From the NCBI RefSeq assembly GCF_020805785.1, contig NZ_JAJGZV010000008.1, positions 124,001-188,000 on the forward strand: a DNA stretch of 64,000 nt, written 5' to 3'. The stretch is from Flavobacterium chungbukense (lineage in GTDB: Bacteria; Bacteroidota; Bacteroidia; Flavobacteriales; Flavobacteriaceae). Below, piece by piece: positions 1-64,000 of the stretch. A program made the translations under genes and the position numbers. Each line of letters starts with the position of its first letter. Within the stretch, counting starts at the first letter, position 1. The notes below the pieces were generated by a model, which was not told where the DNA came from, ran no database searches, and was given only the letters and a program-made list of their open reading frames with translations.

Positions 1-593
1 AGTATCATTGAAGTGGAAAGTTTCAACCAAAAAGCAGTTCCAACTTCTCCTTGTGACATTCCAACTACAACGGCCAAAACAAGTAGAGAAAGCACGTCTG
101 TAATCATTGTTCCTCCGACTGTTATGTTTACCGAAAGATTTTTTGCAATTCCTAATCCGCTGATCATTGGATAGACAATCAAAGTATGCGATGAAAAAAG
201 ACTTGCAAACAAAACGGAAGTAAGAAATGAAAAACCTAGTATATAATAACCTCCAATAAGTCCAAGTAAAAAGGGCACTGCAAAGGTATATAACGAAAAA
301 ATAATACTTTTCCACTTGTTCTTTTTAAAATCGGCCATATCAATCTCTAGTCCAGCTAGAAACATAATATACAACAAACCTGTCGTACCTGTTACCACAA
401 CGCTGCTATCTCTAGATAAAACACCAAAACCATTAGGACCGATAACGGCTCCGGCGATAATAAGCCCCAGTAAGTGCGGAACTTTAATCTTATTTAATAA
501 TAGCGGAATGCATAATATGATGATAAGTTCAATAAGAAATTTTAAAAGCGGATCTTCTATAGGAAGACTTATATGATGTATACTTAATTGCAT
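1..593 (-). CDS. CPA2-type cation:proton antiporter, N-terminal part (runs off window)
   Basis: The minus strand reads open from an ATG at 593 to the window edge, about 197 residues, so only the N-terminal half of the protein is present. The peptide is strongly hydrophobic, with repeated membrane segments and motifs typical of Kef/NapA-type exchangers: PHLLGLIIAGAVIGPNGFG near residues 37-55 and a LLYIMFLAGLEID stretch near residues 75-87. In this family such proteins exchange Na+ or K+ for H+ across the inner membrane. It starts 3 bases after the stop of the lipoprotein gene on the same strand, so the two are probably co-transcribed. The ion carried and any C-terminal regulatory domain cannot be judged here. 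Confidence 0.85.
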   Translation of the reverse strand, partial: MQLSIHHISLPIEDPLLKFLIELIIILCIPLLLNKIKVPHLLGLIIAGAVIGPNGFGVLSRDSSVVVTGTTGLLYIMFLAGLEIDMADFKKNKWKSIIFSLYTFAVPFLLGLIGGYYILGFSFLTSVLFASLFSSHTLIVYPMISGLGIAKNLSVNITVGGTMITDVLSLLVLAVVVGMSQGEVGTAFWLKLSTSMI

Positions 594-596
594 AAA

Positions 597-1169
597 TTAT
601 TTTTTAGATGGTGTAAGCTCAACTGAAAATTTCGCTGTGCAATTATCTTGGCTAATAATAGTTTGTGTGCCTTTTATAACATTTTTTTTAATGTCATCCA
701 GCACTACATTAATTTTGATGGTATTTTTAAGTGAACTTTCTTTAGCAGAATCAAGTACTATTTTTGTACCAAGATACTGCCCTCTAAATACGCGTTTGAT
801 CTTATTGTTACTCAAAACATTGGTAAATACGCCAGTAGAATCCGAAACAAAATCCCATACTTCAGTTCGTTGATCTCCAATAACATAATTACTGCAGTTA
901 GATTCTCGACAGATCATTTTGCTATTCCATTTTATCTTAAGACTATCTGGCCACATTTGTACTTTAGGAACCGAATCTTTTGCTATAAAAACAGTTTTCA
1001 GACTATCTTTCATTTTTAGAAGCATTTCATATTCATCTTCTTTGTCAGCAAATTTCTTTTCACGTTCCAAAAGAGTATTTTCTCTTTGATTAAGTTCTTG
1101 TTCTTTCTTATTATTACAGGAAATGAATACAGGAATAAGAATCAGAATTAAAAGTCTTTTTAAAGTCAT
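597..1169 (-). CDS. Lipoprotein with heptad-like charged segment, function unknown
   Basis: A 190-residue protein. The first 19 residues form a signal peptide ending in a lipobox (VFISC), so it is probably a periplasmic or outer-membrane lipoprotein. Residues 20-60 are rich in Glu, Lys, Gln and Leu (KKEQELNQRENTLLEREKK), a likely coiled coil. The rest looks like a beta-rich globular domain with Cys at CRESNCSNYV. I do not recognise a named family. Its gene ends 3 bases before the antiporter start, suggesting a two-gene operon, but this says nothing firm about its job. Confidence 0.75.
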   Translation of the reverse strand: MTLKRLLILILIPVFISCNNKKEQELNQRENTLLEREKKFADKEDEYEMLLKMKDSLKTVFIAKDSVPKVQMWPDSLKIKWNSKMICRESNCSNYVIGDQRTEVWDFVSDSTGVFTNVLSNNKIKRVFRGQYLGTKIVLDSAKESSLKNTIKINVVLDDIKKNVIKGTQTIISQDNCTAKFSVELTPSKK

Positions 1170-1461
1170 AAGATTTAATTTTTGTTATTTACAATTTACG
1201 CAAAAAAATCTTTTTATTGGACTAAAAACTGAAGAAACACCAATACTATGCTGCATTTGTTATCTAAAAATCATTTCAACAACGCTAAAAAACATACTCC
1301 AAAATTGTAACATTTCTCCAGCAACAGCGTCAAATCTTGAATTAAATTACGGTTCTTTGCAACAAATTAAATTCAGAAGTAAAATTCAATAGGATTTTAA
1401 ATACAATAATATTGAATCCTATGAGTTTTGACTAGTGAAAACTAGTTGTGATATTTTCGAT

Positions 1462-1980
1462 ATGGACAATAAAAAGTTTATTTTAAGTTTAAAAAAAGGT
1501 AATGAAGCTGCTTTCAAAGAAGTTTACTTCAATTATTATGATAAACTGATAAATATTGCCAGACGATTTCATTCTTCTGTACTTACACCTGAAGACTTTG
1601 TTCAAGAGACTTTCATTAGGTTATACAATAAAAGAGAATTACTCCACGAAGACGTTTTGCTAGACAAACAATTGTTTACAATCTGCAAAAACATTATTCT
1701 CAATCACATCAACAGAGAAAACAAAATAATTCAGCTTGATCCTCAAGTTGATATACTACAGGAAGAAACTGATTCTACAATTTTTGACGAGCGAAAAGAA
1801 AAACTCCACAGTTTTATCCATCAGCTTCCTGAGCAACAGCAAAAAATATTTACACTACACAAACTGGAAAACCTTAGCTATAAGGAGATTGCAGCAATTA
1901 CGGATCTTTCTGAAAAGACCATTGCCAATCATATTTATCTTGCCAGTAAATTTATTCGAAAAAAAATCGAAAACCATTAG
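1462..1980 (+). CDS. ECF-family RNA polymerase sigma factor (FecI-like)
   Basis: A 172-residue protein from the ATG at 1462. An in-frame GTG at 1435 would add nine residues, but the ATG matches where ECF sigma factors normally begin (FILSLKKGNEAAF). Sigma region 2 includes DFVQETFIRLY at residues 45-55, and region 4 is the helix-turn-helix at about 120-160 (LPEQQQKIF through LSEKTIANHI). It is followed by a small gene, a FecR-type anti-sigma factor, and a TonB receptor with an N-terminal signalling domain. This is the standard arrangement for cell-surface signalling, in which ligand at the outer membrane releases the sigma factor through FecR. A short hairpin of two ACTAGT halves around GAAA lies at 1431-1446, just upstream. 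It could affect translation, but that is a guess. Confidence 0.93.
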   Translation: MDNKKFILSLKKGNEAAFKEVYFNYYDKLINIARRFHSSVLTPEDFVQETFIRLYNKRELLHEDVLLDKQLFTICKNIILNHINRENKIIQLDPQVDILQEETDSTIFDERKEKLHSFIHQLPEQQQKIFTLHKLENLSYKEIAAITDLSEKTIANHIYLASKFIRKKIENH

Positions 1981-2027
1981 GAACTTTTTTGTTCTCGTTT
2001 GTTATCTATAAAAAACAAGGACAGAAA

Positions 2028-2237
2028 ATGCATATTGAAGCGTATAAAACTAATGTTAGAACTAAAAAAGAAGCCAGTTTATTGGTGGCTCACTTACAGT
2101 TCATCATTTCTGACTGTATCATCAATTTTGATAAAAAAGGCCGTGAAAACATTCTAAAAATCGAAACCAATCGCGAGATCAAGGAAATGGTTTATGGTGT
2201 TTTTACCAAACAAGGATTTCATTGTCAAATCATTTAA
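2028..2237 (+). CDS. Small ferredoxin-like-fold protein between sigma and anti-sigma genes
   Basis: A 69-residue protein starting at the ATG at 2028 (MHIEAYKTNV). An upstream in-frame start at 1989 would only add a low-complexity leader. The pattern of alternating strands and helices (IEAYKTNV, a helix, then INFD, ENILKIE, a helix, FHCQII) fits a beta-alpha-beta-beta-alpha-beta metal-binding-like fold without the CxxC of HMA domains. It is related to the small protein at 25843-26052: both share KT[NS]V near the start and NFD-x3-[ED]-NIL[KR] in the middle. It sits 47 bases after the sigma factor gene and 11 bases before fecR, so it is almost certainly in the operon. No function is known to me. 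Confidence 0.8.
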   Translation: MHIEAYKTNVRTKKEASLLVAHLQFIISDCIINFDKKGRENILKIETNREIKEMVYGVFTKQGFHCQII

Positions 2238-2248
2238 AACCAAAAAAA

Positions 2249-3091
2249 ATGGATAAAGAAAAATTTGACGAAGAATTTGAAAAATTATGGAATGAAAATC
2301 CAGCTTCACATTCAGAAAATGAAAAAGAAGCTTCTTGGGAACAATTTCAAACCTCAACTTTTGCCAAAAAGAAAACCAAATCTAAACCTTGGCATTATTA
2401 TGCCGCAGCTTCGGTTTTACTTTTTGTGCTTATTGGAACAGGAATTTATTTTAATGGAAATTCTCTAAACGAAAACAATGTTATTGCTGAAACGATTATC
2501 GAAAATACTTCTTCAGCAATAAAATATGTGACTTTACCAGATAGTTCAAAAGTCGAATTGAGTCCAAACTCTAAAATTTCTTACGGGGCAAATTTTGCTT
2601 TAAATAGAAAAATTGAAATTGATGGTGAAGCTTTTTTTAAAGTCAAAAAAGACAAGCAACATCCTTTTCAGGTTTTTTGTGATGAAACTACAACTACGGT
2701 TTTAGGAACTTCTTTTACGGTAAAAGAATCTGAAAATGAAGAAATAACGGTTGAACTTTTTGAAGGAAGCGTTCAAATGAATGTAAAAGGTCAAAAACAA
2801 AAATGGATTTTAAAACCTGGTGAAAAATTTACTTATGGAAATCAAAAAGCTTCTTTAACAGAGTTTAGCCGATTTGTAGATTTTGACAACGAAAAGCTAA
2901 CCGCTGTGAGCGATTATATTCAAGAAAATTACGGCTACAGCGTGATGATTCCGCAAGAATATTCAAATCAAAAGATTACCATTCGAATCAATAAAAAAGA
3001 AGATTTAAAAACAATTGTGCAATTAATATCAGAAATGTATAACCTAAATTTTGAAATCAATGAAGATTTAAAACAGATTACTTTTCAATAG
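2249..3091 (+). CDS. FecR-type anti-sigma factor
   Basis: A 280-residue protein from the ATG at 2249. A TTG 27 bases upstream is in frame but less likely. The N-terminal cytoplasmic part (residues 1-47) contains the Trp/Phe-rich anti-sigma helix region (FEKLW, WEQF). One transmembrane segment lies at about 50-69 (YYAAASVLLFVLIG). The periplasmic FecR domain follows, with LPDSSKVELSPNS at 96-108 and the diagnostic GEAFFKV at 126-132. A DUF4974-like C-terminal domain begins near 210. Together these indicate a membrane-spanning anti-sigma factor that holds the upstream ECF sigma factor until signalled by the downstream TonB receptor. Confidence 0.93.
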   Translation: MDKEKFDEEFEKLWNENPASHSENEKEASWEQFQTSTFAKKKTKSKPWHYYAAASVLLFVLIGTGIYFNGNSLNENNVIAETIIENTSSAIKYVTLPDSSKVELSPNSKISYGANFALNRKIEIDGEAFFKVKKDKQHPFQVFCDETTTTVLGTSFTVKESENEEITVELFEGSVQMNVKGQKQKWILKPGEKFTYGNQKASLTEFSRFVDFDNEKLTAVSDYIQENYGYSVMIPQEYSNQKITIRINKKEDLKTIVQLISEMYNLNFEINEDLKQITFQ

Positions 3092-3101
3092 AAAAGAAAA
3101 A

Positions 3102-3161
3102 AGGATGCAAGCCGCGAAACTTCACATCCTCCTCATAATCAGGATAACACGAGGTTATTCC
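3102..3161 (+). other. Two hairpins between fecR and the TonB receptor gene
   Basis: The 101-base gap holds two stem-loops. The first pairs AGGATG (3102-3107) with CATCCT (3125-3130), with inner AAG/CTT pairing. The second pairs GGATAAC (3142-3148) with a bulged GTTATTCC (3154-3161). Neither is followed by a T-run, so they look more like mRNA processing or attenuation structures than simple terminators. They could separate regulator and receptor expression levels. Confidence 0.4.
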
Positions 3162-3192
3162 ATTTAATAATAATTCAAAAATACAAAATTTC

Positions 3193-5811
3193 ATGAAGCA
3201 TATAATTTCAGCATGCTTTTTTTTACTCAGTTTAGGCATGACCGCACAAAAGGTCACGGTAACTGTAGATCAGAATGTAACTTTAAAAGATTTTTTCAAA
3301 CAGATCGAAGATCAATCTGATTATAAATTTGCCTTTACAGAACAATTCGATACTAGCAAAAAATATTTCACCAAAAAAAGTACTTTTAAGCAGATCGAAG
3401 TAGACAAGCTTATTGCGGAATTAAACAAAACTGCATCTGTACAATTTTCTATAGTGGGCAACAATATTTTTGTGAAACAGAAATCTCCATCTCAAAAAGC
3501 AACTAAAAAAAAAAGCAGGCTAAAAGGACAGATTTTTGATGAAGAAAGACAACCAGTTATTGGCGCCAATATTTTTATTAAAGAGTTAGAAGCTGGCACT
3601 ATAACAGACGTCAACGGAAAATACAGCTTAGAAATTCCAAATGGCACTTACACTCTTTCAATCAGTTATGTTGGTTCTAAGAATCAAGAAAAACAGATTA
3701 CCGTTTCGGATGATGTTACGATGAATTTCAGTATAGAATCGGATAGCCAGCAATTGGGTGAAGTTATTGTAATGAACAATAAAGCGGTTGATATCAAAAC
3801 AACTCAAATGAGTGTTAACCGACTTTCGATGCAGGAAATCAAAAAAATTCCTGTTGCCATGGGAGAACCAGATCCGTTAAAGTCGATTTTAACTTTACCT
3901 GGAGTAACCAATGCTGGAGAAGCTTCTTCTGGTTTTAATGTTCGAGGCGGTGCTGCCGATCAGAATTTGATTCTGTTAGATGGCGCGCCTGTTTATGCAG
4001 ATTCGCATATGTTTGGATTCTTTTCCATTTTTAATGCAGATATCATAAATGGTTTGGATTTATATAAAGGCGGAATTCCGTCTAAATTCGGAGGACGCGT
4101 TTCTTCTGTTTTAGATGTAGCCCAGCAAACTGGAGATTTTCAAGAATATAAAGTAAATGGAGGAATCGGAATTATTTCGAGCCGCCTTTTGGTTCAAGGA
4201 CCAATACAGAAAGAGAAAAGTTCGTTCATCCTTTCCGGACGTGCTTCGTATGCGCATTTGTTCATGAAACTGGCAGACAATAAAAACTCTGCCATGTTTT
4301 ATGATTTGAATGCTAAATTTAATTTTCGTTTGAATGCTAATAATACTCTTTCATTTTCTGGTTATTTAGGAAATGATTTATTTGATATTAATGAACGTTT
4401 TTCGAGTACCTACGGAAGCACAATGGGAATTTTGAGCTGGAAACATAAATTTAATGATCATTTAAATTCAAATCTTTCTGCTTTTTACAGCGATTATAAG
4501 TTCAATTTGGGACTTTCTACAGAAAATTTTGAATGGGATAGCAACATTCAAAGCTCTGGTTTAAAATACGCTTTTAATTATCAAAAATCTGAAAAATTCA
4601 AAATCAACTATGGAGTTGACGGACTGTATTACAATTTCAATCCAGGCGTTGTCCAGCCGACAAGTACAGATTCTCAATTCAATTACAAACAATTGGATAA
4701 AAAATATGCGCTAGAAGCTTCTGCTTTTATTGATTTTGAAAATCAAATTACAGCAAAATTAAATTTCCGTTACGGACTTCGTTACAGTACATTTTACCGT
4801 TTAGGATCTGAAGAAATCAGTACATATGAAAATGGTCTGGCGGTTGTTTATAATCCGCTTTATAAAATTTATGAAGAAGGAATTCCAACTGGAACTATTA
4901 AATACGGAAGTGGAAAAACCATCAGCAATTTTGGAAATTTTGAACCGCGAGCTGCTTTATCATATGCTTTTAACGATGATACTTCTATAAAAGCGAGTTA
5001 CAACAGAATGGCACAATACATTCATATTTTATCAAACACGCAATCTCCGTTACCAATGAGTATTTGGACGCCAAGCGGACCTTTTACAAAACCTCAGCTT
5101 TTGGATCAATATGCGATGGGTTATTTTAAAAATTTCAGAGATGGTGATTACTCTTTAGAAACCGAATTATTTTATAAAAATGTTCAAAATCGTATTGATT
5201 ATATTGACGGCGCTGATGTTTTGGCTAACAACAACATTGAACAAGTTATTCTAAACGGAAAAGCAAGATCGTACGGTTTGGAATTATTATTTAGAAAAAA
5301 CACCGGTAATTTTACAGGATGGGTTTCTTATACTTTATCTAGAGCAGAACAAAAAACGCCAGGAAGAACCACTGAAGAACCAGGAATTGCAAATGGCGAT
5401 TGGTATTTGTCGGGTTATGACAAATTGCATAATTTGAGTATTGTTGGAAGTTACGAATTGAATCCGAAATGGTCTTTTAATGGAAATTTCACTTTGCAAT
5501 CGGGTCAGCCGGTAACGTATGCAAATGGTTATTATGAATTTGGAGGAATTCATGTTCCGAATTATTCTTTGCGAAATGAAAACAGATTGCCGCTGTTTCA
5601 CCACTTAGATCTTGCGGCAACTTATACACCAAAACCAGACAAAAAGAAAGGATGGCAAAGCTATTGGGTATTTAGTCTTTATAATGTCTACAACAGAAAA
5701 AATGCGGCTTCGATGAGTTTTACAACAAATGATGATACAGGAGCAAATGAAACCAGAAGACTTTCGATCTTCGGAATTGTTCCTGGAGTTTCTTATAATT
5801 TTAAATTTTAA
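3193..5811 (+). CDS. TonB-dependent receptor with STN signalling domain
   Basis: An 872-residue outer-membrane receptor with a signal peptide at 1-18 (ending MTAQ). Residues 20-95 form a secretin/TonB short N-terminal domain (LKDFFKQIEDQSDYKF), the part that talks to FecR. A carboxypeptidase-regulatory-like domain follows at about 112-190 (RLKGQIFDEERQPVIGANI), then the plug (SGFNVRGGAADQNLILLDGAPVY near 247-270) and a beta-barrel ending in aromatic FKF. The upstream ECF/FecR pair and the downstream DUF4249 lipoprotein support a transducing receptor that induces its own operon when ligand binds. The substrate is unknown. In this subfamily siderophores, peptides or glycans are all possible. 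Confidence 0.92.
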   Translation: MKHIISACFFLLSLGMTAQKVTVTVDQNVTLKDFFKQIEDQSDYKFAFTEQFDTSKKYFTKKSTFKQIEVDKLIAELNKTASVQFSIVGNNIFVKQKSPSQKATKKKSRLKGQIFDEERQPVIGANIFIKELEAGTITDVNGKYSLEIPNGTYTLSISYVGSKNQEKQITVSDDVTMNFSIESDSQQLGEVIVMNNKAVDIKTTQMSVNRLSMQEIKKIPVAMGEPDPLKSILTLPGVTNAGEASSGFNVRGGAADQNLILLDGAPVYADSHMFGFFSIFNADIINGLDLYKGGIPSKFGGRVSSVLDVAQQTGDFQEYKVNGGIGIISSRLLVQGPIQKEKSSFILSGRASYAHLFMKLADNKNSAMFYDLNAKFNFRLNANNTLSFSGYLGNDLFDINERFSSTYGSTMGILSWKHKFNDHLNSNLSAFYSDYKFNLGLSTENFEWDSNIQSSGLKYAFNYQKSEKFKINYGVDGLYYNFNPGVVQPTSTDSQFNYKQLDKKYALEASAFIDFENQITAKLNFRYGLRYSTFYRLGSEEISTYENGLAVVYNPLYKIYEEGIPTGTIKYGSGKTISNFGNFEPRAALSYAFNDDTSIKASYNRMAQYIHILSNTQSPLPMSIWTPSGPFTKPQLLDQYAMGYFKNFRDGDYSLETELFYKNVQNRIDYIDGADVLANNNIEQVILNGKARSYGLELLFRKNTGNFTGWVSYTLSRAEQKTPGRTTEEPGIANGDWYLSGYDKLHNLSIVGSYELNPKWSFNGNFTLQSGQPVTYANGYYEFGGIHVPNYSLRNENRLPLFHHLDLAATYTPKPDKKKGWQSYWVFSLYNVYNRKNAASMSFTTNDDTGANETRRLSIFGIVPGVSYNFKF

Positions 5812-5815
5812 TGCT

Positions 5816-6655
5816 ATGAAAAGAATAAAAAAGCACACAATTATGAATAAAGCATTAGCCTTATTAACGCTTCTTTTAGCATTCTCTTTTACCTCTTGTG
5901 AAGACGTTGTCAATCTTGATCTGGAAACAGGCGAAACAAGATTGGTAATTGATGCCGAAATTATGTGGAAGAAAGGAACTGACGGTAAAGAACAAACCAT
6001 AAAAATCAGTAAAACGGCCCCATACTACAACAATACAACCCCAAAAGTTTCGGGTGCGCAAGTACGAGTTGAAAACAGCAACGGAGATGTTTTTACTTTT
6101 AATGAAACAGAAGCTGGCGTTTACAAATGCACAAATTTTGTTGCCGTAATCGATATGGATTACAAACTGTTTATTGAAGCTGAAGGAAAAAGCTTTACAG
6201 CCACAGAAAAATTAACCTCTGTAGTTCCAATCAATAAAGTGGAACAAGCACTTGTTCCAGATTTTGGCGGAGAAGATGTAATCGAGCTAACTTTTTATTA
6301 TACAGATCCAGCTGATCAGGTAAATTTTTATTTAACTGATTATCAAAGTGAATTTCTAATTTTTCCAGAATATGAAAACACAAATGATGAATTTTATAAT
6401 GGAAATACAATCAGTACGAGATTTTCTCATGAAGATATGAAAGCCGGAAATACAGTAAAAATTACACATAGAGGTGTTTCTAAAAACTTTTTCAATTACA
6501 TGAAATTAATTTTGGAAGCCTCAAGTTCAAATCCGTTTTCTGTTCCTCCGGGAAATATTAGAGGGAACATTTTAAATACGAATAATGCAAATGATTATGC
6601 TTTGGGTTATTTTAGACTTTGCGAAGCCGATCAGGTTGATTATTTAGTGAAGTAA
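5816..6655 (+). CDS. DUF4249 lipoprotein, partner of the TonB receptor
   Basis: 279 residues from the ATG at 5816, 5 bases after the receptor stop. A second ATG at 5843 is an equally good start for the signal peptide. The lipobox is FSFTSCEDV, and the mature part begins VNLDLETGETRLVIDAEI, the usual opening of DUF4249 proteins. These are outer-membrane lipoproteins regularly encoded right after STN-type TonB receptors in Bacteroidota. The likely role is to help the receptor capture its ligand, but this is inferred from gene order. A strong terminator follows. Confidence 0.85.
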   Translation: MKRIKKHTIMNKALALLTLLLAFSFTSCEDVVNLDLETGETRLVIDAEIMWKKGTDGKEQTIKISKTAPYYNNTTPKVSGAQVRVENSNGDVFTFNETEAGVYKCTNFVAVIDMDYKLFIEAEGKSFTATEKLTSVVPINKVEQALVPDFGGEDVIELTFYYTDPADQVNFYLTDYQSEFLIFPEYENTNDEFYNGNTISTRFSHEDMKAGNTVKITHRGVSKNFFNYMKLILEASSSNPFSVPPGNIRGNILNTNNANDYALGYFRLCEADQVDYLVK

Positions 6656-6673
6656 ATTATTTACATAAATTTG

Positions 6674-6701
6674 CCCCCTTAAACGCAATTGTTCAAGGGG
6701 G
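6674..6701 (+). terminator. Rho-independent terminator after the FecR/TonB operon
   Basis: CCCCCTT (6674-6680) pairs perfectly with AAGGGGG (6695-6701), followed by a T-rich stretch. It lies 19 bases after the DUF4249 stop and ends the sigma/FecR/receptor operon. It may also act on the convergent gene at 6731. Confidence 0.8.
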
Positions 6702-6730
6702 TTTACTTTAAATATTAAGAATTTCATTTT

Positions 6731-7330
6731 TTACTTTATCCAGCCCGTTTTCCTTTTCCATTCTTCCAGTTGCAATTTCCTTTTTTCAAAATCCTTTGGA
6801 ACCGATTGATTTTCATCTTTAACACGTTTTCTTATGATTTCGATTTGTTCTTCTAAAGTATTCAGACCAATTTGTTTTCTTCTTTCATTTACCTTTGCTA
6901 AATCATCATAAGAATTTGGACTCATTTTACCGCTTTCGTCCCAATCAAACTGCGTTCCGTAAAGCTGGGGTTTATCTTCGAAAACAGCAATTCGATCATT
7001 CAAATATGCCAGATTTATTGGATCAGCTTTATTCTCGTTAATAGCTTTTTCTAATTCGAAGGCACATTTTCTCATAAAGTCTGGCTTTCCGATTGAATGT
7101 TGAATTATAATCCATGCACTTTGACAGGCTTCTTCTCCAACTTTATCAATTGATGGATAACCAATCTGTTGTATTATATCTTCTAATTCACTTGCATTTT
7201 TATTGTGCAACTGTTCCATTTCTGTATTATATCCAGCTGAAAGCTTTCCGTTTTGAATAAGTTTTTCTCTTAATTCAAAATCAGCATTTCTTAGTTCTAT
7301 TATCTTTTCAGCTATTTTTTGATAATTCAT
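6731..7330 (-). CDS. DUF6624-like protein
   Basis: A 199-residue protein without signal peptide or membrane segment. The middle and C-terminal parts carry a pattern I associate with DUF6624: IGYPSIDKVGEEACQSAWIIIQH at about 56-78, NLAYLNDRIAVFEDKPQLYGTQF near 106-128, and RRKQIGLNTLEE near 149-160. The function of the family is not known. It stands alone, convergent to the TonB receptor operon and downstream of the PUL1 terminator, and seems unrelated to either neighbour. Confidence 0.75.
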   Translation of the reverse strand: MNYQKIAEKIIELRNADFELREKLIQNGKLSAGYNTEMEQLHNKNASELEDIIQQIGYPSIDKVGEEACQSAWIIIQHSIGKPDFMRKCAFELEKAINENKADPINLAYLNDRIAVFEDKPQLYGTQFDWDESGKMSPNSYDDLAKVNERRKQIGLNTLEEQIEIIRKRVKDENQSVPKDFEKRKLQLEEWKRKTGWIK

Positions 7331-7381
7331 CTTCGTGCAAAATATTCCTATTCAATGTCTATCAAATATAACTAAATATAA

Positions 7382-7419
7382 AAAAACCTCCAAAATCAAA
7401 ACTGATTCTGAAGGTTTTT
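7382..7419 (-). terminator. Terminator of PUL1 operon
   Basis: On the minus strand AAAAACCT pairs with AGGTTTTT (plus-strand 7412-7419 and 7382-7389), and the 3' arm ends in a T-run. It lies 21 bases beyond the GH2 stop and is the natural end of the PUL1 transcript. Confidence 0.7.
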
Positions 7420-7440
7420 CACTCTATTTAAACTACTAAC

Positions 7441-9243
7441 TTATTTATATTCTTTTTCTTTCTGCGCGTACCAATCTTTCATTACATAAAAAGCTTTCTT
7501 TTTAATTCCTTGATCTGAAATTAAACCTTTACGATTAAAGAAATCCTGAATATTTGGCAATTGTCTTCTTGGCGATCTAAAGTCAACTAAAATCCACGGC
7601 GAAACTCCTGCTAAACCCTCAATTCTATTGAACATCTGTGTATTTTGAATGTATAATTCTTCCTGATATTCTTCATTCCATCTTTCTTTTTTATCTCCGT
7701 GAAGACCTTGTAAAGCTTCGCCTCCAAATTCGCTGATAATAACGGGCTTGTTGTACGGAATAACCCATTGCATGTCTTTGCAAGATTCATTTGTTCCTCT
7801 GTACCAGCCTAAATATTGGTTGAAACTTACAATGTCTACATATTCATTCATATTATCGTGAAGTGTATTGACATTGTTCGGACTTTTAGTGACTTCCATC
7901 GCCATACTAATCAAACGAGAATTGTCTTGCGTACGCGCGTATTTTGCCAATTTACTTAAGAAAACATCTCTTTCGTCACTGTGCGGTGTTTCATTAGCGA
8001 TAGACCAAATTACAATTCCACAACGGTTTTTGTCTCTGTAAATCATGTCGTGCAATTGGCGTTCTGCATTCGCGTATGTATCCGGATTTGTCCAAGAAAT
8101 CGTCCAATAAACTGGAACTTCAGACCAAATCATAATTCCCATTTTTTCGGCTTCTCTTACCATATTTTCGTTGTGCGGATAATGTGCCAGACGAACATAA
8201 TTACAGCCTAATTCTTTTGCCCAATTCAACAAAGTAATCGCATCATCTTGCGACCAACCTCTACCTGATCTAAATGGTGCTTCTTCATGAATACTGATTC
8301 CGCGTAAAAAGACTTTTTTTCCATTTAAAAGAATTTCTTTTCCTTTGGCTTCAATAGTTCTAAAACCAATTTGATCCGCGATATTTTCATCTGCTTTAGA
8401 AATCGTTACATCGTACAATTTTGGTTTTTCTGGCGTCCATAAAATTGGATTCGCTTTAATTTCAAAATACGCTATTCCTTTTGCGTCTGTTGTGACGTTC
8501 TTTTTGATTTTCAATTCTGGAATTGAAACTGAAATGGACTGATTGGCACTTTCGCTATTCAATTTGATCCAGCCTGAAATTTTTCCTTTTTCCTTTTTAT
8601 CCAATTGAACCAAATAATCTTCGATATAGGTATTCGGAACTTGAGCCAAAGTGACATCTCTTGTAATTCCGCCGTAATTCCACCAATCCATATTTACCGT
8701 TGGCACATTATCTTTATGGCGTTTATTATCTGCTTTTACTACAACGAAGTTATTTCCGTCTACTAATAAATCGGTAACATCAAAATTGAAAGGCGTGTAA
8801 CCGCCAACGTGAGCACCTGCTAATTTTCCGTTTACGTAAACTTTCGCATCATAATTAACGGCTCCAAAATGCAAAATTCCTTTTGTTTTAGCATCTTTTT
8901 TATAATTGAAATCTTTTTGAAACCAAACTGTTCCTTCGTAAAAAAACAATCTTTCTTCTTTCGAATTCCAATCTGAGGGAATATCCATCGTAGCAGAAGT
9001 GGCGAAATTATATTCGGTTAAATCTGTGTTATTCCATTTTTTATTTTCGAAAAATCCGTTGTTTTTAAAAGGCATTAAACGGTAATCGTAATATCCATTT
9101 TCTAACGGATCTACAATGTAACTCCATTTTCCATTTAAAGCAATATTGTTTCGGGCAGCAATATTTGAAACTAATGGAACTTCCTGTGCTACGGCTTTTC
9201 CCATTAATAGAAAAGTACAACACAGCATTACAATTTTTTTCAT
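7441..9243 (-). CDS. Glycoside hydrolase family 2 enzyme (beta-glucuronidase/galactosidase type)
   Basis: A 600-residue exported enzyme (signal peptide ending AVAQ at residue 20). It has a jelly-roll sugar-binding domain (about 30-200), an immunoglobulin-like domain (about 205-300) and a TIM barrel (about 305-590). The acid/base is Glu418 in the SIANET motif, and the nucleophile is Glu505 in SEFGGEA. This is the complete GH2 catalytic pair, and the length resembles beta-glucuronidases more than large LacZ enzymes. As the last gene of PUL1 it probably removes side-chain or terminal sugars from oligosaccharides in the periplasm. The exact sugar cannot be read from the sequence. Confidence 0.9.
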   Translation of the reverse strand: MKKIVMLCCTFLLMGKAVAQEVPLVSNIAARNNIALNGKWSYIVDPLENGYYDYRLMPFKNNGFFENKKWNNTDLTEYNFATSATMDIPSDWNSKEERLFFYEGTVWFQKDFNYKKDAKTKGILHFGAVNYDAKVYVNGKLAGAHVGGYTPFNFDVTDLLVDGNNFVVVKADNKRHKDNVPTVNMDWWNYGGITRDVTLAQVPNTYIEDYLVQLDKKEKGKISGWIKLNSESANQSISVSIPELKIKKNVTTDAKGIAYFEIKANPILWTPEKPKLYDVTISKADENIADQIGFRTIEAKGKEILLNGKKVFLRGISIHEEAPFRSGRGWSQDDAITLLNWAKELGCNYVRLAHYPHNENMVREAEKMGIMIWSEVPVYWTISWTNPDTYANAERQLHDMIYRDKNRCGIVIWSIANETPHSDERDVFLSKLAKYARTQDNSRLISMAMEVTKSPNNVNTLHDNMNEYVDIVSFNQYLGWYRGTNESCKDMQWVIPYNKPVIISEFGGEALQGLHGDKKERWNEEYQEELYIQNTQMFNRIEGLAGVSPWILVDFRSPRRQLPNIQDFFNRKGLISDQGIKKKAFYVMKDWYAQKEKEYK

Positions 9244-9280
9244 AGTTTTTATTTTTAATTATATAGGATCTAATTAATTT

Positions 9281-9450
9281 AAACACATAGAATCATAGAT
9301 TTTCTTAGTGTATAGAGGCGTTTCACTAGTTTGAACACACATAGCTGCATTTTTACTTGTTTAGATTTACAAATCTTAGCTATGTGTTAGAAACTAGTTT
9401 CTTTTAGTATACTTTTTCAAGTCTAAAAAATTTATGTTTCTATGTGTTTA
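9281..9450. repeat. Nested palindromic intergenic element, copy 1
   Basis: A 170-base element with outer arms AACACATAGAATCATAG (left) and CTATGTTTCTATGTGTT-like (right). Inside are inner arms GGCGTTTCACTAGTTTGAA and GAAACTAGTTTC around a CACATAG/CTATGTG core. It fills the gap between the GH2 gene and the agarase-like gene. Copies 2-4 are at 10915, 13318 and 40700. It holds no ORF. Confidence 0.85.
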
Positions 9451-9455
9451 AAAAT

Positions 9456-10874
9456 TTATTTTTTATCAAAATAACGAGTCAGCTCATAAGCATTATCATT
9501 AATGACTTTCATCTCTTTTAATAAAGGCAAATACGGTTCAAAATTACTATTGACAATTCCTTTGTTTGAATCTCTGTTCGAATAATCGGTGCTTAAATCC
9601 TGCGGATCGTTATCCATGTATTTGAACCAATGCCAACCGACACTGTTTTTATTTTTAAGTAAATCCAAAGTAAAGTTCTGATAGAAAAGCCCTCTTTCTT
9701 TTTGCGTACGAACTAGCCATCCTGCACCTGTATTATTTGGCAGTCCAGAATCTTCTCCTTTTGTATACCATTCTGTAATTAAAAATGGTTTTCCTGACCA
9801 TTCTCCCCAATTGTTCATTAATTCCTGACTTGGCTCCCATTTTCTATAATGATTTATCGAAATGATATCCATATACTTTCCAGCTACTTTAAAAATTTCA
9901 GGATTGGTCAATTCTTGTTCTTTATCCTGATTGAAACGACAGCCTAAATACAGATGATTTGGATCTGCTTTTCTAAGCGCTTCGGTCACTTTTTTCATAT
10001 AAGTTTCAAAATAAAATGCTGTAAATGCCATTCTATCTTCCTGAGTAACATCAGATAATGATGCATTAAATCCTTTTCTTTGATCTAACCAAGCTTTTGC
10101 AGCGATATAACCCTGCTCATCTTTGGCCAATAAAGTTAAATGTTTATCTAATGCGTCATTATACCAAGGAAGCTCATTATCAGTAAAATAACCCATCAAA
10201 TACTTATCATTTTTATACTGAGAAACCTCTTCTACCGATTTTTGGACATAAGAATCAAATTCTTTATCGAAAACCATAACCAAATCAAAGCGGTAATTCT
10301 GCCAGCTCGCTTCTTTGTATTTTCCACCGTATTTTTTAATATGATCGGAATGATACATTCCCATTGGCGAAATAATTACGGTATAAACCAGCGGATTTTC
10401 TGCATTTTTAACCAAATCAACATTCGACCACGCTCCTACGCCATTGAATCCGTTGTTACGCAATAGTTTAGATTCTTGTTTCACCCAATTTTCTTTGCTT
10501 CCGTATTTTTTATCAAATGCCTTTTGCTGATTTACAGAACGCCCTGCGTTGAAAACTGCAATTCCTTTGTAAATAAACGGATAACCTTCTGGATCAATAA
10601 TCCACCATCTATTGTCTATTTTTTCGGTTCTAAAAAATCCTGTTGCTTCTTTCTGCCAAACTTTAAAACCGCCATAAATTGAAGTCGATTCTGTTTTTTT
10701 CGTTTTAAATCCAGGCAATTTATCAATGGTTTTAGCGTCGTAAGTCACCCATTTCGGATCTAATGCATTTTGTCTTGCTTCGACTTTTTGGTACGTAATT
10801 TTATTCTGTGCATTCAACGGTATTAGGCTTGTAAAACAGAACAATATGCAAATGGAATGTTTCTTTAAATTCAT
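9456..10874 (-). CDS. Secreted clan GH-A glycoside hydrolase, agarase-like (GH50-like)
   Basis: 472 residues from the ATG at 10874, which gives a clean signal peptide (MNLKKHS to LNAQ). A longer in-frame start at 10958 lies inside the repeat element and is unlikely. The N-terminal half has RWWIIDPEGYPFIYKGI, as in proteins usually annotated beta-agarase. The barrel carries GYFTDNELPW with probable acid/base Glu234 and PFLITEWYTKG with probable nucleophile Glu368. These are two glutamates on strands 4 and 7, as in clan GH-A. Many such Bacteroidota proteins sit in loci for land-plant or algal hemicellulose, so the agarase label may not reflect the substrate. In PUL1 it probably acts with the GH10 and GH2 enzymes. 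Confidence 0.75.
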   Translation of the reverse strand: MNLKKHSICILFCFTSLIPLNAQNKITYQKVEARQNALDPKWVTYDAKTIDKLPGFKTKKTESTSIYGGFKVWQKEATGFFRTEKIDNRWWIIDPEGYPFIYKGIAVFNAGRSVNQQKAFDKKYGSKENWVKQESKLLRNNGFNGVGAWSNVDLVKNAENPLVYTVIISPMGMYHSDHIKKYGGKYKEASWQNYRFDLVMVFDKEFDSYVQKSVEEVSQYKNDKYLMGYFTDNELPWYNDALDKHLTLLAKDEQGYIAAKAWLDQRKGFNASLSDVTQEDRMAFTAFYFETYMKKVTEALRKADPNHLYLGCRFNQDKEQELTNPEIFKVAGKYMDIISINHYRKWEPSQELMNNWGEWSGKPFLITEWYTKGEDSGLPNNTGAGWLVRTQKERGLFYQNFTLDLLKNKNSVGWHWFKYMDNDPQDLSTDYSNRDSNKGIVNSNFEPYLPLLKEMKVINDNAYELTRYFDKK

Positions 10875-10914
10875 TTTTAATTGTTTTTTTGAGAGGAATA
10901 TTGCCTCTAATTTT

Positions 10915-11050
10915 AACACATAGAAACATAGTTTATTTTGAACATAAAGACGTTTCACTAGTTTGAATTCACATAGCGCATCTATGTTTGAGAAACTAGT
11001 TCTCTTTATATTCTTTTAAAGTTTAAAAAATCTATGTTTCTATGTGTTTA
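10915..11050. repeat. Nested palindromic intergenic element, copy 2
   Basis: Same plan as copy 1: AACACATAGAAACATAG at the left end, GACGTTTCACTAGTTTGAA then CACATAG, CTATG then GAGAAACTAGTTCTC, and ATCTATGTTTCTATGTG at the right end. It fills the gap between the agarase-like gene and the glycan-binding lipoprotein gene. Confidence 0.85.
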
Positions 11051-11056
11051 GAAAAA

Positions 11057-11956
11057 TTATTTAGATAAATAAATATGATCGATATCGAAAATGTAATTAT
11101 TTAAAGCTCTTACATCTTCAGGATCAACACTTCTTAAAACCAAAATATCTTTGATTTTCGTTAAATCTAAAAGTGCATTTTGCTTTTTATAATCCGCAAT
11201 CGGAATTTTAACCATGTTCCAGCTTCCGTCTCTTTTTAATCCGTAAAGATTACTTGTGGCATCAAATTCTACATAACCTGTATTGGAAGCATCTTTCATT
11301 CTAAATCTGATTTTGCCGGTGCTGGTTGTTCTTACTGCTAAATTCAGATAAGTGTAAGATGAAATATCGGTGAAATTTACAAACGAAAGAATCGCCATTG
11401 CCCATTTAGCTTCTGCAGCTGGAGGTGTTGCTGGAAGAGAAAAATTTCTATAAGCACCTTCATATCCTTCGGTTGCCACTTCTTTAATTACAAATTGATT
11501 GCTTGAAACCCAGTTTAAAACAGGAGCTGTTTTGGTGAAATCAGGGTTTTCAGAATAAATTTTAAGCGCATCCACTGGAACAACAATTGGCGGAGTTGGC
11601 GGCGCTTCAACCACAACGGTAAAAGTTTTCTTTTCAATTGTATTATCAGTATGTGTTATCTCAAGAGTGGTAGTAAATGTTCCTGCTTTAGTATATTTTA
11701 CCTCAACAATTGGTTCGATCGAAACACCGGGAGAACCTCCTTGAAAGGTCCATTTGATAGCACGAACTTTTGTAGACGAATCGGTATACGTAACCGTTTC
11801 TCCTCCTTTAATAGCAGTATTGGTTGAAGTTGCTTCTATTGTTCCCTTTTTATAAAGATATACTTCGCGTACATCATCTTCGCAGGAAAACAAAACAGCA
11901 ACAAGCACAAAAAATAAATATTTTAATTTGTCTATATGATTTAGTTTTATGGTCAT
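11057..11956 (-). CDS. PKD-domain surface glycan-binding lipoprotein
   Basis: 299 residues from the ATG at 11956. The lipobox is AVLFSCEDD. Residues about 30-120 form a PKD-type Ig-like domain (GGETVTYTDSS, KAGTFTTTLEITH), followed by a Pro-rich linker (EAPPTPPIVVP). A C-terminal beta-sandwich (about 130-299) resembles carbohydrate-binding domains (FVNFTDISSYTYLNLAVRT, GSWNMVKIPIADY, and an acidic end FDIDHIYLSK). Placed among SusC/SusD and xylanase genes, it is most likely the SusE/F-like lipoprotein that binds polysaccharide at the cell surface. No catalytic residues are evident. Confidence 0.8.
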   Translation of the reverse strand: MTIKLNHIDKLKYLFFVLVAVLFSCEDDVREVYLYKKGTIEATSTNTAIKGGETVTYTDSSTKVRAIKWTFQGGSPGVSIEPIVEVKYTKAGTFTTTLEITHTDNTIEKKTFTVVVEAPPTPPIVVPVDALKIYSENPDFTKTAPVLNWVSSNQFVIKEVATEGYEGAYRNFSLPATPPAAEAKWAMAILSFVNFTDISSYTYLNLAVRTTSTGKIRFRMKDASNTGYVEFDATSNLYGLKRDGSWNMVKIPIADYKKQNALLDLTKIKDILVLRSVDPEDVRALNNYIFDIDHIYLSK

Positions 11957-11997
11957 GATTTTAATGTTTTTGGTTAATTTTTTTTTTGAGAGAATAA

Positions 11998-12122
11998 TAG
12001 ATGCAAGAAGCAAGAGTAAAGATTTCTTCTAATATCTTGTCTCTTGTTTCTTTTTAGAAAATAGATCCAAGAACAAAGAAGAAAGACTTTCATCAAATCT
12101 TGTTTCTTGCTTCTTGCTTCTA
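11998..12122. repeat. Inverted repeat of AAGAAGCAAGA type
   Basis: The gap between the glycan-binding lipoprotein and GH10 genes is filled by an imperfect inverted repeat. The arm at 11998-12025 (TAGATGCAAGAAGCAAGAG...) matches the reverse complement of 12095-12122 at 24 of 28 positions, with further pairing inside. It differs in sequence from the four-copy element but has the same nested layout and the same kind of location. Confidence 0.7.
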
Positions 12123-12130
12123 CACTTCTC

Positions 12131-13222
12131 TTACTTCAATCCATCTAAAAATCCTTGATACGCCGCTTTTTTATTATAATCTGCGTCTAAAAGCAAAGGA
12201 TATTCGTTTGAGTGCCAGAAACTTGTAAGCCAAGTATACTTATCCGTCACTCCCCAAGTCGAAATGGCAAATTTTTGAGTTTGAGGCAATTCTTCATACA
12301 TCGATGTAATGTATTTGTATGTCTCTGATTGTTTTTGCGCTTCGGCATCATTAAAAACATACGAATCTGATTTTGCTGTATTTACCTTGATATCTAATTC
12401 TGAAATGTGAATTAGCAATCCTGTCGAAGCCATATCGGTAAAACCAGTTTTCATGGTTTGTCTGTTGGTATCTGTTGCGTAATGAAACTGATCTCCAATA
12501 CCATCAATTGGCACTCCGTTGGCTTTAAATCTCGTTACCATTTTTTTGATTGCAGCTCTTTTTCCTGCATCAATAACAACGCTGTAATCATTGTAAAATA
12601 ATTTAGCATCTGGATCTGCAGCTTTGGCATAACGGAAACATCTTCCGTAAAAACCGATTGGATCTTTGAAAAGAGAATTGATTACAGTTTCGTTTCGCAT
12701 AGCACCTCCATCTGCAAAAACTTCGTTGACAACATCCCAGCTTTTTACTTTGCCTTTGTATCGGCCTACAACGTCGGTAATGTAAACTTTGACTTTTGAC
12801 TCAAAAGCAATTGAATCGTATTTGGCATTTTTAAACCATTCTGGAAAAGAATCGTACCAAACCAAAGTATGTCCGTGAACTTCTAATTTATTGTCTTGAG
12901 CAAAGCCTACTAAATAATCGGCAGCGGTATAATTGTAAGCCGTTGAAGAAGTCCAAATACTCGCCATTTTCATTTCGAATTCGGCTGTAATCTGACTGTA
13001 ATGCTTTAAAACGGCATTTTTAAAATTGGCTTCATTTTGCAAATCTCTCATTTTGACCGCAGCACCAATTTTAAATTTTGCTTTTTCTTTTAAGGTCTGT
13101 GTAATCGGATTTGGATTTCCGGTATCGCCTTCATCTGCATTTATAAAAACTACTTTTTCGTCGTTGCTGCAAGAAGCAAACATCAAAGCGGTTAATGCTC
13201 CTAAAATATATTGTTTTATCAT
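12131..13222 (-). CDS. GH10 endo-beta-1,4-xylanase, lipoprotein
   Basis: 363 residues, with a lipobox LMFASCSND at about 14-22 and then a Glu/Asp-rich spacer. The GH10 barrel starts near residue 48 (FKIGAAVKMRDL). HGHTLVWYDSFPEWF, the acid/base Glu167 in WDVVNEV, and the nucleophile Glu275 in HISELDIKV are all present, as is the C-terminal WGVTDKYTW. The enzyme should cut internal xylosidic bonds in xylan. As a lipoprotein it probably works at the cell surface, passing oligosaccharides to the SusC/SusD pair encoded just upstream. It is the clearest clue to the substrate of PUL1. Confidence 0.95.
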   Translation of the reverse strand: MIKQYILGALTALMFASCSNDEKVVFINADEGDTGNPNPITQTLKEKAKFKIGAAVKMRDLQNEANFKNAVLKHYSQITAEFEMKMASIWTSSTAYNYTAADYLVGFAQDNKLEVHGHTLVWYDSFPEWFKNAKYDSIAFESKVKVYITDVVGRYKGKVKSWDVVNEVFADGGAMRNETVINSLFKDPIGFYGRCFRYAKAADPDAKLFYNDYSVVIDAGKRAAIKKMVTRFKANGVPIDGIGDQFHYATDTNRQTMKTGFTDMASTGLLIHISELDIKVNTAKSDSYVFNDAEAQKQSETYKYITSMYEELPQTQKFAISTWGVTDKYTWLTSFWHSNEYPLLLDADYNKKAAYQGFLDGLK

Positions 13223-13239
13223 CGTGTTAATTTTTAATA

Positions 13240-13275
13240 GATCTGGAAATCAAAACCAAAAATGATTTCCAGATC
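13240..13275. other. Perfect 13-bp hairpin in the leader of the GH10 gene
   Basis: GATCTGGAAATCA (13240-13252) pairs exactly with TGATTTCCAGATC (13263-13275), with a 10-base loop. In the minus-strand transcript it lies 18 bases before the xylanase start and after susD. There is no T-run, so mRNA stabilisation or processing between susD and xylanase is more likely than termination. Confidence 0.55.
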
Positions 13276-13317
13276 AGTGTTAGTAACTAAAAACTTAATT
13301 CATAACTTATAATTTTT

Positions 13318-13457
13318 AAACCCATAGGATCATAGATTTTTTCAAACTTAACAAAGGCGTTTCACTTATTTAAATTCACATAGTTCTCTATGTGTGAGAA
13401 ACTGGTTTCTTTTTTTAAACTCTTCTCGTAATTTTAAATCTATGTTTCTATGTGTTA
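13318..13457. repeat. Nested palindromic intergenic element, copy 3
   Basis: Left end AACCCATAGGATCATAG, then GGCGTTTCACTTATTTAAA and CACATAG. Right half CTATGTGTGAGAAACTGG, ending ATCTATGTTTCTATGTG. It lies between susD and the GH10 gene. It is somewhat more diverged than copies 1 and 2. Confidence 0.85.
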
Positions 13458-13464
13458 AAATCAA

Positions 13465-15054
13465 TTAATACCCAACGTTAAATCCTGCAGGTTTTCCCAT
13501 CAAATCGATTTGCGATTGCGGAATTGGCATGTTTACCATGACATGAGTCATTTTTAATTGTACTTCACCAGAAATAGTTCCAGATGGACTTGAACGGAAA
13601 TACAAATTCTGTCTTTCTACCAAAAGCCCTAATCTTTTCAATAAAAACCATCTGTTATTTTCGAATGCCAATTCTCTCGCAGATTCGTCTAAATAATTAT
13701 TTAAAGTCCAAGCGGTTAAATCGTAAGTGGTTACGGCACTTTCAGGATTTCCAGTGTAACCTCTTCTTCTTACTTTGTTCAAATAAGCCAATGCTTTTCC
13801 GTCATTTCCTAAATTATGATACGCTTCAGATGCTAACAAGTAGGTTTCTGCCAATCTGTAATACATATAATCTTTATAACTGTTTGAAGTCATTGGCAGT
13901 TTTTCTGTATCGTGATATTTCTTCAAACTCCAATGCCAAGCTCTGTAATTTCCGTTTGGAGCTGCAATGGCAGGATTGGTAATCGGTTGTCCAAATTTTG
14001 GGTTTCCAGCAACATTGATTTTATAATCTTGATAATTATCTGAATAATAATACGTTTTGAACCTTAAATCGTTCGTCTGATCGTAAAGTGATTTCAGGTA
14101 ATTATTTGGATAAAACCATCCTAAAGCCTGACCTCCATAAGCTACATCTTGAACCAACTCGCTTGTATTCAATTCGTAAGTTCTGTGGGTGAAAACACTG
14201 CTCAGCCAAGAACCGCCGCCTCCAGCTAAATTATCATCAGGGCCTAATAAGAAGTCTTTTTGGTATGTAAAAAGCGATTCTTTATGATTTCCGTTTTGTC
14301 CCCAAACATCAATAAGATTTACTAAACCATGAGTACCGTCATTAATAATCGCATCAAATTGAGCTGCTGCTCCTGCCCAGTCTTGCTGCCATAAAGCGCT
14401 TTTCCCGCGAATGTGCCTTGCAACACCTTGCCCGTAACGTCCTGGATCTACTTTGAATGGAAGATTTGCAATTGCATAATCTAAATCTCCATCAATTAAT
14501 TTGTACACATCTGCATCACTTGCTACTTTGTATTCTACTGGATCGTTAATGTTTTGTGGTGTTGTTGGAATCGTATCGATTAAAATTCCACCATACATTT
14601 GTTTTAAATCCAAATACAATTCACCGCGAATAACACGTGCCTGTGCCACTAATCTTTTTTTAGCTGCTTCATCCATTTGGATTGATCTTGCAGCCGTAAT
14701 TATAGCAGAACATCTGTCGATAATTTTATAGCCTTGAATCCATTTTGAACCTGTAAATGATTGCGGATTATGTCCTGTTCCGTAAGGTGTGTTCCAAGTT
14801 CTGTGCAATCCTAAATCGGTTGCCACCATAAAGAATACGTTTGCCCACAAATCGCTATTATCGCCAGATGGCAAGTTGTAAAAACGCATCTGATTGTAAA
14901 GTGCATTAACTCCAACTTCTAAACCTGCTGGAGAACTGTAGACATAATCTACAGAAACTTGATCTTTTACCGTTTCTTCTAGAAATTCTTCGCATGAAGT
15001 AAGTCCCAAAGAAAGTCCGAAAATCAAAACAAATAGAAAATTTATATTTTTCAT
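13465..15054 (-). CDS. SusD/RagB-family nutrient-binding lipoprotein (PUL1)
   Basis: A 529-residue lipoprotein: signal peptide with LGLTSCEEF lipobox at residues 16-24, then FLEETVKDQVSVDYVYSS, the usual SusD opening. Helical TPR-like segments include RVIRGELYLDLKQMYGGI, and YYRLAETYLLASEAYHNLG is the common C-terminal SusD signature. SusD proteins lid the SusC barrel at the outer membrane and bind oligosaccharides. It starts 27 bases after the SusC stop, so it is clearly in the same operon. The substrate is inferred from the GH10 neighbour. Confidence 0.95.
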   Translation of the reverse strand: MKNINFLFVLIFGLSLGLTSCEEFLEETVKDQVSVDYVYSSPAGLEVGVNALYNQMRFYNLPSGDNSDLWANVFFMVATDLGLHRTWNTPYGTGHNPQSFTGSKWIQGYKIIDRCSAIITAARSIQMDEAAKKRLVAQARVIRGELYLDLKQMYGGILIDTIPTTPQNINDPVEYKVASDADVYKLIDGDLDYAIANLPFKVDPGRYGQGVARHIRGKSALWQQDWAGAAAQFDAIINDGTHGLVNLIDVWGQNGNHKESLFTYQKDFLLGPDDNLAGGGGSWLSSVFTHRTYELNTSELVQDVAYGGQALGWFYPNNYLKSLYDQTNDLRFKTYYYSDNYQDYKINVAGNPKFGQPITNPAIAAPNGNYRAWHWSLKKYHDTEKLPMTSNSYKDYMYYRLAETYLLASEAYHNLGNDGKALAYLNKVRRRGYTGNPESAVTTYDLTAWTLNNYLDESARELAFENNRWFLLKRLGLLVERQNLYFRSSPSGTISGEVQLKMTHVMVNMPIPQSQIDLMGKPAGFNVGY

Positions 15055-15081
15055 GATCTTGTTATTTTTTATTTTATTGAA

Positions 15082-18000
15082 TTAGAAACCAACTTGTAAG
15101 CCTATAACACAAGTAACAGGTTCTGGATAATCGTATATTTCTTTCTCTGGACTGTATGATTGATAATCTGTGATTGTAATTAAATTACTTCCAGTTACAT
15201 ACAATCTCATATTACTTAATCCTAGTGGTTTAAGAGTGCTTTCTGGGAATTTAAATCCGACAGAAACGTTTTGTAAACGAACATACGAAGCATCTTGCAA
15301 TCCTAAAGTGTTAATATATGGCGGATCATTTCCGTCTCTTGGTCTTGGCCAATTTCCTCCAGGATTTTCTGGTGTCCAATAATCTTGTTTGATTCCGTTT
15401 TTAACTCCTCTTAAAGAACCTCCGCGTACATAGTCGTATAAAAATGGATTGTCTCTTGTAATACCTTGAACGGTATAGATATCTGCTGAAAAATCGAATT
15501 GTTTGTATTCTAAAGCCACAGAAAAAGTACCAAACCAATCCGGCATTTTGGAAGTGATCACCCTATCCTGATCCGGATTTGGATTGGCTCCATTTGACGG
15601 ATCTGCATCCCATAATTTGATATCTCCAGGATATAAAGTTGTTCCTGTTACAAGAGGAATATTTTCTCCTTCTTGATAAATTCCAACCGCTTTATATCTG
15701 TAATAAACATCAATTGGTTTTCCGATAAACCATAAATTTCCAACAGAATTATCTTCTTTTCCGTCACCGTCAGCATCTTTTCCGTAGATACTTACAATGC
15801 TATTTTTGTTTTTAGTGAATGTTGCTCCAAGGTTTAATCTGAAATCTTTCTTTTTGATTACATCTCCATTCAAAGAAACTTCTAAACCTTTATTATTTAC
15901 TTTTCCAATATTTGAAAGTTTGGTTGTGTAACCTGTATTCGCGTTAAGCGTTTCATAAATCAATAAATCTGAAGTATCGGTATTATAAACCTCAACCGTT
16001 CCGTTTAATCTATTTTTGAATAAACCAAAATCTGCAGCAAGGTTTAATTGCGTTGAAGTTTCCCATCTTAAATCTGGATTTGATAATTGATTTCCTGGAA
16101 CATAACCCGAAACTTTTACACCATTAATAATATAATCTCTTTGTGTAGCAGTTGCCATACTTTGATAGGGATTTTGAGGCTGATTTCCGACTTTACCATA
16201 ACTTGCTCTTAGTTTTAAATTGCTCAAAACTGGAACATGTTCTTTCATGAATTCTTCGTTAGAAACATTCCATGCCGCGTTTACAGCTGGAAAAAATCCC
16301 CATTTATTATTTGCTCCAAATACAGAAGATCCATCGGCTCTTCCTGAAACGGTAAAATAATATTTGTTATCAAAATCATATTCTAATTTTCCAGCGAAAG
16401 AAATAAGCGATCTTTCATTTCCTCCAATTAATGGTGTATTTAAAAATGCACTTTCTAAACCATAAATTCCCAAAATATCACTCGGAATTCTGCTTGCTGA
16501 GTTTCTAAAATCATTGTATTCTGATGAGGTGATTTCATAAACCCCAGTTACATTAAAATGATTTTTTTCGGCTAAATTCAAGTTGTAATGCAAAATATTA
16601 CTCAACTGATATTCTACATTATCTTTATACTCGATATAACCACTTCCTTGTCCTGAATTGGCAATTCCAGAAAGCGATTTTGAACTATTAAAACTCATTG
16701 CTTTATAATTCCAAGATCTGCGGCTGGCATTTAGTTTATATGTAAAACCTTTTGCAAGATTAATATCTACAAACACGTTCATGATATCGTTGCGGTTCAA
16801 CTCGTTTGTAGTGGTTTCGTAAATATCTATAAGCGGATTTGGGGTTTCTTGAATTCCTCCTGGCAAATAACGGAAAGATCCATCTGGATTATAAACTTGC
16901 CCAAGTGGCGAAGTATTAATAGCATTGTTTAAAATATTCCCCACATTCGGACGATTCGATTCAGAAAACTGAAGTGAAACATTCATTCCGATTTTCAGCC
17001 AATCTGTAACTCTTTGATCCACATTTACTCTCATCGCTACTTTGTCATAGTCCGAATTTGGAACTACTCCCGTAGTATTAATGTAGTTGATACTAGAAAA
17101 TATGCTCGTTTTATCCGTTCCTGACGAAATGCTCAAACTATGGTTATTCGTTACACCAGTTCTTAAAACCAATTTTTCCCAATCGATATATTTTCCAGAC
17201 TGAACCGATTCTAATTCTAATGGAGTGAAAACTTGATTGTCTGGTCTGTAAACTCCATTGTTACTTGTTCTGTATGCTTCTCTTTTTAGTTGCGCAAATT
17301 CTTCTCCGCTGTAAACATCAAAATTTCTATTTACTGTTTGAACTCCAGAAAAACCATTATAAGAGATTTTTGCTTTTCCTGTTTTTCCTCTTTTTGTAGT
17401 AATCAAGATAACTCCGTTAGAAGCTCTTGCTCCGTAAATAGATTGTGCAGCAGCATCTTTTAGAATTTCCAAAGAAGCAATATCATTTGCATTAACATCA
17501 TTAATACTTCCAATTACGATTCCGTCCGCAATTACGATTGGTTCGTTACTTCCATTAATGGATTTTTTTCCTCTAATTTGAATTGAAGAAGAACTTCCTG
17601 GTCCGCCATCGGCTAAACTTACCTGAACTCCAGCTGCTTTTCCTCTCAACATTTCTCCAACATCTGAAGTGGCCACTTTTGTCAAATCGCCTGGTTTTAC
17701 AGAAGCCACCGAACTGATTACGTCACTTTTCTTTTTGGTGCCGTAACCAACAACTATAATTTCGTCCAGCGCTTGTGAACTTTCTTTTAAAACTACTTTT
17801 AGATTTTTTTTATTTTCTACATCAACAGCAGTTTCATCCATTCCGATAAAAGAAAAAACTAATATGCTTTTTGGAGCGGTATTAATACTGAAGTTACCGT
17901 CAAAATCGGTTTGAGTTCCTTTTGTGCTTCCTTTTACGTGGACGTTTACACCTGGTAAAGGCAGTCCTTTATTATCTACTACTTTTCCGGTCACGGTATT

Positions 18001-18108
18001 TTCCTGCGCCTGCATATTCGTGGACAATATGCACATCAACAGCATCAAAACTAGTTTTAGATAATTTCCACCAAGAAAAAGCATCTTTTCGGGTTTGTTG
18101 TTTTTCAT
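15082..18108 (-). CDS. SusC/RagA-family TonB-dependent transporter (PUL1)
   Basis: A 1008-residue outer-membrane transporter. It has a signal peptide (ending NMQAQ, about residue 34) and a carboxypeptidase-regulatory-like domain (TVTGKVVDNKGLPLPGVNV, about 38-112). The TonB box region and plug include VVGYGTKKKSDV and ILKDAAAQSIYGARASNGVI. A 22-strand-type barrel ends with VIGLQVGF. It carries no STN domain, which fits control by the neighbouring hybrid two-component system rather than by a sigma/anti-sigma pair. It imports oligosaccharides together with the SusD encoded next. Confidence 0.95.
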   Translation of the reverse strand: MKNNKPEKMLFLGGNYLKLVLMLLMCILSTNMQAQENTVTGKVVDNKGLPLPGVNVHVKGSTKGTQTDFDGNFSINTAPKSILVFSFIGMDETAVDVENKKNLKVVLKESSQALDEIIVVGYGTKKKSDVISSVASVKPGDLTKVATSDVGEMLRGKAAGVQVSLADGGPGSSSSIQIRGKKSINGSNEPIVIADGIVIGSINDVNANDIASLEILKDAAAQSIYGARASNGVILITTKRGKTGKAKISYNGFSGVQTVNRNFDVYSGEEFAQLKREAYRTSNNGVYRPDNQVFTPLELESVQSGKYIDWEKLVLRTGVTNNHSLSISSGTDKTSIFSSINYINTTGVVPNSDYDKVAMRVNVDQRVTDWLKIGMNVSLQFSESNRPNVGNILNNAINTSPLGQVYNPDGSFRYLPGGIQETPNPLIDIYETTTNELNRNDIMNVFVDINLAKGFTYKLNASRRSWNYKAMSFNSSKSLSGIANSGQGSGYIEYKDNVEYQLSNILHYNLNLAEKNHFNVTGVYEITSSEYNDFRNSASRIPSDILGIYGLESAFLNTPLIGGNERSLISFAGKLEYDFDNKYYFTVSGRADGSSVFGANNKWGFFPAVNAAWNVSNEEFMKEHVPVLSNLKLRASYGKVGNQPQNPYQSMATATQRDYIINGVKVSGYVPGNQLSNPDLRWETSTQLNLAADFGLFKNRLNGTVEVYNTDTSDLLIYETLNANTGYTTKLSNIGKVNNKGLEVSLNGDVIKKKDFRLNLGATFTKNKNSIVSIYGKDADGDGKEDNSVGNLWFIGKPIDVYYRYKAVGIYQEGENIPLVTGTTLYPGDIKLWDADPSNGANPNPDQDRVITSKMPDWFGTFSVALEYKQFDFSADIYTVQGITRDNPFLYDYVRGGSLRGVKNGIKQDYWTPENPGGNWPRPRDGNDPPYINTLGLQDASYVRLQNVSVGFKFPESTLKPLGLSNMRLYVTGSNLITITDYQSYSPEKEIYDYPEPVTCVIGLQVGF

Positions 18109-18456
18109 TGTAAATTGGTTTGGTTAGTTAATTAATAAATCGTGTGATTACATTGCAAAAGTGCTTAATTAAAGGCTTCTGCAAGGGAGGGTGTTATTCG
18201 TTTTTAGGGGTGTCAATGTCTTTCTTTGAGGATTTTGTATTATTTGAAGGTAGAAAAAATGGTATTCGTAATAAAAAACTTAATTTTTAATAAGACAGTT
18301 AGTTTTCAGATTGTAACATAAATTTAAACGCAAAGAGGGAAACGTAAAGTCCAGAAAAAATTTAGCCACAGATTATTAGGATTAAAATGATTTTAAAAAT
18401 CTGTGTTAATCTGTATAATCTGTGGCTAAAAATTGTGTGCAATTAAAAATAAACTA
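18109..18456. other. Gap between HTCS gene and susC with a 16-bp inverted repeat
   Basis: This 348-base gap should hold the PUL1 promoter (minus strand). On the minus strand a CACTTTTGCAATG stretch about 50-60 bases before the susC ATG loosely resembles the Bacteroidota -7 box, but I could not place a convincing -33 box. At 18361-18376 and 18415-18430 lies a perfect 16-bp inverted repeat (TTTAGCCACAGATTAT and complement). Its interior again contains AATCTGTG-type repeats. It follows the HTCS stop and could end that transcript, but the sequence looks like another dispersed intergenic repeat. Confidence 0.6.
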
Positions 18457-21400
18457 TTAATTCACTTGAGAACTTTTATAATCGCTTGGAGAAAGATTGT
18501 AGAATTTCTTAAACTCTTTGCTGAAATGTTTTCGATCATTAAAACCAACCATATAGGTTACTTCAGAAACTGAATAACTGGTATTAGCCAAAAGACTGGC
18601 GGCTTTCTTTAATCGCATGTTTTTGATGAAACCAGCAACTGAATGATTAGTCAAAGTTTGGACTTTTTTATAAAGTACGGTTCGGCTCATTCCAATTTCG
18701 TTTACCAAATCGTTTACATCAAAATCGGTATTATCGAGATTGTTTTCAATAATCTGAGTCAGTTTTTTTAGAAAGATTCCTTCGGGTGTGTTTATGTTTT
18801 CTTCTTCAACCGCTGCGATGAAACCTTCGCCATATTTCTGACGCATGATTTCTTTGGCAGATAATAAATTGGCAATCGTCAGTTTTAATTCTTCAATGCT
18901 GAATGGTTTTGAAATATAAGAATCTGCTCCTGTAGAAAGTCCTTCAATTCTATTTAAAGTGGATGATTTCGCCGTCAATAAAATAACTGGAATATGATTC
19001 GTATTCAAACTTGTTTTCAAGATTTTACACAATTCAAAACCATCCATTTCGGGCATCATCACATCACTGACAATCAAATCTGGAATTTCAGAATCCATAT
19101 ATTCTAAAGCATTTAAGCCGTTAGTAAATTTTAAAACACGATAATCGGCATGAAGTACATCAAAAATAAACGACAAAACTTCTTCATTGTCATCAATAAC
19201 CAAAATGGTCTTTTTATCGTTATTGTCTTCTAAGTATTCTGGTTCGTAAATGTTAATTTCTGTTTTTACATCAGAAATCGGATTGGCATTTTCATTAATT
19301 GAAATTGCATTTTCGACAATTTGAGATTTTTTAAAATGGTCTTTTCCTTTCTTTAATTTTATGGTAAAAATGGTATTGAAATTCGGATCTTCTTCGGTCT
19401 GCACTTTTATTTCTCCGTGATGCAATTCGACAATACTTTTGCTCAAAGCCAAACCAATTCCGCTTCCTAAATTGGCGCTTCCGCGATCATCCAACTGGAA
19501 AAAGTTTTTGAAAATCTTCTTTTTACGATTATCTGGAATTCCGATTCCGTTGTCTTTTACTTTAATTTCAATACAATCTGAATTGTCTTTTTGTTCCACT
19601 GCTAAAGTAATTTTACCGCCTTTGCTTGTGAATTTAAAAGCATTCGAAAGCAGATTGTAAATCACTTTTTCCATCTGATTTTTATCGAAATAAATCAAAG
19701 CCGTATTGATATTCAGCACAAACTTGTAATCGATTTTCTTCTCGACAGCAATTCCACGAAACGATTCATAAATATCAAAACAGAAAGAGACAATATCCTG
19801 CTGTTCGCAATAGATTTTCATGCTTCCTTTTTCAGCTTTTCTAAAATCCATTAATTCATTAACCAATTTTAATAATCGATCAGAATTGCTTTTTATGGTT
19901 TTTAATTTGTGTTCAAGATTTGAATTCTTTTCGGCACTGTTTAAAAGTTCTTCAACCGGTCCGCTGATTAGAGTCAGCGGCGTTCTAATTTCGTGCGAAA
20001 CATTGGTAAAGAAATCCAGTTTCATTTTATACAATTCTTCCTGTCTTTCTTTTTCTACCTGTTCCAAATAATAGGCTTGTTTTAATAATTCTCTATTTCT
20101 AAAAAAACGGAACAATAAAACCGAAGCGCCAGCCAATAAAGCCAGATAAAATAAATAAGCCCACCACGTTTTCCACCAAGGTGGCAACATAATAATTTTT
20201 AAGGTTTTAATGGTTGGATTCCATTCTCCCCCTCCATTTGAAGTTTTGATTTTTAGCGTGTACGTTCCCGAATTCAGGTTTGTTAAGTTGATATAATGCT
20301 GCGAACCAATTACATGCCATTCGTCTTTATTGAATGAACTTTCAAGTTTGTAAGCATATTCATTTTTTTCTGGCGAAATAAAATTCATCGCACTAAATTC
20401 TAAACCAATATATCCTTGATCGTGTTTTAAAGTGATTTCAGTCGTTTCGCTGATGCGTTTTTCTAAAGAAACTTCTTTGTTTCCAGGTCTAATTTCTTCA
20501 TTATTCACAATCAGCTTTGTTAAAACAATTGGCGATTTATCTTCGGTTTTAATCAATTTTGAAGGATTGAAAACAATCAAACCATTTGAACATCCAAAAA
20601 CAAGCTCTTTTGCATTTAGATTAGCGCTACAATTATTGGAGAATTGTTTGACTTTTAAACCATCTTTTGAAGAAAAAGAAGTGATTTCAAAATCTTTAAT
20701 ATGGAATACCGATTTCACATTTTTAGTTGTGATTTTATAAAGCAGATTATTATCTGAAATCCAGATATTTCCTTGCGCATCTTCAGAAATACTTTTGATA
20801 GTTTCGTCTGTAAAACCCATTGATCGGTTGATTTCGAAAAAACGTCCTTTCTTTTCATCAAAAAGATTCACGCCTCCACTTTCGGCGCCAATCCAAAATC
20901 TATTTTTAGAATCGGTAAACATGACCGTCAAACTATTGTTGGACAAACCGCTTTTTGGACCTGCTTTGAAAACTCGGGTAACTTGTTTTAGTTTTTTATC
21001 GAAATAATTTAAACCATATTGTGTGGCAATCCAAAGTCCGTCTTTTCTATTGACGATATCGGTAATAAAATTATCGCTAAGCGAATTGGAAGAACCGTCT
21101 GCCATATAAATTTCTACAGTTCCGTCTGGCATTACTTTTTTTAATCCGTTGCCATTTGTTCCGACCCATAAATCGCCATTATCCATTAATAAAGACGTAA
21201 TCGGACGTTCACGTTCTTTGGAATCCCTTCGCGAAAGCGAGATAAATTGAAAAGATTTACTGCTTTTATTGAATTTGAATAATCCGTTGAAAGTCCCGCA
21301 AAACAAATTCTGCTCATTCTGATTGACCAAAGCCGTAATCATATTCACGCTTTTATCAGAATCGTAACCTTGAACAAAATACGAAACGCTTTTATTATTT

Positions 21401-22581
21401 TTAAAATCCAGATAATTTAAACCGCCACCATTGGTTCCAACCCAAATTGAGCCGTCATTTTCTCTTGAAACGGCGTTTACCGTAGCATTATTTAATCCGA
21501 AATTAGGTCGAACAACTTCTCTTACATTAACAAAATTGGTATTTGTTTTTTGAAAAAAATTGACTCCGCCTCCATTTGTTCCGATCCAAATATCGTTGTG
21601 GCGATCTTTCAAAAAGCATTTTACATCGTCATCCGAAAGGCTATAATTCTGCTGCGGATTATGTCCGTATTTACTAAATTCGTTTCTGTCTTTTTTGTAA
21701 ACACACAAACCATTTTTGGTAGCAAACCAAATTGTATTTGCATCAACTGCCACAATATCGTTGACCCAATTGGAGGATAAACTGTTTCGGTTGTTAGCAA
21801 TGAGCAAAAAATTGGTTACCACATTTTTGTCGACATCAAAACGAAAAACACCATTTGCTTCGGTTGCAAACCATAAATCGCCATTTTTTTCTTTAATGAC
21901 TTTCCATACTTTCGATTTAAGTAAAGCTTCATTTTCGGCAAGCGCTTTTGGCAATGCTTTTTTTGAACCATTTTTAGGGTCAAAACATTCCAAACCTTTA
22001 GAAGTTCCGACCAAAATGCCGTAATTTTTATCATAAAACAAAGACAAAACCCTGCTTTTTCTGAAAGGTGAATTGTGGTCGTTGGAGATTTCTTCTAATA
22101 AAAATTTCTGTTTGTTTAGTTTTTTAATTCCGCCAAAAGTTCCAATCCAAATTCTATTTTGGTCATCTTGAATTATGGATGAAATATAGTTTCGTCCGCC
22201 TTTTATTTTTTGAATATCAATTCGTAAAAAAGTTCTTTCGTTTTTGTTGAAAAGATTTAATCCATTGTTGGTTCCAATCCATATTTGTCTTTCGCTATCT
22301 TCTAAAATAACATTCACATGGTTGTTACTTATGCTGTTTAGAATGTCTTTGTTGTACACATATCGCAAGAAATCGTAACCGTCATAACTAATTAATCCGT
22401 TTGCAGTTCCAATCCAAATAAATCCTTTTTGAGTCTGATGAATACTCGAAATCATACTTTGCGAAAAACTCGTATCGTAATTGATATGATCAAAATACAA
22501 ATCTGATTCCTGCGCCTTCGAGCCAAAAGAAATAAAAAGAAATAAGATAAAACTTAAAAAGTAGGTTCTAATGTACTGCAT
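18457..22581 (-). CDS. Hybrid two-component system regulator (HTCS)
   Basis: A 1374-residue single-chain sensor and regulator. Signal peptide at 1-23, then a periplasmic two-bladed propeller sensor (about 30-700) built from repeats of the type IWIGT..GL. A Y_Y_Y domain (about 715-795) and one transmembrane segment (about 805-825) follow. HisKA has the phospho-acceptor His near residue 863 (NVSHEIRTPL). The HATPase domain (NLLSNAFKF, DNGIGIPDN), a receiver with Asp near 1175 (VSDVMMPEMDG) and a C-terminal AraC-type HTH (about 1290-1370) complete it. Such proteins sense oligosaccharides in the periplasm and switch on the adjacent PUL. Here the susC/susD/GH10 operon lies directly downstream on the same strand. 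Confidence 0.96.
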   Translation of the reverse strand: MQYIRTYFLSFILFLFISFGSKAQESDLYFDHINYDTSFSQSMISSIHQTQKGFIWIGTANGLISYDGYDFLRYVYNKDILNSISNNHVNVILEDSERQIWIGTNNGLNLFNKNERTFLRIDIQKIKGGRNYISSIIQDDQNRIWIGTFGGIKKLNKQKFLLEEISNDHNSPFRKSRVLSLFYDKNYGILVGTSKGLECFDPKNGSKKALPKALAENEALLKSKVWKVIKEKNGDLWFATEANGVFRFDVDKNVVTNFLLIANNRNSLSSNWVNDIVAVDANTIWFATKNGLCVYKKDRNEFSKYGHNPQQNYSLSDDDVKCFLKDRHNDIWIGTNGGGVNFFQKTNTNFVNVREVVRPNFGLNNATVNAVSRENDGSIWVGTNGGGLNYLDFKNNKSVSYFVQGYDSDKSVNMITALVNQNEQNLFCGTFNGLFKFNKSSKSFQFISLSRRDSKERERPITSLLMDNGDLWVGTNGNGLKKVMPDGTVEIYMADGSSNSLSDNFITDIVNRKDGLWIATQYGLNYFDKKLKQVTRVFKAGPKSGLSNNSLTVMFTDSKNRFWIGAESGGVNLFDEKKGRFFEINRSMGFTDETIKSISEDAQGNIWISDNNLLYKITTKNVKSVFHIKDFEITSFSSKDGLKVKQFSNNCSANLNAKELVFGCSNGLIVFNPSKLIKTEDKSPIVLTKLIVNNEEIRPGNKEVSLEKRISETTEITLKHDQGYIGLEFSAMNFISPEKNEYAYKLESSFNKDEWHVIGSQHYINLTNLNSGTYTLKIKTSNGGGEWNPTIKTLKIIMLPPWWKTWWAYLFYLALLAGASVLLFRFFRNRELLKQAYYLEQVEKERQEELYKMKLDFFTNVSHEIRTPLTLISGPVEELLNSAEKNSNLEHKLKTIKSNSDRLLKLVNELMDFRKAEKGSMKIYCEQQDIVSFCFDIYESFRGIAVEKKIDYKFVLNINTALIYFDKNQMEKVIYNLLSNAFKFTSKGGKITLAVEQKDNSDCIEIKVKDNGIGIPDNRKKKIFKNFFQLDDRGSANLGSGIGLALSKSIVELHHGEIKVQTEEDPNFNTIFTIKLKKGKDHFKKSQIVENAISINENANPISDVKTEINIYEPEYLEDNNDKKTILVIDDNEEVLSFIFDVLHADYRVLKFTNGLNALEYMDSEIPDLIVSDVMMPEMDGFELCKILKTSLNTNHIPVILLTAKSSTLNRIEGLSTGADSYISKPFSIEELKLTIANLLSAKEIMRQKYGEGFIAAVEEENINTPEGIFLKKLTQIIENNLDNTDFDVNDLVNEIGMSRTVLYKKVQTLTNHSVAGFIKNMRLKKAASLLANTSYSVSEVTYMVGFNDRKHFSKEFKKFYNLSPSDYKSSQVN

Positions 22582-22754
22582 AAAGGAAATTGAATAAAGC
22601 CCGAATAATTAATTGCGATAAACCTATGAAAAAAATCAATCGATTGCGGTGCAAAATAGCCTTTATTCTGAAAAAAGAAGAGGGAGTTTTTTCTTTTTAA
22701 GGGGTGTAGATGTACTTTATTAATTGTTTTTTTAAAAGAAAAATCATTTTTAAA

Positions 22755-22906
22755 CCCGATAGCGCAGATTTTTAATCCGTGCCCGCAAAGATTGGTTAGT
22801 TCTCTTTGTAAATATAAAAAAGTACATTAATTGTGTAACTTTTATTTTAGTGATTTGTTTTGTGTCTTACTGGTGCGGGCACGGATTGCAAATCCGCGCT
22901 ATCGGG
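22755..22906. repeat. Long inverted repeat with REP-like arms
   Basis: The left arm at 22755-22787 (CCCGATAGCGCAGATTT...) and right arm at 22874-22906 (...AATCCGCGCTATCGGG) are near-exact reverse complements over 33 bases, separated by about 87 AT-rich bases. Each arm can also form its own small hairpin (CGGATT/AATCCG). GC content is well above the surroundings. The layout is that of paired REP or MITE-like sequences. Confidence 0.8.
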
Positions 22907-22936
22907 ATTATTGATGTTAATTGATATGCTGTGTGT

Positions 22937-22962
22937 GCACGAGCGGGACGCTCGCGCTAGCG
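22937..22962. repeat. GC-rich REP-like hairpin
   Basis: GAGCG and CGCTC pair around GGA within GCACGAGCGGGACGCTCGCG. Base composition is very different from the AT-rich flanks. It is probably a second dispersed palindromic repeat family next to the first. Confidence 0.6.
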
Positions 22963-23021
22963 AATGAAATTCTATTTTAATTTATATTTGTTTCAGTACA
23001 AAAATTAATTAAATACTCCCC

Positions 23022-23492
23022 ATGAAATCAACATTAAAAAAGACACTATATTTTTTATTTTTATTTTTCTTGTTTAGTTGTGACTCAAATCCACGTAGTA
23101 GTTTAATTTATTTGTTTTCTAAGGATAAATCCCAAGTAATTACCGTATTTAGTAATTATTATGAGAACGAAAGAATAGTAGCTTTGGGCAAATTAAATGT
23201 AAAACCCAAAAATGATTATGTGAAATTAGATATTTCAGAGGTTACAGAATTGGGCGATGAAATTGGTGTATGCTGGTTTGGAAAAGAGAAAGGATGGCAA
23301 TTGGTAAGTGATCAATCTAAAATTGTCGAAGTACATTTAGACACTACAAAATACATCATTAAAACAGAATGGTATCGAGAAGATAATACTCCGAATGCCA
23401 AATATTATAGACGCACTGGTTGTTTTACAATTGATATGTTAAAACATTCTACAATTCATCCTTCTGTGAATGGATATATTGAAAGACATTAA
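23022..23492 (+). CDS. Small lipoprotein, function unknown
   Basis: 156 residues, with signal peptide and lipobox FLFSCDSN at about 17-24. The mature protein looks beta-rich (SQVITVFSNYY, VKLDISEVTEL, KYIIKTEWYRE) without motifs that I recognise. It is preceded by a TATATTTG box at 22983-22990. It converges on the nucleosidase-like gene, 15 bases apart, with no clear terminator between them. Confidence 0.7.
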   Translation: MKSTLKKTLYFLFLFFLFSCDSNPRSSLIYLFSKDKSQVITVFSNYYENERIVALGKLNVKPKNDYVKLDISEVTELGDEIGVCWFGKEKGWQLVSDQSKIVEVHLDTTKYIIKTEWYREDNTPNAKYYRRTGCFTIDMLKHSTIHPSVNGYIERH

Positions 23493-23507
23493 AAAAAACC
23501 ACTTCAA

Positions 23508-24113
23508 TTAAGAAATAGCTTCTGTTTCTTCAATCAAACCCAAAATTTTACCATAAGCAATCGCTGCTTTATGAACCTGAACTGACCAATCTTCTGCCGC
23601 ATTATCATCAGCGCCATCAGAAATGTATTTTAAACTCAAAAACGGAATGTTTTCTTTCATGGCAATCATGGCTAAAGCATAGGCTTCCATATCGACAACA
23701 TTATAGGCGTCTGAACAATGTCCCATTTCGAAGTTATCTCCTGTTCCGCAAATTCCTTCTTGAAGATTATCCATCAATAAACCGTATTCTAAAACTGGCG
23801 GTAATCCAGAAAGAGGCGTTTCAAATTTTGCGAAACCTAATCCGCGAACATCCATATCTCTTTGTACAAATTTGGTACAGCAAATTACATCGCCTTTTTG
23901 AAAACAGCTGCTTCCTGCCGATCCTAAATTTACAATTACCGCAGGTTTTTTCTTTTGAATCGCTTTTGTCAATTCGTAAGCCGCATTTACCTTTCCGATT
24001 CCGGTAAATAAAACATTATGTCCTTTAAAAACTTCTGCTGCTTCAGATTCGAGAGCAAAGCAGAATAATATATCTTCAATGGCAAAAGATGCCGTTTGGT
24101 TTATCTGTATCAT
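23508..24113 (-). CDS. MTA/SAH nucleosidase-like (PNP/UDP phosphorylase family)
   Basis: A 201-residue cytoplasmic protein with the nucleoside phosphorylase fold: LFTGIGKVNAAYEL near 35-48, VNLGSAGSSCFQKGDVI near 61-77, VVDMEAYALAMIA near 138-150, and LKYISDGADDNAAEDW near 160-175. In MTA/SAH nucleosidases the Glu of the VDME motif and the Asp of SDxAD bind and protonate the substrate, and both are present. It is about 30 residues shorter than typical MTAN enzymes. The reaction would be removal of adenine from methylthioadenosine or S-adenosylhomocysteine. Another purine nucleosidase role, such as futalosine hydrolysis, cannot be excluded. Confidence 0.8.
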   Translation of the reverse strand: MIQINQTASFAIEDILFCFALESEAAEVFKGHNVLFTGIGKVNAAYELTKAIQKKKPAVIVNLGSAGSSCFQKGDVICCTKFVQRDMDVRGLGFAKFETPLSGLPPVLEYGLLMDNLQEGICGTGDNFEMGHCSDAYNVVDMEAYALAMIAMKENIPFLSLKYISDGADDNAAEDWSVQVHKAAIAYGKILGLIEETEAIS

Positions 24114-24294
24114 GCGTAATGTATTTTCGGTTTACAAAAATAAGCTTTAAAATTTACGTGGCTCTAACCTAAATTTAAAATCTAAAAAACACGTTAAATT
24201 CTGCTTTCTATGCTGAATTTTGTCTCAGAAAAAATACTTTTGTTAAAATCAAAAAAGAAGAATTTCAATCCTTAAAAACAGAAAGAAAAACTGA

Positions 24295-24858
24295 ATGGAT
24301 AATGAAAAATTTATTTTCTGCCTTGAAGGCGTTCGAGATGTAGACGATGATACCCAAACTCATGTGGTTAAATGTCTGGAAGAATTGGCAATTGACCAAG
24401 GTATTTCCAGTATCCACAAAACTTGTGACACTATTGAAGGATTAGAAGAAAGTCTGAATATTTTGCTTTATGAAGATCATAATTTTAAAGATTATGAAAT
24501 CATTTATTTAGCCATGCCGGGACAGCAAAACAACATCTGTCTTCACGATTATTATTACAGCCTAGAAGAAATTGCTGAACTTTTTGAAGGAAAAATGAAA
24601 GGCAAAATCATTCATTTTGCGAATCTTAAAGTTTTAGATTTGAATGAAGAAGAGGCACAATATTTCTTGGATATAACAGGAGCAAGAGCCATTTCGGGCT
24701 ACGGTTCGACTTATAATAAAATTGCCAGCTGCAGTACAATTGACAAGGCGTTTTTTAGTCTGTATCAAGAAAATGACAATCTTTTTGAAGTTGTTGAAGA
24801 TCTCTATGCTAAACATTACAATCTATGCAAATTGCTTGATTTTAGATTATATTATTAA
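24295..24858 (+). CDS. Caspase-fold-like protein of unknown function, possibly inactive (DUF6642-like?)
   Basis: 187 residues, cytoplasmic, acidic. The order of elements (IIYLAMPGQ, then DYYYSLEEIAELF, then KGKIIHFANLKVL, then LDITGARAISGYG) follows the layout of CHAT/caspase-like domains. There a strand ends in His-Gly, a later strand ends in the catalytic Cys, and a GAxAVSGY segment follows. Here the His position reads Pro-Gly and the Cys position reads Asn-Leu, so catalysis looks lost. The comparison is my own pattern reading, not a search result, and the DUF label is tentative. The gene stops 2 bases before an AraC regulator gene, so the two are co-transcribed. Confidence 0.65.
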   Translation: MDNEKFIFCLEGVRDVDDDTQTHVVKCLEELAIDQGISSIHKTCDTIEGLEESLNILLYEDHNFKDYEIIYLAMPGQQNNICLHDYYYSLEEIAELFEGKMKGKIIHFANLKVLDLNEEEAQYFLDITGARAISGYGSTYNKIASCSTIDKAFFSLYQENDNLFEVVEDLYAKHYNLCKLLDFRLYY

Positions 24859-24860
24859 GG

Positions 24861-25781
24861 ATGAAATCAAAGTCGGCTGAAAAAATAAAAACGTATGAAG
24901 CGAAAGGTTTTCGAGAAAAATTTCTCGGAGAAGACAATCCTATTCATTTACTTTTCAAATCCAATTCGGATCATTTTTTCTGTTTAGAAATTGAGGAGGT
25001 AATGCATATGCAGTATCCTGTTCCGCCTTCTAAACATTCTTGTCATACCTTAATTTTTATTTCTTCAGGTCAGCACGTTATGAAATTGGGAGATCAAGAA
25101 TATATAACCACCGATAACCAAATGATTATGGTTCCTGCCGGTCAAATTTTCTCTCTTGATAATGTTAACAATATACACAATGGCTACATCTGCCAGTTTC
25201 ATCCGGATGTTTTAATTAGAAGATATGGCAGCCGAGAACTGCTCAATGAATTTGATTTCCTAAAAATTTCTGGAAATCCTAAAATCGAACTGGCTCTTGA
25301 AGATATTGGCGCTATTACAAATATCTTGGAACGATTGAAAAAGGAATATTCTGAAACCGCCTTTACGGATTTGAATATTGTACAATCGTACTTGATTACG
25401 CTGTTTTATGAAATGAATAAAAATACTGTAAAAATGTCTAAGAATATTTCGGCGGCAGAAGCCATTACAGGAAAATTCAAAGAATTGATTCACGATCAAA
25501 TCAAAACCCAGCATCAGGTTAATTATTATTCTTCTTTATTAAATATAACTCCCAACCATTTAAACAAATGCGTAAAGACTGTCACGGGAAAATCTGCCGT
25601 AAAATGGATTGATGACAGCATATTATTAGAAGCCAAATATTTACTCTTTCAAACTACATTTTCTGTTGGCGAAATTGCCACTCAAGTAGGCTTTGAAGAT
25701 CAATCTTACTTTAGTCGATTTTTCAAAAAAGCAGAAGGAATCTCTCCTATTAGATATCGAAAATTGATTGATAAGTCCTAA
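24861..25781 (+). CDS. AraC-family transcriptional regulator
   Basis: 306 residues. The N-terminal half is a cupin-like sensor (HTLIFISSGQHVMKLGDQEYI, MIMVPAGQIFSLDN). The C-terminal AraC DNA-binding domain is at about 205-303, with two HTH motifs: NYYSSLLNITPNHLNKCVK and FSVGEIATQVGFEDQSYFSRFFK. It belongs to the apparent operon with the caspase-fold-like gene (2-base gap), the small ferredoxin-like gene and the pentapeptide gene. It may regulate them, but no target site was identified. Confidence 0.92.
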   Translation: MKSKSAEKIKTYEAKGFREKFLGEDNPIHLLFKSNSDHFFCLEIEEVMHMQYPVPPSKHSCHTLIFISSGQHVMKLGDQEYITTDNQMIMVPAGQIFSLDNVNNIHNGYICQFHPDVLIRRYGSRELLNEFDFLKISGNPKIELALEDIGAITNILERLKKEYSETAFTDLNIVQSYLITLFYEMNKNTVKMSKNISAAEAITGKFKELIHDQIKTQHQVNYYSSLLNITPNHLNKCVKTVTGKSAVKWIDDSILLEAKYLLFQTTFSVGEIATQVGFEDQSYFSRFFKKAEGISPIRYRKLIDKS

Positions 25782-25842
25782 TTATTGATTACAGAATCCT
25801 AACAAATATGTTCTCTTTTTTCAGAAATTTGTGTCCTCAAAA

Positions 25843-26052
25843 ATGCAAACTATGATTTATGTTTTTAAAACTTCCGTTGACAGCCACGCCAAATTTGAGT
25901 CGGCTTCTGCATTATTAGATCAATTATTACCAGAATCTCAGTGGAATTTTGATCTTGAAGATTGCGATAATATCTTAAGAGTAGACAGCGAATTGAATGT
26001 TGCTGAATTACTTCAAAATAATGCTATTTTCGATTGTATCGAATTAGAATAA
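25843..26052 (+). CDS. Small ferredoxin-like-fold protein, relative of the one at 2028
   Basis: 69 residues from the ATG at 25843. The start could also be the ATG at 25852, which aligns better with the paralogue, or a GTG at 25831. It shares with the protein at 2028-2237 the KTSV motif after the first strand and the core NFDLEDCDNILRV (KTNV and NFDKKGRENILKI in the other). This predicts the same beta-alpha-beta fold. There is no CxxC, so classical metal binding is doubtful. It lies about 60 bases after an araC gene and 23 before a pentapeptide-repeat gene. Both family members in this window sit in operons with transcription regulators. Confidence 0.78.
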   Translation: MQTMIYVFKTSVDSHAKFESASALLDQLLPESQWNFDLEDCDNILRVDSELNVAELLQNNAIFDCIELE

Positions 26053-26075
26053 CTTTATACGCCTTTTAAACATTT

Positions 26076-26648
26076 ATGGAGTCCAAATTATACCAGAACC
26101 GAACTTTTGAAACAATCGATTATTCGGAACAAAGTTTAGCCAATACCGAATTTGTAAATTGCGAATTCATAAACTGCAATTTTTCTAAAAGCGATTTAAG
26201 CCATAATGACTTTCTGGATTGCACTTTTAAAAACTGTAATCTTTCTTTGGCTGTTTTGCGAAACACTGGTTTAAAAAATATCAAATTTATCGGATGTAAA
26301 CTTATGGGCCTTGATTTTAGCGCCTGTAACAGTTTTCTATTTTCAATGAATTTTGAAGATTGTCTTTTAGATTATTCCACTTTCATTTATAAAAAACTAA
26401 AGAAAACGAATTTTGCAGAATGTTCTTTAAAAGAAACAGACTTCTCGAATACGGATTTATCTCTGGCCATTTTTAAAAATTGTGATCTTTCTAGTGCCAC
26501 TTTCGTGGAAAGTATTTTGGAGAAAACTGATTTTAGAGGCTCCCGAAACTATGCTTTTGATCCATCAGAAAATAAGATTAAAGGAACTAAAGTTTCGCAT
26601 ACAGCACTTGCGGGTTTATTGCAAAAATTTGATTTATCGATCGAATAG
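26076..26648 (+). CDS. Pentapeptide-repeat protein (McbG/Qnr-like architecture)
   Basis: 190 residues, nearly all made of pentapeptide repeats A(D/N)LXX in degenerate form: SLANTEFVNCEFINCNFSKS, DFLDCTFKNCNLS, NFAECSLKETDFSNTDLS, and DFRGSRNYAFDP near the end. This predicts a right-handed quadrilateral beta-helix. A C-terminal stretch (NKIKGTKVSHTALAGLLQKF) resembles the tail of McbG/Qnr-type proteins, which mimic DNA and shield gyrase. That role is not shown here. It ends the operon of small proteins and the AraC regulator. Confidence 0.85.
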   Translation: MESKLYQNRTFETIDYSEQSLANTEFVNCEFINCNFSKSDLSHNDFLDCTFKNCNLSLAVLRNTGLKNIKFIGCKLMGLDFSACNSFLFSMNFEDCLLDYSTFIYKKLKKTNFAECSLKETDFSNTDLSLAIFKNCDLSSATFVESILEKTDFRGSRNYAFDPSENKIKGTKVSHTALAGLLQKFDLSIE

Positions 26649-26714
26649 TTTTTTAATCGCAGTTTTCAGTCGCAGTTCGCAACTACTTGAAAACTGAGAC
26701 TGAATACTGAGACT

Positions 26715-26750
26715 AAAAAAAAACGGAATACAAACTTAATTGCATCCCGC
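26715..26750 (-). terminator. Terminator of PUL2 operon
   Basis: On the minus strand CGGGATGC (from 26742-26749) pairs with GTATTCCG (from 26724-26731) using two G-U pairs, followed by nine T residues (26723-26715). It lies about 26 bases past the DUF4957/DUF5123 stop. A TTTTCAGT/ACTGAAAA-type repeat occupies 26671-26714 beside it. Confidence 0.7.
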
Positions 26751-26775
26751 TTTTCCTATTTATTAACCATGAATT

Positions 26776-28353
26776 CTAGTTACCAGTGATCCAACGTGGA
26801 TCTCCAACTTTTCTATCAATTAAAGTTTGATTTTTAATTGTAAAGTTTCCTGTTGCTGCACTTGTAAATTGAGGATCAAGTACAGTTGCTGTAGCATCAG
26901 GTCTGTTATTGCTTGCTGTAGCTTGCAAACCAGTCGAATTGAAATTATTATTATTTGAGAACGTCGGAGCTGCTGTTGCAGTCGTGTTTGTATATACTGC
27001 CGATCCAACTGCCAATAATGAATTACGTACTGTTAATGTATTTGAGACAAAACGCACATATAAAATTCTACTTGCAGCTGGTAAAGTAGGCGCATATATT
27101 GTACATCCGTCGACTAAAACAGTACTAGTCAAACCTGTTCCAGATAATGTAGCAGCCGCATCTAAGCGAATAAAGTCACGAGATGAACAATTATCGAAAG
27201 TGCTTTTTGTTAAAGTTACAGTTGCCACATAAGTAGTTCTGAAATCTATAAAATCAGCACCAGCAGCAGTGTTTACATTTTTAATAATACTATTATCAAC
27301 AGTGAATGATTTTAATCTAGCCAATGCATTTCCATACATTAACTGAGAAGGATAATCATGAACGTTACAGCCACTTATTAAAACATCTCCTAGTTGTGTT
27401 GGCGATGCTGTACCAATTGTGATTGCTCCACCAGTTGTACCAGTTCCATTCAAATCTAAGTCGATTAATGAGAAATTAACCACTTCGCTAGCATTAGCCG
27501 GATTATTACCAAGAGTGAAATTAACTTTTAGTTTTGATTTATCAGCTGGTCTCAAACCTCTTAATGTTAAGGTTTTATTCACAGCTATTGTTCCCGTTTG
27601 CGCTGTGTAATCACCAGGCATAAAAACTAAAACAGATCCAGCAGGAGCATCAGTAATTTTTTGGAAAATATTATCTTCTGGTTTCACTAAAATACCAGTT
27701 CCGATATCTATTCCTGTCGTAAAAGTTACCACTCCTCTTTTCTTAGCTCCATTTAATAATGTTGCTGTATACGCTGTTTCTCCTGTAAGTCCAGTTATTA
27801 CAGCTACACCAGCCGTTTTCTCCGCTGGAGTAATTGTATGAGAAATATTTCCTGGCATTACTGTAATTTGAGTAACCGTACTATTTGGAACCCATCTTAA
27901 AGTAACTTGTTTTGCATCAATATCTGCAGGTTGTACAGCAGAGAAAAGTTGCTCAGATAATGTTGTTGCAGTTGTAATAGACCATTTAGAATCTTCTAAA
28001 CCACCACCATTAACCGCTTTTACTCTAATAGAATAAACCGTTTCTCCTTCTAAAGCCACTTGAACTGGAAGCTGTGCTGCTGTAACATTTACCGTTTTAT
28101 AAATAGTTTTGAACTCAGGATCATCTGCACTAAACTCAATAACATAATGATCTGCATTTTCGTCACTTTTTGTTGTCCAAGTTAGTTCAACAGTAGTTTG
28201 ATTTCTAATGGTAGCTTTAAGACCAATAGGCGAAAATTCTCTTGTATTTCCTATACCGTCTAATAATCCTTCATTATAACTTTCGCAGCTTGAAACTGCA
28301 ATTGCTAGTAGTAATGTGGCTATTAATCCTTTAAATATATATTTTGCTTTCAT
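26776..28353 (-). CDS. DUF4957/DUF5123 beta-helix lipoprotein with FN3 domains (PUL2)
   Basis: A 525-residue lipoprotein (lipobox AVSSCESYN at about 18-26). Two fibronectin type III-like domains (about 40-130 and 140-210) are followed by a parallel beta-helix with DUF4957 (about 225-370, VLVFMPGDYTAQTGTIAVNK) and DUF5123 features (about 380-520, TNTTATAAPTFSNNNN, DPQFTSAATGNFTIKN). Proteins of this kind are regularly encoded with SusC/SusD in pectin loci of Bacteroidota. They are thought to bind or present homogalacturonan or related chains. No pectate-lyase catalytic motif is visible, so binding is more likely than cleavage. Confidence 0.82.
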   Translation of the reverse strand: MKAKYIFKGLIATLLLAIAVSSCESYNEGLLDGIGNTREFSPIGLKATIRNQTTVELTWTTKSDENADHYVIEFSADDPEFKTIYKTVNVTAAQLPVQVALEGETVYSIRVKAVNGGGLEDSKWSITTATTLSEQLFSAVQPADIDAKQVTLRWVPNSTVTQITVMPGNISHTITPAEKTAGVAVITGLTGETAYTATLLNGAKKRGVVTFTTGIDIGTGILVKPEDNIFQKITDAPAGSVLVFMPGDYTAQTGTIAVNKTLTLRGLRPADKSKLKVNFTLGNNPANASEVVNFSLIDLDLNGTGTTGGAITIGTASPTQLGDVLISGCNVHDYPSQLMYGNALARLKSFTVDNSIIKNVNTAAGADFIDFRTTYVATVTLTKSTFDNCSSRDFIRLDAAATLSGTGLTSTVLVDGCTIYAPTLPAASRILYVRFVSNTLTVRNSLLAVGSAVYTNTTATAAPTFSNNNNFNSTGLQATASNNRPDATATVLDPQFTSAATGNFTIKNQTLIDRKVGDPRWITGN

Positions 28354-28366
28354 AATTTATAATTTA

Positions 28367-30169
28367 TTAATACCCGTAATCATTTTTTAACTGACCATTA
28401 CTTCCGTCAATAAACACCTGCCATATTGGCCAAAACTGTCTATTATCAGGGTTAACTCCTGCTTTGTATAATGAATTTACTTTAGCATCTGCAGTTGTTC
28501 CTGTCCATGTCCAAGTTACTGCTGTATATGTTGCTCCTGGATTAACATTTTCACCTCTATTTAATCCGTAAATATCAATAGAAACATTATCTGTTTTAAA
28601 TTTATAATACAAAGTAGTTGGCACATCGGCATATTCTCCTGTACGAGCTGACAAGGCAGCCATTTTTACTTTAGCTTCGTCTAGTTTTGCTTTTAATAAA
28701 TTCCAACGAATTAAATTTTGTTTACGTTCCATTTCACCTGTAAACTCATATTTATTTTCAGTTACAAGAGCATTAAACATTGCTTCTTTACTAGTTAAAG
28801 CATTTACATAAGCATCAACTTTTACAGCTTGAGATGCCGCAGGGAATGATCTTCTGCGTATTTCTTTCAAATAAGGCATTGCCGCACCTGGACCTTCTAA
28901 TTCGTTTGCTGTTTCAGCAGCAATAAGAAGTACTTCAGCATATCTCATGTACATTTTATTAACTCCATCATCATTAGTTGAAGTTACATAACGTTTCATC
29001 CACTCGTAACGGTATTTACCAAAATACCAAGTATCTAGCGTACCTAATTCTTGTTTAGCGATATTATTAGTTGCTGCACCATATTTATAAGGTACACAAG
29101 TAACATCTCTACGAGCATCAACTTGATCATAATCATAGAAAACAGTTGGTAATGGACCCGCTACACCACCACGGTTAGCTCCGTTTGCTTGAAATTGATC
29201 ACTAGCAGCTGTATGTTTTACAGCGAAAGTAAACAACATTCTACCACGTCCATCAGCGAAAGGAAGTTCCCAAAGAGATTCTCCTCCAGCAGTAGTATTT
29301 TCTTCATTGTATTTTCTCCATAATCCTTCAAAAGTAGACTCTAAACGAGCTGAACCGCTTTGAATTACTTCACGAGATTCTTTTAAAGCCAATGCATACA
29401 TATTAGCAACGGAAAGTTCTGGATCATTACTTCTTCTAACTCCGTCAGGATACTGTTGAAAACCGCTTGCTACCAAAGCCAAACGCGCTCTAAATCCTTT
29501 AACAAAGGCTTTATTTACGTGTTCAACAGTATTGGTATAAGCAGTTGCGTTTGGCCATGCAACCAATGTTGAAGCTTCTCCTAAATCTGCAATTAATTGT
29601 TTATAAAGAATATCTCTGCTTGTTTTAGGCAAGTATAGAGTTTCACTTGTAATAGGCTCAAAACGAGCTGGAACATCACCCCAAGCTTTAATTAAATCAG
29701 CATAATAAATTGCTCTCAGTGTTAGAGCCTCTCCTAATAATTGTCCCATTTCTGATCCTGGAGTAGGATTTCCGTATTGACGTATACCTTTTATACAAAC
29801 ATTAGCACGTTCAATACCTGAAAACATCATCGAATACGCATTATTAGTTGTGTTCATTTCCGTATTGCCCGGTTTTGCATCATAAACACATAAATCGGCT
29901 TTATCTCCAGCTGTTTGCGAAGTATTATACCACTCTGTATCTGTATTTAATCCGTAATAAGGTAAAAATCTTCCTCTATAAGAGTTCGTTTCTGCAAATG
30001 GCACTTTTATTCCATCTATAGCTCCTTTTGCAAGTCCAGGTGTAGAAAAAATCAAAGCAGCATCTAATGTTGATTGGGCAGGCGAATCTAAGTAGTCATC
30101 TTCAAATTGCTGACAAGAACTAAATAGACCCGAAATTATCAATCCCGCTATTATTATTTTATGTTTCAT
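28367..30169 (-). CDS. SusD/RagB-family lipoprotein (PUL2)
   Basis: A 600-residue lipoprotein with lipobox LFSSCQQFEDDYLDSP at about 16-31. SusD features are RANVCIKGIRQYG, LRAIYYADLIKAWGDVPARFE and YMRYAEVLLIAAETANELEG in the C-terminal half. It is encoded 17 bases after the SusC partner and 13 before the DUF4957/DUF5123 gene, a tight three-gene operon. It should bind the polysaccharide fragments imported by the SusC partner. Confidence 0.94.
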   Translation of the reverse strand: MKHKIIIAGLIISGLFSSCQQFEDDYLDSPAQSTLDAALIFSTPGLAKGAIDGIKVPFAETNSYRGRFLPYYGLNTDTEWYNTSQTAGDKADLCVYDAKPGNTEMNTTNNAYSMMFSGIERANVCIKGIRQYGNPTPGSEMGQLLGEALTLRAIYYADLIKAWGDVPARFEPITSETLYLPKTSRDILYKQLIADLGEASTLVAWPNATAYTNTVEHVNKAFVKGFRARLALVASGFQQYPDGVRRSNDPELSVANMYALALKESREVIQSGSARLESTFEGLWRKYNEENTTAGGESLWELPFADGRGRMLFTFAVKHTAASDQFQANGANRGGVAGPLPTVFYDYDQVDARRDVTCVPYKYGAATNNIAKQELGTLDTWYFGKYRYEWMKRYVTSTNDDGVNKMYMRYAEVLLIAAETANELEGPGAAMPYLKEIRRRSFPAASQAVKVDAYVNALTSKEAMFNALVTENKYEFTGEMERKQNLIRWNLLKAKLDEAKVKMAALSARTGEYADVPTTLYYKFKTDNVSIDIYGLNRGENVNPGATYTAVTWTWTGTTADAKVNSLYKAGVNPDNRQFWPIWQVFIDGSNGQLKNDYGY

Positions 30170-30186
30170 TTTTGTAGTAATTAAAA

Positions 30187-33100
30187 TTAAAAATTAAGAT
30201 TCATCCCAAAAACCATTTGTCTGCTTCTTGGATAAGGACTTGAATCAACCCCTGGCGTAAGGGGGTTTTTTCTTCTAGTTGAAACTTCCGGATCAGAACC
30301 CGAATAGTTAGTCCAAACAAAAACATTGCTTGCCGTCAGATAGAATCTCAATTTAGAAACTCCAAGTTTAGATGTAAACATCTCAGGTGCTGTATACCCT
30401 AATGTCAAAGTATTTAATCTTAAAAATGATGCGTCTTCAACTGCCCAATCCGTAAATATAGCAGTTCTCATATATGGTGACCACATAGTCGTATTAGCAT
30501 TAAGTGCAGTTAATGCAGCTGGATCTGTTACTAATTGACCTGTAGCAGGATCTAAATTTGTCCATCTCTTTCCATCTGCCATTGTTGAATTTAAATTTTT
30601 GTACTGCGCTGAAGCATTAGCAGTAGAAAATTCAATTTTATCAGCATTATAAACATCATTACCAATACTCCAGTTAAAAGCTGCCATTAAATCAAATCCG
30701 TAAGCATTTCCATTAATAACAAAACCTCCTGAACTTTTTGGATTAACATTACCAATAACAGTTTTATCGCTTAAATCTACTTTACCATCACCGTTAACAT
30801 CTTTCAATTTCATATCTCCAGGTTTAAGCGCGCTTCCGTCTCCAACCAAAGTAGTAGCAGTACTAATTACTCCAGATTTTAGAACATATTTTCCTCCAAC
30901 ATAATCAAAATCAGAAACCTCATATCTTCCATCATTTTTATAACCGTACATTGTACCTAATGAAGAACCAACTTGAATTAGATAATCATCTCCAATTTGT
31001 GAAGAAGCCCAACCGGTTGCTGCTCCAAAATTATTCATAACTCCTAATGAGTTAATACGATTTTTGTTTATTCCCATGTTGAATGAAAAATTCAATCCGT
31101 ATTTTGCTTTTTCAATTGCAACTACGTTAATAGTAGCCTCGAAACCTGTATTTTGTGTTTCTCCCATGTTACGGTATTGGAAATCATATCCAGAACCTGG
31201 AACTGGGAAATTAATTAATAAGTCACTTGTAATATTTTTGTAGACATCAAAATTACCGCTTAAACGATTCTTGAAAAATCCAAAATCTAAACCGAAGTTC
31301 TGAGTTACAGTTGTTTCCCATTTTAAATCAGGATTAGGCATTGTTTTAGAAGGTGCCCAAATACTAGTCACACCATTAATCCATGTTGTTGCTGTAGATT
31401 GAAAAATCTGAACTTGCTGCCCAACAGGAATATTATTATTTCCTGCCTCACCGTAACTAGCTCTTACTTTCAGAAGATTGATCCAACTTGTATTTTTAAG
31501 GAAGCTTTCTTCTGAAATTTTCCATCCTGCTGCAAAAGCTGGGAAATAACCCCAACGATTCTGCTCTAAAAATTTACTTGATCCGTCTGCACGAAATGTA
31601 GCTGACAAAATATAACGATTTTTGTAGTCGTAATTAGCACGTCCGAAAAATGACAATAATTTATCATCAGGGCTGTAATAGTTATCTACTGATTGAGGCG
31701 TTCCTTGTGTTGTTAATGTTTTTGCTTTATCAAAATCAAAAAACTTAGGATATCCATGAATAGTAGTAGTTACGGTATTAGAATTATAGTTAATGCTTTC
31801 CTGTCCAAGAAGTGCTGTCAAATGGTGATTTTCTCCCATTATCTTTTTGAAATCATAATTCAATGTATTAGCATTTCTAAAACGTCTTTCTTTGCTATCT
31901 CCCATAATCATTGCAGGCATTCCTTGCAAAGGACCTAATGGAGCATTAGCTATGTAATAGGTAGTTAAGCCATAATAACGATAATCCAAATTGTTAAAAT
32001 TATCCAGACCTAAGTCAACATTTAATTTTAAATTTTCTGCAATTTCCCATCCAAAACTTCCTAACATATTAAAGTTTTTACGAAACTGCTGACGCTCATT
32101 GTCATAGACCGCTCTTAACGGATTCACCAATATATCTGAACCATCACCTGATACATCATCTGAACTCAATCCTGCCACCGGAAGTGGTGCATAACCAACA
32201 ATAGTACGCATACGTGAATCTGCTGAAGATTTTTCATTTTGCTCATTTACACCACCACCATCAATCTCTGTATCAGAATAACGTACAGTAAAACCAACAT
32301 CAATCTTGTCATTCAATTTACTTTTTAAAGCCAAAGACAGGTTATTTCTTTTATAATTTGAACCTATCATAATTGCTTTTTCATCGTAATGCGCATAATT
32401 AAAGTTATAATTAAGCTTATCCGTTCCGCCTCTAATTCCTAAATCACGGCTTTGTACTTCTCCAGTACGCCCGAAAATTTGTTTTTGCCAATTGTCTCCT
32501 TTTAAACCTTTGTACATATCTTGATCTTGCCAATTTCCGAAATACTTAGTATATGAACTAGGATCAGAAGCTACTTTTGTTCCTGTTTGAGAAAGCAAAG
32601 CATATTCGTATTGCCATTTAGTATAATCATCTGGCGATAAAACATCAATTTGTTTCGCCATCGTTTTCATACCGTAAAACATATTAAAATTCACGGCTAT
32701 TTTTCCATCTTTTCCTTTTTTTGTTGTAATCAGAATAACTCCATTTGCGCCACGCGATCCGTAGATTGCAGTTGAAGCAGCATCTTTCAAAACAGTCATC
32801 GAATCGATATCTGATGAAGAAATATCATTCATGCTGTTAATTGGAAATCCGTCCACAATAATCAAAGGTGAAGCATCTTGAGTAAGCGATCCACCACCAC
32901 GAACTCTAATTCTAATATCGGCATCTGGAGAACCTTCTGCAGCAGTTACTTGGACCCCCGCAATACGTCCTGTCAAAGCTTCAGCGACATTTGCCACTGG
33001 AACTTTTTTCAAGTCATTTCCAGAAATCGTAGATACTGCACCAGTCAAATCAGATTTCTTTGATGTTCCATACCCAATAACTACAACTTCGTTTAAGTTA

Positions 33101-33429
33101 TTTGAGTCTTCAGTTAAAGTTGCATTTACTTTTGTTTTACCAGCCGCAGAAACATCAATGGTTTTAAATCCAATGAAAGAAAAGCTAAGTACCGCTTTCG
33201 GGTTGGTTAGTTTAAGTTTGTAATGACCGTCAAAATCGGTAGAAGTTCCGTTCTTAGTTCCTTTCTCTAAGACATTTACGCCTGGAAGAGAAAGACCCGC
33301 AGCATCTGTCACGGTTCCCTCTACAGTTGTATTCTGCGCATGTAACTGACTGCCGATCAATAAGCACAGTAAGAAAACAAGTTTAAAGCAAAAATTTGCT
33401 CCTTTGTTTAATAGTTCTTTAAAGTTCAT
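30187..33429 (-). CDS. SusC/RagA-family TonB-dependent transporter (PUL2)
   Basis: 1080 residues: signal peptide (ending LHAQ, about residue 32), carboxypeptidase-regulatory-like domain (VEGTVTDAAGLSLPGVNV, about 36-110), and plug with VVIGYGTSKKSDLTGAV and VLKDAASTAIYGSRGANGV. A long barrel ends in MVFGMNLNF. There is no STN domain and no HTCS gene next to it. With the DUF5123 partner the best guess is import of pectin-type oligosaccharides. Control may come from a regulator encoded elsewhere acting on the palindrome at 33624. Confidence 0.94.
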   Translation of the reverse strand: MNFKELLNKGANFCFKLVFLLCLLIGSQLHAQNTTVEGTVTDAAGLSLPGVNVLEKGTKNGTSTDFDGHYKLKLTNPKAVLSFSFIGFKTIDVSAAGKTKVNATLTEDSNNLNEVVVIGYGTSKKSDLTGAVSTISGNDLKKVPVANVAEALTGRIAGVQVTAAEGSPDADIRIRVRGGGSLTQDASPLIIVDGFPINSMNDISSSDIDSMTVLKDAASTAIYGSRGANGVILITTKKGKDGKIAVNFNMFYGMKTMAKQIDVLSPDDYTKWQYEYALLSQTGTKVASDPSSYTKYFGNWQDQDMYKGLKGDNWQKQIFGRTGEVQSRDLGIRGGTDKLNYNFNYAHYDEKAIMIGSNYKRNNLSLALKSKLNDKIDVGFTVRYSDTEIDGGGVNEQNEKSSADSRMRTIVGYAPLPVAGLSSDDVSGDGSDILVNPLRAVYDNERQQFRKNFNMLGSFGWEIAENLKLNVDLGLDNFNNLDYRYYGLTTYYIANAPLGPLQGMPAMIMGDSKERRFRNANTLNYDFKKIMGENHHLTALLGQESINYNSNTVTTTIHGYPKFFDFDKAKTLTTQGTPQSVDNYYSPDDKLLSFFGRANYDYKNRYILSATFRADGSSKFLEQNRWGYFPAFAAGWKISEESFLKNTSWINLLKVRASYGEAGNNNIPVGQQVQIFQSTATTWINGVTSIWAPSKTMPNPDLKWETTVTQNFGLDFGFFKNRLSGNFDVYKNITSDLLINFPVPGSGYDFQYRNMGETQNTGFEATINVVAIEKAKYGLNFSFNMGINKNRINSLGVMNNFGAATGWASSQIGDDYLIQVGSSLGTMYGYKNDGRYEVSDFDYVGGKYVLKSGVISTATTLVGDGSALKPGDMKLKDVNGDGKVDLSDKTVIGNVNPKSSGGFVINGNAYGFDLMAAFNWSIGNDVYNADKIEFSTANASAQYKNLNSTMADGKRWTNLDPATGQLVTDPAALTALNANTTMWSPYMRTAIFTDWAVEDASFLRLNTLTLGYTAPEMFTSKLGVSKLRFYLTASNVFVWTNYSGSDPEVSTRRKNPLTPGVDSSPYPRSRQMVFGMNLNF

Positions 33430-34008
33430 GGTTGATTGTTTAAGTTATTAATTGTTTTTAGTCGTGGTTTAAGTGGTTTTTTGTGGTTACTTTCAATTCA
33501 TTTATTTAATTATTACAGGTATTTATGTTTACTATTATATCACATTTCTTAACAAATCGGATTAATTATAATCCCTTTTTAACTTCTCGTTACTTAATCG
33601 ATTTCGAAGATCAAAAATAAAGTTGTAATCGATTACACAAACATAAATATTTTTTTTAAACGAAAAATAATTTTTCATAAAAAAGTCATAAAAAAAATTA
33701 TATATCAAAAAAAATATTGATTTTTTATATGAGATATATAATTTTAATGAACATAAAATATTAAATATATTATTACTAATCGTTCATTTGATTCGATTTT
33801 TACAAAAAAAACAATCGATTACATGAATATTAATTATGAAATTATTAGGTGTATTTTTTACACTTAAAAAGTTAAAAAGATGCTAATTTTTTTTAAATCA
33901 ATACCGGAAAAACAGGATTTTTTAAAATGAATTTTCTGATATAAAGAAGAATTGGTGCCGAAAAAAGGGTATTTTTCAATCCAAGCAATTGAATTTAAAC
34001 ATAAAAAA
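33430..34008. other. Long AT-rich promoter region of PUL2, no gene seen
   Basis: This stretch has no convincing ORF and is very AT-rich. It separates the PUL2 susC start from the terminator of the MFS gene. AATCGATT-type sites occur at 33595-33602, 33624-33637 (fully palindromic) and 33813-33824 (half-matching). That clustering within 230 bases suggests a regulator-binding region. The -7/-33 boxes of the susC promoter were not clear to me. Confidence 0.5.
33624..33637. promoter_or_regulatory. Palindromic operator-like site, LacI-family type
   Basis: TGTAATCGATTACA is a perfect 14-bp palindrome with a central CG, the usual shape of LacI-family operators. It lies about 195 bases upstream of the PUL2 susC start. 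A partial copy (CAATCGATTACA) is at 33813-33824 and an AATCGATT core at 33595. No LacI gene is in this window, so the regulator would be encoded elsewhere. Confidence 0.5.
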
Positions 34009-34033
34009 AGCCCTTAAACAAAAGTTAAGGGCT
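34009..34033 (-). terminator. Terminator of the MFS gene
   Basis: AGCCCTTAA (34009-34017) pairs exactly with TTAAGGGCT (34025-34033). On the minus strand it is followed by seven T residues. It is 24 bases beyond the MFS stop. Confidence 0.85.
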
Positions 34034-34057
34034 AAAAGAATGTATTTTTTTTAAGTG

Positions 34058-35224
34058 TTAAATATGCTGCAACTGCACTTTCTTTTGATGTAACTTTATC
34101 AATATGAATGTAATAATCATACCGATAATTGACATTGCTACTCCAATCAGGTTTGGAGAAGAATAGCTTAGTCCTGCCGCCAGTGGCAATCCGCCTAGAA
34201 AAGCGCCTAAAGCGTTACCAATATTAAAACTCCCTTGAAGCGATGCCGAAGCAATCATCTCTGCTCCTTTCGCTGTGCGAATCATTAGCATCTGAATTGG
34301 TGCAATAACCGAGAATGAAATAGCTCCTGTTAAGAAAGTTAGAAATAAGGAAACATATTGATTGAATGAGAAAAAGTAAACTAAAACTAAATCTAAAGAC
34401 ATTACCATTAATAAGGCTAAAGTAGTTGGTGCTGGCGAGAATCTATCTGCTAATTTTCCTCCAACAAAATTACCAACAACCATCCCTAATCCTGCTAGGA
34501 TCAAGATTGAAGAAACATCTTCTGGCTCAAATTTCGATACATTAATTAATAAAGGAGCAATATAACTGATCCAAGCAAATAAACCTCCAAAACCAATTGC
34601 AGTAATTCCGATAATCAACCATGCTTCCGTTTTCTTAAAAAACTGAAGTTGTGTTTTCATGTTGACACTTTCTCCTTTTTCAAGATTTGGCATCCATAAA
34701 TAAATGGCTAAAAATGTTAATAGACCAACAATTGCAATTAGCACAAAAGTATAACGCCAAATAAAATGATGTCCAATATAAGTTCCAATTGGCACTCCGA
34801 TTAAGTTAGCAATTGTTAATCCTGCAAACATGGTTGATATAGCCTGAGCTTCTTTTCCTTTGTCTGCTAAACGGCTTGCCACTACAGCACCAACTCCAAA
34901 GAATGCGCCATGCGGCAAACCTGAAAGAAATCGAGATGCAAATAAAACATTATAATCTGGAGCAATAATAGACAACGCATTAAAAACTGCCAGCATTAAA
35001 GCTAAGATTAAAAGCATTTTTTTAGGCGCATAATTTCTACCAGCAATCACCAATAAAGGTGCACCAATAACAACTCCTAAAGCATAAGATGAAATTAAAT
35101 ATCCCGCAACAGGAATTGAAACTTTCATATCTGAAGCAATATCTGGGAGTAATCCCATCATTACAAATTCTGTAATTCCAATAGTTAACCCTCCAAGAGA
35201 GAGTGCAATAAGACTTTTTTTCAT
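34058..35224 (-). CDS. MFS exporter, DHA1/AraJ-like
   Basis: A 388-residue inner-membrane protein with about 12 hydrophobic segments. It opens with SLGGLTIGITEFVMMGLLPDIA, characteristic of AraJ/YdhP-type drug:H+ antiporters. RFLSGLPHGAFFGVGAVVASRL near 98-119 and PIGTYIGHHFIWRYTFV near 149-165 match their conserved loops. Such transporters export small compounds using the proton gradient. The substrate is unknown. It is divergent from an AraC regulator gene, which likely controls it. Confidence 0.9.
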   Translation of the reverse strand: MKKSLIALSLGGLTIGITEFVMMGLLPDIASDMKVSIPVAGYLISSYALGVVIGAPLLVIAGRNYAPKKMLLILALMLAVFNALSIIAPDYNVLFASRFLSGLPHGAFFGVGAVVASRLADKGKEAQAISTMFAGLTIANLIGVPIGTYIGHHFIWRYTFVLIAIVGLLTFLAIYLWMPNLEKGESVNMKTQLQFFKKTEAWLIIGITAIGFGGLFAWISYIAPLLINVSKFEPEDVSSILILAGLGMVVGNFVGGKLADRFSPAPTTLALLMVMSLDLVLVYFFSFNQYVSLFLTFLTGAISFSVIAPIQMLMIRTAKGAEMIASASLQGSFNIGNALGAFLGGLPLAAGLSYSSPNLIGVAMSIIGMIITFILIKLHQKKVQLQHI

Positions 35225-35327
35225 TTTGATTTATTGTAGAAAGGAATAGATTTCTACGTTGCAAAATTAACACCGTTAACCGAATTAGAAATTGTATATT
35301 TGTGATATAAAATTGTACATTTAAGTT

Positions 35328-36161
35328 ATGCCGAAATTAAATCAGTTTAAAACGCTTGTACTTGATGAATTTGAAGAAGAGAAATTTCATCTTCCTCCGC
35401 ATACGCATACCTATTATGAAATCATCTACATTAATAAAGGAAGCGGCATTCATCATTTAAATCATAATTTGCTGCCATACAAAGCGGGAGATCTATTTGT
35501 AATTTCACCAGACGATGAACATTATTTTGACATTAAGAAAAGTACGCGCTTTACCTTTATCAAATTCACCGATAATTACTTCAATTCTAAACAAAATCTT
35601 ACTTGCGATGAATTTTTGGTCAATACACCGGAGAGTTTCATGCGTGATAAAATCTTGAAAGAAACAGTTCTAAAGTTTGATGAACCTTGTAAAACGATTC
35701 TAAAAAACACGGTTGAAAACATTATTACGTACGGAAAATATATTGATGTGACTTCTTCTCCAATTGTTTTTTATCAGATTCTTTCGATTTTTGGTTTAAT
35801 TAAAGAAACCATTCGAGGAATGAATTTACAGATGAAATCGCCACATCTTGATAATGAACAAATTGCGAATTATATTCATCAAAATATTTATCAGCCAAAA
35901 TTGGTTCAGATTAAAGTGATTGCAGATCATTTTAATATTGCTCAAACCTATTTCAGTGCTTATTTCAAAAGAACATTCAGTATCAGTTACCGCGAATACA
36001 TTCATAATTTGAGAACCACTCTAATCGAAAAAAGATTCCATAACAATCAATTACCGATTAAACAGATTGCCTATGAATTTGGTTTTACCGACGAAAGCCA
36101 TTTGACCAATTATTTCAAAAAACGTAAAAACATGAAGCCAACAGATTTTAAGAAACTGTAG
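35328..36161 (+). CDS. AraC-family regulator with cupin sensor, divergent from MFS gene
   Basis: A 277-residue protein. The N-terminal cupin is at about 10-75 (HLPPHTHTYYEIIYINKGSG, YKAGDLFVISPDDEHYF), and the C-terminal AraC HTH pair is at about 180-277 (VIADHFNIAQTYFSAYFKR, IKQIAYEFGFTDESHLTNYFKK). A TATATTTG box at 35295-35302 fits a Bacteroidota -7 element 26 bases upstream of the ATG. The 103-base divergent intergenic region with the MFS gene suggests that it senses a compound and regulates its export. Confidence 0.9.
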   Translation: MPKLNQFKTLVLDEFEEEKFHLPPHTHTYYEIIYINKGSGIHHLNHNLLPYKAGDLFVISPDDEHYFDIKKSTRFTFIKFTDNYFNSKQNLTCDEFLVNTPESFMRDKILKETVLKFDEPCKTILKNTVENIITYGKYIDVTSSPIVFYQILSIFGLIKETIRGMNLQMKSPHLDNEQIANYIHQNIYQPKLVQIKVIADHFNIAQTYFSAYFKRTFSISYREYIHNLRTTLIEKRFHNNQLPIKQIAYEFGFTDESHLTNYFKKRKNMKPTDFKKL

Positions 36162-36231
36162 TTATTGAAATCTTAAAAAGTGATTTACTCGAACAATTTT
36201 AGCTAAATTTGTAATTCTAAAAAACAATTTC

Positions 36232-36591
36232 TTGACCAAAAAAACCCACATAATAATGCTTTTTCTAACGCTGACTTTCCTTTTGAATCCAGGTTATACA
36301 TACGCATGCAATATGGGACATCATAAAGAAATTGCCGTTAAGGAAGAAAACAGCTGTTCTAAAAAATGCTGCGAGAAGAAAACTTCAAAAGAAAAAAAAC
36401 ACAATTGCGATGGAAAATGCCGTCATTCTGGCTGTAATACAACAAGCTTTTCAAGCATTATTTTAACTTCTAATGAATTTGATTTAGAAAATAATGTTTT
36501 TAATTTTTCTTTAAAAAACACTTTCACTTATTATCCTGAAGTAACTATTTCTTCGGGTTTTACTTCCATCTGGCTAAAGCCGAAGATATAA
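36232..36591 (+). CDS. Small exported Cys/His-rich protein of the copper locus
   Basis: 119 residues from a TTG at 36232, which keeps the basic n-region of the signal peptide (MTKKTHIIMLF to YTYA). An ATG at 36256 is the alternative start. The mature part begins CNMGHHKEIAVKEENSCSKKCCEK and continues with HNCDGKCRHSGC: eight Cys and several His within about 50 residues, fit for metal binding. The last 50 residues look like an ordinary beta-rich tail. It precedes DUF3347, an HMA-AraC regulator and a copper ATPase, so periplasmic copper handling is likely. The family is not named to my knowledge. Confidence 0.7.
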   Translation: MTKKTHIIMLFLTLTFLLNPGYTYACNMGHHKEIAVKEENSCSKKCCEKKTSKEKKHNCDGKCRHSGCNTTSFSSIILTSNEFDLENNVFNFSLKNTFTYYPEVTISSGFTSIWLKPKI

Positions 36592-36692
36592 TTATTGCAT
36601 TTCTGACAGCCCATATTGGGTCTTTTTTGAATCGAAAACTTTTAAATTAATCTAAAGGAAATTTGAAAATCCTTTATCAAATATCAAACACA

Positions 36693-37220
36693 ATGAAAAA
36701 ATCCATAATAGCTTTAACAGCAACAATCGCCATTTTATTTTCTACAAATAACATTCAGGCAAGCACACCAAATTCTGAGTTAACAACAATCGAAATTGCA
36801 GATGCTCAATTACAAAATGTTTATGATGCATATTTCACTGTAAAAGATGCACTTATAAAAAGTGACAGCAAATTGACTTCGGCAAAAGCCGCAGCTTTAT
36901 TGACTGCAATTACAGCAGTAAAAATGGACAAACTAAAAAGTAACGAACATACAGTTTGGATGAAAGTGGTAAAGAAACTAACTTCTGATGCAAAAAGCAT
37001 TTCGTCTACAACAGATTTAAAAAAACAACGTGAAACTTTTAAATCGTTATCTAAAAGTACTTATGATTTAATTAAAGTTTCAAGTCCAGAACAGCCAATT
37101 TACAAACAATATTGCCCAATGGCAGACGCAGATTGGTTGAGCAAAGAAAAAGCAGTTAAAAATCCGTATTACGGTTCTTCGATGCTGACTTGCGGAAACG
37201 TGGTAGAAACGATTAAATAA
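36693..37220 (+). CDS. DUF3347 exported protein of the copper locus
   Basis: 175 residues from the ATG at 36693 (signal peptide ending IQAS). A TTG at 36663 is in frame but would disturb the signal. A helical domain with repeated Leu/Ala (VYDAYFTVKDALIKSD) is followed by the conserved C-terminal motif YKQYCPMADADWLSKE and KNPYYGSSMLTCGNV. Its Cys, Met and Tyr spacing is typical of DUF3347 modules found with copper efflux genes in Bacteroidota. It probably binds a metal ion in the periplasm. It is followed after one base by the HMA-AraC gene. Confidence 0.85.
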   Translation: MKKSIIALTATIAILFSTNNIQASTPNSELTTIEIADAQLQNVYDAYFTVKDALIKSDSKLTSAKAAALLTAITAVKMDKLKSNEHTVWMKVVKKLTSDAKSISSTTDLKKQRETFKSLSKSTYDLIKVSSPEQPIYKQYCPMADADWLSKEKAVKNPYYGSSMLTCGNVVETIK

Positions 37221-37221
37221 T

Positions 37222-37782
37222 ATGAAGCTTTACATCAAAAATATGGTGTGCAGCCGATGCAAAATGGTTGTGAAGTCTGAGTTCGAAAAACTCGGACTTC
37301 AAACTATTGCTGTTGAATTGGGCGAAGTTGAAATTGAGAAAGAAATCAATGACAATCAAAAAGAAGTCTTATTAGAAAATCTTCAAGCTTTAGGTTTTGA
37401 TTTAATTGATGATAAAAAAACGAAAACAGTCGAAAGAATAAAGAATCTAATTGTGGATTTGGTTCATCATAAAAACAATGATCTTAAAATCAACTTGTCT
37501 GATTACTTATCAGAAAACCTCAATCAAGATTATAATTCGTTAAGCAATTTATTTTCGGAAATTGAAAACACGACAATCGAAAAGTATTTCATCAGCCAAA
37601 AAATAGAAAAGGTAAAAGAATTATTGATTTATAATGAGCTTTCGTTAAGCGAAATTGCCGATATTCTCAACTACAGTAATGTGGCGCATTTGAGCAATCA
37701 ATTCAAAAAAATTACAGGCTTTACTCCTACTTCGTTCAAACAATCGAAAGATAAAAAACGGATTCAGATCGAGAATTTGTAA
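37222..37782 (+). CDS. HMA-AraC fusion, probable copper-sensing regulator
   Basis: 186 residues. The N-terminus (about 1-65) is a heavy-metal-associated domain: MKLYIKNMVCSRCKMVV with the metal-binding Cys10-x-x-Cys13. The C-terminal half (about 105-180) has an AraC-type HTH (LSLSEIADILNYSNVAHLSNQFKKITG). The middle is a helical linker. Metal binding at the HMA domain probably changes DNA binding directly, making it a one-component copper sensor. It lies between DUF3347 and copA, the likely targets. It starts one base after the DUF3347 stop, so it is in that transcript. Confidence 0.88.
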   Translation: MKLYIKNMVCSRCKMVVKSEFEKLGLQTIAVELGEVEIEKEINDNQKEVLLENLQALGFDLIDDKKTKTVERIKNLIVDLVHHKNNDLKINLSDYLSENLNQDYNSLSNLFSEIENTTIEKYFISQKIEKVKELLIYNELSLSEIADILNYSNVAHLSNQFKKITGFTPTSFKQSKDKKRIQIENL

Positions 37783-37787
37783 AAGTC

Positions 37788-38044
37788 AATTTCTCGCAAG
37801 GTCGCAGAGGCGCAAAGTTTTATTTCACGCAGATTTTAAAAGATTTAAGCAGATTTTGCAAATATTTATTTGTTAATCAAATCTGCTCAATCTGCGTGAA
37901 AACTTTAAAAACTTATTGCCTTATCTTTATTTAAAAAACTCACGCTTCTGCAACTTTGCGAGATTAATACAAAATTTTTCAAAAATTCAGCTTTAAATCA
38001 AGTAGATCAAAAAAAATCTGCTCAATCTGCTCAATCTACGTGAA
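37788..38044. repeat. Gap with nested inverted repeats before copA
   Basis: The 363-base gap (37783-38145) has no ORF. Outer arms TCTCGCAAGGTCGCAGAGGC (about 37791-37810) and the complement near 37935-37964 enclose inner arms TTTCACGCAGATTTT (37823-37837) and AATCTGCGTGAAA (near 37890-37901). A further ATCTGCTCAATC set follows at 38016-38043. The layout mirrors the four-copy element but the sequence differs. The copA promoter must lie here or just after. Confidence 0.7.
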
Positions 38045-38145
38045 ACAAAAACCTTTGTAAATCTTACAAATCATTCACAAAATTCTACAAACCAAACTCA
38101 CAGATACTTCGGAAATTTGCATTGTAATACTTAAAAACCAATACA

Positions 38146-40680
38146 ATGACTCATCAATATATAATTTCAGGAATGTCTTGCAACGGATGCCGAACCAAAG
38201 TAGAAAAAACTTTGAATGAAGTAGATGGCGTTCAAGCAGAAGTAACTTTGAATCCTCCAACGGCTACGATTATAATGGACAAACACGTTGCGACAGAAAA
38301 ATTTCAAGAAGTTTTAGCTGCAGCGGGAAATTATACAATTGAAATGGATTCTCCTAAAAACCATTCTGAAACAGCAGTTAAATCATGTTGTTCTAGTCAT
38401 AAAAAAGAGCATCACGATCATCATAAAATAGATACAAAAAAAGCACCTCAACATAGTGCAAATGGCATTTATTATTGTCCAATGCATTGCGAAGGCGACA
38501 AAACCTATAACAAACCCGGAGATTGTCCTGTTTGCGGAATGGATTTAGTGCCACAAATTGCCATAACAGCAACACAATTTACTTGTCCGATGCATCCAGA
38601 AATTGTTTCAAACGAACCAGGCGATTGTCCGATCTGCGGAATGGATTTGGTGCCGATGCAGGCTTCTGAAAGTGAAGAAAACAAAACCTATTCTGATTTA
38701 TTGAAGAAGATGAAAATTGCGATTTTGTTTACGCTTCCTATTTTCATTATTTCAATGTCAGAAATGATTCCGAATAATCCATTTTACAATATAATGTCGA
38801 TAGAAAAGTGGAATTGGGTTCAGTTTTTATTTTCAATTCCAGTTTTGTTTTATGCGGGTTGGATGTTTTTTGTTCGTGCTTACAAATCGATTGTTACTCG
38901 GAATCTGAATATGTTTACTTTAATTGGAATTGGAACCAGTGTTGCTTTCTTATTTAGTATTGTCGGAATGTTTTTTCCAGATATTTTTCCAGCCGAATTC
39001 AAATCACATCACGGAACGATTCATTTGTATTTTGAAGCTGCAACTGTAATTATCACTTTAGTTTTATTGGGACAATTATTGGAAGCCAAAGCGCACGGAC
39101 AAACGAACGGCGCAATCAAAGAATTATTAAAATTAGCTCCAACTGAAGCTGCGTTGGTTGAAAACGGAATTGATAGAGTAATCTCCATTCACAACATTCA
39201 AAAGGGAAATTTACTTCGGGTTAAACCAGGAGAAAAAATTCCAGTTGACGGAAAAATAACTTCTGGCGAAAGTAACATCAACGAATCGATGATTACGGGA
39301 GAACCAATTCCCGTTGATAAAAAAGTTGGAGACGCAGTAATTTCTGGAACCATAAATGGCACCAAATCGTTTGTAATGATTGCTGAAAAAGTGGGTTCAG
39401 AAACGATGCTTTCGCAGATTATTCAAATGGTCAATGACGCGAGCAGATCTCGCGCTCCAATTCAGAAATTGGCCGATCGCGTTTCTAAATATTTTGTTCC
39501 GACTGTTGTTATTATTTCGATTGTAACCTTTTTTGTTTGGGCGAAATTTGGACCTGAACCATCATACATTTACGGATTAATCAATGCCATTGCTGTTTTA
39601 ATTATCGCTTGTCCTTGCGCACTTGGACTCGCAACTCCGATGTCTGTTATGGTGGGAGTTGGTAAAGGTGCACAAAACGGAATCCTGATCAAAAATGCTG
39701 AAGCATTGGAAAACATGAATAAAATTGATGTTTTAATTACCGATAAAACAGGAACAATTACCGAAGGAAAACCTTCTGTAGAAAAAATATATGCCTTTAA
39801 TAATGAGGAAGATTTTCTGCTTCAAAATATTGCTTCCTTAAATCAGCATAGCGAACATCCTTTGGCGCAGGCTGTCGTCAATTTCGCGAAAGCAAAAAAT
39901 AGTTCTTTAAAAGAAGTTAAAGGTTTTGAAACTATCGCAGGAAAAGGTGTTTTAGGAAACATTGAAAACAAAAAAGTAGCTTTAGGAAATAAAAAATTAA
40001 TGGCTGAAATCGGCGCTTCTATTTCTGAAAATTTAGAAAAACAAGTTACTGCCGAGCAAAATTTAGGCAAAACGATTTCTTATATTGCTATTGAAAAAGA
40101 AGTTTTAGGTTATGTAGCCATTACCGATGCTATCAAAGAAAATAGCGCAAAAGCAATCAAGGAATTAATCAATCAAGGCGTTGAGGTTATCATGATGACG
40201 GGCGATAATCACAACACCGCAAAAGCCGTTGCGAAACATTTGCATCTGACTTCTTTTAAAGCGGATTGTCTTCCAGAAGATAAATTAAAAGAAATTGAAC
40301 GTCTTCAAGCGCAAGGAAAAATTGTTGCGATGGCTGGCGACGGAATCAACGATGCGCCAGCTTTAGCACAATCAAACATTGGAATTGCAATGGGAACAGG
40401 AACTGATGTTGCGATCGAAAGCGCAAAAATCACTTTGGTAAAAGGCGATTTAAACGGAATTGTAAAAGCAAAAAAACTGAGCCACGCCGTTATGTCAAAT
40501 ATCAAACAAAATCTATTTTTTGCTTTTATTTATAATACTTTAGGCGTACCAATTGCAGCAGGAATTTTATATCCTTTTTTAGGAATTCTGCTTTCGCCGA
40601 TGTTGGCTGCGGTGGCAATGAGTTTGAGTTCTGTATCTGTAATCGTAAATGCTTTGCGATTGAGAAATTTAAAATTATAG
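38146..40680 (+). CDS. copA: Copper-translocating P1B-type ATPase (CopA-like)
   Basis: 844 residues. An N-terminal HMA domain has Cys12 and Cys15 (GMSCNGC), followed by a His-rich stretch ([10 protein letters not shown], about 85-95). Two heavy-metal-binding modules follow: [25 protein letters not shown] and FTCPMHPE...GDCPICGMD, at 109-133 and 146-167. Catalytic parts include Cys489-Pro-Cys491 in the membrane, Asp533 in [14 protein letters not shown], and GDGINDAPA. The [14 protein letters not shown] ending fits Cu(I)-exporting P1B-1 pumps. It moves Cu(I) from cytoplasm to periplasm at the cost of ATP, in a locus with the HMA-AraC sensor and a multicopper oxidase. Confidence 0.95.
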
Positions 40681-40699
40681 ACTTGAATTTAATTATTTT

Positions 40700-40833
40700 A
40701 ACACATAGAATCATAGTTTCACTTGTCGTTAAAAGGCGTTTCACTTGCTTCAGTGCACATAGTTTAGCTATGTTTTGAAACTAGTTTCTTTTATTATCTT
40801 TTTTAAACAAAAAATCTATGTTTCTATGTGCTA
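40700..40833. repeat. Nested palindromic intergenic element, copy 4
   Basis: Left end AACACATAGAATCATAG, then GGCGTTTCACTTGCTTC and CACATAG; right half CTATGTTTTGAAACTAGTTTC, ending ATCTATGTTTCTATGTG. It sits between copA and the oxidase gene. Unlike copies 1-3 the flanking genes are on the plus strand, yet the element has the same orientation. Confidence 0.85.
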
Positions 40834-40884
40834 AAATTAAATCGTGTTCGATCTAACATAAAAATTTAAAAATTATAATTTATA

Positions 40885-43125
40885 ATGAAAATCAAATACC
40901 TATTTCTTTTCTTTTTAATTGCTTTTCAGCTGAAGGCACAAAAAATAGTACGTTACGATTTGTATGTTCGCGATACGATTGTCAATTTTTCGGGCAAAGA
41001 GAAACGTGCAATTGCAGTAAACGGACAAATTCCGATGCCGACTCTGACTTTTACCGAAGGCGATATTGCCGAAATTTATGTGCATAACGAATTAAAAAAA
41101 GAAACAACTTCTATGCACTGGCACGGATTATTTCTTCCTAACAAAGAAGATGGCGTTCCGTACTTGACTCAAATGCCGATTGAACCTGGAACTACTCATA
41201 AATATTCTTTCCCAATAATTCAGAACGGAACCTATTGGTATCACAGCCATTCTGGTCTGCAGGAACAAATTGGTTTGTACGGACTTTTTATCATCAATAA
41301 GAAAACAAACGATGCAACGATTCGAAAAGGAATTGACGATTTACCAACCGTTCCAGTTATTTTAAGCGAATGGTCTGATTTGAAACCAGAGAATATTCAA
41401 CGAATGCTACACAATGCCAACGATTGGTTTGCTATCAAAAAAGGAACTACCCAAAGTTATTTTGAATCTTTAAAACAAAAACATTTTTCGACCAAAGTGA
41501 CCAACGAATGGAAACGAATGAACGCGATGGATGTGAGCGATGTTTACTATGAAAAATTTCTGATTAATGGTAAAAATGAACAACAGCTTTCGGATTTTAA
41601 ACCCGGAACAAAAGTTCGTTTGAGAATTGCAAACGGTGGCGCTTCGAGTTATTTCTGGTTGACTTATGGCGGCGGAAAAATCACCGTTGTGGCAAGCGAC
41701 GGAAATGATGTAGAACCCGTAGAAGTGGATCGTTTGATTATTGCCGTTTCTGAAACTTATGATGTTGTCGTTACAATTCCAGAAAACAACAAATCTTTTG
41801 CCTTTTTGGCTACAGCCGAAGATAGAACGGGATCTGCTTCTTTATTTTTAGGAAATGGAGAAAAACAGCCAATTCATCATCTTTCAAAACTAAAATATTT
41901 TGAAGGCATGAAAATGATGAATGATATGATGAAAATGAACGGCGAAATGAATGACATGGGAATGAATATGTCTTTGAATAAAATGGACATGAATGCCGTA
42001 ATGTATCCTGAAATTTCGGGCGAAGACGAAAATTCAAAACCAAAAATGGATCATTCCAATCATAATATGGAAGACATGAAAATGGAAAGTGACAGTACTG
42101 AAACTTCTGAAATTGTGACTTTGAATTATGGAATGCTGAAATCTCCTTTTAAAACCAATCTTCCGAAAGATGCACCAGTTAAGGAATTGCGTTTCACTTT
42201 ATCTGGAAATATGAATCGTTATGTTTGGAGTTTAGATAATAAAGTGGTTTCAGAAACCGATAAAATTTTAATTAAAAAGGGAGAAAACGTTCGCATCGTT
42301 TTATATAATGGTTCGATGATGCGCCACCCGATGCATTTGCACGGTCATGATTTTAGAATTTTAAACGAACACGGCGATTATGCTCCACTCAAAAATGTGA
42401 TTGATATTATGCCAATGGAAACCGATACTATCGAATTTCAGGCAAATGCTGATGGTGACTGGTTTTTTCATTGCCATATATTATATCATATGATGGCAGG
42501 AATGGGAAGAATTTTTACTTATGAAAATTCAGCACCAAATCCGCTGATTCATCATCCGGAAATGGCTTACAAAATGCTAAAAATGGACGATCGCATGTTT
42601 CATTTTATGGCTGAAAATGATTTTGCCAGCAATGGAAATGATGGTGAAGCGATGTTCAGTAACACTCGCTGGAGCATTGGAACCGAATGGAGATTGGGTT
42701 ACAACGACAAACACGGTTACGAAACCGAAACTCATATTGGCCGTTACATTGGGAAAAATCAATGGCTAATGCCTTTTATTGGTTTTGACTGGCGTTACCG
42801 AAAAATGGGAATGGACGAACAGGAACAGAATCTTTTTGGACAGAAAAACACCAAAGACAATCGTTCGGTTTTTAGTGCAGGTCTTGAATATACTTTACCA
42901 ATGCTCATAAAAGCACAAGTTGAGGTTTATACGGATGGAAATGTTCGTTTACAGTTTGAGCGAAAAGATATTCCGCTTTCGCAAAGACTTCGAATGAATT
43001 TAATGTGGAATACGGATAAAGAATATATGGCGGGATTAAAATACATCGTTGCCCGTAACTTCGGAATTACAACACATTATGACAGCGATATGGGAATTGG
43101 TTTTGGGGTTAATTTGAATTATTAG
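40885..43125 (+). CDS. Multicopper oxidase with C-terminal outer-membrane-like beta tail
   Basis: 746 residues, with signal peptide ending LKAQ (about 18). The cupredoxin domains include MHWHG at 77-81, YWYHSHSG at 117-124, and the type 1/3 sites HPMHLHGHDF and His529-Cys-His-ILYHMMAGM with an axial Met. Residues of about 345-400 are Met-rich (MKMMNDMMKMNGEMNDMGM), typical of copper-detoxifying oxidases. After about residue 550 comes a 195-residue tail, WRLGYNDKHGYETETHIG...FGVNLNY, with alternating aromatic strands as in CopB-type outer-membrane proteins. It likely oxidises Cu(I) in the periplasm. The tail may anchor it to the outer membrane. Confidence 0.9.
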   Translation: MKIKYLFLFFLIAFQLKAQKIVRYDLYVRDTIVNFSGKEKRAIAVNGQIPMPTLTFTEGDIAEIYVHNELKKETTSMHWHGLFLPNKEDGVPYLTQMPIEPGTTHKYSFPIIQNGTYWYHSHSGLQEQIGLYGLFIINKKTNDATIRKGIDDLPTVPVILSEWSDLKPENIQRMLHNANDWFAIKKGTTQSYFESLKQKHFSTKVTNEWKRMNAMDVSDVYYEKFLINGKNEQQLSDFKPGTKVRLRIANGGASSYFWLTYGGGKITVVASDGNDVEPVEVDRLIIAVSETYDVVVTIPENNKSFAFLATAEDRTGSASLFLGNGEKQPIHHLSKLKYFEGMKMMNDMMKMNGEMNDMGMNMSLNKMDMNAVMYPEISGEDENSKPKMDHSNHNMEDMKMESDSTETSEIVTLNYGMLKSPFKTNLPKDAPVKELRFTLSGNMNRYVWSLDNKVVSETDKILIKKGENVRIVLYNGSMMRHPMHLHGHDFRILNEHGDYAPLKNVIDIMPMETDTIEFQANADGDWFFHCHILYHMMAGMGRIFTYENSAPNPLIHHPEMAYKMLKMDDRMFHFMAENDFASNGNDGEAMFSNTRWSIGTEWRLGYNDKHGYETETHIGRYIGKNQWLMPFIGFDWRYRKMGMDEQEQNLFGQKNTKDNRSVFSAGLEYTLPMLIKAQVEVYTDGNVRLQFERKDIPLSQRLRMNLMWNTDKEYMAGLKYIVARNFGITTHYDSDMGIGFGVNLNY

Positions 43126-43189
43126 AAAAGAATTGGCATTAATTTTGGAATGACAAAAAACACCAAAAAAACCAATTTAATTAAACCTT

Positions 43190-43507
43190 ATGAATCAAAC
43201 TCTTTTTCTATTATTACTGGCTTTACCAATGATTTTTCAAATTATATTCGGAAGAAAAGCAATTGCCGAAAGTATAAAACTAACTTTCTTTAAAGTCTGT
43301 TTAATTACTTTTCTTTCTCAGTTTATATTTTTCATCATTGCGTTTAAAATACTTTCAAACAGACTTCGATCAGAATCAAACGGACAAATTCACTGTGGAA
43401 TGCCATTTGTTGGACTCATAGGTTTAGAAATCTTGGTAACTCTAATTATATTGGTTATCATTTTAATCCAATATTTAATTAAAAGATCTTACAATCGTAA
43501 TACATAA
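43190..43507 (+). CDS. Small membrane protein after the oxidase, unknown
   Basis: 105 residues with three hydrophobic segments (about 1-20, 30-55 and 73-96) and a short loop NRLRSESNGQIHCGMPF. The start codon is the ATG at 43190, 64 bases after the oxidase stop, and a terminator follows. It could be part of the copper operon or an independent gene. No family was recognised. Confidence 0.65.
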   Translation: MNQTLFLLLLALPMIFQIIFGRKAIAESIKLTFFKVCLITFLSQFIFFIIAFKILSNRLRSESNGQIHCGMPFVGLIGLEILVTLIILVIILIQYLIKRSYNRNT

Positions 43508-43573
43508 AAACTTGCTTTATTTTTCTTTTTACAAAAGCATTAAAAATAAAATTATTCATACAATAAAAACCAG

Positions 43574-43605
43574 AAGACCTCTAAGCAATTGAGGTCTTTT
43601 TTATG
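43574..43605 (+). terminator. Terminator after the copper locus
   Basis: AAGACCTC (43574-43581) pairs exactly with GAGGTCTT (43591-43598), followed by T residues. It ends the plus-strand copper gene group. From 43606 to the next start at 43772 there is only AT-rich sequence, presumably a promoter. Confidence 0.85.
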
Positions 43606-43771
43606 TCTTGTGCCTAAATTTGAATAATATATTTTTTTATTGTTTGCGTTTTTTTGCGTTTTTTGTATTCTAAAACAAATTAAAAACGAAATAAAATGCA
43701 AAATAAATGAATACAATTGCGTTTTTTAATATATTTATATTTCGATAATTATACCAAAAAACCAATTTACC

Positions 43772-45589
43772 ATGAAAAAAACTACTCTTACTGTTTTTAA
43801 AACTGCAATCGCAACATGTCTGTTTTTGAGTTTCTCACTACTCGAAGCGCAATGCATACAGGGACCAGAATTTAACAAAACAACACCTAAAAGAGATTTG
43901 AGAGGTGTTTTTTTACCCTCTGTTTTCAATCTGACATGGCCTACAAACAAAACAGCTTCTCCCGCTGTGCAACAGGCCGAATTAATTACAATTCTAGACA
44001 ATCTTCAAAACAATGGTTATAATACGGTATTTCTGCAAGTTCGCCCAGCTAGTGATGCACTTTATGTATCTGCAATAGAACCATGGTCAAACTACTTAAC
44101 AGGAACAGAAGGACTCGCTCCTAACCCTATATGGGATCCTTTGACATTTGCCATAACTGAATCGCATAAGAGAGGATTGGATCTTCATGCTTGGATAAAT
44201 CCTTATAGAGCAAAGAATGGTACTTATCCAAATGCGTCAAATCATCCGATAAGTAAAAATCCGTCATGGGTAATTACTGCCACCAATAATGCCAATTTGA
44301 AAATATTAAATCCCGGCTTACCCACAGTTCGGGACTACATTGTTTCCATCATTCAGGATATTGCCACACGATATGATGTTGATGGAATTCATTTTGACGA
44401 CTATTTTTATCCAAGCGGTGCCATGGCTGCAGCTCCCGCAAATCAAGATAGTCAAGCATTTATTGACCATAACCCAAATGGTTTAACATTAGCAAACTGG
44501 AGAAGAGAAAACGGAAACATTTTGATTACAAGGGTTTATGATGCTCTTCAGACTATTAATACTAATTTGAATAAAAATATTGTTTTTGGAGTGAGTCCTT
44601 CTGGGATATGGAAAAGCGGTGTGCCTGCTGGAATTACTGGTGGATCATCTTACAATGACTTATTTTACGATCCGATTGCATGGTTAGACGCTGGAAAAGT
44701 AGATTATCTTGCTCCGCAATTATATTGGAAAATCACTGGAGCGCAAGATTATGTAAAACTTTCGCAATGGTGGAATGATGAAATAAAAGCTAGAAACAAG
44801 CAATTATATGTAAGTCAAGCGTTTTACAAAATGGACGACACAAACAACTGGGCATCGTCAGAATTACAAAATCAGATGATTCACAACAGAACAGCGTCTA
44901 TGAATGCTACATTTGGTCAAATTGCCTACAGCTACGCTTCTATAAAAACCAATTCAAAATCAATAAATACAAATTTGAGTGGAGCAGAATATAAATATAA
45001 ATCGTTCGCTCCGCCTATTCCGGGAAAAGATGACATTTGCCCAAATAAACCGGCAAATATTACTATTACAGGAACCAGCTTAACTTGGGATACCCCTGCT
45101 CCTGCCTCTGATGGTGATTTACCAGTAAAATATGTAATTTATGCTTTTAACAACGCTGCCGAAGCCGTTACCAACAAAGATGACGGTTCTAAAATTATCG
45201 AAATTACAGCTAAAAACCAGTTTACATTGACTCAGGATCAAGTTGATACTAAATTTATTGTGGTAACATCCTTAGATAAAAATAATAACGAAGCTGGAAC
45301 TTATGATCCGAACTTAGGAAATGATGATTTTGAGCTTGCATCAAAAAATTCATTTAATGTTTATCCTAATCCTTTTAATGAAGTGTTTACAATAGATTTT
45401 AACAATCCTGTAAACATTGCGCATATTACAATTTATGAAGCAAGTGGAAAACAAGTGTGGCTTCAGAATATTAATAATTCTGATTCACAAGCAACAGTAT
45501 CACCCTCAAATTTAATGAGTGGTTTTTATTTTGTTAAAGTTAGTTTTGAAAATGGAAGTAGTGAAAGTTTTAAAATAATCAAAAAATAA
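43772..45589 (+). CDS. Secreted GH10-like (DUF187) glycosyl hydrolase with T9SS tail
   Basis: 605 residues with a signal peptide (to about 27, ending LEAQ). The central TIM-barrel-like domain (about 35-400) matches the DUF187/GHL10 type: KRDLRGVFLPSVFNLTWP, NGYNTVFLQVRPASDALY, HAWINPYRAKNG, VDGIHFDDYFYP, and VDYLAPQLYWK. An Fn3-like region follows at about 420-510. The last 75 residues (FNVYPNPFNEVFTIDF... to SFKIIKK) are a type A type IX secretion sorting domain, so the protein is exported and attached to the surface or released. The substrate is unknown. In other phyla relatives act on amino-sugar polymers. Confidence 0.88.
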   Translation: MKKTTLTVFKTAIATCLFLSFSLLEAQCIQGPEFNKTTPKRDLRGVFLPSVFNLTWPTNKTASPAVQQAELITILDNLQNNGYNTVFLQVRPASDALYVSAIEPWSNYLTGTEGLAPNPIWDPLTFAITESHKRGLDLHAWINPYRAKNGTYPNASNHPISKNPSWVITATNNANLKILNPGLPTVRDYIVSIIQDIATRYDVDGIHFDDYFYPSGAMAAAPANQDSQAFIDHNPNGLTLANWRRENGNILITRVYDALQTINTNLNKNIVFGVSPSGIWKSGVPAGITGGSSYNDLFYDPIAWLDAGKVDYLAPQLYWKITGAQDYVKLSQWWNDEIKARNKQLYVSQAFYKMDDTNNWASSELQNQMIHNRTASMNATFGQIAYSYASIKTNSKSINTNLSGAEYKYKSFAPPIPGKDDICPNKPANITITGTSLTWDTPAPASDGDLPVKYVIYAFNNAAEAVTNKDDGSKIIEITAKNQFTLTQDQVDTKFIVVTSLDKNNNEAGTYDPNLGNDDFELASKNSFNVYPNPFNEVFTIDFNNPVNIAHITIYEASGKQVWLQNINNSDSQATVSPSNLMSGFYFVKVSFENGSSESFKIIKK

Positions 45590-45606
45590 CCACAGCAGTT
45601 TTCTGT

Positions 45607-45635
45607 AAAACAGCCTCATTTCTGAGGCTGTTTTT
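45607..45635. terminator. Bidirectional terminator
   Basis: AAAACAGCCTCA (45607-45618) and TGAGGCTGTTTT (45623-45634) form a perfect 12-bp stem with a four-base loop. T-runs on both strands serve the convergent DUF187 and DUF4442 genes. Confidence 0.9.
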
Positions 45636-45638
45636 ATT

Positions 45639-46091
45639 TTATTTTAAGCGAACACTCCATTCAAAATCCATTTCAGAAACCTGAACACCTTCCTCATTTG
45701 TTCCAATAGATTTCATCCAGAACGTCTGTCCTTCTCCAGTTTCAATTGTTCTTTTGATCGCATCGGCAATTAAATGTCCGTCGTTACAAACAAAAGTTAT
45801 TCTACCCGTCGCTTTTTTAGTAAAGTTTCCTTTATTATTGGCAACTAACATCGAGATCTTTTTTCCGCTTTGCTGAATTTGAGAAATGACCAAAGCTCCT
45901 GTTGTCAACTCAGCCGCCATTGCCTGAACAGCAAAATACATCGAATTAAAAGGATTTTGATTAATCCATCTATGTTTAACTGTTACTGTACAGCTAGAAT
46001 CGTTTATATCTTTAACGCGTACTCCACAGAAGTATGCAGAAGGAAGTTTAAACAGAACAAACTTATTAAGTTTTGATACAGAAATTGCCAT
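45639..46091 (-). CDS. DUF4442 hotdog-fold thioesterase-like protein
   Basis: 150 residues from the ATG at 46091. A longer in-frame start at 46139 only adds an unlikely leader. The sequence has the hotdog pattern of DUF4442: KLNKFVLFKLPSAYFCGVRV at the start, KHRWINQNPFNSMYFAVQAMAAELTTGAL near 40-68, and VSEMDFEWSVRLK at the end. Relatives of this fold act on acyl-CoA thioesters. The real substrate is not known. Confidence 0.8.
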   Translation of the reverse strand: MAISVSKLNKFVLFKLPSAYFCGVRVKDINDSSCTVTVKHRWINQNPFNSMYFAVQAMAAELTTGALVISQIQQSGKKISMLVANNKGNFTKKATGRITFVCNDGHLIADAIKRTIETGEGQTFWMKSIGTNEEGVQVSEMDFEWSVRLK

Positions 46092-46322
46092 GTGATTTAT
46101 TTTTTTATGTAAAAATACAAAAAAACTATGCACGCACAATAAATTATTAAACTATCAAAACAACCCCAGCAAAATCAATTATTCTGAGTGATTTTCAACA
46201 ATTTAAAACCAAATTCTTACTTTTTAAATTGTTAAATTTTTGTTAATATTTGGTACTATGCAAAACAAGATACTGTTTTTTAGACATATATTTGCATAAG
46301 AAATTACTATATACTTTTAATC

Positions 46323-46802
46323 ATGGAAACAACAACAACACTCATCATGGAAAAAACATCAGAAAAGAACACAGCAGCATTTACTCATTTGAGTACATTA
46401 AGTCAATATGTAATTCCGTTTGGAAACTATATTTTTCCGCTAATCATTTGGACAAATTATAAAGATAAATCTGAATTTGCTGATCATCACGGAAAACAGG
46501 CTTTGAACTTTCAGTTAAGCTTATTGCTTTATACTTTGATTTTAGCAATTATTGCAATACCAATTTTTATCACTGTGTTTTTACAGAATATTCCAATAGA
46601 AGCCGTTTTTAATGATCATGATTTTGTAATTAGAAACTTTGACTTTCAATCGCATATCGGAATGTTAAGTGTCGGAATAACAGCTGTAGTGCTTTTCGGA
46701 TTATTAAAATTTGTTGAATTCTTTTTAGTGATTTACGCTACGATAAAAGCTTCAAACGGAGAATTTTACAAATATCCGCTTTCGATTCCTTTTATAAAAT
46801 AA
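46323..46802 (+). CDS. DUF4870 membrane protein
   Basis: 159 residues. After a short polar N-terminus (TTTTLIMEKTSEKN) come HLSTLSQYVIPFGNYIFPLIIW and DHHGKQALNFQLSLLLY. Two more membrane segments then follow, the standard layout of DUF4870. Function unknown. A possible -7 box TATATTTG is at 46287-46294. A PadR/PspC operon follows after an 11-bp repeat tract, and DUF4870 genes often travel with those envelope genes. Confidence 0.88.
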   Translation: METTTTLIMEKTSEKNTAAFTHLSTLSQYVIPFGNYIFPLIIWTNYKDKSEFADHHGKQALNFQLSLLLYTLILAIIAIPIFITVFLQNIPIEAVFNDHDFVIRNFDFQSHIGMLSVGITAVVLFGLLKFVEFFLVIYATIKASNGEFYKYPLSIPFIK

Positions 46803-46881
46803 CAGTTCGACTTAGCTCACTGTGACAAAAAAAGTTAAAAGTTATAGGTTATACGAACGAGTTCAGACAGAATAAATTCGA

Positions 46882-46936
46882 AATCAATCATCAATCAATC
46901 ATCAATCAATCATCAATCAATCATCAATCAATCATC
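46882..46936 (+). repeat. Five tandem 11-bp repeats (AATCAATCATC)
   Basis: Five exact head-to-tail copies of AATCAATCATC cover 46882-46936, with a shortened further copy after. The tract sits 49 bases before the padR start, in the leader or promoter of the PadR/PspC operon. The unit is close to one turn of DNA. Copy number could vary by slippage. Confidence 0.9.
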
Positions 46937-46984
46937 ATCAATCAAAAAACGAATTGTTCAATCAAAAAAAAACAAAATGAAATT

Positions 46985-47317
46985 ATGAACATTGAAAACA
47001 CAAAAGCACAGATGCGCAAAGGTGTTCTTGAGTTTTGCATCTTATCTGTATTAAAAGAAAAAGATGCCTATACATCTGAGATATTAGACACTTTAAAAAA
47101 CGCAAAACTACTAGTTGTAGAGGGAACTGTTTATCCGTTGTTAACGAGATTAAAAAATGACGGTTTACTAAATTATCGCTGGGAAGAATCGACCTCTGGG
47201 CCACCACGAAAATATTATGGATTAACCGAAATAGGGCAAACTTTTTTAAACGAACTTAGCGGTACCTGGACAGAATTGTCTGACGCTGTAAACTTAATCA
47301 CCAATCAAAATCAATAA
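46985..47317 (+). CDS. PadR-family transcriptional regulator
   Basis: A 110-residue protein with the winged-helix PadR fold: QMRKGVLEFCILSVLKEKDAYTSEILDTL near 10-38, VVEGTVYPLLTRLKNDGLL near 46-64, and RKYYGLTEIGQTFLNEL near 75-91. It lacks the long C-terminal helix of larger PadR proteins. It starts the operon with PspC and two DUF2807 genes (3-base gap to the next), and probably represses it. PadR proteins usually respond to small molecules or stress. Confidence 0.93.
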   Translation: MNIENTKAQMRKGVLEFCILSVLKEKDAYTSEILDTLKNAKLLVVEGTVYPLLTRLKNDGLLNYRWEESTSGPPRKYYGLTEIGQTFLNELSGTWTELSDAVNLITNQNQ

Positions 47318-47320
47318 GTC

Positions 47321-49042
47321 ATGAACAAAACAGTAAATATTAACTTAGGCGGGATGTTTTTTCACATCGATGAAGATGCATACCTAAAATTAACACGCTA
47401 TTTTGACGCTATAAAACGATCACTTAACAACTCATCTGGAGAAGATGAAATCATTAAAGATATCGAAATGCGTGTTTCTGAATTATTGACAGAAAAACAA
47501 AAAAGTGAAAAACATGTTGTTGGACTGAAAGACGTTGACGAAGTGATTGCGGTTATGGGACAACCAGAAGATTACAGAATTGAAGACGAAGAAAAAACGA
47601 ATCAATCTTATAGTAATTATGGCCCAAGAAAACACAAAAAATTATACCGCGATAAAGAAAGAGGTGTAATTGGAGGTGTGGCTACAGGTTTAGGTCACTA
47701 CTTTGGGATCGACGCTGTATGGATTAAAGTTTTATTCTTAATCTTTGTTTTTGCTGGATTTGGAACTGGAATTTTAGCTTATTTCGTTCTTTGGATTGTA
47801 ACGCCTGAAGCGATTACAACTTCTGAAAAATTAGAAATGACTGGAGAGCCGGTAACGATTTCAAACATCGAAAAAAAAGTTCGAGAAGAAATTGATTCAT
47901 TGTCTGATAAATTTAAAAATGCAGATTATGACAAAATGGGAAACCAAGTAAAGTCGGGAGCTGGGAGAATAAGTAGTTCATTGGGTGACTTTGTAATGAC
48001 CATTTTTAAAATCTTCGCTAAGTTTTTAGGAGTAATTCTAATTATAGCTGGACTTTCAACTTTGATCATATTGCTAATTGGCGTTTTTACGTTGGGAACA
48101 AACATCTTTATAGAATTTCCTTGGCAAAATTTTATTGACGCAGGAAACTTTCCAGAATATCCACTTTGGGCGTTTGGTTTGTTAATGTTTTTTGCAATCG
48201 GAATTCCGTTTTTCTTCTTAACATTATTAGGATTTAAATTGTTATCTCCAAATTTAAAATCAATTGGAAACATTACAAAATACACTTTATTAGCTCTTTG
48301 GATTATCTCTATTGCCATTCTTACTAGTATCGGAATTAAACAAGCAACCGAAATATCATATGACAATAAAGTTGTAGAGAAAAAAGCTTTGGCAATCAAA
48401 TCGACAGATACACTTTATGTAAAGTTTAAATACAGTGATTACTATGCAAAAAGTCTAAATCATCACAGCGATTTTGAATTTGTACAAGATTCTGCAAACA
48501 ATGAATTGATCTATTCTAATGATGTACGTTTACATATCTTACATACAGACGAGACTGCTCCTTTCATCCAAATCGAAAAAAGCGCGAGAGGAAATTCTTT
48601 TCAAAATGCTAAAAAAAGAGCAGAAAAAATTAATTATAAGTTTCAAATTGTCGGAAATCATTTAATTTTGGATAATTATTTCCTTACAGATGTAAAGAAT
48701 AAATTTAGAGGACAGGAAGTTGACATTTACATTTACATACCAGAAGGACAACTAGTTAAACCAGATTCTTCTGTTAGAGATTATTATAATTCTGATGAAG
48801 GATTTTTTAATCTAAATTATGATGGAGATTACAACTATAAAGTTGAAAATTCAAAAGTAAAATGTCTAAACTGCCCTGCTGACGATGAAAGCGATTACGA
48901 CACAGAAGAAGTAAACACTATTGAGAATGATTCTGTAAATGAAGTTTCTGTTAAAATTAATGGGAAAGAAATTATAAACGGAAAGAAAACAAAAGGAAAG
49001 CTAACCACTGACAAAAACGGAGTTATAATCAAAATAAACTAA
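47321..49042 (+). CDS. PspC-domain membrane protein
   Basis: 573 residues. The first 90 residues are cytoplasmic (INLGGMFFHIDEDAYLKLTRYF, EIIKDIEMRVSELL). A PspC domain at about 105-165 (KLYRDKERGVIGGVATGLGHYFGID) is followed by its membrane hairpin. Further membrane segments lie near 225-360, and a soluble C-terminal part ends with KLTTDKNGVIIKIN. PspC proteins take part in envelope-stress responses. It sits in one operon with PadR and two DUF2807 proteins, with gaps of 3 bases on each side. Confidence 0.9.
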   Translation: MNKTVNINLGGMFFHIDEDAYLKLTRYFDAIKRSLNNSSGEDEIIKDIEMRVSELLTEKQKSEKHVVGLKDVDEVIAVMGQPEDYRIEDEEKTNQSYSNYGPRKHKKLYRDKERGVIGGVATGLGHYFGIDAVWIKVLFLIFVFAGFGTGILAYFVLWIVTPEAITTSEKLEMTGEPVTISNIEKKVREEIDSLSDKFKNADYDKMGNQVKSGAGRISSSLGDFVMTIFKIFAKFLGVILIIAGLSTLIILLIGVFTLGTNIFIEFPWQNFIDAGNFPEYPLWAFGLLMFFAIGIPFFFLTLLGFKLLSPNLKSIGNITKYTLLALWIISIAILTSIGIKQATEISYDNKVVEKKALAIKSTDTLYVKFKYSDYYAKSLNHHSDFEFVQDSANNELIYSNDVRLHILHTDETAPFIQIEKSARGNSFQNAKKRAEKINYKFQIVGNHLILDNYFLTDVKNKFRGQEVDIYIYIPEGQLVKPDSSVRDYYNSDEGFFNLNYDGDYNYKVENSKVKCLNCPADDESDYDTEEVNTIENDSVNEVSVKINGKEIINGKKTKGKLTTDKNGVIIKIN

Positions 49043-49045
49043 GCC

Positions 49046-49780
49046 ATGATAAAAATAATCATTCATATTACAAAATTTATAATTGTTACTGTTGCTGCTT
49101 TATTATTTGCTTCTTGTAATTTTAACGTAAATTCGATAGAAGGAAGCGGACACGTAACAACTGAAAAAAGAATTGTTCAGGGAGATTTTAAAAATGTTTC
49201 TGTAAGCAACGCCATCGATGTCGTAATCGAACAGTCTGATGTAACTGAAATTACAGTTGAAGCCGATGATAATCTTCAAAACGAAATTGTTACAAAAGTT
49301 GAAAACGGAACTCTTATAATTAAATGTAAATTCAATTCTTTCCGCAATATTACAGCTAAAAAGGTAACGGTAAAAATGCCTGTTATTGATAAGATTGAAG
49401 CTTCTAGCGCATCGTCAGTAACGACCAAAGGAATTGTTGAAGGAGAAGATATTACTTTGGAAACTTCTAGCGCAGGATCTATGAATGTTACTATTGAGTC
49501 TGATAAAATTTCAGTAGATGCAGGTAGCGCAGGTTCTGTTAACATCGAAGGAAAAGCGCTAAGTTTTAATTCTTCTGCGTCAAGCGGAGGAAGTATCGAT
49601 GCCGAAAAATTAATGGCTAACGAAGTAGAAGTAAAAGCAACTAGCGGAGCAACGATTTCTGTAAATCCAATTTTGAGTTTAAAAGCTAAGGCTTCAAGCG
49701 GAGGAAGCATAAATTATAGTGGTTCTCCAAAGACAATCGAAAAAGAAGCAAGTTCAGGAGGAAATATCAATAAAAATTAA
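49046..49780 (+). CDS. DUF2807 (head GIN domain) lipoprotein
   Basis: 244 residues. Signal peptide with lipobox LLFASCNFNV at about 21-30, then GSGHVTTEKRIVQGDFKNVSVSNAIDVVIEQ, the head GIN/DUF2807 signature. The remainder is a Ser/Gly-rich beta-helix-like stretch (SAGSMNVTIE, SSGGSIDAEK, ASSGGSINYSG). These proteins are exported and may be adhesive or structural. The role here is probably envelope-related, downstream of PspC. Confidence 0.88.
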   Translation: MIKIIIHITKFIIVTVAALLFASCNFNVNSIEGSGHVTTEKRIVQGDFKNVSVSNAIDVVIEQSDVTEITVEADDNLQNEIVTKVENGTLIIKCKFNSFRNITAKKVTVKMPVIDKIEASSASSVTTKGIVEGEDITLETSSAGSMNVTIESDKISVDAGSAGSVNIEGKALSFNSSASSGGSIDAEKLMANEVEVKATSGATISVNPILSLKAKASSGGSINYSGSPKTIEKEASSGGNINKN

Positions 49781-49865
49781 AAAAAGCGAACTGTTAAATA
49801 TAAAAGAAATCATTCATCAAAAGTGGATGATTTTTTTATATTTGTCAAAATCAAATCTAGAATTA

Positions 49866-50699
49866 ATGAAAAAAAGTACAGCGCTGCTCCTATTGTTATT
49901 TGTTACAACATTAACTTTTGCTCAAAAAAGAGAAAAAATTAAAGGCTCTAAAGTTGTAACGACTTCAGTAAAAGAAGTTGGAAGTTTTGACGCCATTGAA
50001 GTCGATGATAATCTGGAAGTTTATTTGGAACAAGGCGAAAAAAACGAAATTAAAATTGAAGCCGATGATAATTTACACGATATCATTGGAATGGATTTAA
50101 GAGAAAAAACGCTTCGATTATATACCAATAAAGAATCTAGTATTTTCAAGAAATTAGCTGTTAAGGTTACTTACACGAAATCATTAAATAAAGTAATTAC
50201 TAAAAATGAGGCTATTGTTTACGCCATTCAGGAATTGCAATTGGACGACATTACCATGAATTGTCTTGATTTTTCGAAATTGTTTTTGAATGTAAATGCC
50301 AAAAAATTCACCTTAATTGCCGATGATAAAACCAGAACGGAGCTAAATTTAAAAGCAGATGAAGGAATTATACAGTTGAGTAAAAATGCGGTTCTTAAGA
50401 CTTTGGTTTCTGCTATAAAATTTAAATGTGATTTATACCAAAGAGGAAATGCTGCAATTGAAGGTATTGCTGAAAAAGCGACTATTCGATTAGACAATAA
50501 TTCTGTTTTTACAGGAACAAAATTTACCTTGAAGGATGCAAATGTAACAGCTGAAAATTTTGCCGTTGGAAGCATTTTTGCAGAAACAACTGTTTCTTTA
50601 GCAATTGGAGACAAAGCCGAAATTTCTCTTTTAGGAAGTCCTGCTATTACCTTAACTCGCTTTTCTGAAGAAGCAAAATTGATTAAAAAGATTAAATAA
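49866..50699 (+). CDS. DUF2807-family exported protein
   Basis: 277 residues from the ATG at 49866 (signal peptide MKKSTALLLLLFVTTLTFAQ). The longer in-frame start at 49719 overlaps the upstream gene and is unlikely. It shares with the preceding protein VGSFDAIEVDDNLEVYLEQGEKNEIKIEADDN, so the pair probably arose by duplication. The Ser/Gly-rich repeats are largely missing here. It belongs to the PadR/PspC operon or is transcribed just after it. A strong terminator follows. Confidence 0.85.
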   Translation: MKKSTALLLLLFVTTLTFAQKREKIKGSKVVTTSVKEVGSFDAIEVDDNLEVYLEQGEKNEIKIEADDNLHDIIGMDLREKTLRLYTNKESSIFKKLAVKVTYTKSLNKVITKNEAIVYAIQELQLDDITMNCLDFSKLFLNVNAKKFTLIADDKTRTELNLKADEGIIQLSKNAVLKTLVSAIKFKCDLYQRGNAAIEGIAEKATIRLDNNSVFTGTKFTLKDANVTAENFAVGSIFAETTVSLAIGDKAEISLLGSPAITLTRFSEEAKLIKKIK

Positions 50700-50736
50700 A
50701 AGTTGTCGTTTTCAGTCTGATAATTCCACATAAAAT

Positions 50737-50772
50737 AAAAAAGTCCCAATCATTTACGATTGGGACTTTTTT
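50737..50772. terminator. Bidirectional terminator between DUF2807 and trxB
   Basis: A 15-bp perfect stem (AAAAAAGTCCCAATC at 50737-50751 with GATTGGGACTTTTTT at 50758-50772) has a six-base loop and T-runs on both strands. It separates two convergent transcripts. Confidence 0.92.
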
Positions 50773-50833
50773 ATTTTTATGTCTTATTCTGTTTACATTC
50801 TAACAAACTGAAAACTGAATACTGCCACTAATA

Positions 50834-51781
50834 TTATTCCTTAGAAGCCAAATATCTTTCAGCATCAAGAGCTGCCATACAACCTGTTCCAGCAGCAGTA
50901 ATAGCTTGACGGTAAACGTGATCTGCAGCATCTCCAGCAACGAAAACACCTTCTACATTTGTTTTAGATGTTCCTGGTGTATTTACGATATATCCTGTTT
51001 CATCAAGTGTAATGTAAGAGGCAAAAATATCTGTATTTGGTTTATGGCCAATTGCCACGAAGAAACCAGTTGCAGGAATTTCAATAATTTCGCCAGTCGT
51101 TTTATTCAAAGCTTTAATGGCGTGAACTACATTTGAATCTCCTAAAACTTCAACTGTATCATGATTCATTAAAATCTCTATATTTTCTGTTTTGCGAACG
51201 CGTTCTTCCATAATTTTAGAAGCTCTGAATTTTTCGCTTCTTACCAACATCGTTACTTTTTTACAAAGTTTAGATAAGTAATGTGCTTCTTCACAGGCAG
51301 AATCTCCAGCTCCGACAATCACAACTTCCTGATTTCTGTAGAAAAATCCGTCGCAAACAGCACAAGCAGAAACTCCTCCACCCATATTTAAATAATGCTG
51401 TTCTGAAGGTAATCCTAAATATTTTGCCGAAGCACCTGTAGAAATAATTACGGTTTCACAGTGCAATTCAATTGAATCGTTAATCCAAACTTTATGAATA
51501 TCTCCAGAAAAATCAACTTTTGTAGCCCAACCGTCACGGATATCAGCACCAAAACGTTTTGCTTGTTCTTGTAATTGAACCATCATTTCTGGTCCAGTAA
51601 CTCCATCAACATAACCTGGAAAGTTTTCAACCTCATTTGTTGTAGTCAATTGACCACCAGGCTGCATTCCTTGATATAACACTGGATTCATATTAGCTCT
51701 AGCCGCATAAATAGCCGCAGTGTAACCTGCAGGGCCAGAACCTATAATAAGGCATTTAATTTTTTCGATTGTATTTGACAT
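50834..51781 (-). CDS. trxB: Thioredoxin reductase
   Basis: 315 residues from the ATG at 51781. A start at 51805 would add eight residues. It has an FAD-binding motif GSGPAGYTAAIYAARA (14-29), the redox pair Cys140-x-x-Cys143 in SACAVCDGF, the NADPH site VGAGDSACEEA (about 153-163), and the C-terminal FAD motif GVFVAGDAAD. It reduces thioredoxin with NADPH in the cytoplasm. Length and all motifs fit a complete low-molecular-weight TrxR. It stands alone, divergent from tRNA-Pro. Confidence 0.97.
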   Translation of the reverse strand: MSNTIEKIKCLIIGSGPAGYTAAIYAARANMNPVLYQGMQPGGQLTTTNEVENFPGYVDGVTGPEMMVQLQEQAKRFGADIRDGWATKVDFSGDIHKVWINDSIELHCETVIISTGASAKYLGLPSEQHYLNMGGGVSACAVCDGFFYRNQEVVIVGAGDSACEEAHYLSKLCKKVTMLVRSEKFRASKIMEERVRKTENIEILMNHDTVEVLGDSNVVHAIKALNKTTGEIIEIPATGFFVAIGHKPNTDIFASYITLDETGYIVNTPGTSKTNVEGVFVAGDAADHVYRQAITAAGTGCMAALDAERYLASKE

Positions 51782-51802
51782 AGTAATAGTTTTTTTGAGT
51801 TG

Positions 51803-51832
51803 CAAATGTAAACTTTATTATAAAAAATACAG
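51803..51832 (-). promoter_or_regulatory. Probable trxB promoter
   Basis: On the minus strand TACATTTG (plus-strand 51803-51810) matches the Bacteroidota -7 consensus TAnnTTTG. A CTG 19 bases further upstream stands in for the usual TTG -33 element. It lies 21 bases before the trxB ATG. Confidence 0.45.
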
Positions 51833-51893
51833 ACGAAAATAAATCCTAAAAAACTATGTTCAAATAAGTTTTATTTATTTTTCAATTTTCCTT

Positions 51894-51921
51894 TTGTAAA
51901 CGAAATTTATTTATATCTTTG
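51894..51921 (+). promoter_or_regulatory. Promoter of tRNA-Pro
   Basis: TTG at 51894-51896 and TATCTTTG at 51914-51921 are 17 bases apart and match the Bacteroidota sigma-ABfr consensus (TTG, TAnnTTTG). The tRNA begins 34 bases downstream of the -7 box. Confidence 0.75.
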
Positions 51922-51955
51922 CATCCGCTTTCGGGCAGTATTACAAATACATCTT

Positions 51956-52030
51956 CGGGGTGTAGCGTAGCCCGGTTATCGCGCCTGCTTTGGGAGCAGG
52001 AGGCCGCAGGTTCGAATCCTGCCACCCCGA
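51956..52030 (+). tRNA. tRNA-Pro (anticodon TGG)
   Basis: A complete cloverleaf: acceptor CGGGGTG (51956-51962) with CACCCCG (52023-52029) and discriminator A at 52030. The anticodon arm is CCTGC-TTTGGGA-GCAGG with anticodon TGG at 51991-51993, and the T arm is GCAGG-TTCGAAT-CCTGC. CCA is not encoded. It has its own promoter and a terminator directly behind. Confidence 0.97.
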
Positions 52031-52031
52031 C

Positions 52032-52068
52032 AAAAGTCTTTTCATTTCTTTGAAAAGACTTTTTTTTT
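52032..52068 (+). terminator. Terminator of tRNA-Pro
   Basis: AAAAGTCTTTTCA (52032-52044) pairs perfectly over 13 bp with TGAAAAGACTTTT (52051-52063), followed by further T residues. It starts two bases after the tRNA end. Confidence 0.93.
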
Positions 52069-52090
52069 GCAATAAACTGAAATATTGTCG

Positions 52091-52150
52091 AACGATTATC
52101 GCGTCCCGATGGAAAATCGGGAATATCGCAGGTTTGAATGCTGTTACTCC
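52091..52150 (+). pseudogene. Degenerate tRNA-like sequence, partial copy of tRNA-Pro
   Basis: TTATCGCG at 52096-52103 is identical to 51976-51983 of tRNA-Pro. After it comes an intact anticodon-type stem-loop, CCCGA-TGGAAAA-TCGGG (52105-52121), with a seven-base loop but G in place of the invariant U33. Then follow CGCAGGTTTGAATGCTG and TTACTCC, matching the T arm and acceptor end of tRNA-Pro with several changes. No matching 5' acceptor strand is present. It is best seen as a decayed tRNA or a tRNA-derived repeat rather than a working gene. Confidence 0.65.
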
Positions 52151-52208
52151 TTTTTTATTTTACATAATTTCAATTTTCACAACCAACAATATTTCCTTAA
52201 TTTGAAAC

Positions 52209-52284
52209 ATAGTCCGTGGTTTCAACCACGGGGACACATCATACTATTCACGATACATTTCCCGTGGTTGAAACCACGGGCTAT
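52209..52284. repeat. Inverted pair of REP-like hairpins
   Basis: CCGTGGTTTCAACCACGG (52214-52231) and CCGTGGTTGAAACCACGG (52262-52279) are each palindromic and are reverse complements of each other. The flanks also pair (ATAGTCC with GGGCTAT). This is the form of a paired REP element of the type copied by REP-associated tyrosine transposases. No transposase gene is in the window. Confidence 0.85.
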
Positions 52285-52289
52285 ATTAA

Positions 52290-52328
52290 AAAAATAAAAC
52301 CTCTAAAGAAATATGTATCTCGAGAGGT
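52290..52328 (-). terminator. Terminator of the beta-helix gene
   Basis: On the minus strand ACCTCT and AGAGGT (plus-strand 52323-52328 and 52299-52304) form a six-bp stem followed by TTTTATTTTTTT. It lies 27 bases past the stop of the gene at 52356. Confidence 0.6.
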
Positions 52329-52355
52329 AATATTTTTAAATCTGCCCTATTTTAT

Positions 52356-54527
52356 TTACTTCTCCATTTCAATAAAAGCAGGATAAGATTCACTGTTAGG
52401 CAAATTATATTCTTCGTCATAAGGCTGCATACCTTCTCCATTATTATACAAGGCTACACGTTTTGGACCAGTTGCTGTACTCCCACCAGTACCATTTATA
52501 ACATTCTGAATATTCCCTGAACCGGCAAAACGAGTAATACACATTTTTTCTAATCTAACATTTGGACTGTTTGGCACTTCAAAACCATTTTTCTTGTTCA
52601 CATTTCCATCTGTTCCTGTAAAAACTGCATAAGATCCCATTCCTACAGTATGATGTTCTTTTACCGTATTTGCAACCTTGAAAGCAGCATAACCATCAAC
52701 TTTACCGTTTTGACTACTCCAGCTTTTTTGGTTTGGAGCATCATATGGAGGTTCATTTTGAAAGAAAAAAGTTCTTCCTCTTTCACCAAGCCACAAAACC
52801 TCATATTCTTGAAAATGCTCTACAAATAAACCATAAAGTGTAACATCATTCCCAGTAACTACAAGTCCGTTTTTACATCTATCTCTTGTCCAGCGCACAT
52901 CTCCACCACGCTGCGAACCATGATCGGCACGCCACAACCAGAAGTGATCTCCAACCACATTACTACTATTAATCTGCATAGCAACTTGTATCTGAATATT
53001 GTTTGACTGGACCCCGCCTACTCTACAAGTAATATCTGTAAGCAAGATAGGATCTGCAGAATGATCTGCTTTTGATCCTTCATCACCAATTCTAACCTGA
53101 TAGATTGTGCTATTAAATGAATCCATAAGCAATCCCGCAATGATAATTCCATCTTTATCATCGGCATAAATACATCCCCAAGTATTTTTATCAGTTGGTT
53201 CTAATGTTACAGAAGCGATTCCTGCCCCAAGAAGAATTGCATCCTTTCTGTTTACTTGAATCGGAGCATTTAGTGAATAATGCCCAGGAGTAAAAAATAT
53301 ATTTTTACCCGCTTTTAACGCAGCATTTATTTCAGCATCTGTATCGCCTTCTTTTGCAACATACCAATTTGCAATTAAATCTTGGACTTTTCCTTCACCC
53401 ATATTTTTTGAACTCCAAGAAACTCCTATTCTATCTTTTTGCCAAGCTGGAATAAATACTTTATATTCTCCATCTTGATCTATAAAAAGAAAAGGCTTTT
53501 CTCTAATAATAGGTGTAGTTGCAATTGCAGAATTGGAATCGTCTGCTAGCGGAGGATTTACACAACCTTGCCAAACCATATTATAAGAACCGCCCATCGC
53601 TTCCGAACCAGAGGGAAATACAGCATTTCTTGTATACCATTGCTGTTGTCCTTTCCAATTTGGTCTGTCGGATTCGTAATGAGTATCTGCAATAAAACCT
53701 CCACTTCCCCAGAAATTAGTATCTCCAATATCTGAAATATATTTTGAAGTGCTATCAATCAGTAATCTTCTTGCACTTGTTGACTGAGAAACTGTCCAAG
53801 CAAAATCTCGCATTACCTCTACATTTTCTACAGAACGCCAAAAAGTACAAGTAGCATTTGCTCCTCCAGAAAGATGAGGCCTTGTAAATATCGAACCCAA
53901 TTTAACATCTGAAGGCAATTTCCCCAAACCTCCTATGTGAGAATAAAAACCTAATTCTATTGAATTCGCTTCTTTTGATGAAGCAGAACCTGATCCACCA
54001 ACATCATAAGTCTGACCATCCACATTTGGTTTGAAGTAATAAGCCTGACGTTTTGTAGTCCATTCGCCATTTGCACCACCTAAACCAATAGTACTAAACT
54101 GAGAATTAATATCGTTTCTGGCACTTTCTGCTTTTTCATATTTCCTGTCATAGAAATATATATTGTCTCCAAAAATTTGATTTTCTAACGAAATTATGAT
54201 CGTAATATCATTACGCGAAACTTTATAGTAATTCTCATATTTATTTGCATTCGGTTTATTATCAATAAATAGCAGCTTAGAAGTTGATCCAACCGAAACA
54301 AAATCGGAGGACAGACGGCTTCCTCCACGTGTAATTATATAATTTCCTGAAGAGCCAAAAGCCGACCATGATATGGTGATATTATGTTTCTTTTTATTGT
54401 AAACAATTTTCCGTTCTATTTTTTTATTTCCCTCTATTTTTTCGTTAGATGAACAAGGCGAAATAAAACTGCATAGAAACAGTATGCATGCAAATAATGT
54501 AGATAATGAGATTACTTTTTTACTCAT
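52356..54527 (-). CDS. Exported right-handed beta-helix protein (GH55-like, annotated adenylyl cyclase/coagulation factor type)
   Basis: 723 residues from the ATG at 54527 (signal peptide MSKKVISLSTLF to SFISPCSS). An upstream in-frame start at 54605 gives a worse leader. After an Fn3-like segment (about 40-125), the main part is a parallel beta-helix. It includes WYVAKEGDTDAEINAALKAGKNIFFTPGHYSL near 391-422 and FWLWRADHGSQRGGDVRW, TLYGLFVEHFQEYEVLWLGERGRTFFFQNEPPYD. I recall the same motifs in actinomycete proteins labelled coagulation factor 5/8 or adenylyl cyclase. Those labels are misleading, since the fold is that of pectinase/GH55-type enzymes. A carbohydrate substrate is likely but unknown. 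Confidence 0.72.
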   Translation of the reverse strand: MSKKVISLSTLFACILFLCSFISPCSSNEKIEGNKKIERKIVYNKKKHNITISWSAFGSSGNYIITRGGSRLSSDFVSVGSTSKLLFIDNKPNANKYENYYKVSRNDITIIISLENQIFGDNIYFYDRKYEKAESARNDINSQFSTIGLGGANGEWTTKRQAYYFKPNVDGQTYDVGGSGSASSKEANSIELGFYSHIGGLGKLPSDVKLGSIFTRPHLSGGANATCTFWRSVENVEVMRDFAWTVSQSTSARRLLIDSTSKYISDIGDTNFWGSGGFIADTHYESDRPNWKGQQQWYTRNAVFPSGSEAMGGSYNMVWQGCVNPPLADDSNSAIATTPIIREKPFLFIDQDGEYKVFIPAWQKDRIGVSWSSKNMGEGKVQDLIANWYVAKEGDTDAEINAALKAGKNIFFTPGHYSLNAPIQVNRKDAILLGAGIASVTLEPTDKNTWGCIYADDKDGIIIAGLLMDSFNSTIYQVRIGDEGSKADHSADPILLTDITCRVGGVQSNNIQIQVAMQINSSNVVGDHFWLWRADHGSQRGGDVRWTRDRCKNGLVVTGNDVTLYGLFVEHFQEYEVLWLGERGRTFFFQNEPPYDAPNQKSWSSQNGKVDGYAAFKVANTVKEHHTVGMGSYAVFTGTDGNVNKKNGFEVPNSPNVRLEKMCITRFAGSGNIQNVINGTGGSTATGPKRVALYNNGEGMQPYDEEYNLPNSESYPAFIEMEK

Positions 54528-54754
54528 AAGAATGTTCCTTTTTGTGGTTTGATTGACAGCAATAATTGTAATTTTAAGAAAGTCCAAAATAGCAATAATC
54601 TTCAACCTTCGAGTCCGTTTTCACACCCAATTTTCTTATCAAAAACACTACAAAATCTAAAAAAATGCCTTTTTATAACATAAATAAAGCTTATGGAACA
54701 TATCCATTTTTCTTTAATAGCTTTTTTTTGCCGCAAATAGAATGAGAAAACAAA

Positions 54755-55159
54755 ATGAAAGAGATTATACTATTTATGGCTTTAACTTTTTCTGCCATTA
54801 CATTCGCGCAACAAAAGAACCAAACTTCTATTGATTCTTGCACAGCAACCAAAGCAAGCATATTGTACAAGAAAAACGCACATGCTTCTTATTATCATGA
54901 TAAATTTAATGGCAGAAAAACGGCGAGCGGAAAAAGATTCAATAACGATGATTTTACTGCTGCACATAAAAAATTCCCTTTTGGCACAATATTAAAAGTA
55001 ACAAATGAATTAAATAACAATTTTGTAATTGTAGAAATTACAGATCGCGGACCTTTTGTTAAAGGAAGAGAAATCGATCTCAGCAAAAGAGCTTTTATGG
55101 ATATTGCATCTAATAAAAAAAGCGGTTTGGTTTATGTCACTATAGAAATTCTAAAATAA
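54755..55159 (+). CDS. RlpA-like double-psi beta-barrel protein
   Basis: 134 residues: signal peptide (ending ITFAQ, about 19), then the RlpA core ASYYHDKFNGRKTASGKRFNNDDFTAAHKKFPFGTILKVTN near 44-84, and VEITDRGPFVKGREIDLSKRAF near 92-113. It contains the conserved Asp of ITDRGP. RlpA proteins bind or cut peptidoglycan lacking stem peptides at the septum. This one lacks a SPOR domain, as is common in Bacteroidota. It is divergent from the beta-helix gene. Confidence 0.9.
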   Translation: MKEIILFMALTFSAITFAQQKNQTSIDSCTATKASILYKKNAHASYYHDKFNGRKTASGKRFNNDDFTAAHKKFPFGTILKVTNELNNNFVIVEITDRGPFVKGREIDLSKRAFMDIASNKKSGLVYVTIEILK

Positions 55160-55368
55160 TTATCTTCTCGAGATGAAATTCAGGTTTCTGTCCTTTTAAA
55201 GGAGAAACACCTTTCAAAACTTTGCTAACAATTTTATTCATAACTAAAATAATTTTCAGCCGAACACCTATAAAACAACGAATAGCTAAACTTTCACAAA
55301 TGTTAACAAAATAGATTTTCAAAAACCATAAATAATTGTATTTTTACGGTTCAAAATTCAGAAAATAA

Positions 55369-56136
55369 ATGGGCAAAATCATTGCTATTGCTAATCAAAA
55401 AGGAGGCGTTGGAAAGACTACTACATCAGTAAATCTTGCTGCCTCATTAGGTGTTTTAGAAAAAAAAGTATTGTTAATCGATGCTGATCCTCAAGCCAAT
55501 GCTACATCTGGTCTTGGAATTGATGTAGAAACAGTTGAAATTGGAACTTATCAAATTCTTGAGCATACTGCAACACCGACAGAAGCCGTTTTAAAATGTA
55601 CAGCTCCAAATGTTGACGTGATCCCTGCGCATATTGACCTTGTTGCTATCGAAATTGAATTGGTTGACAAAGAAAACCGTGAATATATGCTTAAAAAAGC
55701 ATTGGAAACTGCAAAAGAAGAATATGATTATATCATTATCGATTGTGCTCCTTCTCTAGGTTTGTTAACCTTGAATGCCTTAACAGCTGCAGATTCTGTA
55801 GTTATTCCTATTCAATGTGAATATTTTGCACTAGAAGGATTAGGAAAACTATTGAACACTATCAAGAGTATTCAAAAAATACACAATCCAGATCTTGACA
55901 TCGAAGGTTTATTATTAACCATGTACGATTCAAGATTACGTTTATCCAATCAGGTTGTAGAAGAGGTTCAAAAACACTTTAACGACATGGTTTTTGATAC
56001 CGTAATTCAGCGAAATGTAAAATTAAGTGAAGCGCCTAGTTTTGGTGAAAGTATCATTAACTATGATGCAACAAGCAAAGGAGCAGTAAACTATATTCAT
56101 TTAGCTCAAGAAATTATAAAGAAAAACAGCAAATAG
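55369..56136 (+). CDS. parA: Chromosome-partitioning ATPase ParA (Soj)
   Basis: 255 residues. Deviant Walker A motif QKGGVGKTT at residues 10-18, Walker B/switch motif YIIIDCAPSLGLLTLNAL near 121-138, and the C-terminal LSEAPSFGESI. It uses ATP and DNA to move the ParB-parS complex during segregation. It is encoded 5 bases before parB and starts a conserved Flavobacteria gene block. No parS site was found nearby. Confidence 0.96.
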   Translation: MGKIIAIANQKGGVGKTTTSVNLAASLGVLEKKVLLIDADPQANATSGLGIDVETVEIGTYQILEHTATPTEAVLKCTAPNVDVIPAHIDLVAIEIELVDKENREYMLKKALETAKEEYDYIIIDCAPSLGLLTLNALTAADSVVIPIQCEYFALEGLGKLLNTIKSIQKIHNPDLDIEGLLLTMYDSRLRLSNQVVEEVQKHFNDMVFDTVIQRNVKLSEAPSFGESIINYDATSKGAVNYIHLAQEIIKKNSK

Positions 56137-56141
56137 TTTTT

Positions 56142-57044
56142 ATGACAAAAGCAATTAAAAAACAAGCCTTAGGAAGAGGATTATCAGCATTATTAAAAGA
56201 TCCGGAAAACGACATTAAATCAGTAGACGATAAAAATGCTGACAAAGTTGTTGGAAACATTATTGAGCTTGAAATAAGTGCTATCGAAATAAATCCGTTT
56301 CAGCCTAGAAGTAATTTTAATGAAGAATCATTACGCGAATTAGCAACTTCTATTAAAGAATTGGGTGTAATTCAACCTATTACTGTTCGAAAATTAGATT
56401 TCAATAAATACCAGTTAATCTCTGGAGAGCGTCGTCTTCGTGCTTCGAAATTGGTAGGACTTACACATGTTCCCGCTTATATTCGTATTGCCAATGACAA
56501 CGAATCTTTAGTTATGGCTTTGGTTGAAAATATTCAGCGTCATGACTTAGATCCAATTGAGATTGCTTTATCATACCAACGTTTAATTGACGAAATTCAA
56601 TTAACACAGGAACAAATGAGTGAAAGAGTTGGAAAAAAACGTTCTACGATTGCCAATTATTTACGTCTTTTAAAACTTGATCCGATTATTCAAACAGGTA
56701 TTCGTGATGGTTTTATCAGCATGGGACACGGTAGAGCAATCATCAACATTGAAGACTTAGACGTTCAAACTGATATTTACCAAAAAATTGTAAGTCAGAA
56801 CTTATCAGTTCGCGAAACAGAAGCCTTAGTTAAAAACTATCATGAAGGCCAGCAGCCAAAAGCTGAGGGAAAACCGAAAGCTGACTCTGCATTTCAAATT
56901 AGAGAAACACAAAAAAACACTTTCAACGATTACTTTGGTTCGAAAGTTGATATAAAAGTCGCTGGCAACGGAAAAGGAAAAATTACAATTCCATTTAATT
57001 CTGAGGCCGACTTTAATAGAATTATAAAATTAATAAACGGATAG
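56142..57044 (+). CDS. parB: Chromosome-partitioning protein ParB
   Basis: 300 residues. N-terminal RGLSALLKD, the ParB CTPase domain with NPFQPRSNFNEESLRELATSI, SGERRLRASKLVGL (CTP-binding arginines) and ALVENIQRHDLDPIE. The HTH for parS binding is at about 155-215 (LTQEQMSERVGKKRSTIANYLRLL), followed by a linker and dimerisation end. It partners the ParA encoded 5 bases upstream and overlaps the next gene by one base. Confidence 0.96.
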   Translation: MTKAIKKQALGRGLSALLKDPENDIKSVDDKNADKVVGNIIELEISAIEINPFQPRSNFNEESLRELATSIKELGVIQPITVRKLDFNKYQLISGERRLRASKLVGLTHVPAYIRIANDNESLVMALVENIQRHDLDPIEIALSYQRLIDEIQLTQEQMSERVGKKRSTIANYLRLLKLDPIIQTGIRDGFISMGHGRAIINIEDLDVQTDIYQKIVSQNLSVRETEALVKNYHEGQQPKAEGKPKADSAFQIRETQKNTFNDYFGSKVDIKVAGNGKGKITIPFNSEADFNRIIKLING

Positions 57045-57604
57045 TGAATAAAATTGTCCCCATCAGTCTATTGTTCTTTCTAATAGGAACCGTTTCTCTT
57101 TTTGCCCAGGTAAAAAAAGACACGGTTTTGGTCGTAAAAGACACTACTGCATATAAAGAAATAGACCCGCTTACACCAGCAAAAGCAGCTTTTTACTCTG
57201 CTATCCTGCCAGGTTTAGGTCAAGCATATAACAAAAAATACTGGAAAATTCCCTTAGTTTATGGAGCTATCGGAACCAGCTTATATTTTTACATCGATAA
57301 TAATAAAAAATACCACGATTATCGTGATGCCTACAAACGTAGATTAGAAGGCTATAATGATGATAACTATCAATTTTTGGATGAGAGCAGATTAATTGCT
57401 GGACAAAAATTCTATCAAAGAAATAGAGATTTATCAGCTTTATTTGTCGTTGGCTTTTATGTATTAAACATTATTGATGCCAATGTTGACGCCGCATTAA
57501 TTCAGTTTAACGTTAACGAAAGATTGTCACTGCGTCCAGAAATTTATCCCGCCGATGTAACATTTAGACCAAATGTCGGACTAACTTTTAATTACAAGTT
57601 TTAA
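57044..57604 (+). CDS. DUF5683 exported/membrane protein
   Basis: 186 residues from the GTG at 57044, which overlaps the parB stop by one base. It has a signal peptide (to about 21), then DPLTPAKAAFYSAILPGLGQAYNKKYWKIPLVYGAIG, the DUF5683 signature, and a short hydrophobic pair. The C-terminus ends in strands with RPNVGLTFNYKF, like an outer-membrane protein. Its position between parB and dapB is conserved in Flavobacteria. Function unknown. Confidence 0.9.
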   Translation: MNKIVPISLLFFLIGTVSLFAQVKKDTVLVVKDTTAYKEIDPLTPAKAAFYSAILPGLGQAYNKKYWKIPLVYGAIGTSLYFYIDNNKKYHDYRDAYKRRLEGYNDDNYQFLDESRLIAGQKFYQRNRDLSALFVVGFYVLNIIDANVDAALIQFNVNERLSLRPEIYPADVTFRPNVGLTFNYKF

Positions 57605-57638
57605 TAGATTCTATTAAAAAATCAAAAAAATAATCATA

Positions 57639-58340
57639 ATGAAAATTGCGCTTTTAGGATACGGAAAAATGGGTAAAGTAATCGAAAGAATTGCTTTAGA
57701 AAGAGGTCACGAAATAGTTTTAAGAAAAGATGAATTCAATACTTATGACGGACTTTCAACAGCAGATGTTGCCATTGATTTTAGTGTTCCATCAGCAGCC
57801 GTAAATAACATCTCTGCTGCTTTCAATGCAAATGTGCCAGTAGTTTCTGGAACAACTGGATGGCTAGAACATTATGACGAAATGATTGCTCTTTGCAATG
57901 AGAAAAAGGGAGGTTTTATTTCGAGTTCAAACTTTAGTTTAGGTGTAAATATCTTCTTCGGTTTAAATGAATATCTGGCTAAAATCATGAATCAATTTGA
58001 TTCTTACAAAGTTTCAATGGAAGAAATTCACCATATCCATAAATTAGATGCGCCAAGCGGAACAGCAATTTCTTTAGCTCAAGGAGTTATTCAAAATAGT
58101 AATTATGATGAATGGACTCTAGAGGATGCTAAAAACGATCAAATTCATATTGAAGCAAAAAGAATTGGAGAAGTTCCTGGTACACATACCGTAAACTACG
58201 ATTCAGCTATTGACAGCATCGAAATTAAACATACCGCTCACAATCGTGAAGGCTTTGCACTTGGTGCCGTTATCGCCGCAGAATGGCTTGCAGGGAAACA
58301 AGGAATTTTCACTATGAAAGATGTATTAAACTTACAATAA
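57639..58340 (+). CDS. dapB: 4-hydroxy-tetrahydrodipicolinate reductase
   Basis: 233 residues. NAD(P)H-binding GYGKMGK at 7-13, SGTTGW at 69-74, the catalytic EIHHIHKLDAPSGTA near 128-142 with the general-acid His, and Lys of the same motif. It reduces the dihydrodipicolinate precursor in the lysine and diaminopimelate pathway, cytoplasmic. It is 34 bases after the DUF5683 gene and followed by lepB. Confidence 0.97.
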   Translation: MKIALLGYGKMGKVIERIALERGHEIVLRKDEFNTYDGLSTADVAIDFSVPSAAVNNISAAFNANVPVVSGTTGWLEHYDEMIALCNEKKGGFISSSNFSLGVNIFFGLNEYLAKIMNQFDSYKVSMEEIHHIHKLDAPSGTAISLAQGVIQNSNYDEWTLEDAKNDQIHIEAKRIGEVPGTHTVNYDSAIDSIEIKHTAHNREGFALGAVIAAEWLAGKQGIFTMKDVLNLQ

Positions 58341-58395
58341 TGGAATAAAATTCAGAATCATTTTCATCTGAATTTAAAATTTAAAATACAATATT

Positions 58396-59976
58396 ATGAC
58401 ACTTTACTCTTGGTTCGTATTTTTCTTAGCTGTCCAAATAATTCATTTTCTTGGTACTTGGAAATTGTATCAGGCTGCAGGTAGAAAAAGCTGGGAAGCA
58501 GCAATTCCAGTATACAATTCTATCGTTTTGATGAAAATAATCGGACGCCCGACTTGGTGGACCTTGTTGCTTTTTATCCCAATTATCAATTTGATTATGT
58601 TTCCTGTTGTATGGGTAGAAACTTTAAGAACATTTAATAAAAGATCAACCTTAGATACAATCCTTGGGCTTTTCACTTTAGGTTTTTATATCTATTATGT
58701 CAATTATACACAAAAATTAGAGTATCGCGCAGAGCGTCAATTAACCCCAGAAAACAAAACGGCAGACACCATCAGTTCATTGCTTTTTGCTATAATAGTT
58801 GCTACTTTAGTGCACACTTATGTTGTACAACCTTACACAATTCCGACATCATCTCTAGAGAAATCTTTATTAATTGGTGATTTCTTATTTGTGAGCAAAA
58901 TCAATTATGGTCCAAGAGTTCCAATGACTACAGTAGCACTTCCTATGGTTCATGACTCTATTCCTTTAACAAAGAAAAAATCATACTTAAGCTGGCCACA
59001 ATTACCATATTTTAGATTACCCGCAATCGAAAAAATAAAACGATGCGATATAGTCGTTTTTAACTGGCCAGTAGATACCGTTCATTATTTCTTTGAACCA
59101 AAAGGAAGACCAGGTGTTATCAAACCTATTGACAAGAAATCAAATTATGTAAAAAGATGTGTTGGCATTCCTGGAGATAGTTTATCAATAAAAGATGGTT
59201 ATGTTTTCATTAATGGTAAAAAATTAGATTTACCAGAAAGAGCTAAACCTCAATATTCTTACGCAGTTGCTTTAGACCAAAAAACTCCTGTTGATTTCGA
59301 AACAATTTTCAAAGAATTAGATATTACTGATCGCGCTGGCTTTAGAACTGAAATTGATTCTACAGGCAGTAGAGTTGAAAAAAGAGATACGCTTTATTTA
59401 GGTGCACTTACAGAAGCTGGAGCTCAAAGATTCAAGCAAACTCCTGGAGTTACTGCTGTAATCAGAAAAATTGATAAAGGGAATGATAATGCTATTTTTC
59501 CTCATATCAACAAATGGAGCCAGGATAACATGGGACCAATCTATATTCCTGAAGCAGGAAAAACGGTTGCCTTGAATAATGTATCACTTCCTTTCTACAA
59601 AGAAATTATTACAAATTACGAAGGAAATAAATTAACTATTGAGGGTTCAAAATTTTTAATTAACGGAAAACCTGCAACAACCTACACCTTCAAACAAAAT
59701 TATTACTGGATGATGGGAGATAACCGTCATAACTCTGAAGACAGCCGTTATTGGGGTTACGTTCCAGAAAATCATATCGTTGGAAAACCAGTATTCATTT
59801 GGATGAGCTGGGATACTAACGGAAAAGGCATCAATAAAATTCGCTGGAGCAGAGTATTTACAACTGTTGACGGTGAAGGCCAGCCACAATCCTACTTCAA
59901 ATATTTCTTAATAGTTCTTGCTTTATATTTTGTGGGAGATTTTATTTGGAAAAAAAGAAGAGAAAATAAAGCATAA
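58396..59976 (+). CDS. lepB: Signal peptidase I with N-terminal DUF5684-like membrane domain
   Basis: 526 residues, much longer than the roughly 320 of E. coli LepB. Residues 1-105 form a DUF5684-like membrane domain (GTWKLYQAAGRKSWEAAIPVYNSIVLMKII). The peptidase part begins near 130, with PTSSLEKSLLIGDFLFVSK (nucleophile Ser), VKRCVGIPGDSLSIKDG (general base Lys) and MMGDNRHNSEDSRYWGYVP at about 438-456. A long insertion lies between the last two motifs. It removes signal peptides of exported proteins at the inner membrane. The domain addition is common in Flavobacteria. Confidence 0.95.
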   Translation: MTLYSWFVFFLAVQIIHFLGTWKLYQAAGRKSWEAAIPVYNSIVLMKIIGRPTWWTLLLFIPIINLIMFPVVWVETLRTFNKRSTLDTILGLFTLGFYIYYVNYTQKLEYRAERQLTPENKTADTISSLLFAIIVATLVHTYVVQPYTIPTSSLEKSLLIGDFLFVSKINYGPRVPMTTVALPMVHDSIPLTKKKSYLSWPQLPYFRLPAIEKIKRCDIVVFNWPVDTVHYFFEPKGRPGVIKPIDKKSNYVKRCVGIPGDSLSIKDGYVFINGKKLDLPERAKPQYSYAVALDQKTPVDFETIFKELDITDRAGFRTEIDSTGSRVEKRDTLYLGALTEAGAQRFKQTPGVTAVIRKIDKGNDNAIFPHINKWSQDNMGPIYIPEAGKTVALNNVSLPFYKEIITNYEGNKLTIEGSKFLINGKPATTYTFKQNYYWMMGDNRHNSEDSRYWGYVPENHIVGKPVFIWMSWDTNGKGINKIRWSRVFTTVDGEGQPQSYFKYFLIVLALYFVGDFIWKKRRENKA

Positions 59977-60008
59977 TTAAAAATAAACAGTCAAACGTTT
60001 AAAAGTTC

Positions 60009-60048
60009 AAAGTCATAAAGTCAAGCCAAAAACTTACTTTATGACTTT
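60009..60048. repeat. 13-bp inverted repeat before the WbqC gene
   Basis: AAAGTCATAAAGT (60009-60021) and ACTTTATGACTTT (60036-60048) are exact reverse complements with a 14-base loop. It lies between lepB and the WbqC gene. AAGTCAAAAGTC-type stretches also occur after that gene at 60700-60732, suggesting a dispersed repeat. It has no T-run. Confidence 0.6.
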
Positions 60049-60078
60049 TGACTTTTGACTTTAAAAACTTTAGACATC

Positions 60079-60693
60079 ATGAATTCCTTATTACTTCCAA
60101 CTTATTTCCCATCTATTAGTCACTTTGCTGTAATAGCGCAATCTGACAGTATTACATTTGAAATGGAAGATAATTTTCAGAAACAGACCAATAGAAACAG
60201 AACTTACATCTATAGTCCAAATGGAATTCAGTTATTAAATATCCCTGTAAAGCATTCTAAGGAAGCACATCAGAAAACAAAAGATATTCTAATAGAAAAT
60301 GAATTTGATTGGCAGAAACAGCATTTTAAATCGCTTGAAGCAGCTTATAGAAGTTCTCCTTTCTTTGAGTACTTTGAAGATGACTTTTTGCCTATTTTCG
60401 AGAAAAAACACACGTTTTTAATGGATTTGAATTTCGAAGTTTTAGACATCCTGACAAAATGTTTAAGAATGAAATTTGAATTCGGAAAAACAACAGAATA
60501 TTTTCATGAAAGTCCAGATTTTACTGATTTCAGGTATTTAGCAAATGGAAAAAAAGACCCGAATTCATTTGACAAATACACTCAGGTCTTTGACGACAAA
60601 CATGGATTTATCAATAATCTAAGCGTTTTAGATTTGCTTTTCAATGAAGGTAAATTTGCCGTAGACTATTTAAAAACCCAGAAAATAATTTAG
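60079..60693 (+). CDS. WbqC-family protein
   Basis: 204 residues from the ATG at 60079. The N-terminus LLPTYFPSISHFAVIAQSDSITFEMEDNFQKQTNRNRTYI and the later HFKSLEAAYRSSPFFEYFEDDF are typical of WbqC-like proteins. In some O-antigen clusters these are linked to sugar modification. In Flavobacteria this gene regularly follows lepB. Its exact role is unknown. Confidence 0.9.
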   Translation: MNSLLLPTYFPSISHFAVIAQSDSITFEMEDNFQKQTNRNRTYIYSPNGIQLLNIPVKHSKEAHQKTKDILIENEFDWQKQHFKSLEAAYRSSPFFEYFEDDFLPIFEKKHTFLMDLNFEVLDILTKCLRMKFEFGKTTEYFHESPDFTDFRYLANGKKDPNSFDKYTQVFDDKHGFINNLSVLDLLFNEGKFAVDYLKTQKII

Positions 60694-60738
60694 ATTGGGA
60701 ATTACAACTTTTGACTATTGACTTTCGACTAAAAAAAA

Positions 60739-61785
60739 TCATTCCATTGAAAGCCTAGTCATAATTGGATAATGATCTGAATTTTCAAAATCTGAAAAAC
60801 TCTCAAATTGTTTTACTTTCATCTTACTGTCTGTAAAAATATAGTCAATTCTGGCAGGATAATATTTAAATTTATAAGTAGCTCCAAAGCCTCCACCAGC
60901 TTCTTCAAAGGCATCTTTTAGCTTTCCTTTGATATTTCTATAAACATAAGAAAAAGGACTGTTATTCATATCTCCGCAGATAATCATTGGCGTTTTGCAT
61001 TTTTTTATGTGCTCCTTAAAAATTTCGGCTTGCTCCTGTTGCTGAGAAAAACCTTTGCTGATTCTAGCATAAATACGCTGCGATTTCTTTTGATTTACAT
61101 TATCAATATCATCTGAAATTTCGCTGACGTCAGGAGAAATTTTAATGGATTGCAAATGCATATTATAAACTCTAATAATATCTTTCCCTCGTTTAATATC
61201 AGCATAAACCACATTGTTATCTGATTTTGGAAAAACAATATTTCCTTGATCAATAATAGGGAATTTTGAAAAAATGGCCTGTCCAGTTTTTACCTTCTTT
61301 CCATCTATAAAAATATATCGATGCGGGTACACTTTTAAATCGAGATGCGCTGAGTTTGAATATTCCTGAATACAGAGAATATCCGGATCTTTTTCATCGA
61401 TAAAAACCTTGATATTTTCTGGAATATCATCACGATCCAACCATTTAAAGACATTAAAAAGACGAACGTTGTAACTCATTACAGAGAAATCTTTCTCATC
61501 TTGAACATATTGTTTAGCCGAAAATTTATAAAACTTATTGATAAAAGTAATTCCGATTAACAGAACCAACCCAGACAAAATAAGACGTTTTTTAAACTGA
61601 ATTGCCCAATAAACAAAGAAAAGTCCATTTGCTACAAAAAAGGCTGGCATAAACAGCGTAAGCACCGATAAAAGCGGAAAGCTTTTAGGTGCTAAAAAAG
61701 GCAGAATATAGATACTAAATGTAAGCACAGTTAGCACTATATTCAAAAAGAACATTATTTTATTAAACCAAGAAAGGTTTTTCAT
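60739..61785 (-). CDS. Membrane-anchored endonuclease/exonuclease/phosphatase family protein
   Basis: 348 residues. Three transmembrane segments lie at about 8-90, followed by an EEP domain: FSVMSYNVRLFNVFKW (metal-binding Asn), CIQEYSN (Glu), VYNMHLQSIKI (His), ICGDMNNSPFSYVYR (Asp/Asn), and SDHYPIMTRL (Asp-His). All catalytic residues are present, so it is probably active as a phosphodiesterase. The orientation would place the domain in the periplasm or cytoplasm depending on topology. The substrate could be nucleic acid, phospholipid or nucleotide. It precedes the MutL/rhomboid genes on the minus strand. Confidence 0.9.
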   Translation of the reverse strand: MKNLSWFNKIMFFLNIVLTVLTFSIYILPFLAPKSFPLLSVLTLFMPAFFVANGLFFVYWAIQFKKRLILSGLVLLIGITFINKFYKFSAKQYVQDEKDFSVMSYNVRLFNVFKWLDRDDIPENIKVFIDEKDPDILCIQEYSNSAHLDLKVYPHRYIFIDGKKVKTGQAIFSKFPIIDQGNIVFPKSDNNVVYADIKRGKDIIRVYNMHLQSIKISPDVSEISDDIDNVNQKKSQRIYARISKGFSQQQEQAEIFKEHIKKCKTPMIICGDMNNSPFSYVYRNIKGKLKDAFEEAGGGFGATYKFKYYPARIDYIFTDSKMKVKQFESFSDFENSDHYPIMTRLSME

Positions 61786-61802
61786 ATTTATTTACTACAA
61801 GT

Positions 61803-62666
61803 TTATTTTCCAGCTTTAAATAAAAACTCTTTTTCTTCTTTGGTCAGACAATCGTAACCCGACTGACTGATTTTGTCTAAAATTTCATCTATCTGTTGCT
61901 GCGTCTTGTCTTTCGTAACAATTCTTGATGTAGCTTTTTCTGTAGGCTTCTTGTAATTTTTATGAACTTTTGTAAATGGTGTCGTAGGAGATTTTCTAAA
62001 GAAGTTGGCAAAGAAATCTAACGTTTTAGAAACAATTATACTTAAATCTGTACCGTTTTGAAGCAATTTAATATAGGCAAAACCAAAAAAAGCACCAGCC
62101 AGATGAGAAATATGTCCGCCCATATTACCGGAACGCAACTGTACTAAATCTAGGATCAGAATTACAGCAGTAATATGCCACAGTTTTACGTTTCCGAATA
62201 AAAACAAACGAACATCCATTAACGGTGAATAAGTCGTTGAAGCCACTAAAATTGCCATTATTGCTGCAGATGCGCCAACAATTGAACCATAGATGTTAGA
62301 AAAATAAAAACTTAATGCAAAAACAACTCCTGCAAAAAGCGCACTTAAAATATATAAGCCTAAGTATTGTTTTTGAGTAAAAAACGTCAAAAACAAATTA
62401 CTTGCAAAATTCAAAACCATCATATTGAATAACAAATGCCAGAAATCAAAATGAAAAAAAGCATATGTTAAAAAGGTCCACGGCTTAAACATGAAAACTT
62501 GAGGATCTGACGACAAAGCTAGCCAATTTGGATAATCAAATGCTCCAACAAAATTTGGCCAGAAAAAAAGCAAAGAAATTATAAAACAAGCTACATTCCA
62601 ATAAATCATGCGCATTGCTATACCACCCAATCTATATTGAAGTTTTAAATCATCAAGAATATTCAT
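61803..62666 (-). CDS. Rhomboid-family intramembrane serine protease
   Basis: 287 residues with six membrane segments. The catalytic GASA (VGASAAIMAIL) lies in the fourth region and the partner His in GGHISHLAGAFFGF. HFDFWHLLFNMMVLNFA carries the conserved HLLFN. A polar C-terminal extension of about 85 residues (KSPTTPFTKVHKN... to EKEFLFKAGK) is cytoplasmic. It probably cleaves membrane proteins within the bilayer. It follows another rhomboid gene (44-base gap). Confidence 0.92.
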   Translation of the reverse strand: MNILDDLKLQYRLGGIAMRMIYWNVACFIISLLFFWPNFVGAFDYPNWLALSSDPQVFMFKPWTFLTYAFFHFDFWHLLFNMMVLNFASNLFLTFFTQKQYLGLYILSALFAGVVFALSFYFSNIYGSIVGASAAIMAILVASTTYSPLMDVRLFLFGNVKLWHITAVILILDLVQLRSGNMGGHISHLAGAFFGFAYIKLLQNGTDLSIIVSKTLDFFANFFRKSPTTPFTKVHKNYKKPTEKATSRIVTKDKTQQQIDEILDKISQSGYDCLTKEEKEFLFKAGK

Positions 62667-62710
62667 AAAGTCTTCTTTTACTTTTTAAAATTAATTATTA
62701 AAGTTAAAAA

Positions 62711-63460
62711 TTAATTCCATCGATTGTTATTAAACTGATTTTTTTTCCAGTACCACATGATCATAAATCCAAAAAAAGCACCTCCAATATGAGCATAGTG
62801 CGCTACTCCCGATTCTATACCCATTAAAGAGTTTCCTAAAATCCCAAAAAAACCATCATACAAAAGCATGTAGACTGGTACAAAGTATTTTGCTTTTACA
62901 GGAATCGGAATAAACATAATTCCCAATTCAGCGTTTGGAAACATAAAGGCAAATGCCACAAGCAAACCGTATATTGCACCAGAAGCACCAATTACAGGTA
63001 CAGAATAAGCTTCGAAGAAATGCTTAAGTTGAGATGGAGTTAAAAGTTCATTCCAACTCGTAACTATTTTTCCTTGATTAACTACTTGCAAAATTTGCGT
63101 CTTACTAAATCCGTTTGACATTAGAATATTCATAGCGTCCTGATAAAAGTAATAATTAACAGCAAAATTTATTAAAGCCGCACCTAAACCACAAGAAATA
63201 TAAAAGAATAGAAATTTCTTTCCGCCCCAAAAGTGTTCTAATGTTGATCCAAAAGAATATAATGCAAACATATTAAATGCAATATGAGCAAATCCGCCAT
63301 GCATAAACATATGTGTAATTGGTTGCCACACTCTAAACGAAGGATTTTCAGGAAAAAATAATGCTAAAAAATGTTCAGAAGCAGGAACTATTTGAGAACC
63401 AATAAAAAATATAATATTGATTATCAATAATTGTTTTACTACAGGAGTTATTTTCATCAT
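62711..63460 (-). CDS. Rhomboid-family intramembrane serine protease
   Basis: 249 residues with six membrane segments. The nucleophile Ser is in VIGASGAIYGLL, the catalytic His in AHYAHIGGAFFGF, and GGFAHIAFNMFALYSFG carries the conserved N-terminal motif. It has no long cytoplasmic tail, unlike its neighbour. Its ATG overlaps the mutL stop (ATGA arrangement), so the two are translationally coupled. Confidence 0.93.
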   Translation of the reverse strand: MMKITPVVKQLLIINIIFFIGSQIVPASEHFLALFFPENPSFRVWQPITHMFMHGGFAHIAFNMFALYSFGSTLEHFWGGKKFLFFYISCGLGAALINFAVNYYFYQDAMNILMSNGFSKTQILQVVNQGKIVTSWNELLTPSQLKHFFEAYSVPVIGASGAIYGLLVAFAFMFPNAELGIMFIPIPVKAKYFVPVYMLLYDGFFGILGNSLMGIESGVAHYAHIGGAFFGFMIMWYWKKNQFNNNRWN

Positions 63461-64000
63461 AAGGCAAACTTTTTATCTATATCTTCCACACGCATGGTGA
63501 TGAAAGTTGGTTTTTGAAAAGGTGAAATATTTGGATCTTTACAAGCAAACAAACCGTTTACTAAATTATCTTGTTCTTTTTCGGTTAAATAAGATCCGGT
63601 TTTAACCGCTAAACTTTTTGCCATCGATTTGGCAATGGTATCGTTTTGACTATAACTACTTGCCGGAATTCCGTCTTGCAAGTCACTCAACAATTGTTCT
63701 ATTACTAGAGAAACTTCACTTTCCGTAATATTTACAGGAATTCCAGAAACTACAATATGGTCAGTTTTACTTTCATCAAAAACAAAACCCGTTGTTTCCA
63801 AAGAAGGCTTTAATTCTTCAATCAGCTTCATTTCGGTTGCCGAATAAAATAAATCTAACGGAAAAAGCAATTGCTGGCTTGAAGCCTGATTTACTGTCAT
63901 ATTCAATAAAAATTGCTCATACAAAATACGCTGATGTGCACGTTGCTGATCTACAATTACCATTCCTGATTTAATTGGCGAAACGATGTATTTTTTGTGA
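63457..64000 (-). CDS. mutL: DNA mismatch repair protein MutL, C-terminal part (5' end outside window)
   Basis: The reading frame enters from the right edge (about 181 residues present). The visible part is the C-terminal dimerisation domain: KYIVSPIKSGMVIVDQQRAHQRILYEQFL at the start, and the conserved ending ACKDPNISPFQKPTFITMRVEDIDKKF. MutL joins mismatch recognition to strand removal. Its stop overlaps the start of the rhomboid gene by four bases. Confidence 0.93.
   Translation of the reverse strand, partial: HKKYIVSPIKSGMVIVDQQRAHQRILYEQFLLNMTVNQASSQQLLFPLDLFYSATEMKLIEELKPSLETTGFVFDESKTDHIVVSGIPVNITESEVSLVIEQLLSDLQDGIPASSYSQNDTIAKSMAKSLAVKTGSYLTEKEQDNLVNGLFACKDPNISPFQKPTFITMRVEDIDKKFAL

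Follow-up and report, generated by a model that had tools for sequence, protein, structure and literature searches.

A dispersed, gene-less palindrome of Flavobacterium intergenic gaps and the inverted arms around GxxExxY nuclease genes

Among the described systems closest to the repeat considered here, MITEs, including ERIC and RU, are characterised in the part of the source drawn on (PMC10969869) as small, AT-rich elements with inverted ends that occur in tens of intergenic copies and give foldable transcripts. REP and REPIN sequences are, according to the relevant portion of their description (PMC3733652), palindromes of 20-40 nt tagged at one of their ends by GTAG (or CGTC), and 23S rRNA IVS are outlined in the excerpted account (PMC4990558) as having complementary ends, a small loop ORF of unknown function and a sporadic distribution. 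Against these systems we set a palindrome present four times in a 64,000-nucleotide stretch of Flavobacterium chungbukense DNA, hereafter the window.

A preliminary description had placed four copies of a nested palindrome in intergenic gaps, which is borne out at 9278-9452, 10915-11048, 13315-13460 and 40695-40837 (Table 1). The common plan ascribed to them holds as well, as each of two arm patterns is matched once in every copy and nowhere else in the 64 kb; the arm letters given as common to all four are not identical between copies. The exact left arm AACACATAGAAACATAG occurs in copy 2 only, copies 1 and 4 having AACACATAGAATCATAG and copy 3 AACCCATAGGATCATAG; GTTTCACTAGTTTGAA is exact in copies 1 and 2 only, and the mini-hairpin of copy 2 is GAAACTAGTTCTC. 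Mean column identity across the four aligned copies is 73%, and the outer arms are 24-26 nt long and 84-92% complementary. CRCANAG units point inward on both sides in all four copies, and likewise in A5; among these inward CRCANAG-type units, the outermost left one of copy 3 is CCCATAG. Pfam assignments of the neighbours confirm that three copies lie in gaps of a PUL (GH2, GH10, PKD, SusD, a SusC-like TonB receptor and a hybrid two-component regulator, with no Pfam match for the gene at 9459-10958) and one in a copper locus, flanked by genes for a P-type metal ATPase and a multicopper oxidase.

Table 1. Parts of the four palindrome copies in the window
Feature	Position	Strand	Remarks
Copy 1 left outer arm TTTAAACACATAGAATCATAGATTTT	9278..9303	+	92% complementary (inverted repeat I8)
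Copy 1 asymmetric core GGCGTTTCAC	9317..9326	+	gives family orientation
Copy 1 apical stem CACATAG (9338-9344) / CTATGTG (9380-9386)	9338..9386	+	35-nt loop
Copy 1 covarying mini-hairpin GAAACTAGTTTC	9390..9401	+	
Copy 1 right outer arm	9427..9452	+	inverted repeat I8
Copy 2 left outer arm AACACATAGAAACATAGTTTATTT	10915..10938	+	inverted repeat I9
Copy 2 core GACGTTTCAC	10949..10958	+	
Copy 2 apical stem CACATAG/CTATGTT	10970..10988	+	
Copy 2 mini-hairpin GAAACTAGTTCT	10992..11003	+	
Copy 2 right outer arm	11025..11048	+	
Copy 3 left outer arm	13315..13339	+	inverted repeat I13
Copy 3 core GGCGTTTCAC	13356..13365	+	
Copy 3 apical stem CACATAG/CTATGTG	13377..13394	+	
Copy 3 mini-hairpin GAAACTGGTTTC	13398..13409	+	
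Copy 3 right outer arm	13436..13460	+	
Copy 4 left outer arm	40695..40719	+	inverted repeat I10
Copy 4 core GGCGTTTCAC	40735..40744	+	
Copy 4 apical stem CACATAG/CTATGTT	40756..40774	+	
Copy 4 mini-hairpin GAAACTAGTTTC	40777..40788	+	
Copy 4 right outer arm	40813..40837	+	

The search for further copies that the preliminary description had proposed returned at least 48 (about fifty), full or partial, of this ~145-bp family in its own genome, together with matches, under stricter filters, in 47 of 101 Flavobacterium genomes, the other 54 having none. That the repeat exceeds chance follows from the 15-mer CTATGTTTCTATGTG, which, allowing a single mismatch at most, is found 85 times across the genome (45 forward, 40 reverse) and in its reversed control version once, and from the folding z-scores of the four window copies (-8.0, -7.1, -5.0 and -4.3 against 100 mononucleotide shuffles), with both strands folding strongly. 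Confinement to intergenic sequence extends to 47 of the 48 copies, which overlap no called gene; in the 48th, the only gene overlapped is the one in its loop. Copies mostly lie soon 3' of stop codons, 47 of them between 40 tandem, 6 convergent and 1 divergent gene pairs, so that divergent gaps are depleted (1/47 versus 21/98 background gaps, p = 0.002). The single orientation reported for all copies is true of the window, but both orientations are present genome-wide, and relative to flanking tandem genes 25 copies are opposite and 15 the same, without significant preference (p = 0.15).

The left spacer measures 17-27 nt in 43 of 43 copies measured. Of 17 larger or odd copies that were folded, ten keep both arms and carry additional sequence in the apical loop, which in several cases is itself a palindrome; several copies that have lost one half are exceptions to this apical rearrangement. 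At C9:1077840 another palindrome directly follows the mini-hairpin, and at C4:76779 the arms are kept round an unrelated interior. Rfam 15 gave no gathering-score match over the window copies, a tRNA being the only match in the window, and nothing above gathering score at four further loci, so that no known RNA family was matched. Among the papers listed by our literature search, subscription papers and preprints aside, none described this palindrome family.

One orthologous gap, compared in 30 species and classed by eye, holds a copy in one orientation in four species, an inverted copy in one, two inverted copies in one, a copy reduced to its arms in one, a degraded copy in one, other palindromes in two and nothing recognised in 20. 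No target-site duplication was recognised at this gap, where T-rich flanks blur the boundaries. The earlier proposal, that the palindrome is dispersed or mobile rather than the leader of an operon, is supported by copies between unrelated genes and by varying orientation and presence at orthologous sites, and we describe the CACATAG family as a dispersed DNA palindrome with turnover. A strand-specific RNA leader is rejected, as orientation shows no significant tie to transcription and flips at one site. We infer active transposition of the family; neither excision nor transposition was seen in the genomes compared, and five of seven copies on contig C15 have some counterpart in a second Flavobacterium genome (G006), so that many copies are old and current activity is doubtful.

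A single one of the 48 copies in the genome, and none of the four in the window, has a GxxExxY gene in its loop. This 611-bp copy (G000:C15:58985-59595) contains in its apical loop a decayed gene of the PD-(D/E)XK type, a member of TIGR04256 / PF13366 that scores 88 bits where the cut-off is 35, and its G006 ortholog keeps both arms and gene, with stops at different places in the two. CACATAG-type arms were seen at just one of the 183 GxxExxY locus records scanned (about 178 distinct places), and the link between family and gene therefore depends on a single orthologous site, where the genes are broken. Like other inserts, the gene could have entered the loop at a later time.

Of 101 Flavobacterium genomes 78 have GxxExxY genes, as do 74 of 148 genomes sampled across the phylum. 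In the genus, these genes mostly stand between long inverted arms, many of them made up of CACAnAG-like units. An inverted-arm score of at least 36 was reached at 53 of 72 distinct GxxExxY places in the genus, the remaining 19 having no arms at this level, versus 3 of 63 small C15 genes (p = 2e-17), or 6 of 125 small genes once the syntenic G006 stretch was added to the control. Around 73 GxxExxY genes, CRCANAG was counted 106 times on the + strand and 17 times on the - strand upstream, and 126 times on the - strand and 24 times on the + strand downstream, versus counts of 7, 5, 2 and 0 at 800-1100 bp away. The inward motif flanks 39 of the 73 genes on both sides, against 0 of 69 in the control, and 34 lack it on one side or both; its polarity is reversed at 4/73, 5/27 and 5/43 GxxExxY loci. 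As judged by eye, three species have a GxxExxY element in the 3' gap of alaS, and genome G010 has a gene-less palindrome with similar arms there. When arms were matched across the 72 places, the own partner had a median rank of 4 for upstream and 3 for downstream arms; restricted to nine related arms, the comparison never gave the own pair as the sole best match, leaving compensation within one arm type unsupported.

Outside the genus, a phylum-wide sample had 13 of 27 loci scoring at least 30, versus 1 of 54 control windows, with a median of 29 and 7 of 27 at 36 or above. Loci with titles other than Flavobacterium reached 30 in 23 of 43 cases, versus 1 of 36 control stretches, the 23 including two Planctomycetales and one Phycisphaerae MAG contig; loci titled Margulisiibacteriota, Desulfobacteraceae and Melioribacteraceae, and one of two Ignavibacteriales, fell below 30. 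The inward motif on both sides was found at only 12 of these 43 loci and at 0 of 36 controls. What is new here is the GxxExxY relic in one copy and the association of arms with GxxExxY genes in the genus and beyond; the same literature search found no arms described round these genes. We call the window copies relatives and not members of the GxxExxY palindromic elements, as they have inward CRCANAG arms and lack the loop gene.

For one GxxExxY protein, no solved relative was found by sequence at E <= 1. Its structure model (pLDDT 94.2) gave no Foldseek match at E <= 0.001, the best being SSO0001, a Cas4 protein, at 1.4e-3. A second structural comparison pointed to PD-(D/E)XK nucleases, with SSO0001 at Z 9.8 (rmsd 4.4, 102 aligned) and the Holliday-junction resolvase HJC at Z 6.9 (rmsd 3.3, 87 aligned); the latter match is too weak to argue for junction cleavage.

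We consider it probable that the window family, a dispersed, gene-less ~145-bp Flavobacterium palindrome, is a non-coding relative of the GxxExxY palindromic elements. A copy is built of outer inverted CACATAG arms, the asymmetric core AAAGGCGTTTCACTTG, an apical CACATAG/CTATGTG stem and the covarying mini-hairpin. In the wider class to which we relate it, the loop encodes a GxxExxY PD-(D/E)XK nuclease, and about half of the cases tested have arms with CACAnAG-type units pointing inward in the same way. Because most long inserts are apical, orientation flips and palindromes nest concentrically, spread may have proceeded by a process acting on hairpins or cruciforms, with the GxxExxY nuclease as the most likely candidate for a former mobility factor. 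For the cell, the copies are probably near-neutral passengers of post-stop gaps. Once transcribed, a copy would form a strong hairpin that might influence the 3' ends of mRNAs, an effect that is possible given that copies mostly lie shortly after stop codons.

Compensatory changes, which the preliminary description had expected in the outer arms, are present almost exclusively in the mini-hairpin. There, double-sided changes occur at 3 of 5 pairs, one being GC to AU in 10 of 51 sequences, whereas in the same 51 sequences the outer arms have no double changes and are nearly invariant. Over the whole structure, double-change cells number 17 versus 5.6 +/- 1.9 after shuffling; pairs with double changes are not in excess (4 versus 3.0 +/- 1.1, reached by 145 of 500 shuffles), and at one central position pairing is lost in 13 of the 51 sequences. 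Neither an absence of further copies nor a loss of the paired arms in relatives, the outcomes originally named as speaking against the element, occurred. The mini-hairpin changes are among the points in favour of an ERIC/REP-like repeat with a selected RNA role, in which a post-stop hairpin would guard mRNA 3' ends or tune operon expression and the GxxExxY copy would be a chance insertion; the post-stop location with depletion in divergent gaps, strong folding on both strands and the position of several copies within putative operons, such as the PUL, agree with it. We nevertheless regard this as unlikely, given that strand preference relative to transcription is not significant (25 to 15, p = 0.15), that copies flip or are absent at an orthologous gap between conserved genes, and that unrelated palindromes occupy the same gaps in other species.

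Still less probable is a MITE/REPIN-type element moved in trans by a Y1 transposase (IS200/IS605, RAYT/TIRYT). The genome has six Y1_Tnp genes, hairpin-rich targets suit Y1 enzymes, and the window palindrome at 22751-22910 resembles inverted repeats round one Y1 gene (L370), but the best inverted arms within 300-500 bp are CACATAG-type at none of the six loci, which speaks against a Y1 transposase as parent, and the family is ~145 bp long, not 20-40 bp, with aligned ends (TTTAAACACATAG/CTATGTGTTTAAA) that carry neither the GTAG nor the CGTC tag of REP/REPIN. A protein-binding DNA site serving nucleoid or chromosome organisation, with CACATAG as putative bound motif at about six per copy, is very improbable: in the outer arms and CACATAG units it is the sequence, and not only the pairing, that hardly varies, and strand preference is not significant, but 54 of 101 genus genomes lack a match, most of the 30 species lack a copy at the tested site, and arm units of related elements vary widely in sequence.

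In many bacterial genomes, gaps are filled by dispersed palindromes whose origin is mostly obscure; the anatomy of the window family, together with its relic gene, now ties it to a widespread family of small nucleases. If this link holds, the many functionally uncharacterised GxxExxY proteins would be candidates for a novel kind of mobile element and gene-less palindromes could be sorted by their arms, while orthologous-gap series offer direct tests of palindrome gain and loss. More tentatively, GxxExxY nucleases might be the mobility factors of cross-phylum, iteron-armed palindromes that insert at hairpin apexes or after stop codons and spread gene-less passengers such as the window family, the concentric nesting in Bacteroidota gaps being a trace of repeated apex insertion.

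The window family shares with MITEs, including the ERIC and RU of enterobacteria, the features listed in the cited part of their description (PMC10969869), and has terminal inverted repeats at a size, typically ~145 bp, below the MITE limit of about 500 bp. It differs in its conserved asymmetric core and apical stem, and in that the loop gene found encodes a PD-(D/E)XK nuclease and not a transposase; no target-site duplication was recognised between the T-rich flanks, and none of the six Y1_Tnp genes looked at had the same ends. With REP/REPIN and their RAYT or TIRYT it has in common, as far as the cited portion describes them (PMC3733652), an extragenic location, many copies and apparent turnover, but it is ~145 bp long and untagged, and 0 of 6 Y1 genes are flanked by CACATAG-type arms. 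Complementary ends, a loop ORF and sporadic distribution are likewise common to the family and 23S rRNA IVS as excerpted (PMC4990558), although its dispersed copies occupy gaps next to protein genes instead of rRNA, and the loop gene is GxxExxY. Four-helix-bundle genes of Flavobacterium also often lie between inverted iterated arms. For the GxxExxY family, the sources searched (again leaving aside subscription papers and preprints) describe no genetic context of this sort; the loop gene of C15:58985 belongs to this family (TIGR04256 / PF13366), and the arms are a new context for it here.

The four palindromes of the window, which lies on contig C15 of the Flavobacterium chungbukense assembly, belong to a dispersed repeat family of about 145 bp, termed here the CACATAG family, represented in the 5.35-Mb genome by no fewer than 48 copies, full or partial. 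Copies were collected by BLAST with copy 2 and by an arm pattern, with the matches pooled by hand, and the count is a lower bound because 40 of the 130 BLAST candidates were scored. The arm 15-mer, allowing at most one mismatch, occurs 85 times in the genome versus once for its reversed control. A covariance model built on 30 own-genome copies matches the family in 47 of 101 Flavobacterium genomes, with 30 candidates scored per genome. The nested plan proposed in the preliminary description is present in all four window copies, whereas the exact arm sequences it quoted match only some of them.

Copies of the CACATAG family in the window
Copy	Position	Setting	Position on contig C15
1	9278-9452	PUL intergenic
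2	10915-11048	PUL intergenic
3	13315-13460	PUL intergenic
4	40695-40837	metal P-type ATPase / multicopper oxidase gap	C15:164695

Copies 1-3 lie amid genes of a glycan-utilisation locus (PUL) encoding GH2, an unassigned product, a PKD protein, GH10, SusD, SusC and a hybrid regulator. The same locus holds a gene-less inverted repeat at 11989-12131 whose arms are repeated AAGCAAGA-like units. A separate palindrome at 22751-22910, CCCGATAGCGC..CCGTGCCCGCA, is probably of a Y1-transposase kind, because it is similar to the inverted repeats flanking an own-genome Y1_Tnp gene (locus L370). A strong inverted repeat, CCGTGGTTTCAACCACGGG, is found at 52201-52292; the tRNA at 51956-52030 lies about 170 nt away.

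Read in its own orientation, a copy comprises the outer arm TTTAAACACATAGAAACATAG, about 18 nt, the asymmetric conserved core AAAGGCGTTTCACTTG, the apical stem CACATAG/CTATGTG, the mini-hairpin GAAACTAGTTTC, about 30 nt and the outer arm CTATGTTTCTATGTGTTTAAA. Left arm and core are separated by 17-27 nt in every one of the 43 copies measured; the spacer script returned long right spacers for C1:256342 and the gene-bearing C15:58985, and also some long apical spacers, which are products of a loose hairpin match. In 51 copies taken from several genomes, the outer arms are near-invariant and show no double changes, the mini-hairpin has double changes in three of its five pairs, and the outermost apical pair is broken in 20 copies. 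Cells with double changes number 17 versus 5.6 +/- 1.9 in shuffles, while neither the pairs with double changes (4 versus 3.0 +/- 1.1) nor the pair types (14 versus 12.9) are unusual.

Among the 17 larger or odd copies that were folded, 10 keep both arms and carry an extra segment in the apical loop, and several of these segments are themselves palindromes (TCCCGAAGCTTCGGGA, AACTTTGTCAAAGTT.., GTCATTTCGA..). This apical-insert rule gains no support from C1:1170679, C1:1173051, C10:385918 and C9:1077840, in which one half is lost, the last having another palindrome directly after the mini-hairpin. Nor is the rule supported by C4:76779, with arms around an unrelated interior, by C16:11150, which is without an insert, or by C10:132814, whose left arm was clipped by the ends chosen for folding. 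C10:132814 (L070, local positions about 2690-2836) is a nearly symmetric variant in which the apex is flanked by a core-like stretch to either side. The copy at C15:39169 is nested inside another palindrome, GCCACAGATT..AATCTGTGGC.

Judged by a simple gene call, 47 of the 48 copies are free of any gene overlap longer than 60 nt, and the remaining one contains its own gene. Where both neighbours were called (47 copies), 40 pairs are tandem, 6 convergent and 1 divergent, compared with 63, 14 and 21 for C15 gaps >=100 bp long, a depletion of divergent gaps (p = 0.002). Most copies begin no more than a few tens of bases past a stop codon, some far beyond, and their orientation relative to flanking tandem genes shows no significant preference (25 opposite, 15 same; p = 0.15).

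Comparison of orthologous sites indicates turnover. In the PUL of the relative G006, the site 1 copy has an altered interior (with an assembly gap), site 2 retains a small hairpin between arm remnants and site 3 a truncated copy; in G008, copy 2 is inverted with another loop, and no copy was recognised at sites 1 and 3, the latter holding a different palindrome. Along the 200 kb common to our genome and G006 (77-92% identity in blocks >2 kb), inspection by eye found copy 4 and C15:58985 shared, C15:45722 missing from G006 and, at the C15:39169 site, a different palindrome in G006. The C15:45722 gap was inspected in 30 of 279 flank-matching genomes: four carry a copy in one and the same orientation, in G041 the copy is inverted, G048 (L408) has two tandem elements in mutually the same orientation, both inverted, G386 is reduced to little beyond the arms, the G082 copy is degraded, G008 and G090 have other palindromes, and no palindrome was recognised in 20. 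The orientation flips may reflect inversion between the symmetric arms or separate insertions.

The gene-bearing copy, C15:58985-59595, holds in its apical loop (placed by eye) a gene for GxxExxY (TIGR04256, PF13366), a small predicted PD-(D/E)XK nuclease family. Its G006 ortholog retains arms and gene, and stops lie at different places in the two genes, which are therefore both decaying. GxxExxY genes are present in 78 of 101 Flavobacterium genomes. The inverted-arm score is >=30 at 61 and >=36 at 53 of 72 distinct GxxExxY places in the genus (62 and 54 of 73 when one duplicate is kept), a non-random sample of top-scoring loci or loci from model-positive genomes. Controls gave 4 and 3 of 63 for small genes of C15, and 11 and 6 of 125 once the syntenic stretch of G006 was included (many genes counted twice). 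Of 600 random window pairs, 2 reached >=36. The motif CRCANAG is biased inward (106 versus 17 upstream, 126 versus 24 downstream), with counts of 7, 5, 2 and 0 farther out; it points inward on both sides of 39 of 73 genes and is reversed at 4. Other GxxExxY arms consist of different iterated units. Beyond Flavobacterium, a score >=30 is reached at 13 of 27 loci (control 1 of 54); among records not titled Flavobacterium, 23 of 43 loci reach it (control 1 of 36). Of the 43, CRCANAG faces inward at either flank in 12 and is reversed in 5. Scores of 97, 76 and 49 were obtained for two Planctomycetales contigs and one Phycisphaerae contig, but as MAG contigs they may have been misbinned. Counting against the link, CACATAG-type arms occur at only 1 of 183 GxxExxY locus records.

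Some palindromes that lack a gene have arms resembling those of GxxExxY elements. By eye, the alaS 3' gap, inspected in 30 of 97 matching genomes, holds a GxxExxY gene in G076, G095 and G055 and a short similar-armed palindrome in G010. In G090, CATATAAG palindromes resemble the arms of the own-genome GxxExxY gene in L082. By species, the alaS gap (L373-L402) carries a GxxExxY element, a CTAAG-iteron palindrome around a terminator-like hairpin, or nothing (by eye). In L082 (1340-2000), the gene C10:316576 is preceded by a complete small CATATAAG palindrome and followed by an extra right arm (by eye). Four-helix-bundle genes (TIGR02436), a family familiar from intervening sequences of 23S rRNA and present in 60 of 61 Flavobacterium genomes, also often lie between inverted iterated arms (L136-L165: median score 35 over 28 loci, 9 at >=36).

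The CACATAG elements are most likely gene-less palindromes that spread in the past through machinery acting on hairpins or cruciforms. The GxxExxY nuclease would be the best candidate for this machinery; a PD-(D/E)XK-like fold is predicted for it, and D67, E77 and K79 are invariant in 42 sequences. Literature consulted on known kinds included PMC8934634, PMC5524665, PMC3733652, PMC12306157 and PMC10969869. The family does not qualify as a REP/RAYT element by tag, size or gene. For MITE features, no target-site duplication was recognised and no parent transposase found for the family. In the way it works, the family resembles a MITE or ERIC-type repeat, and the 23S rRNA IVS (PMC4990558) is an analogue.
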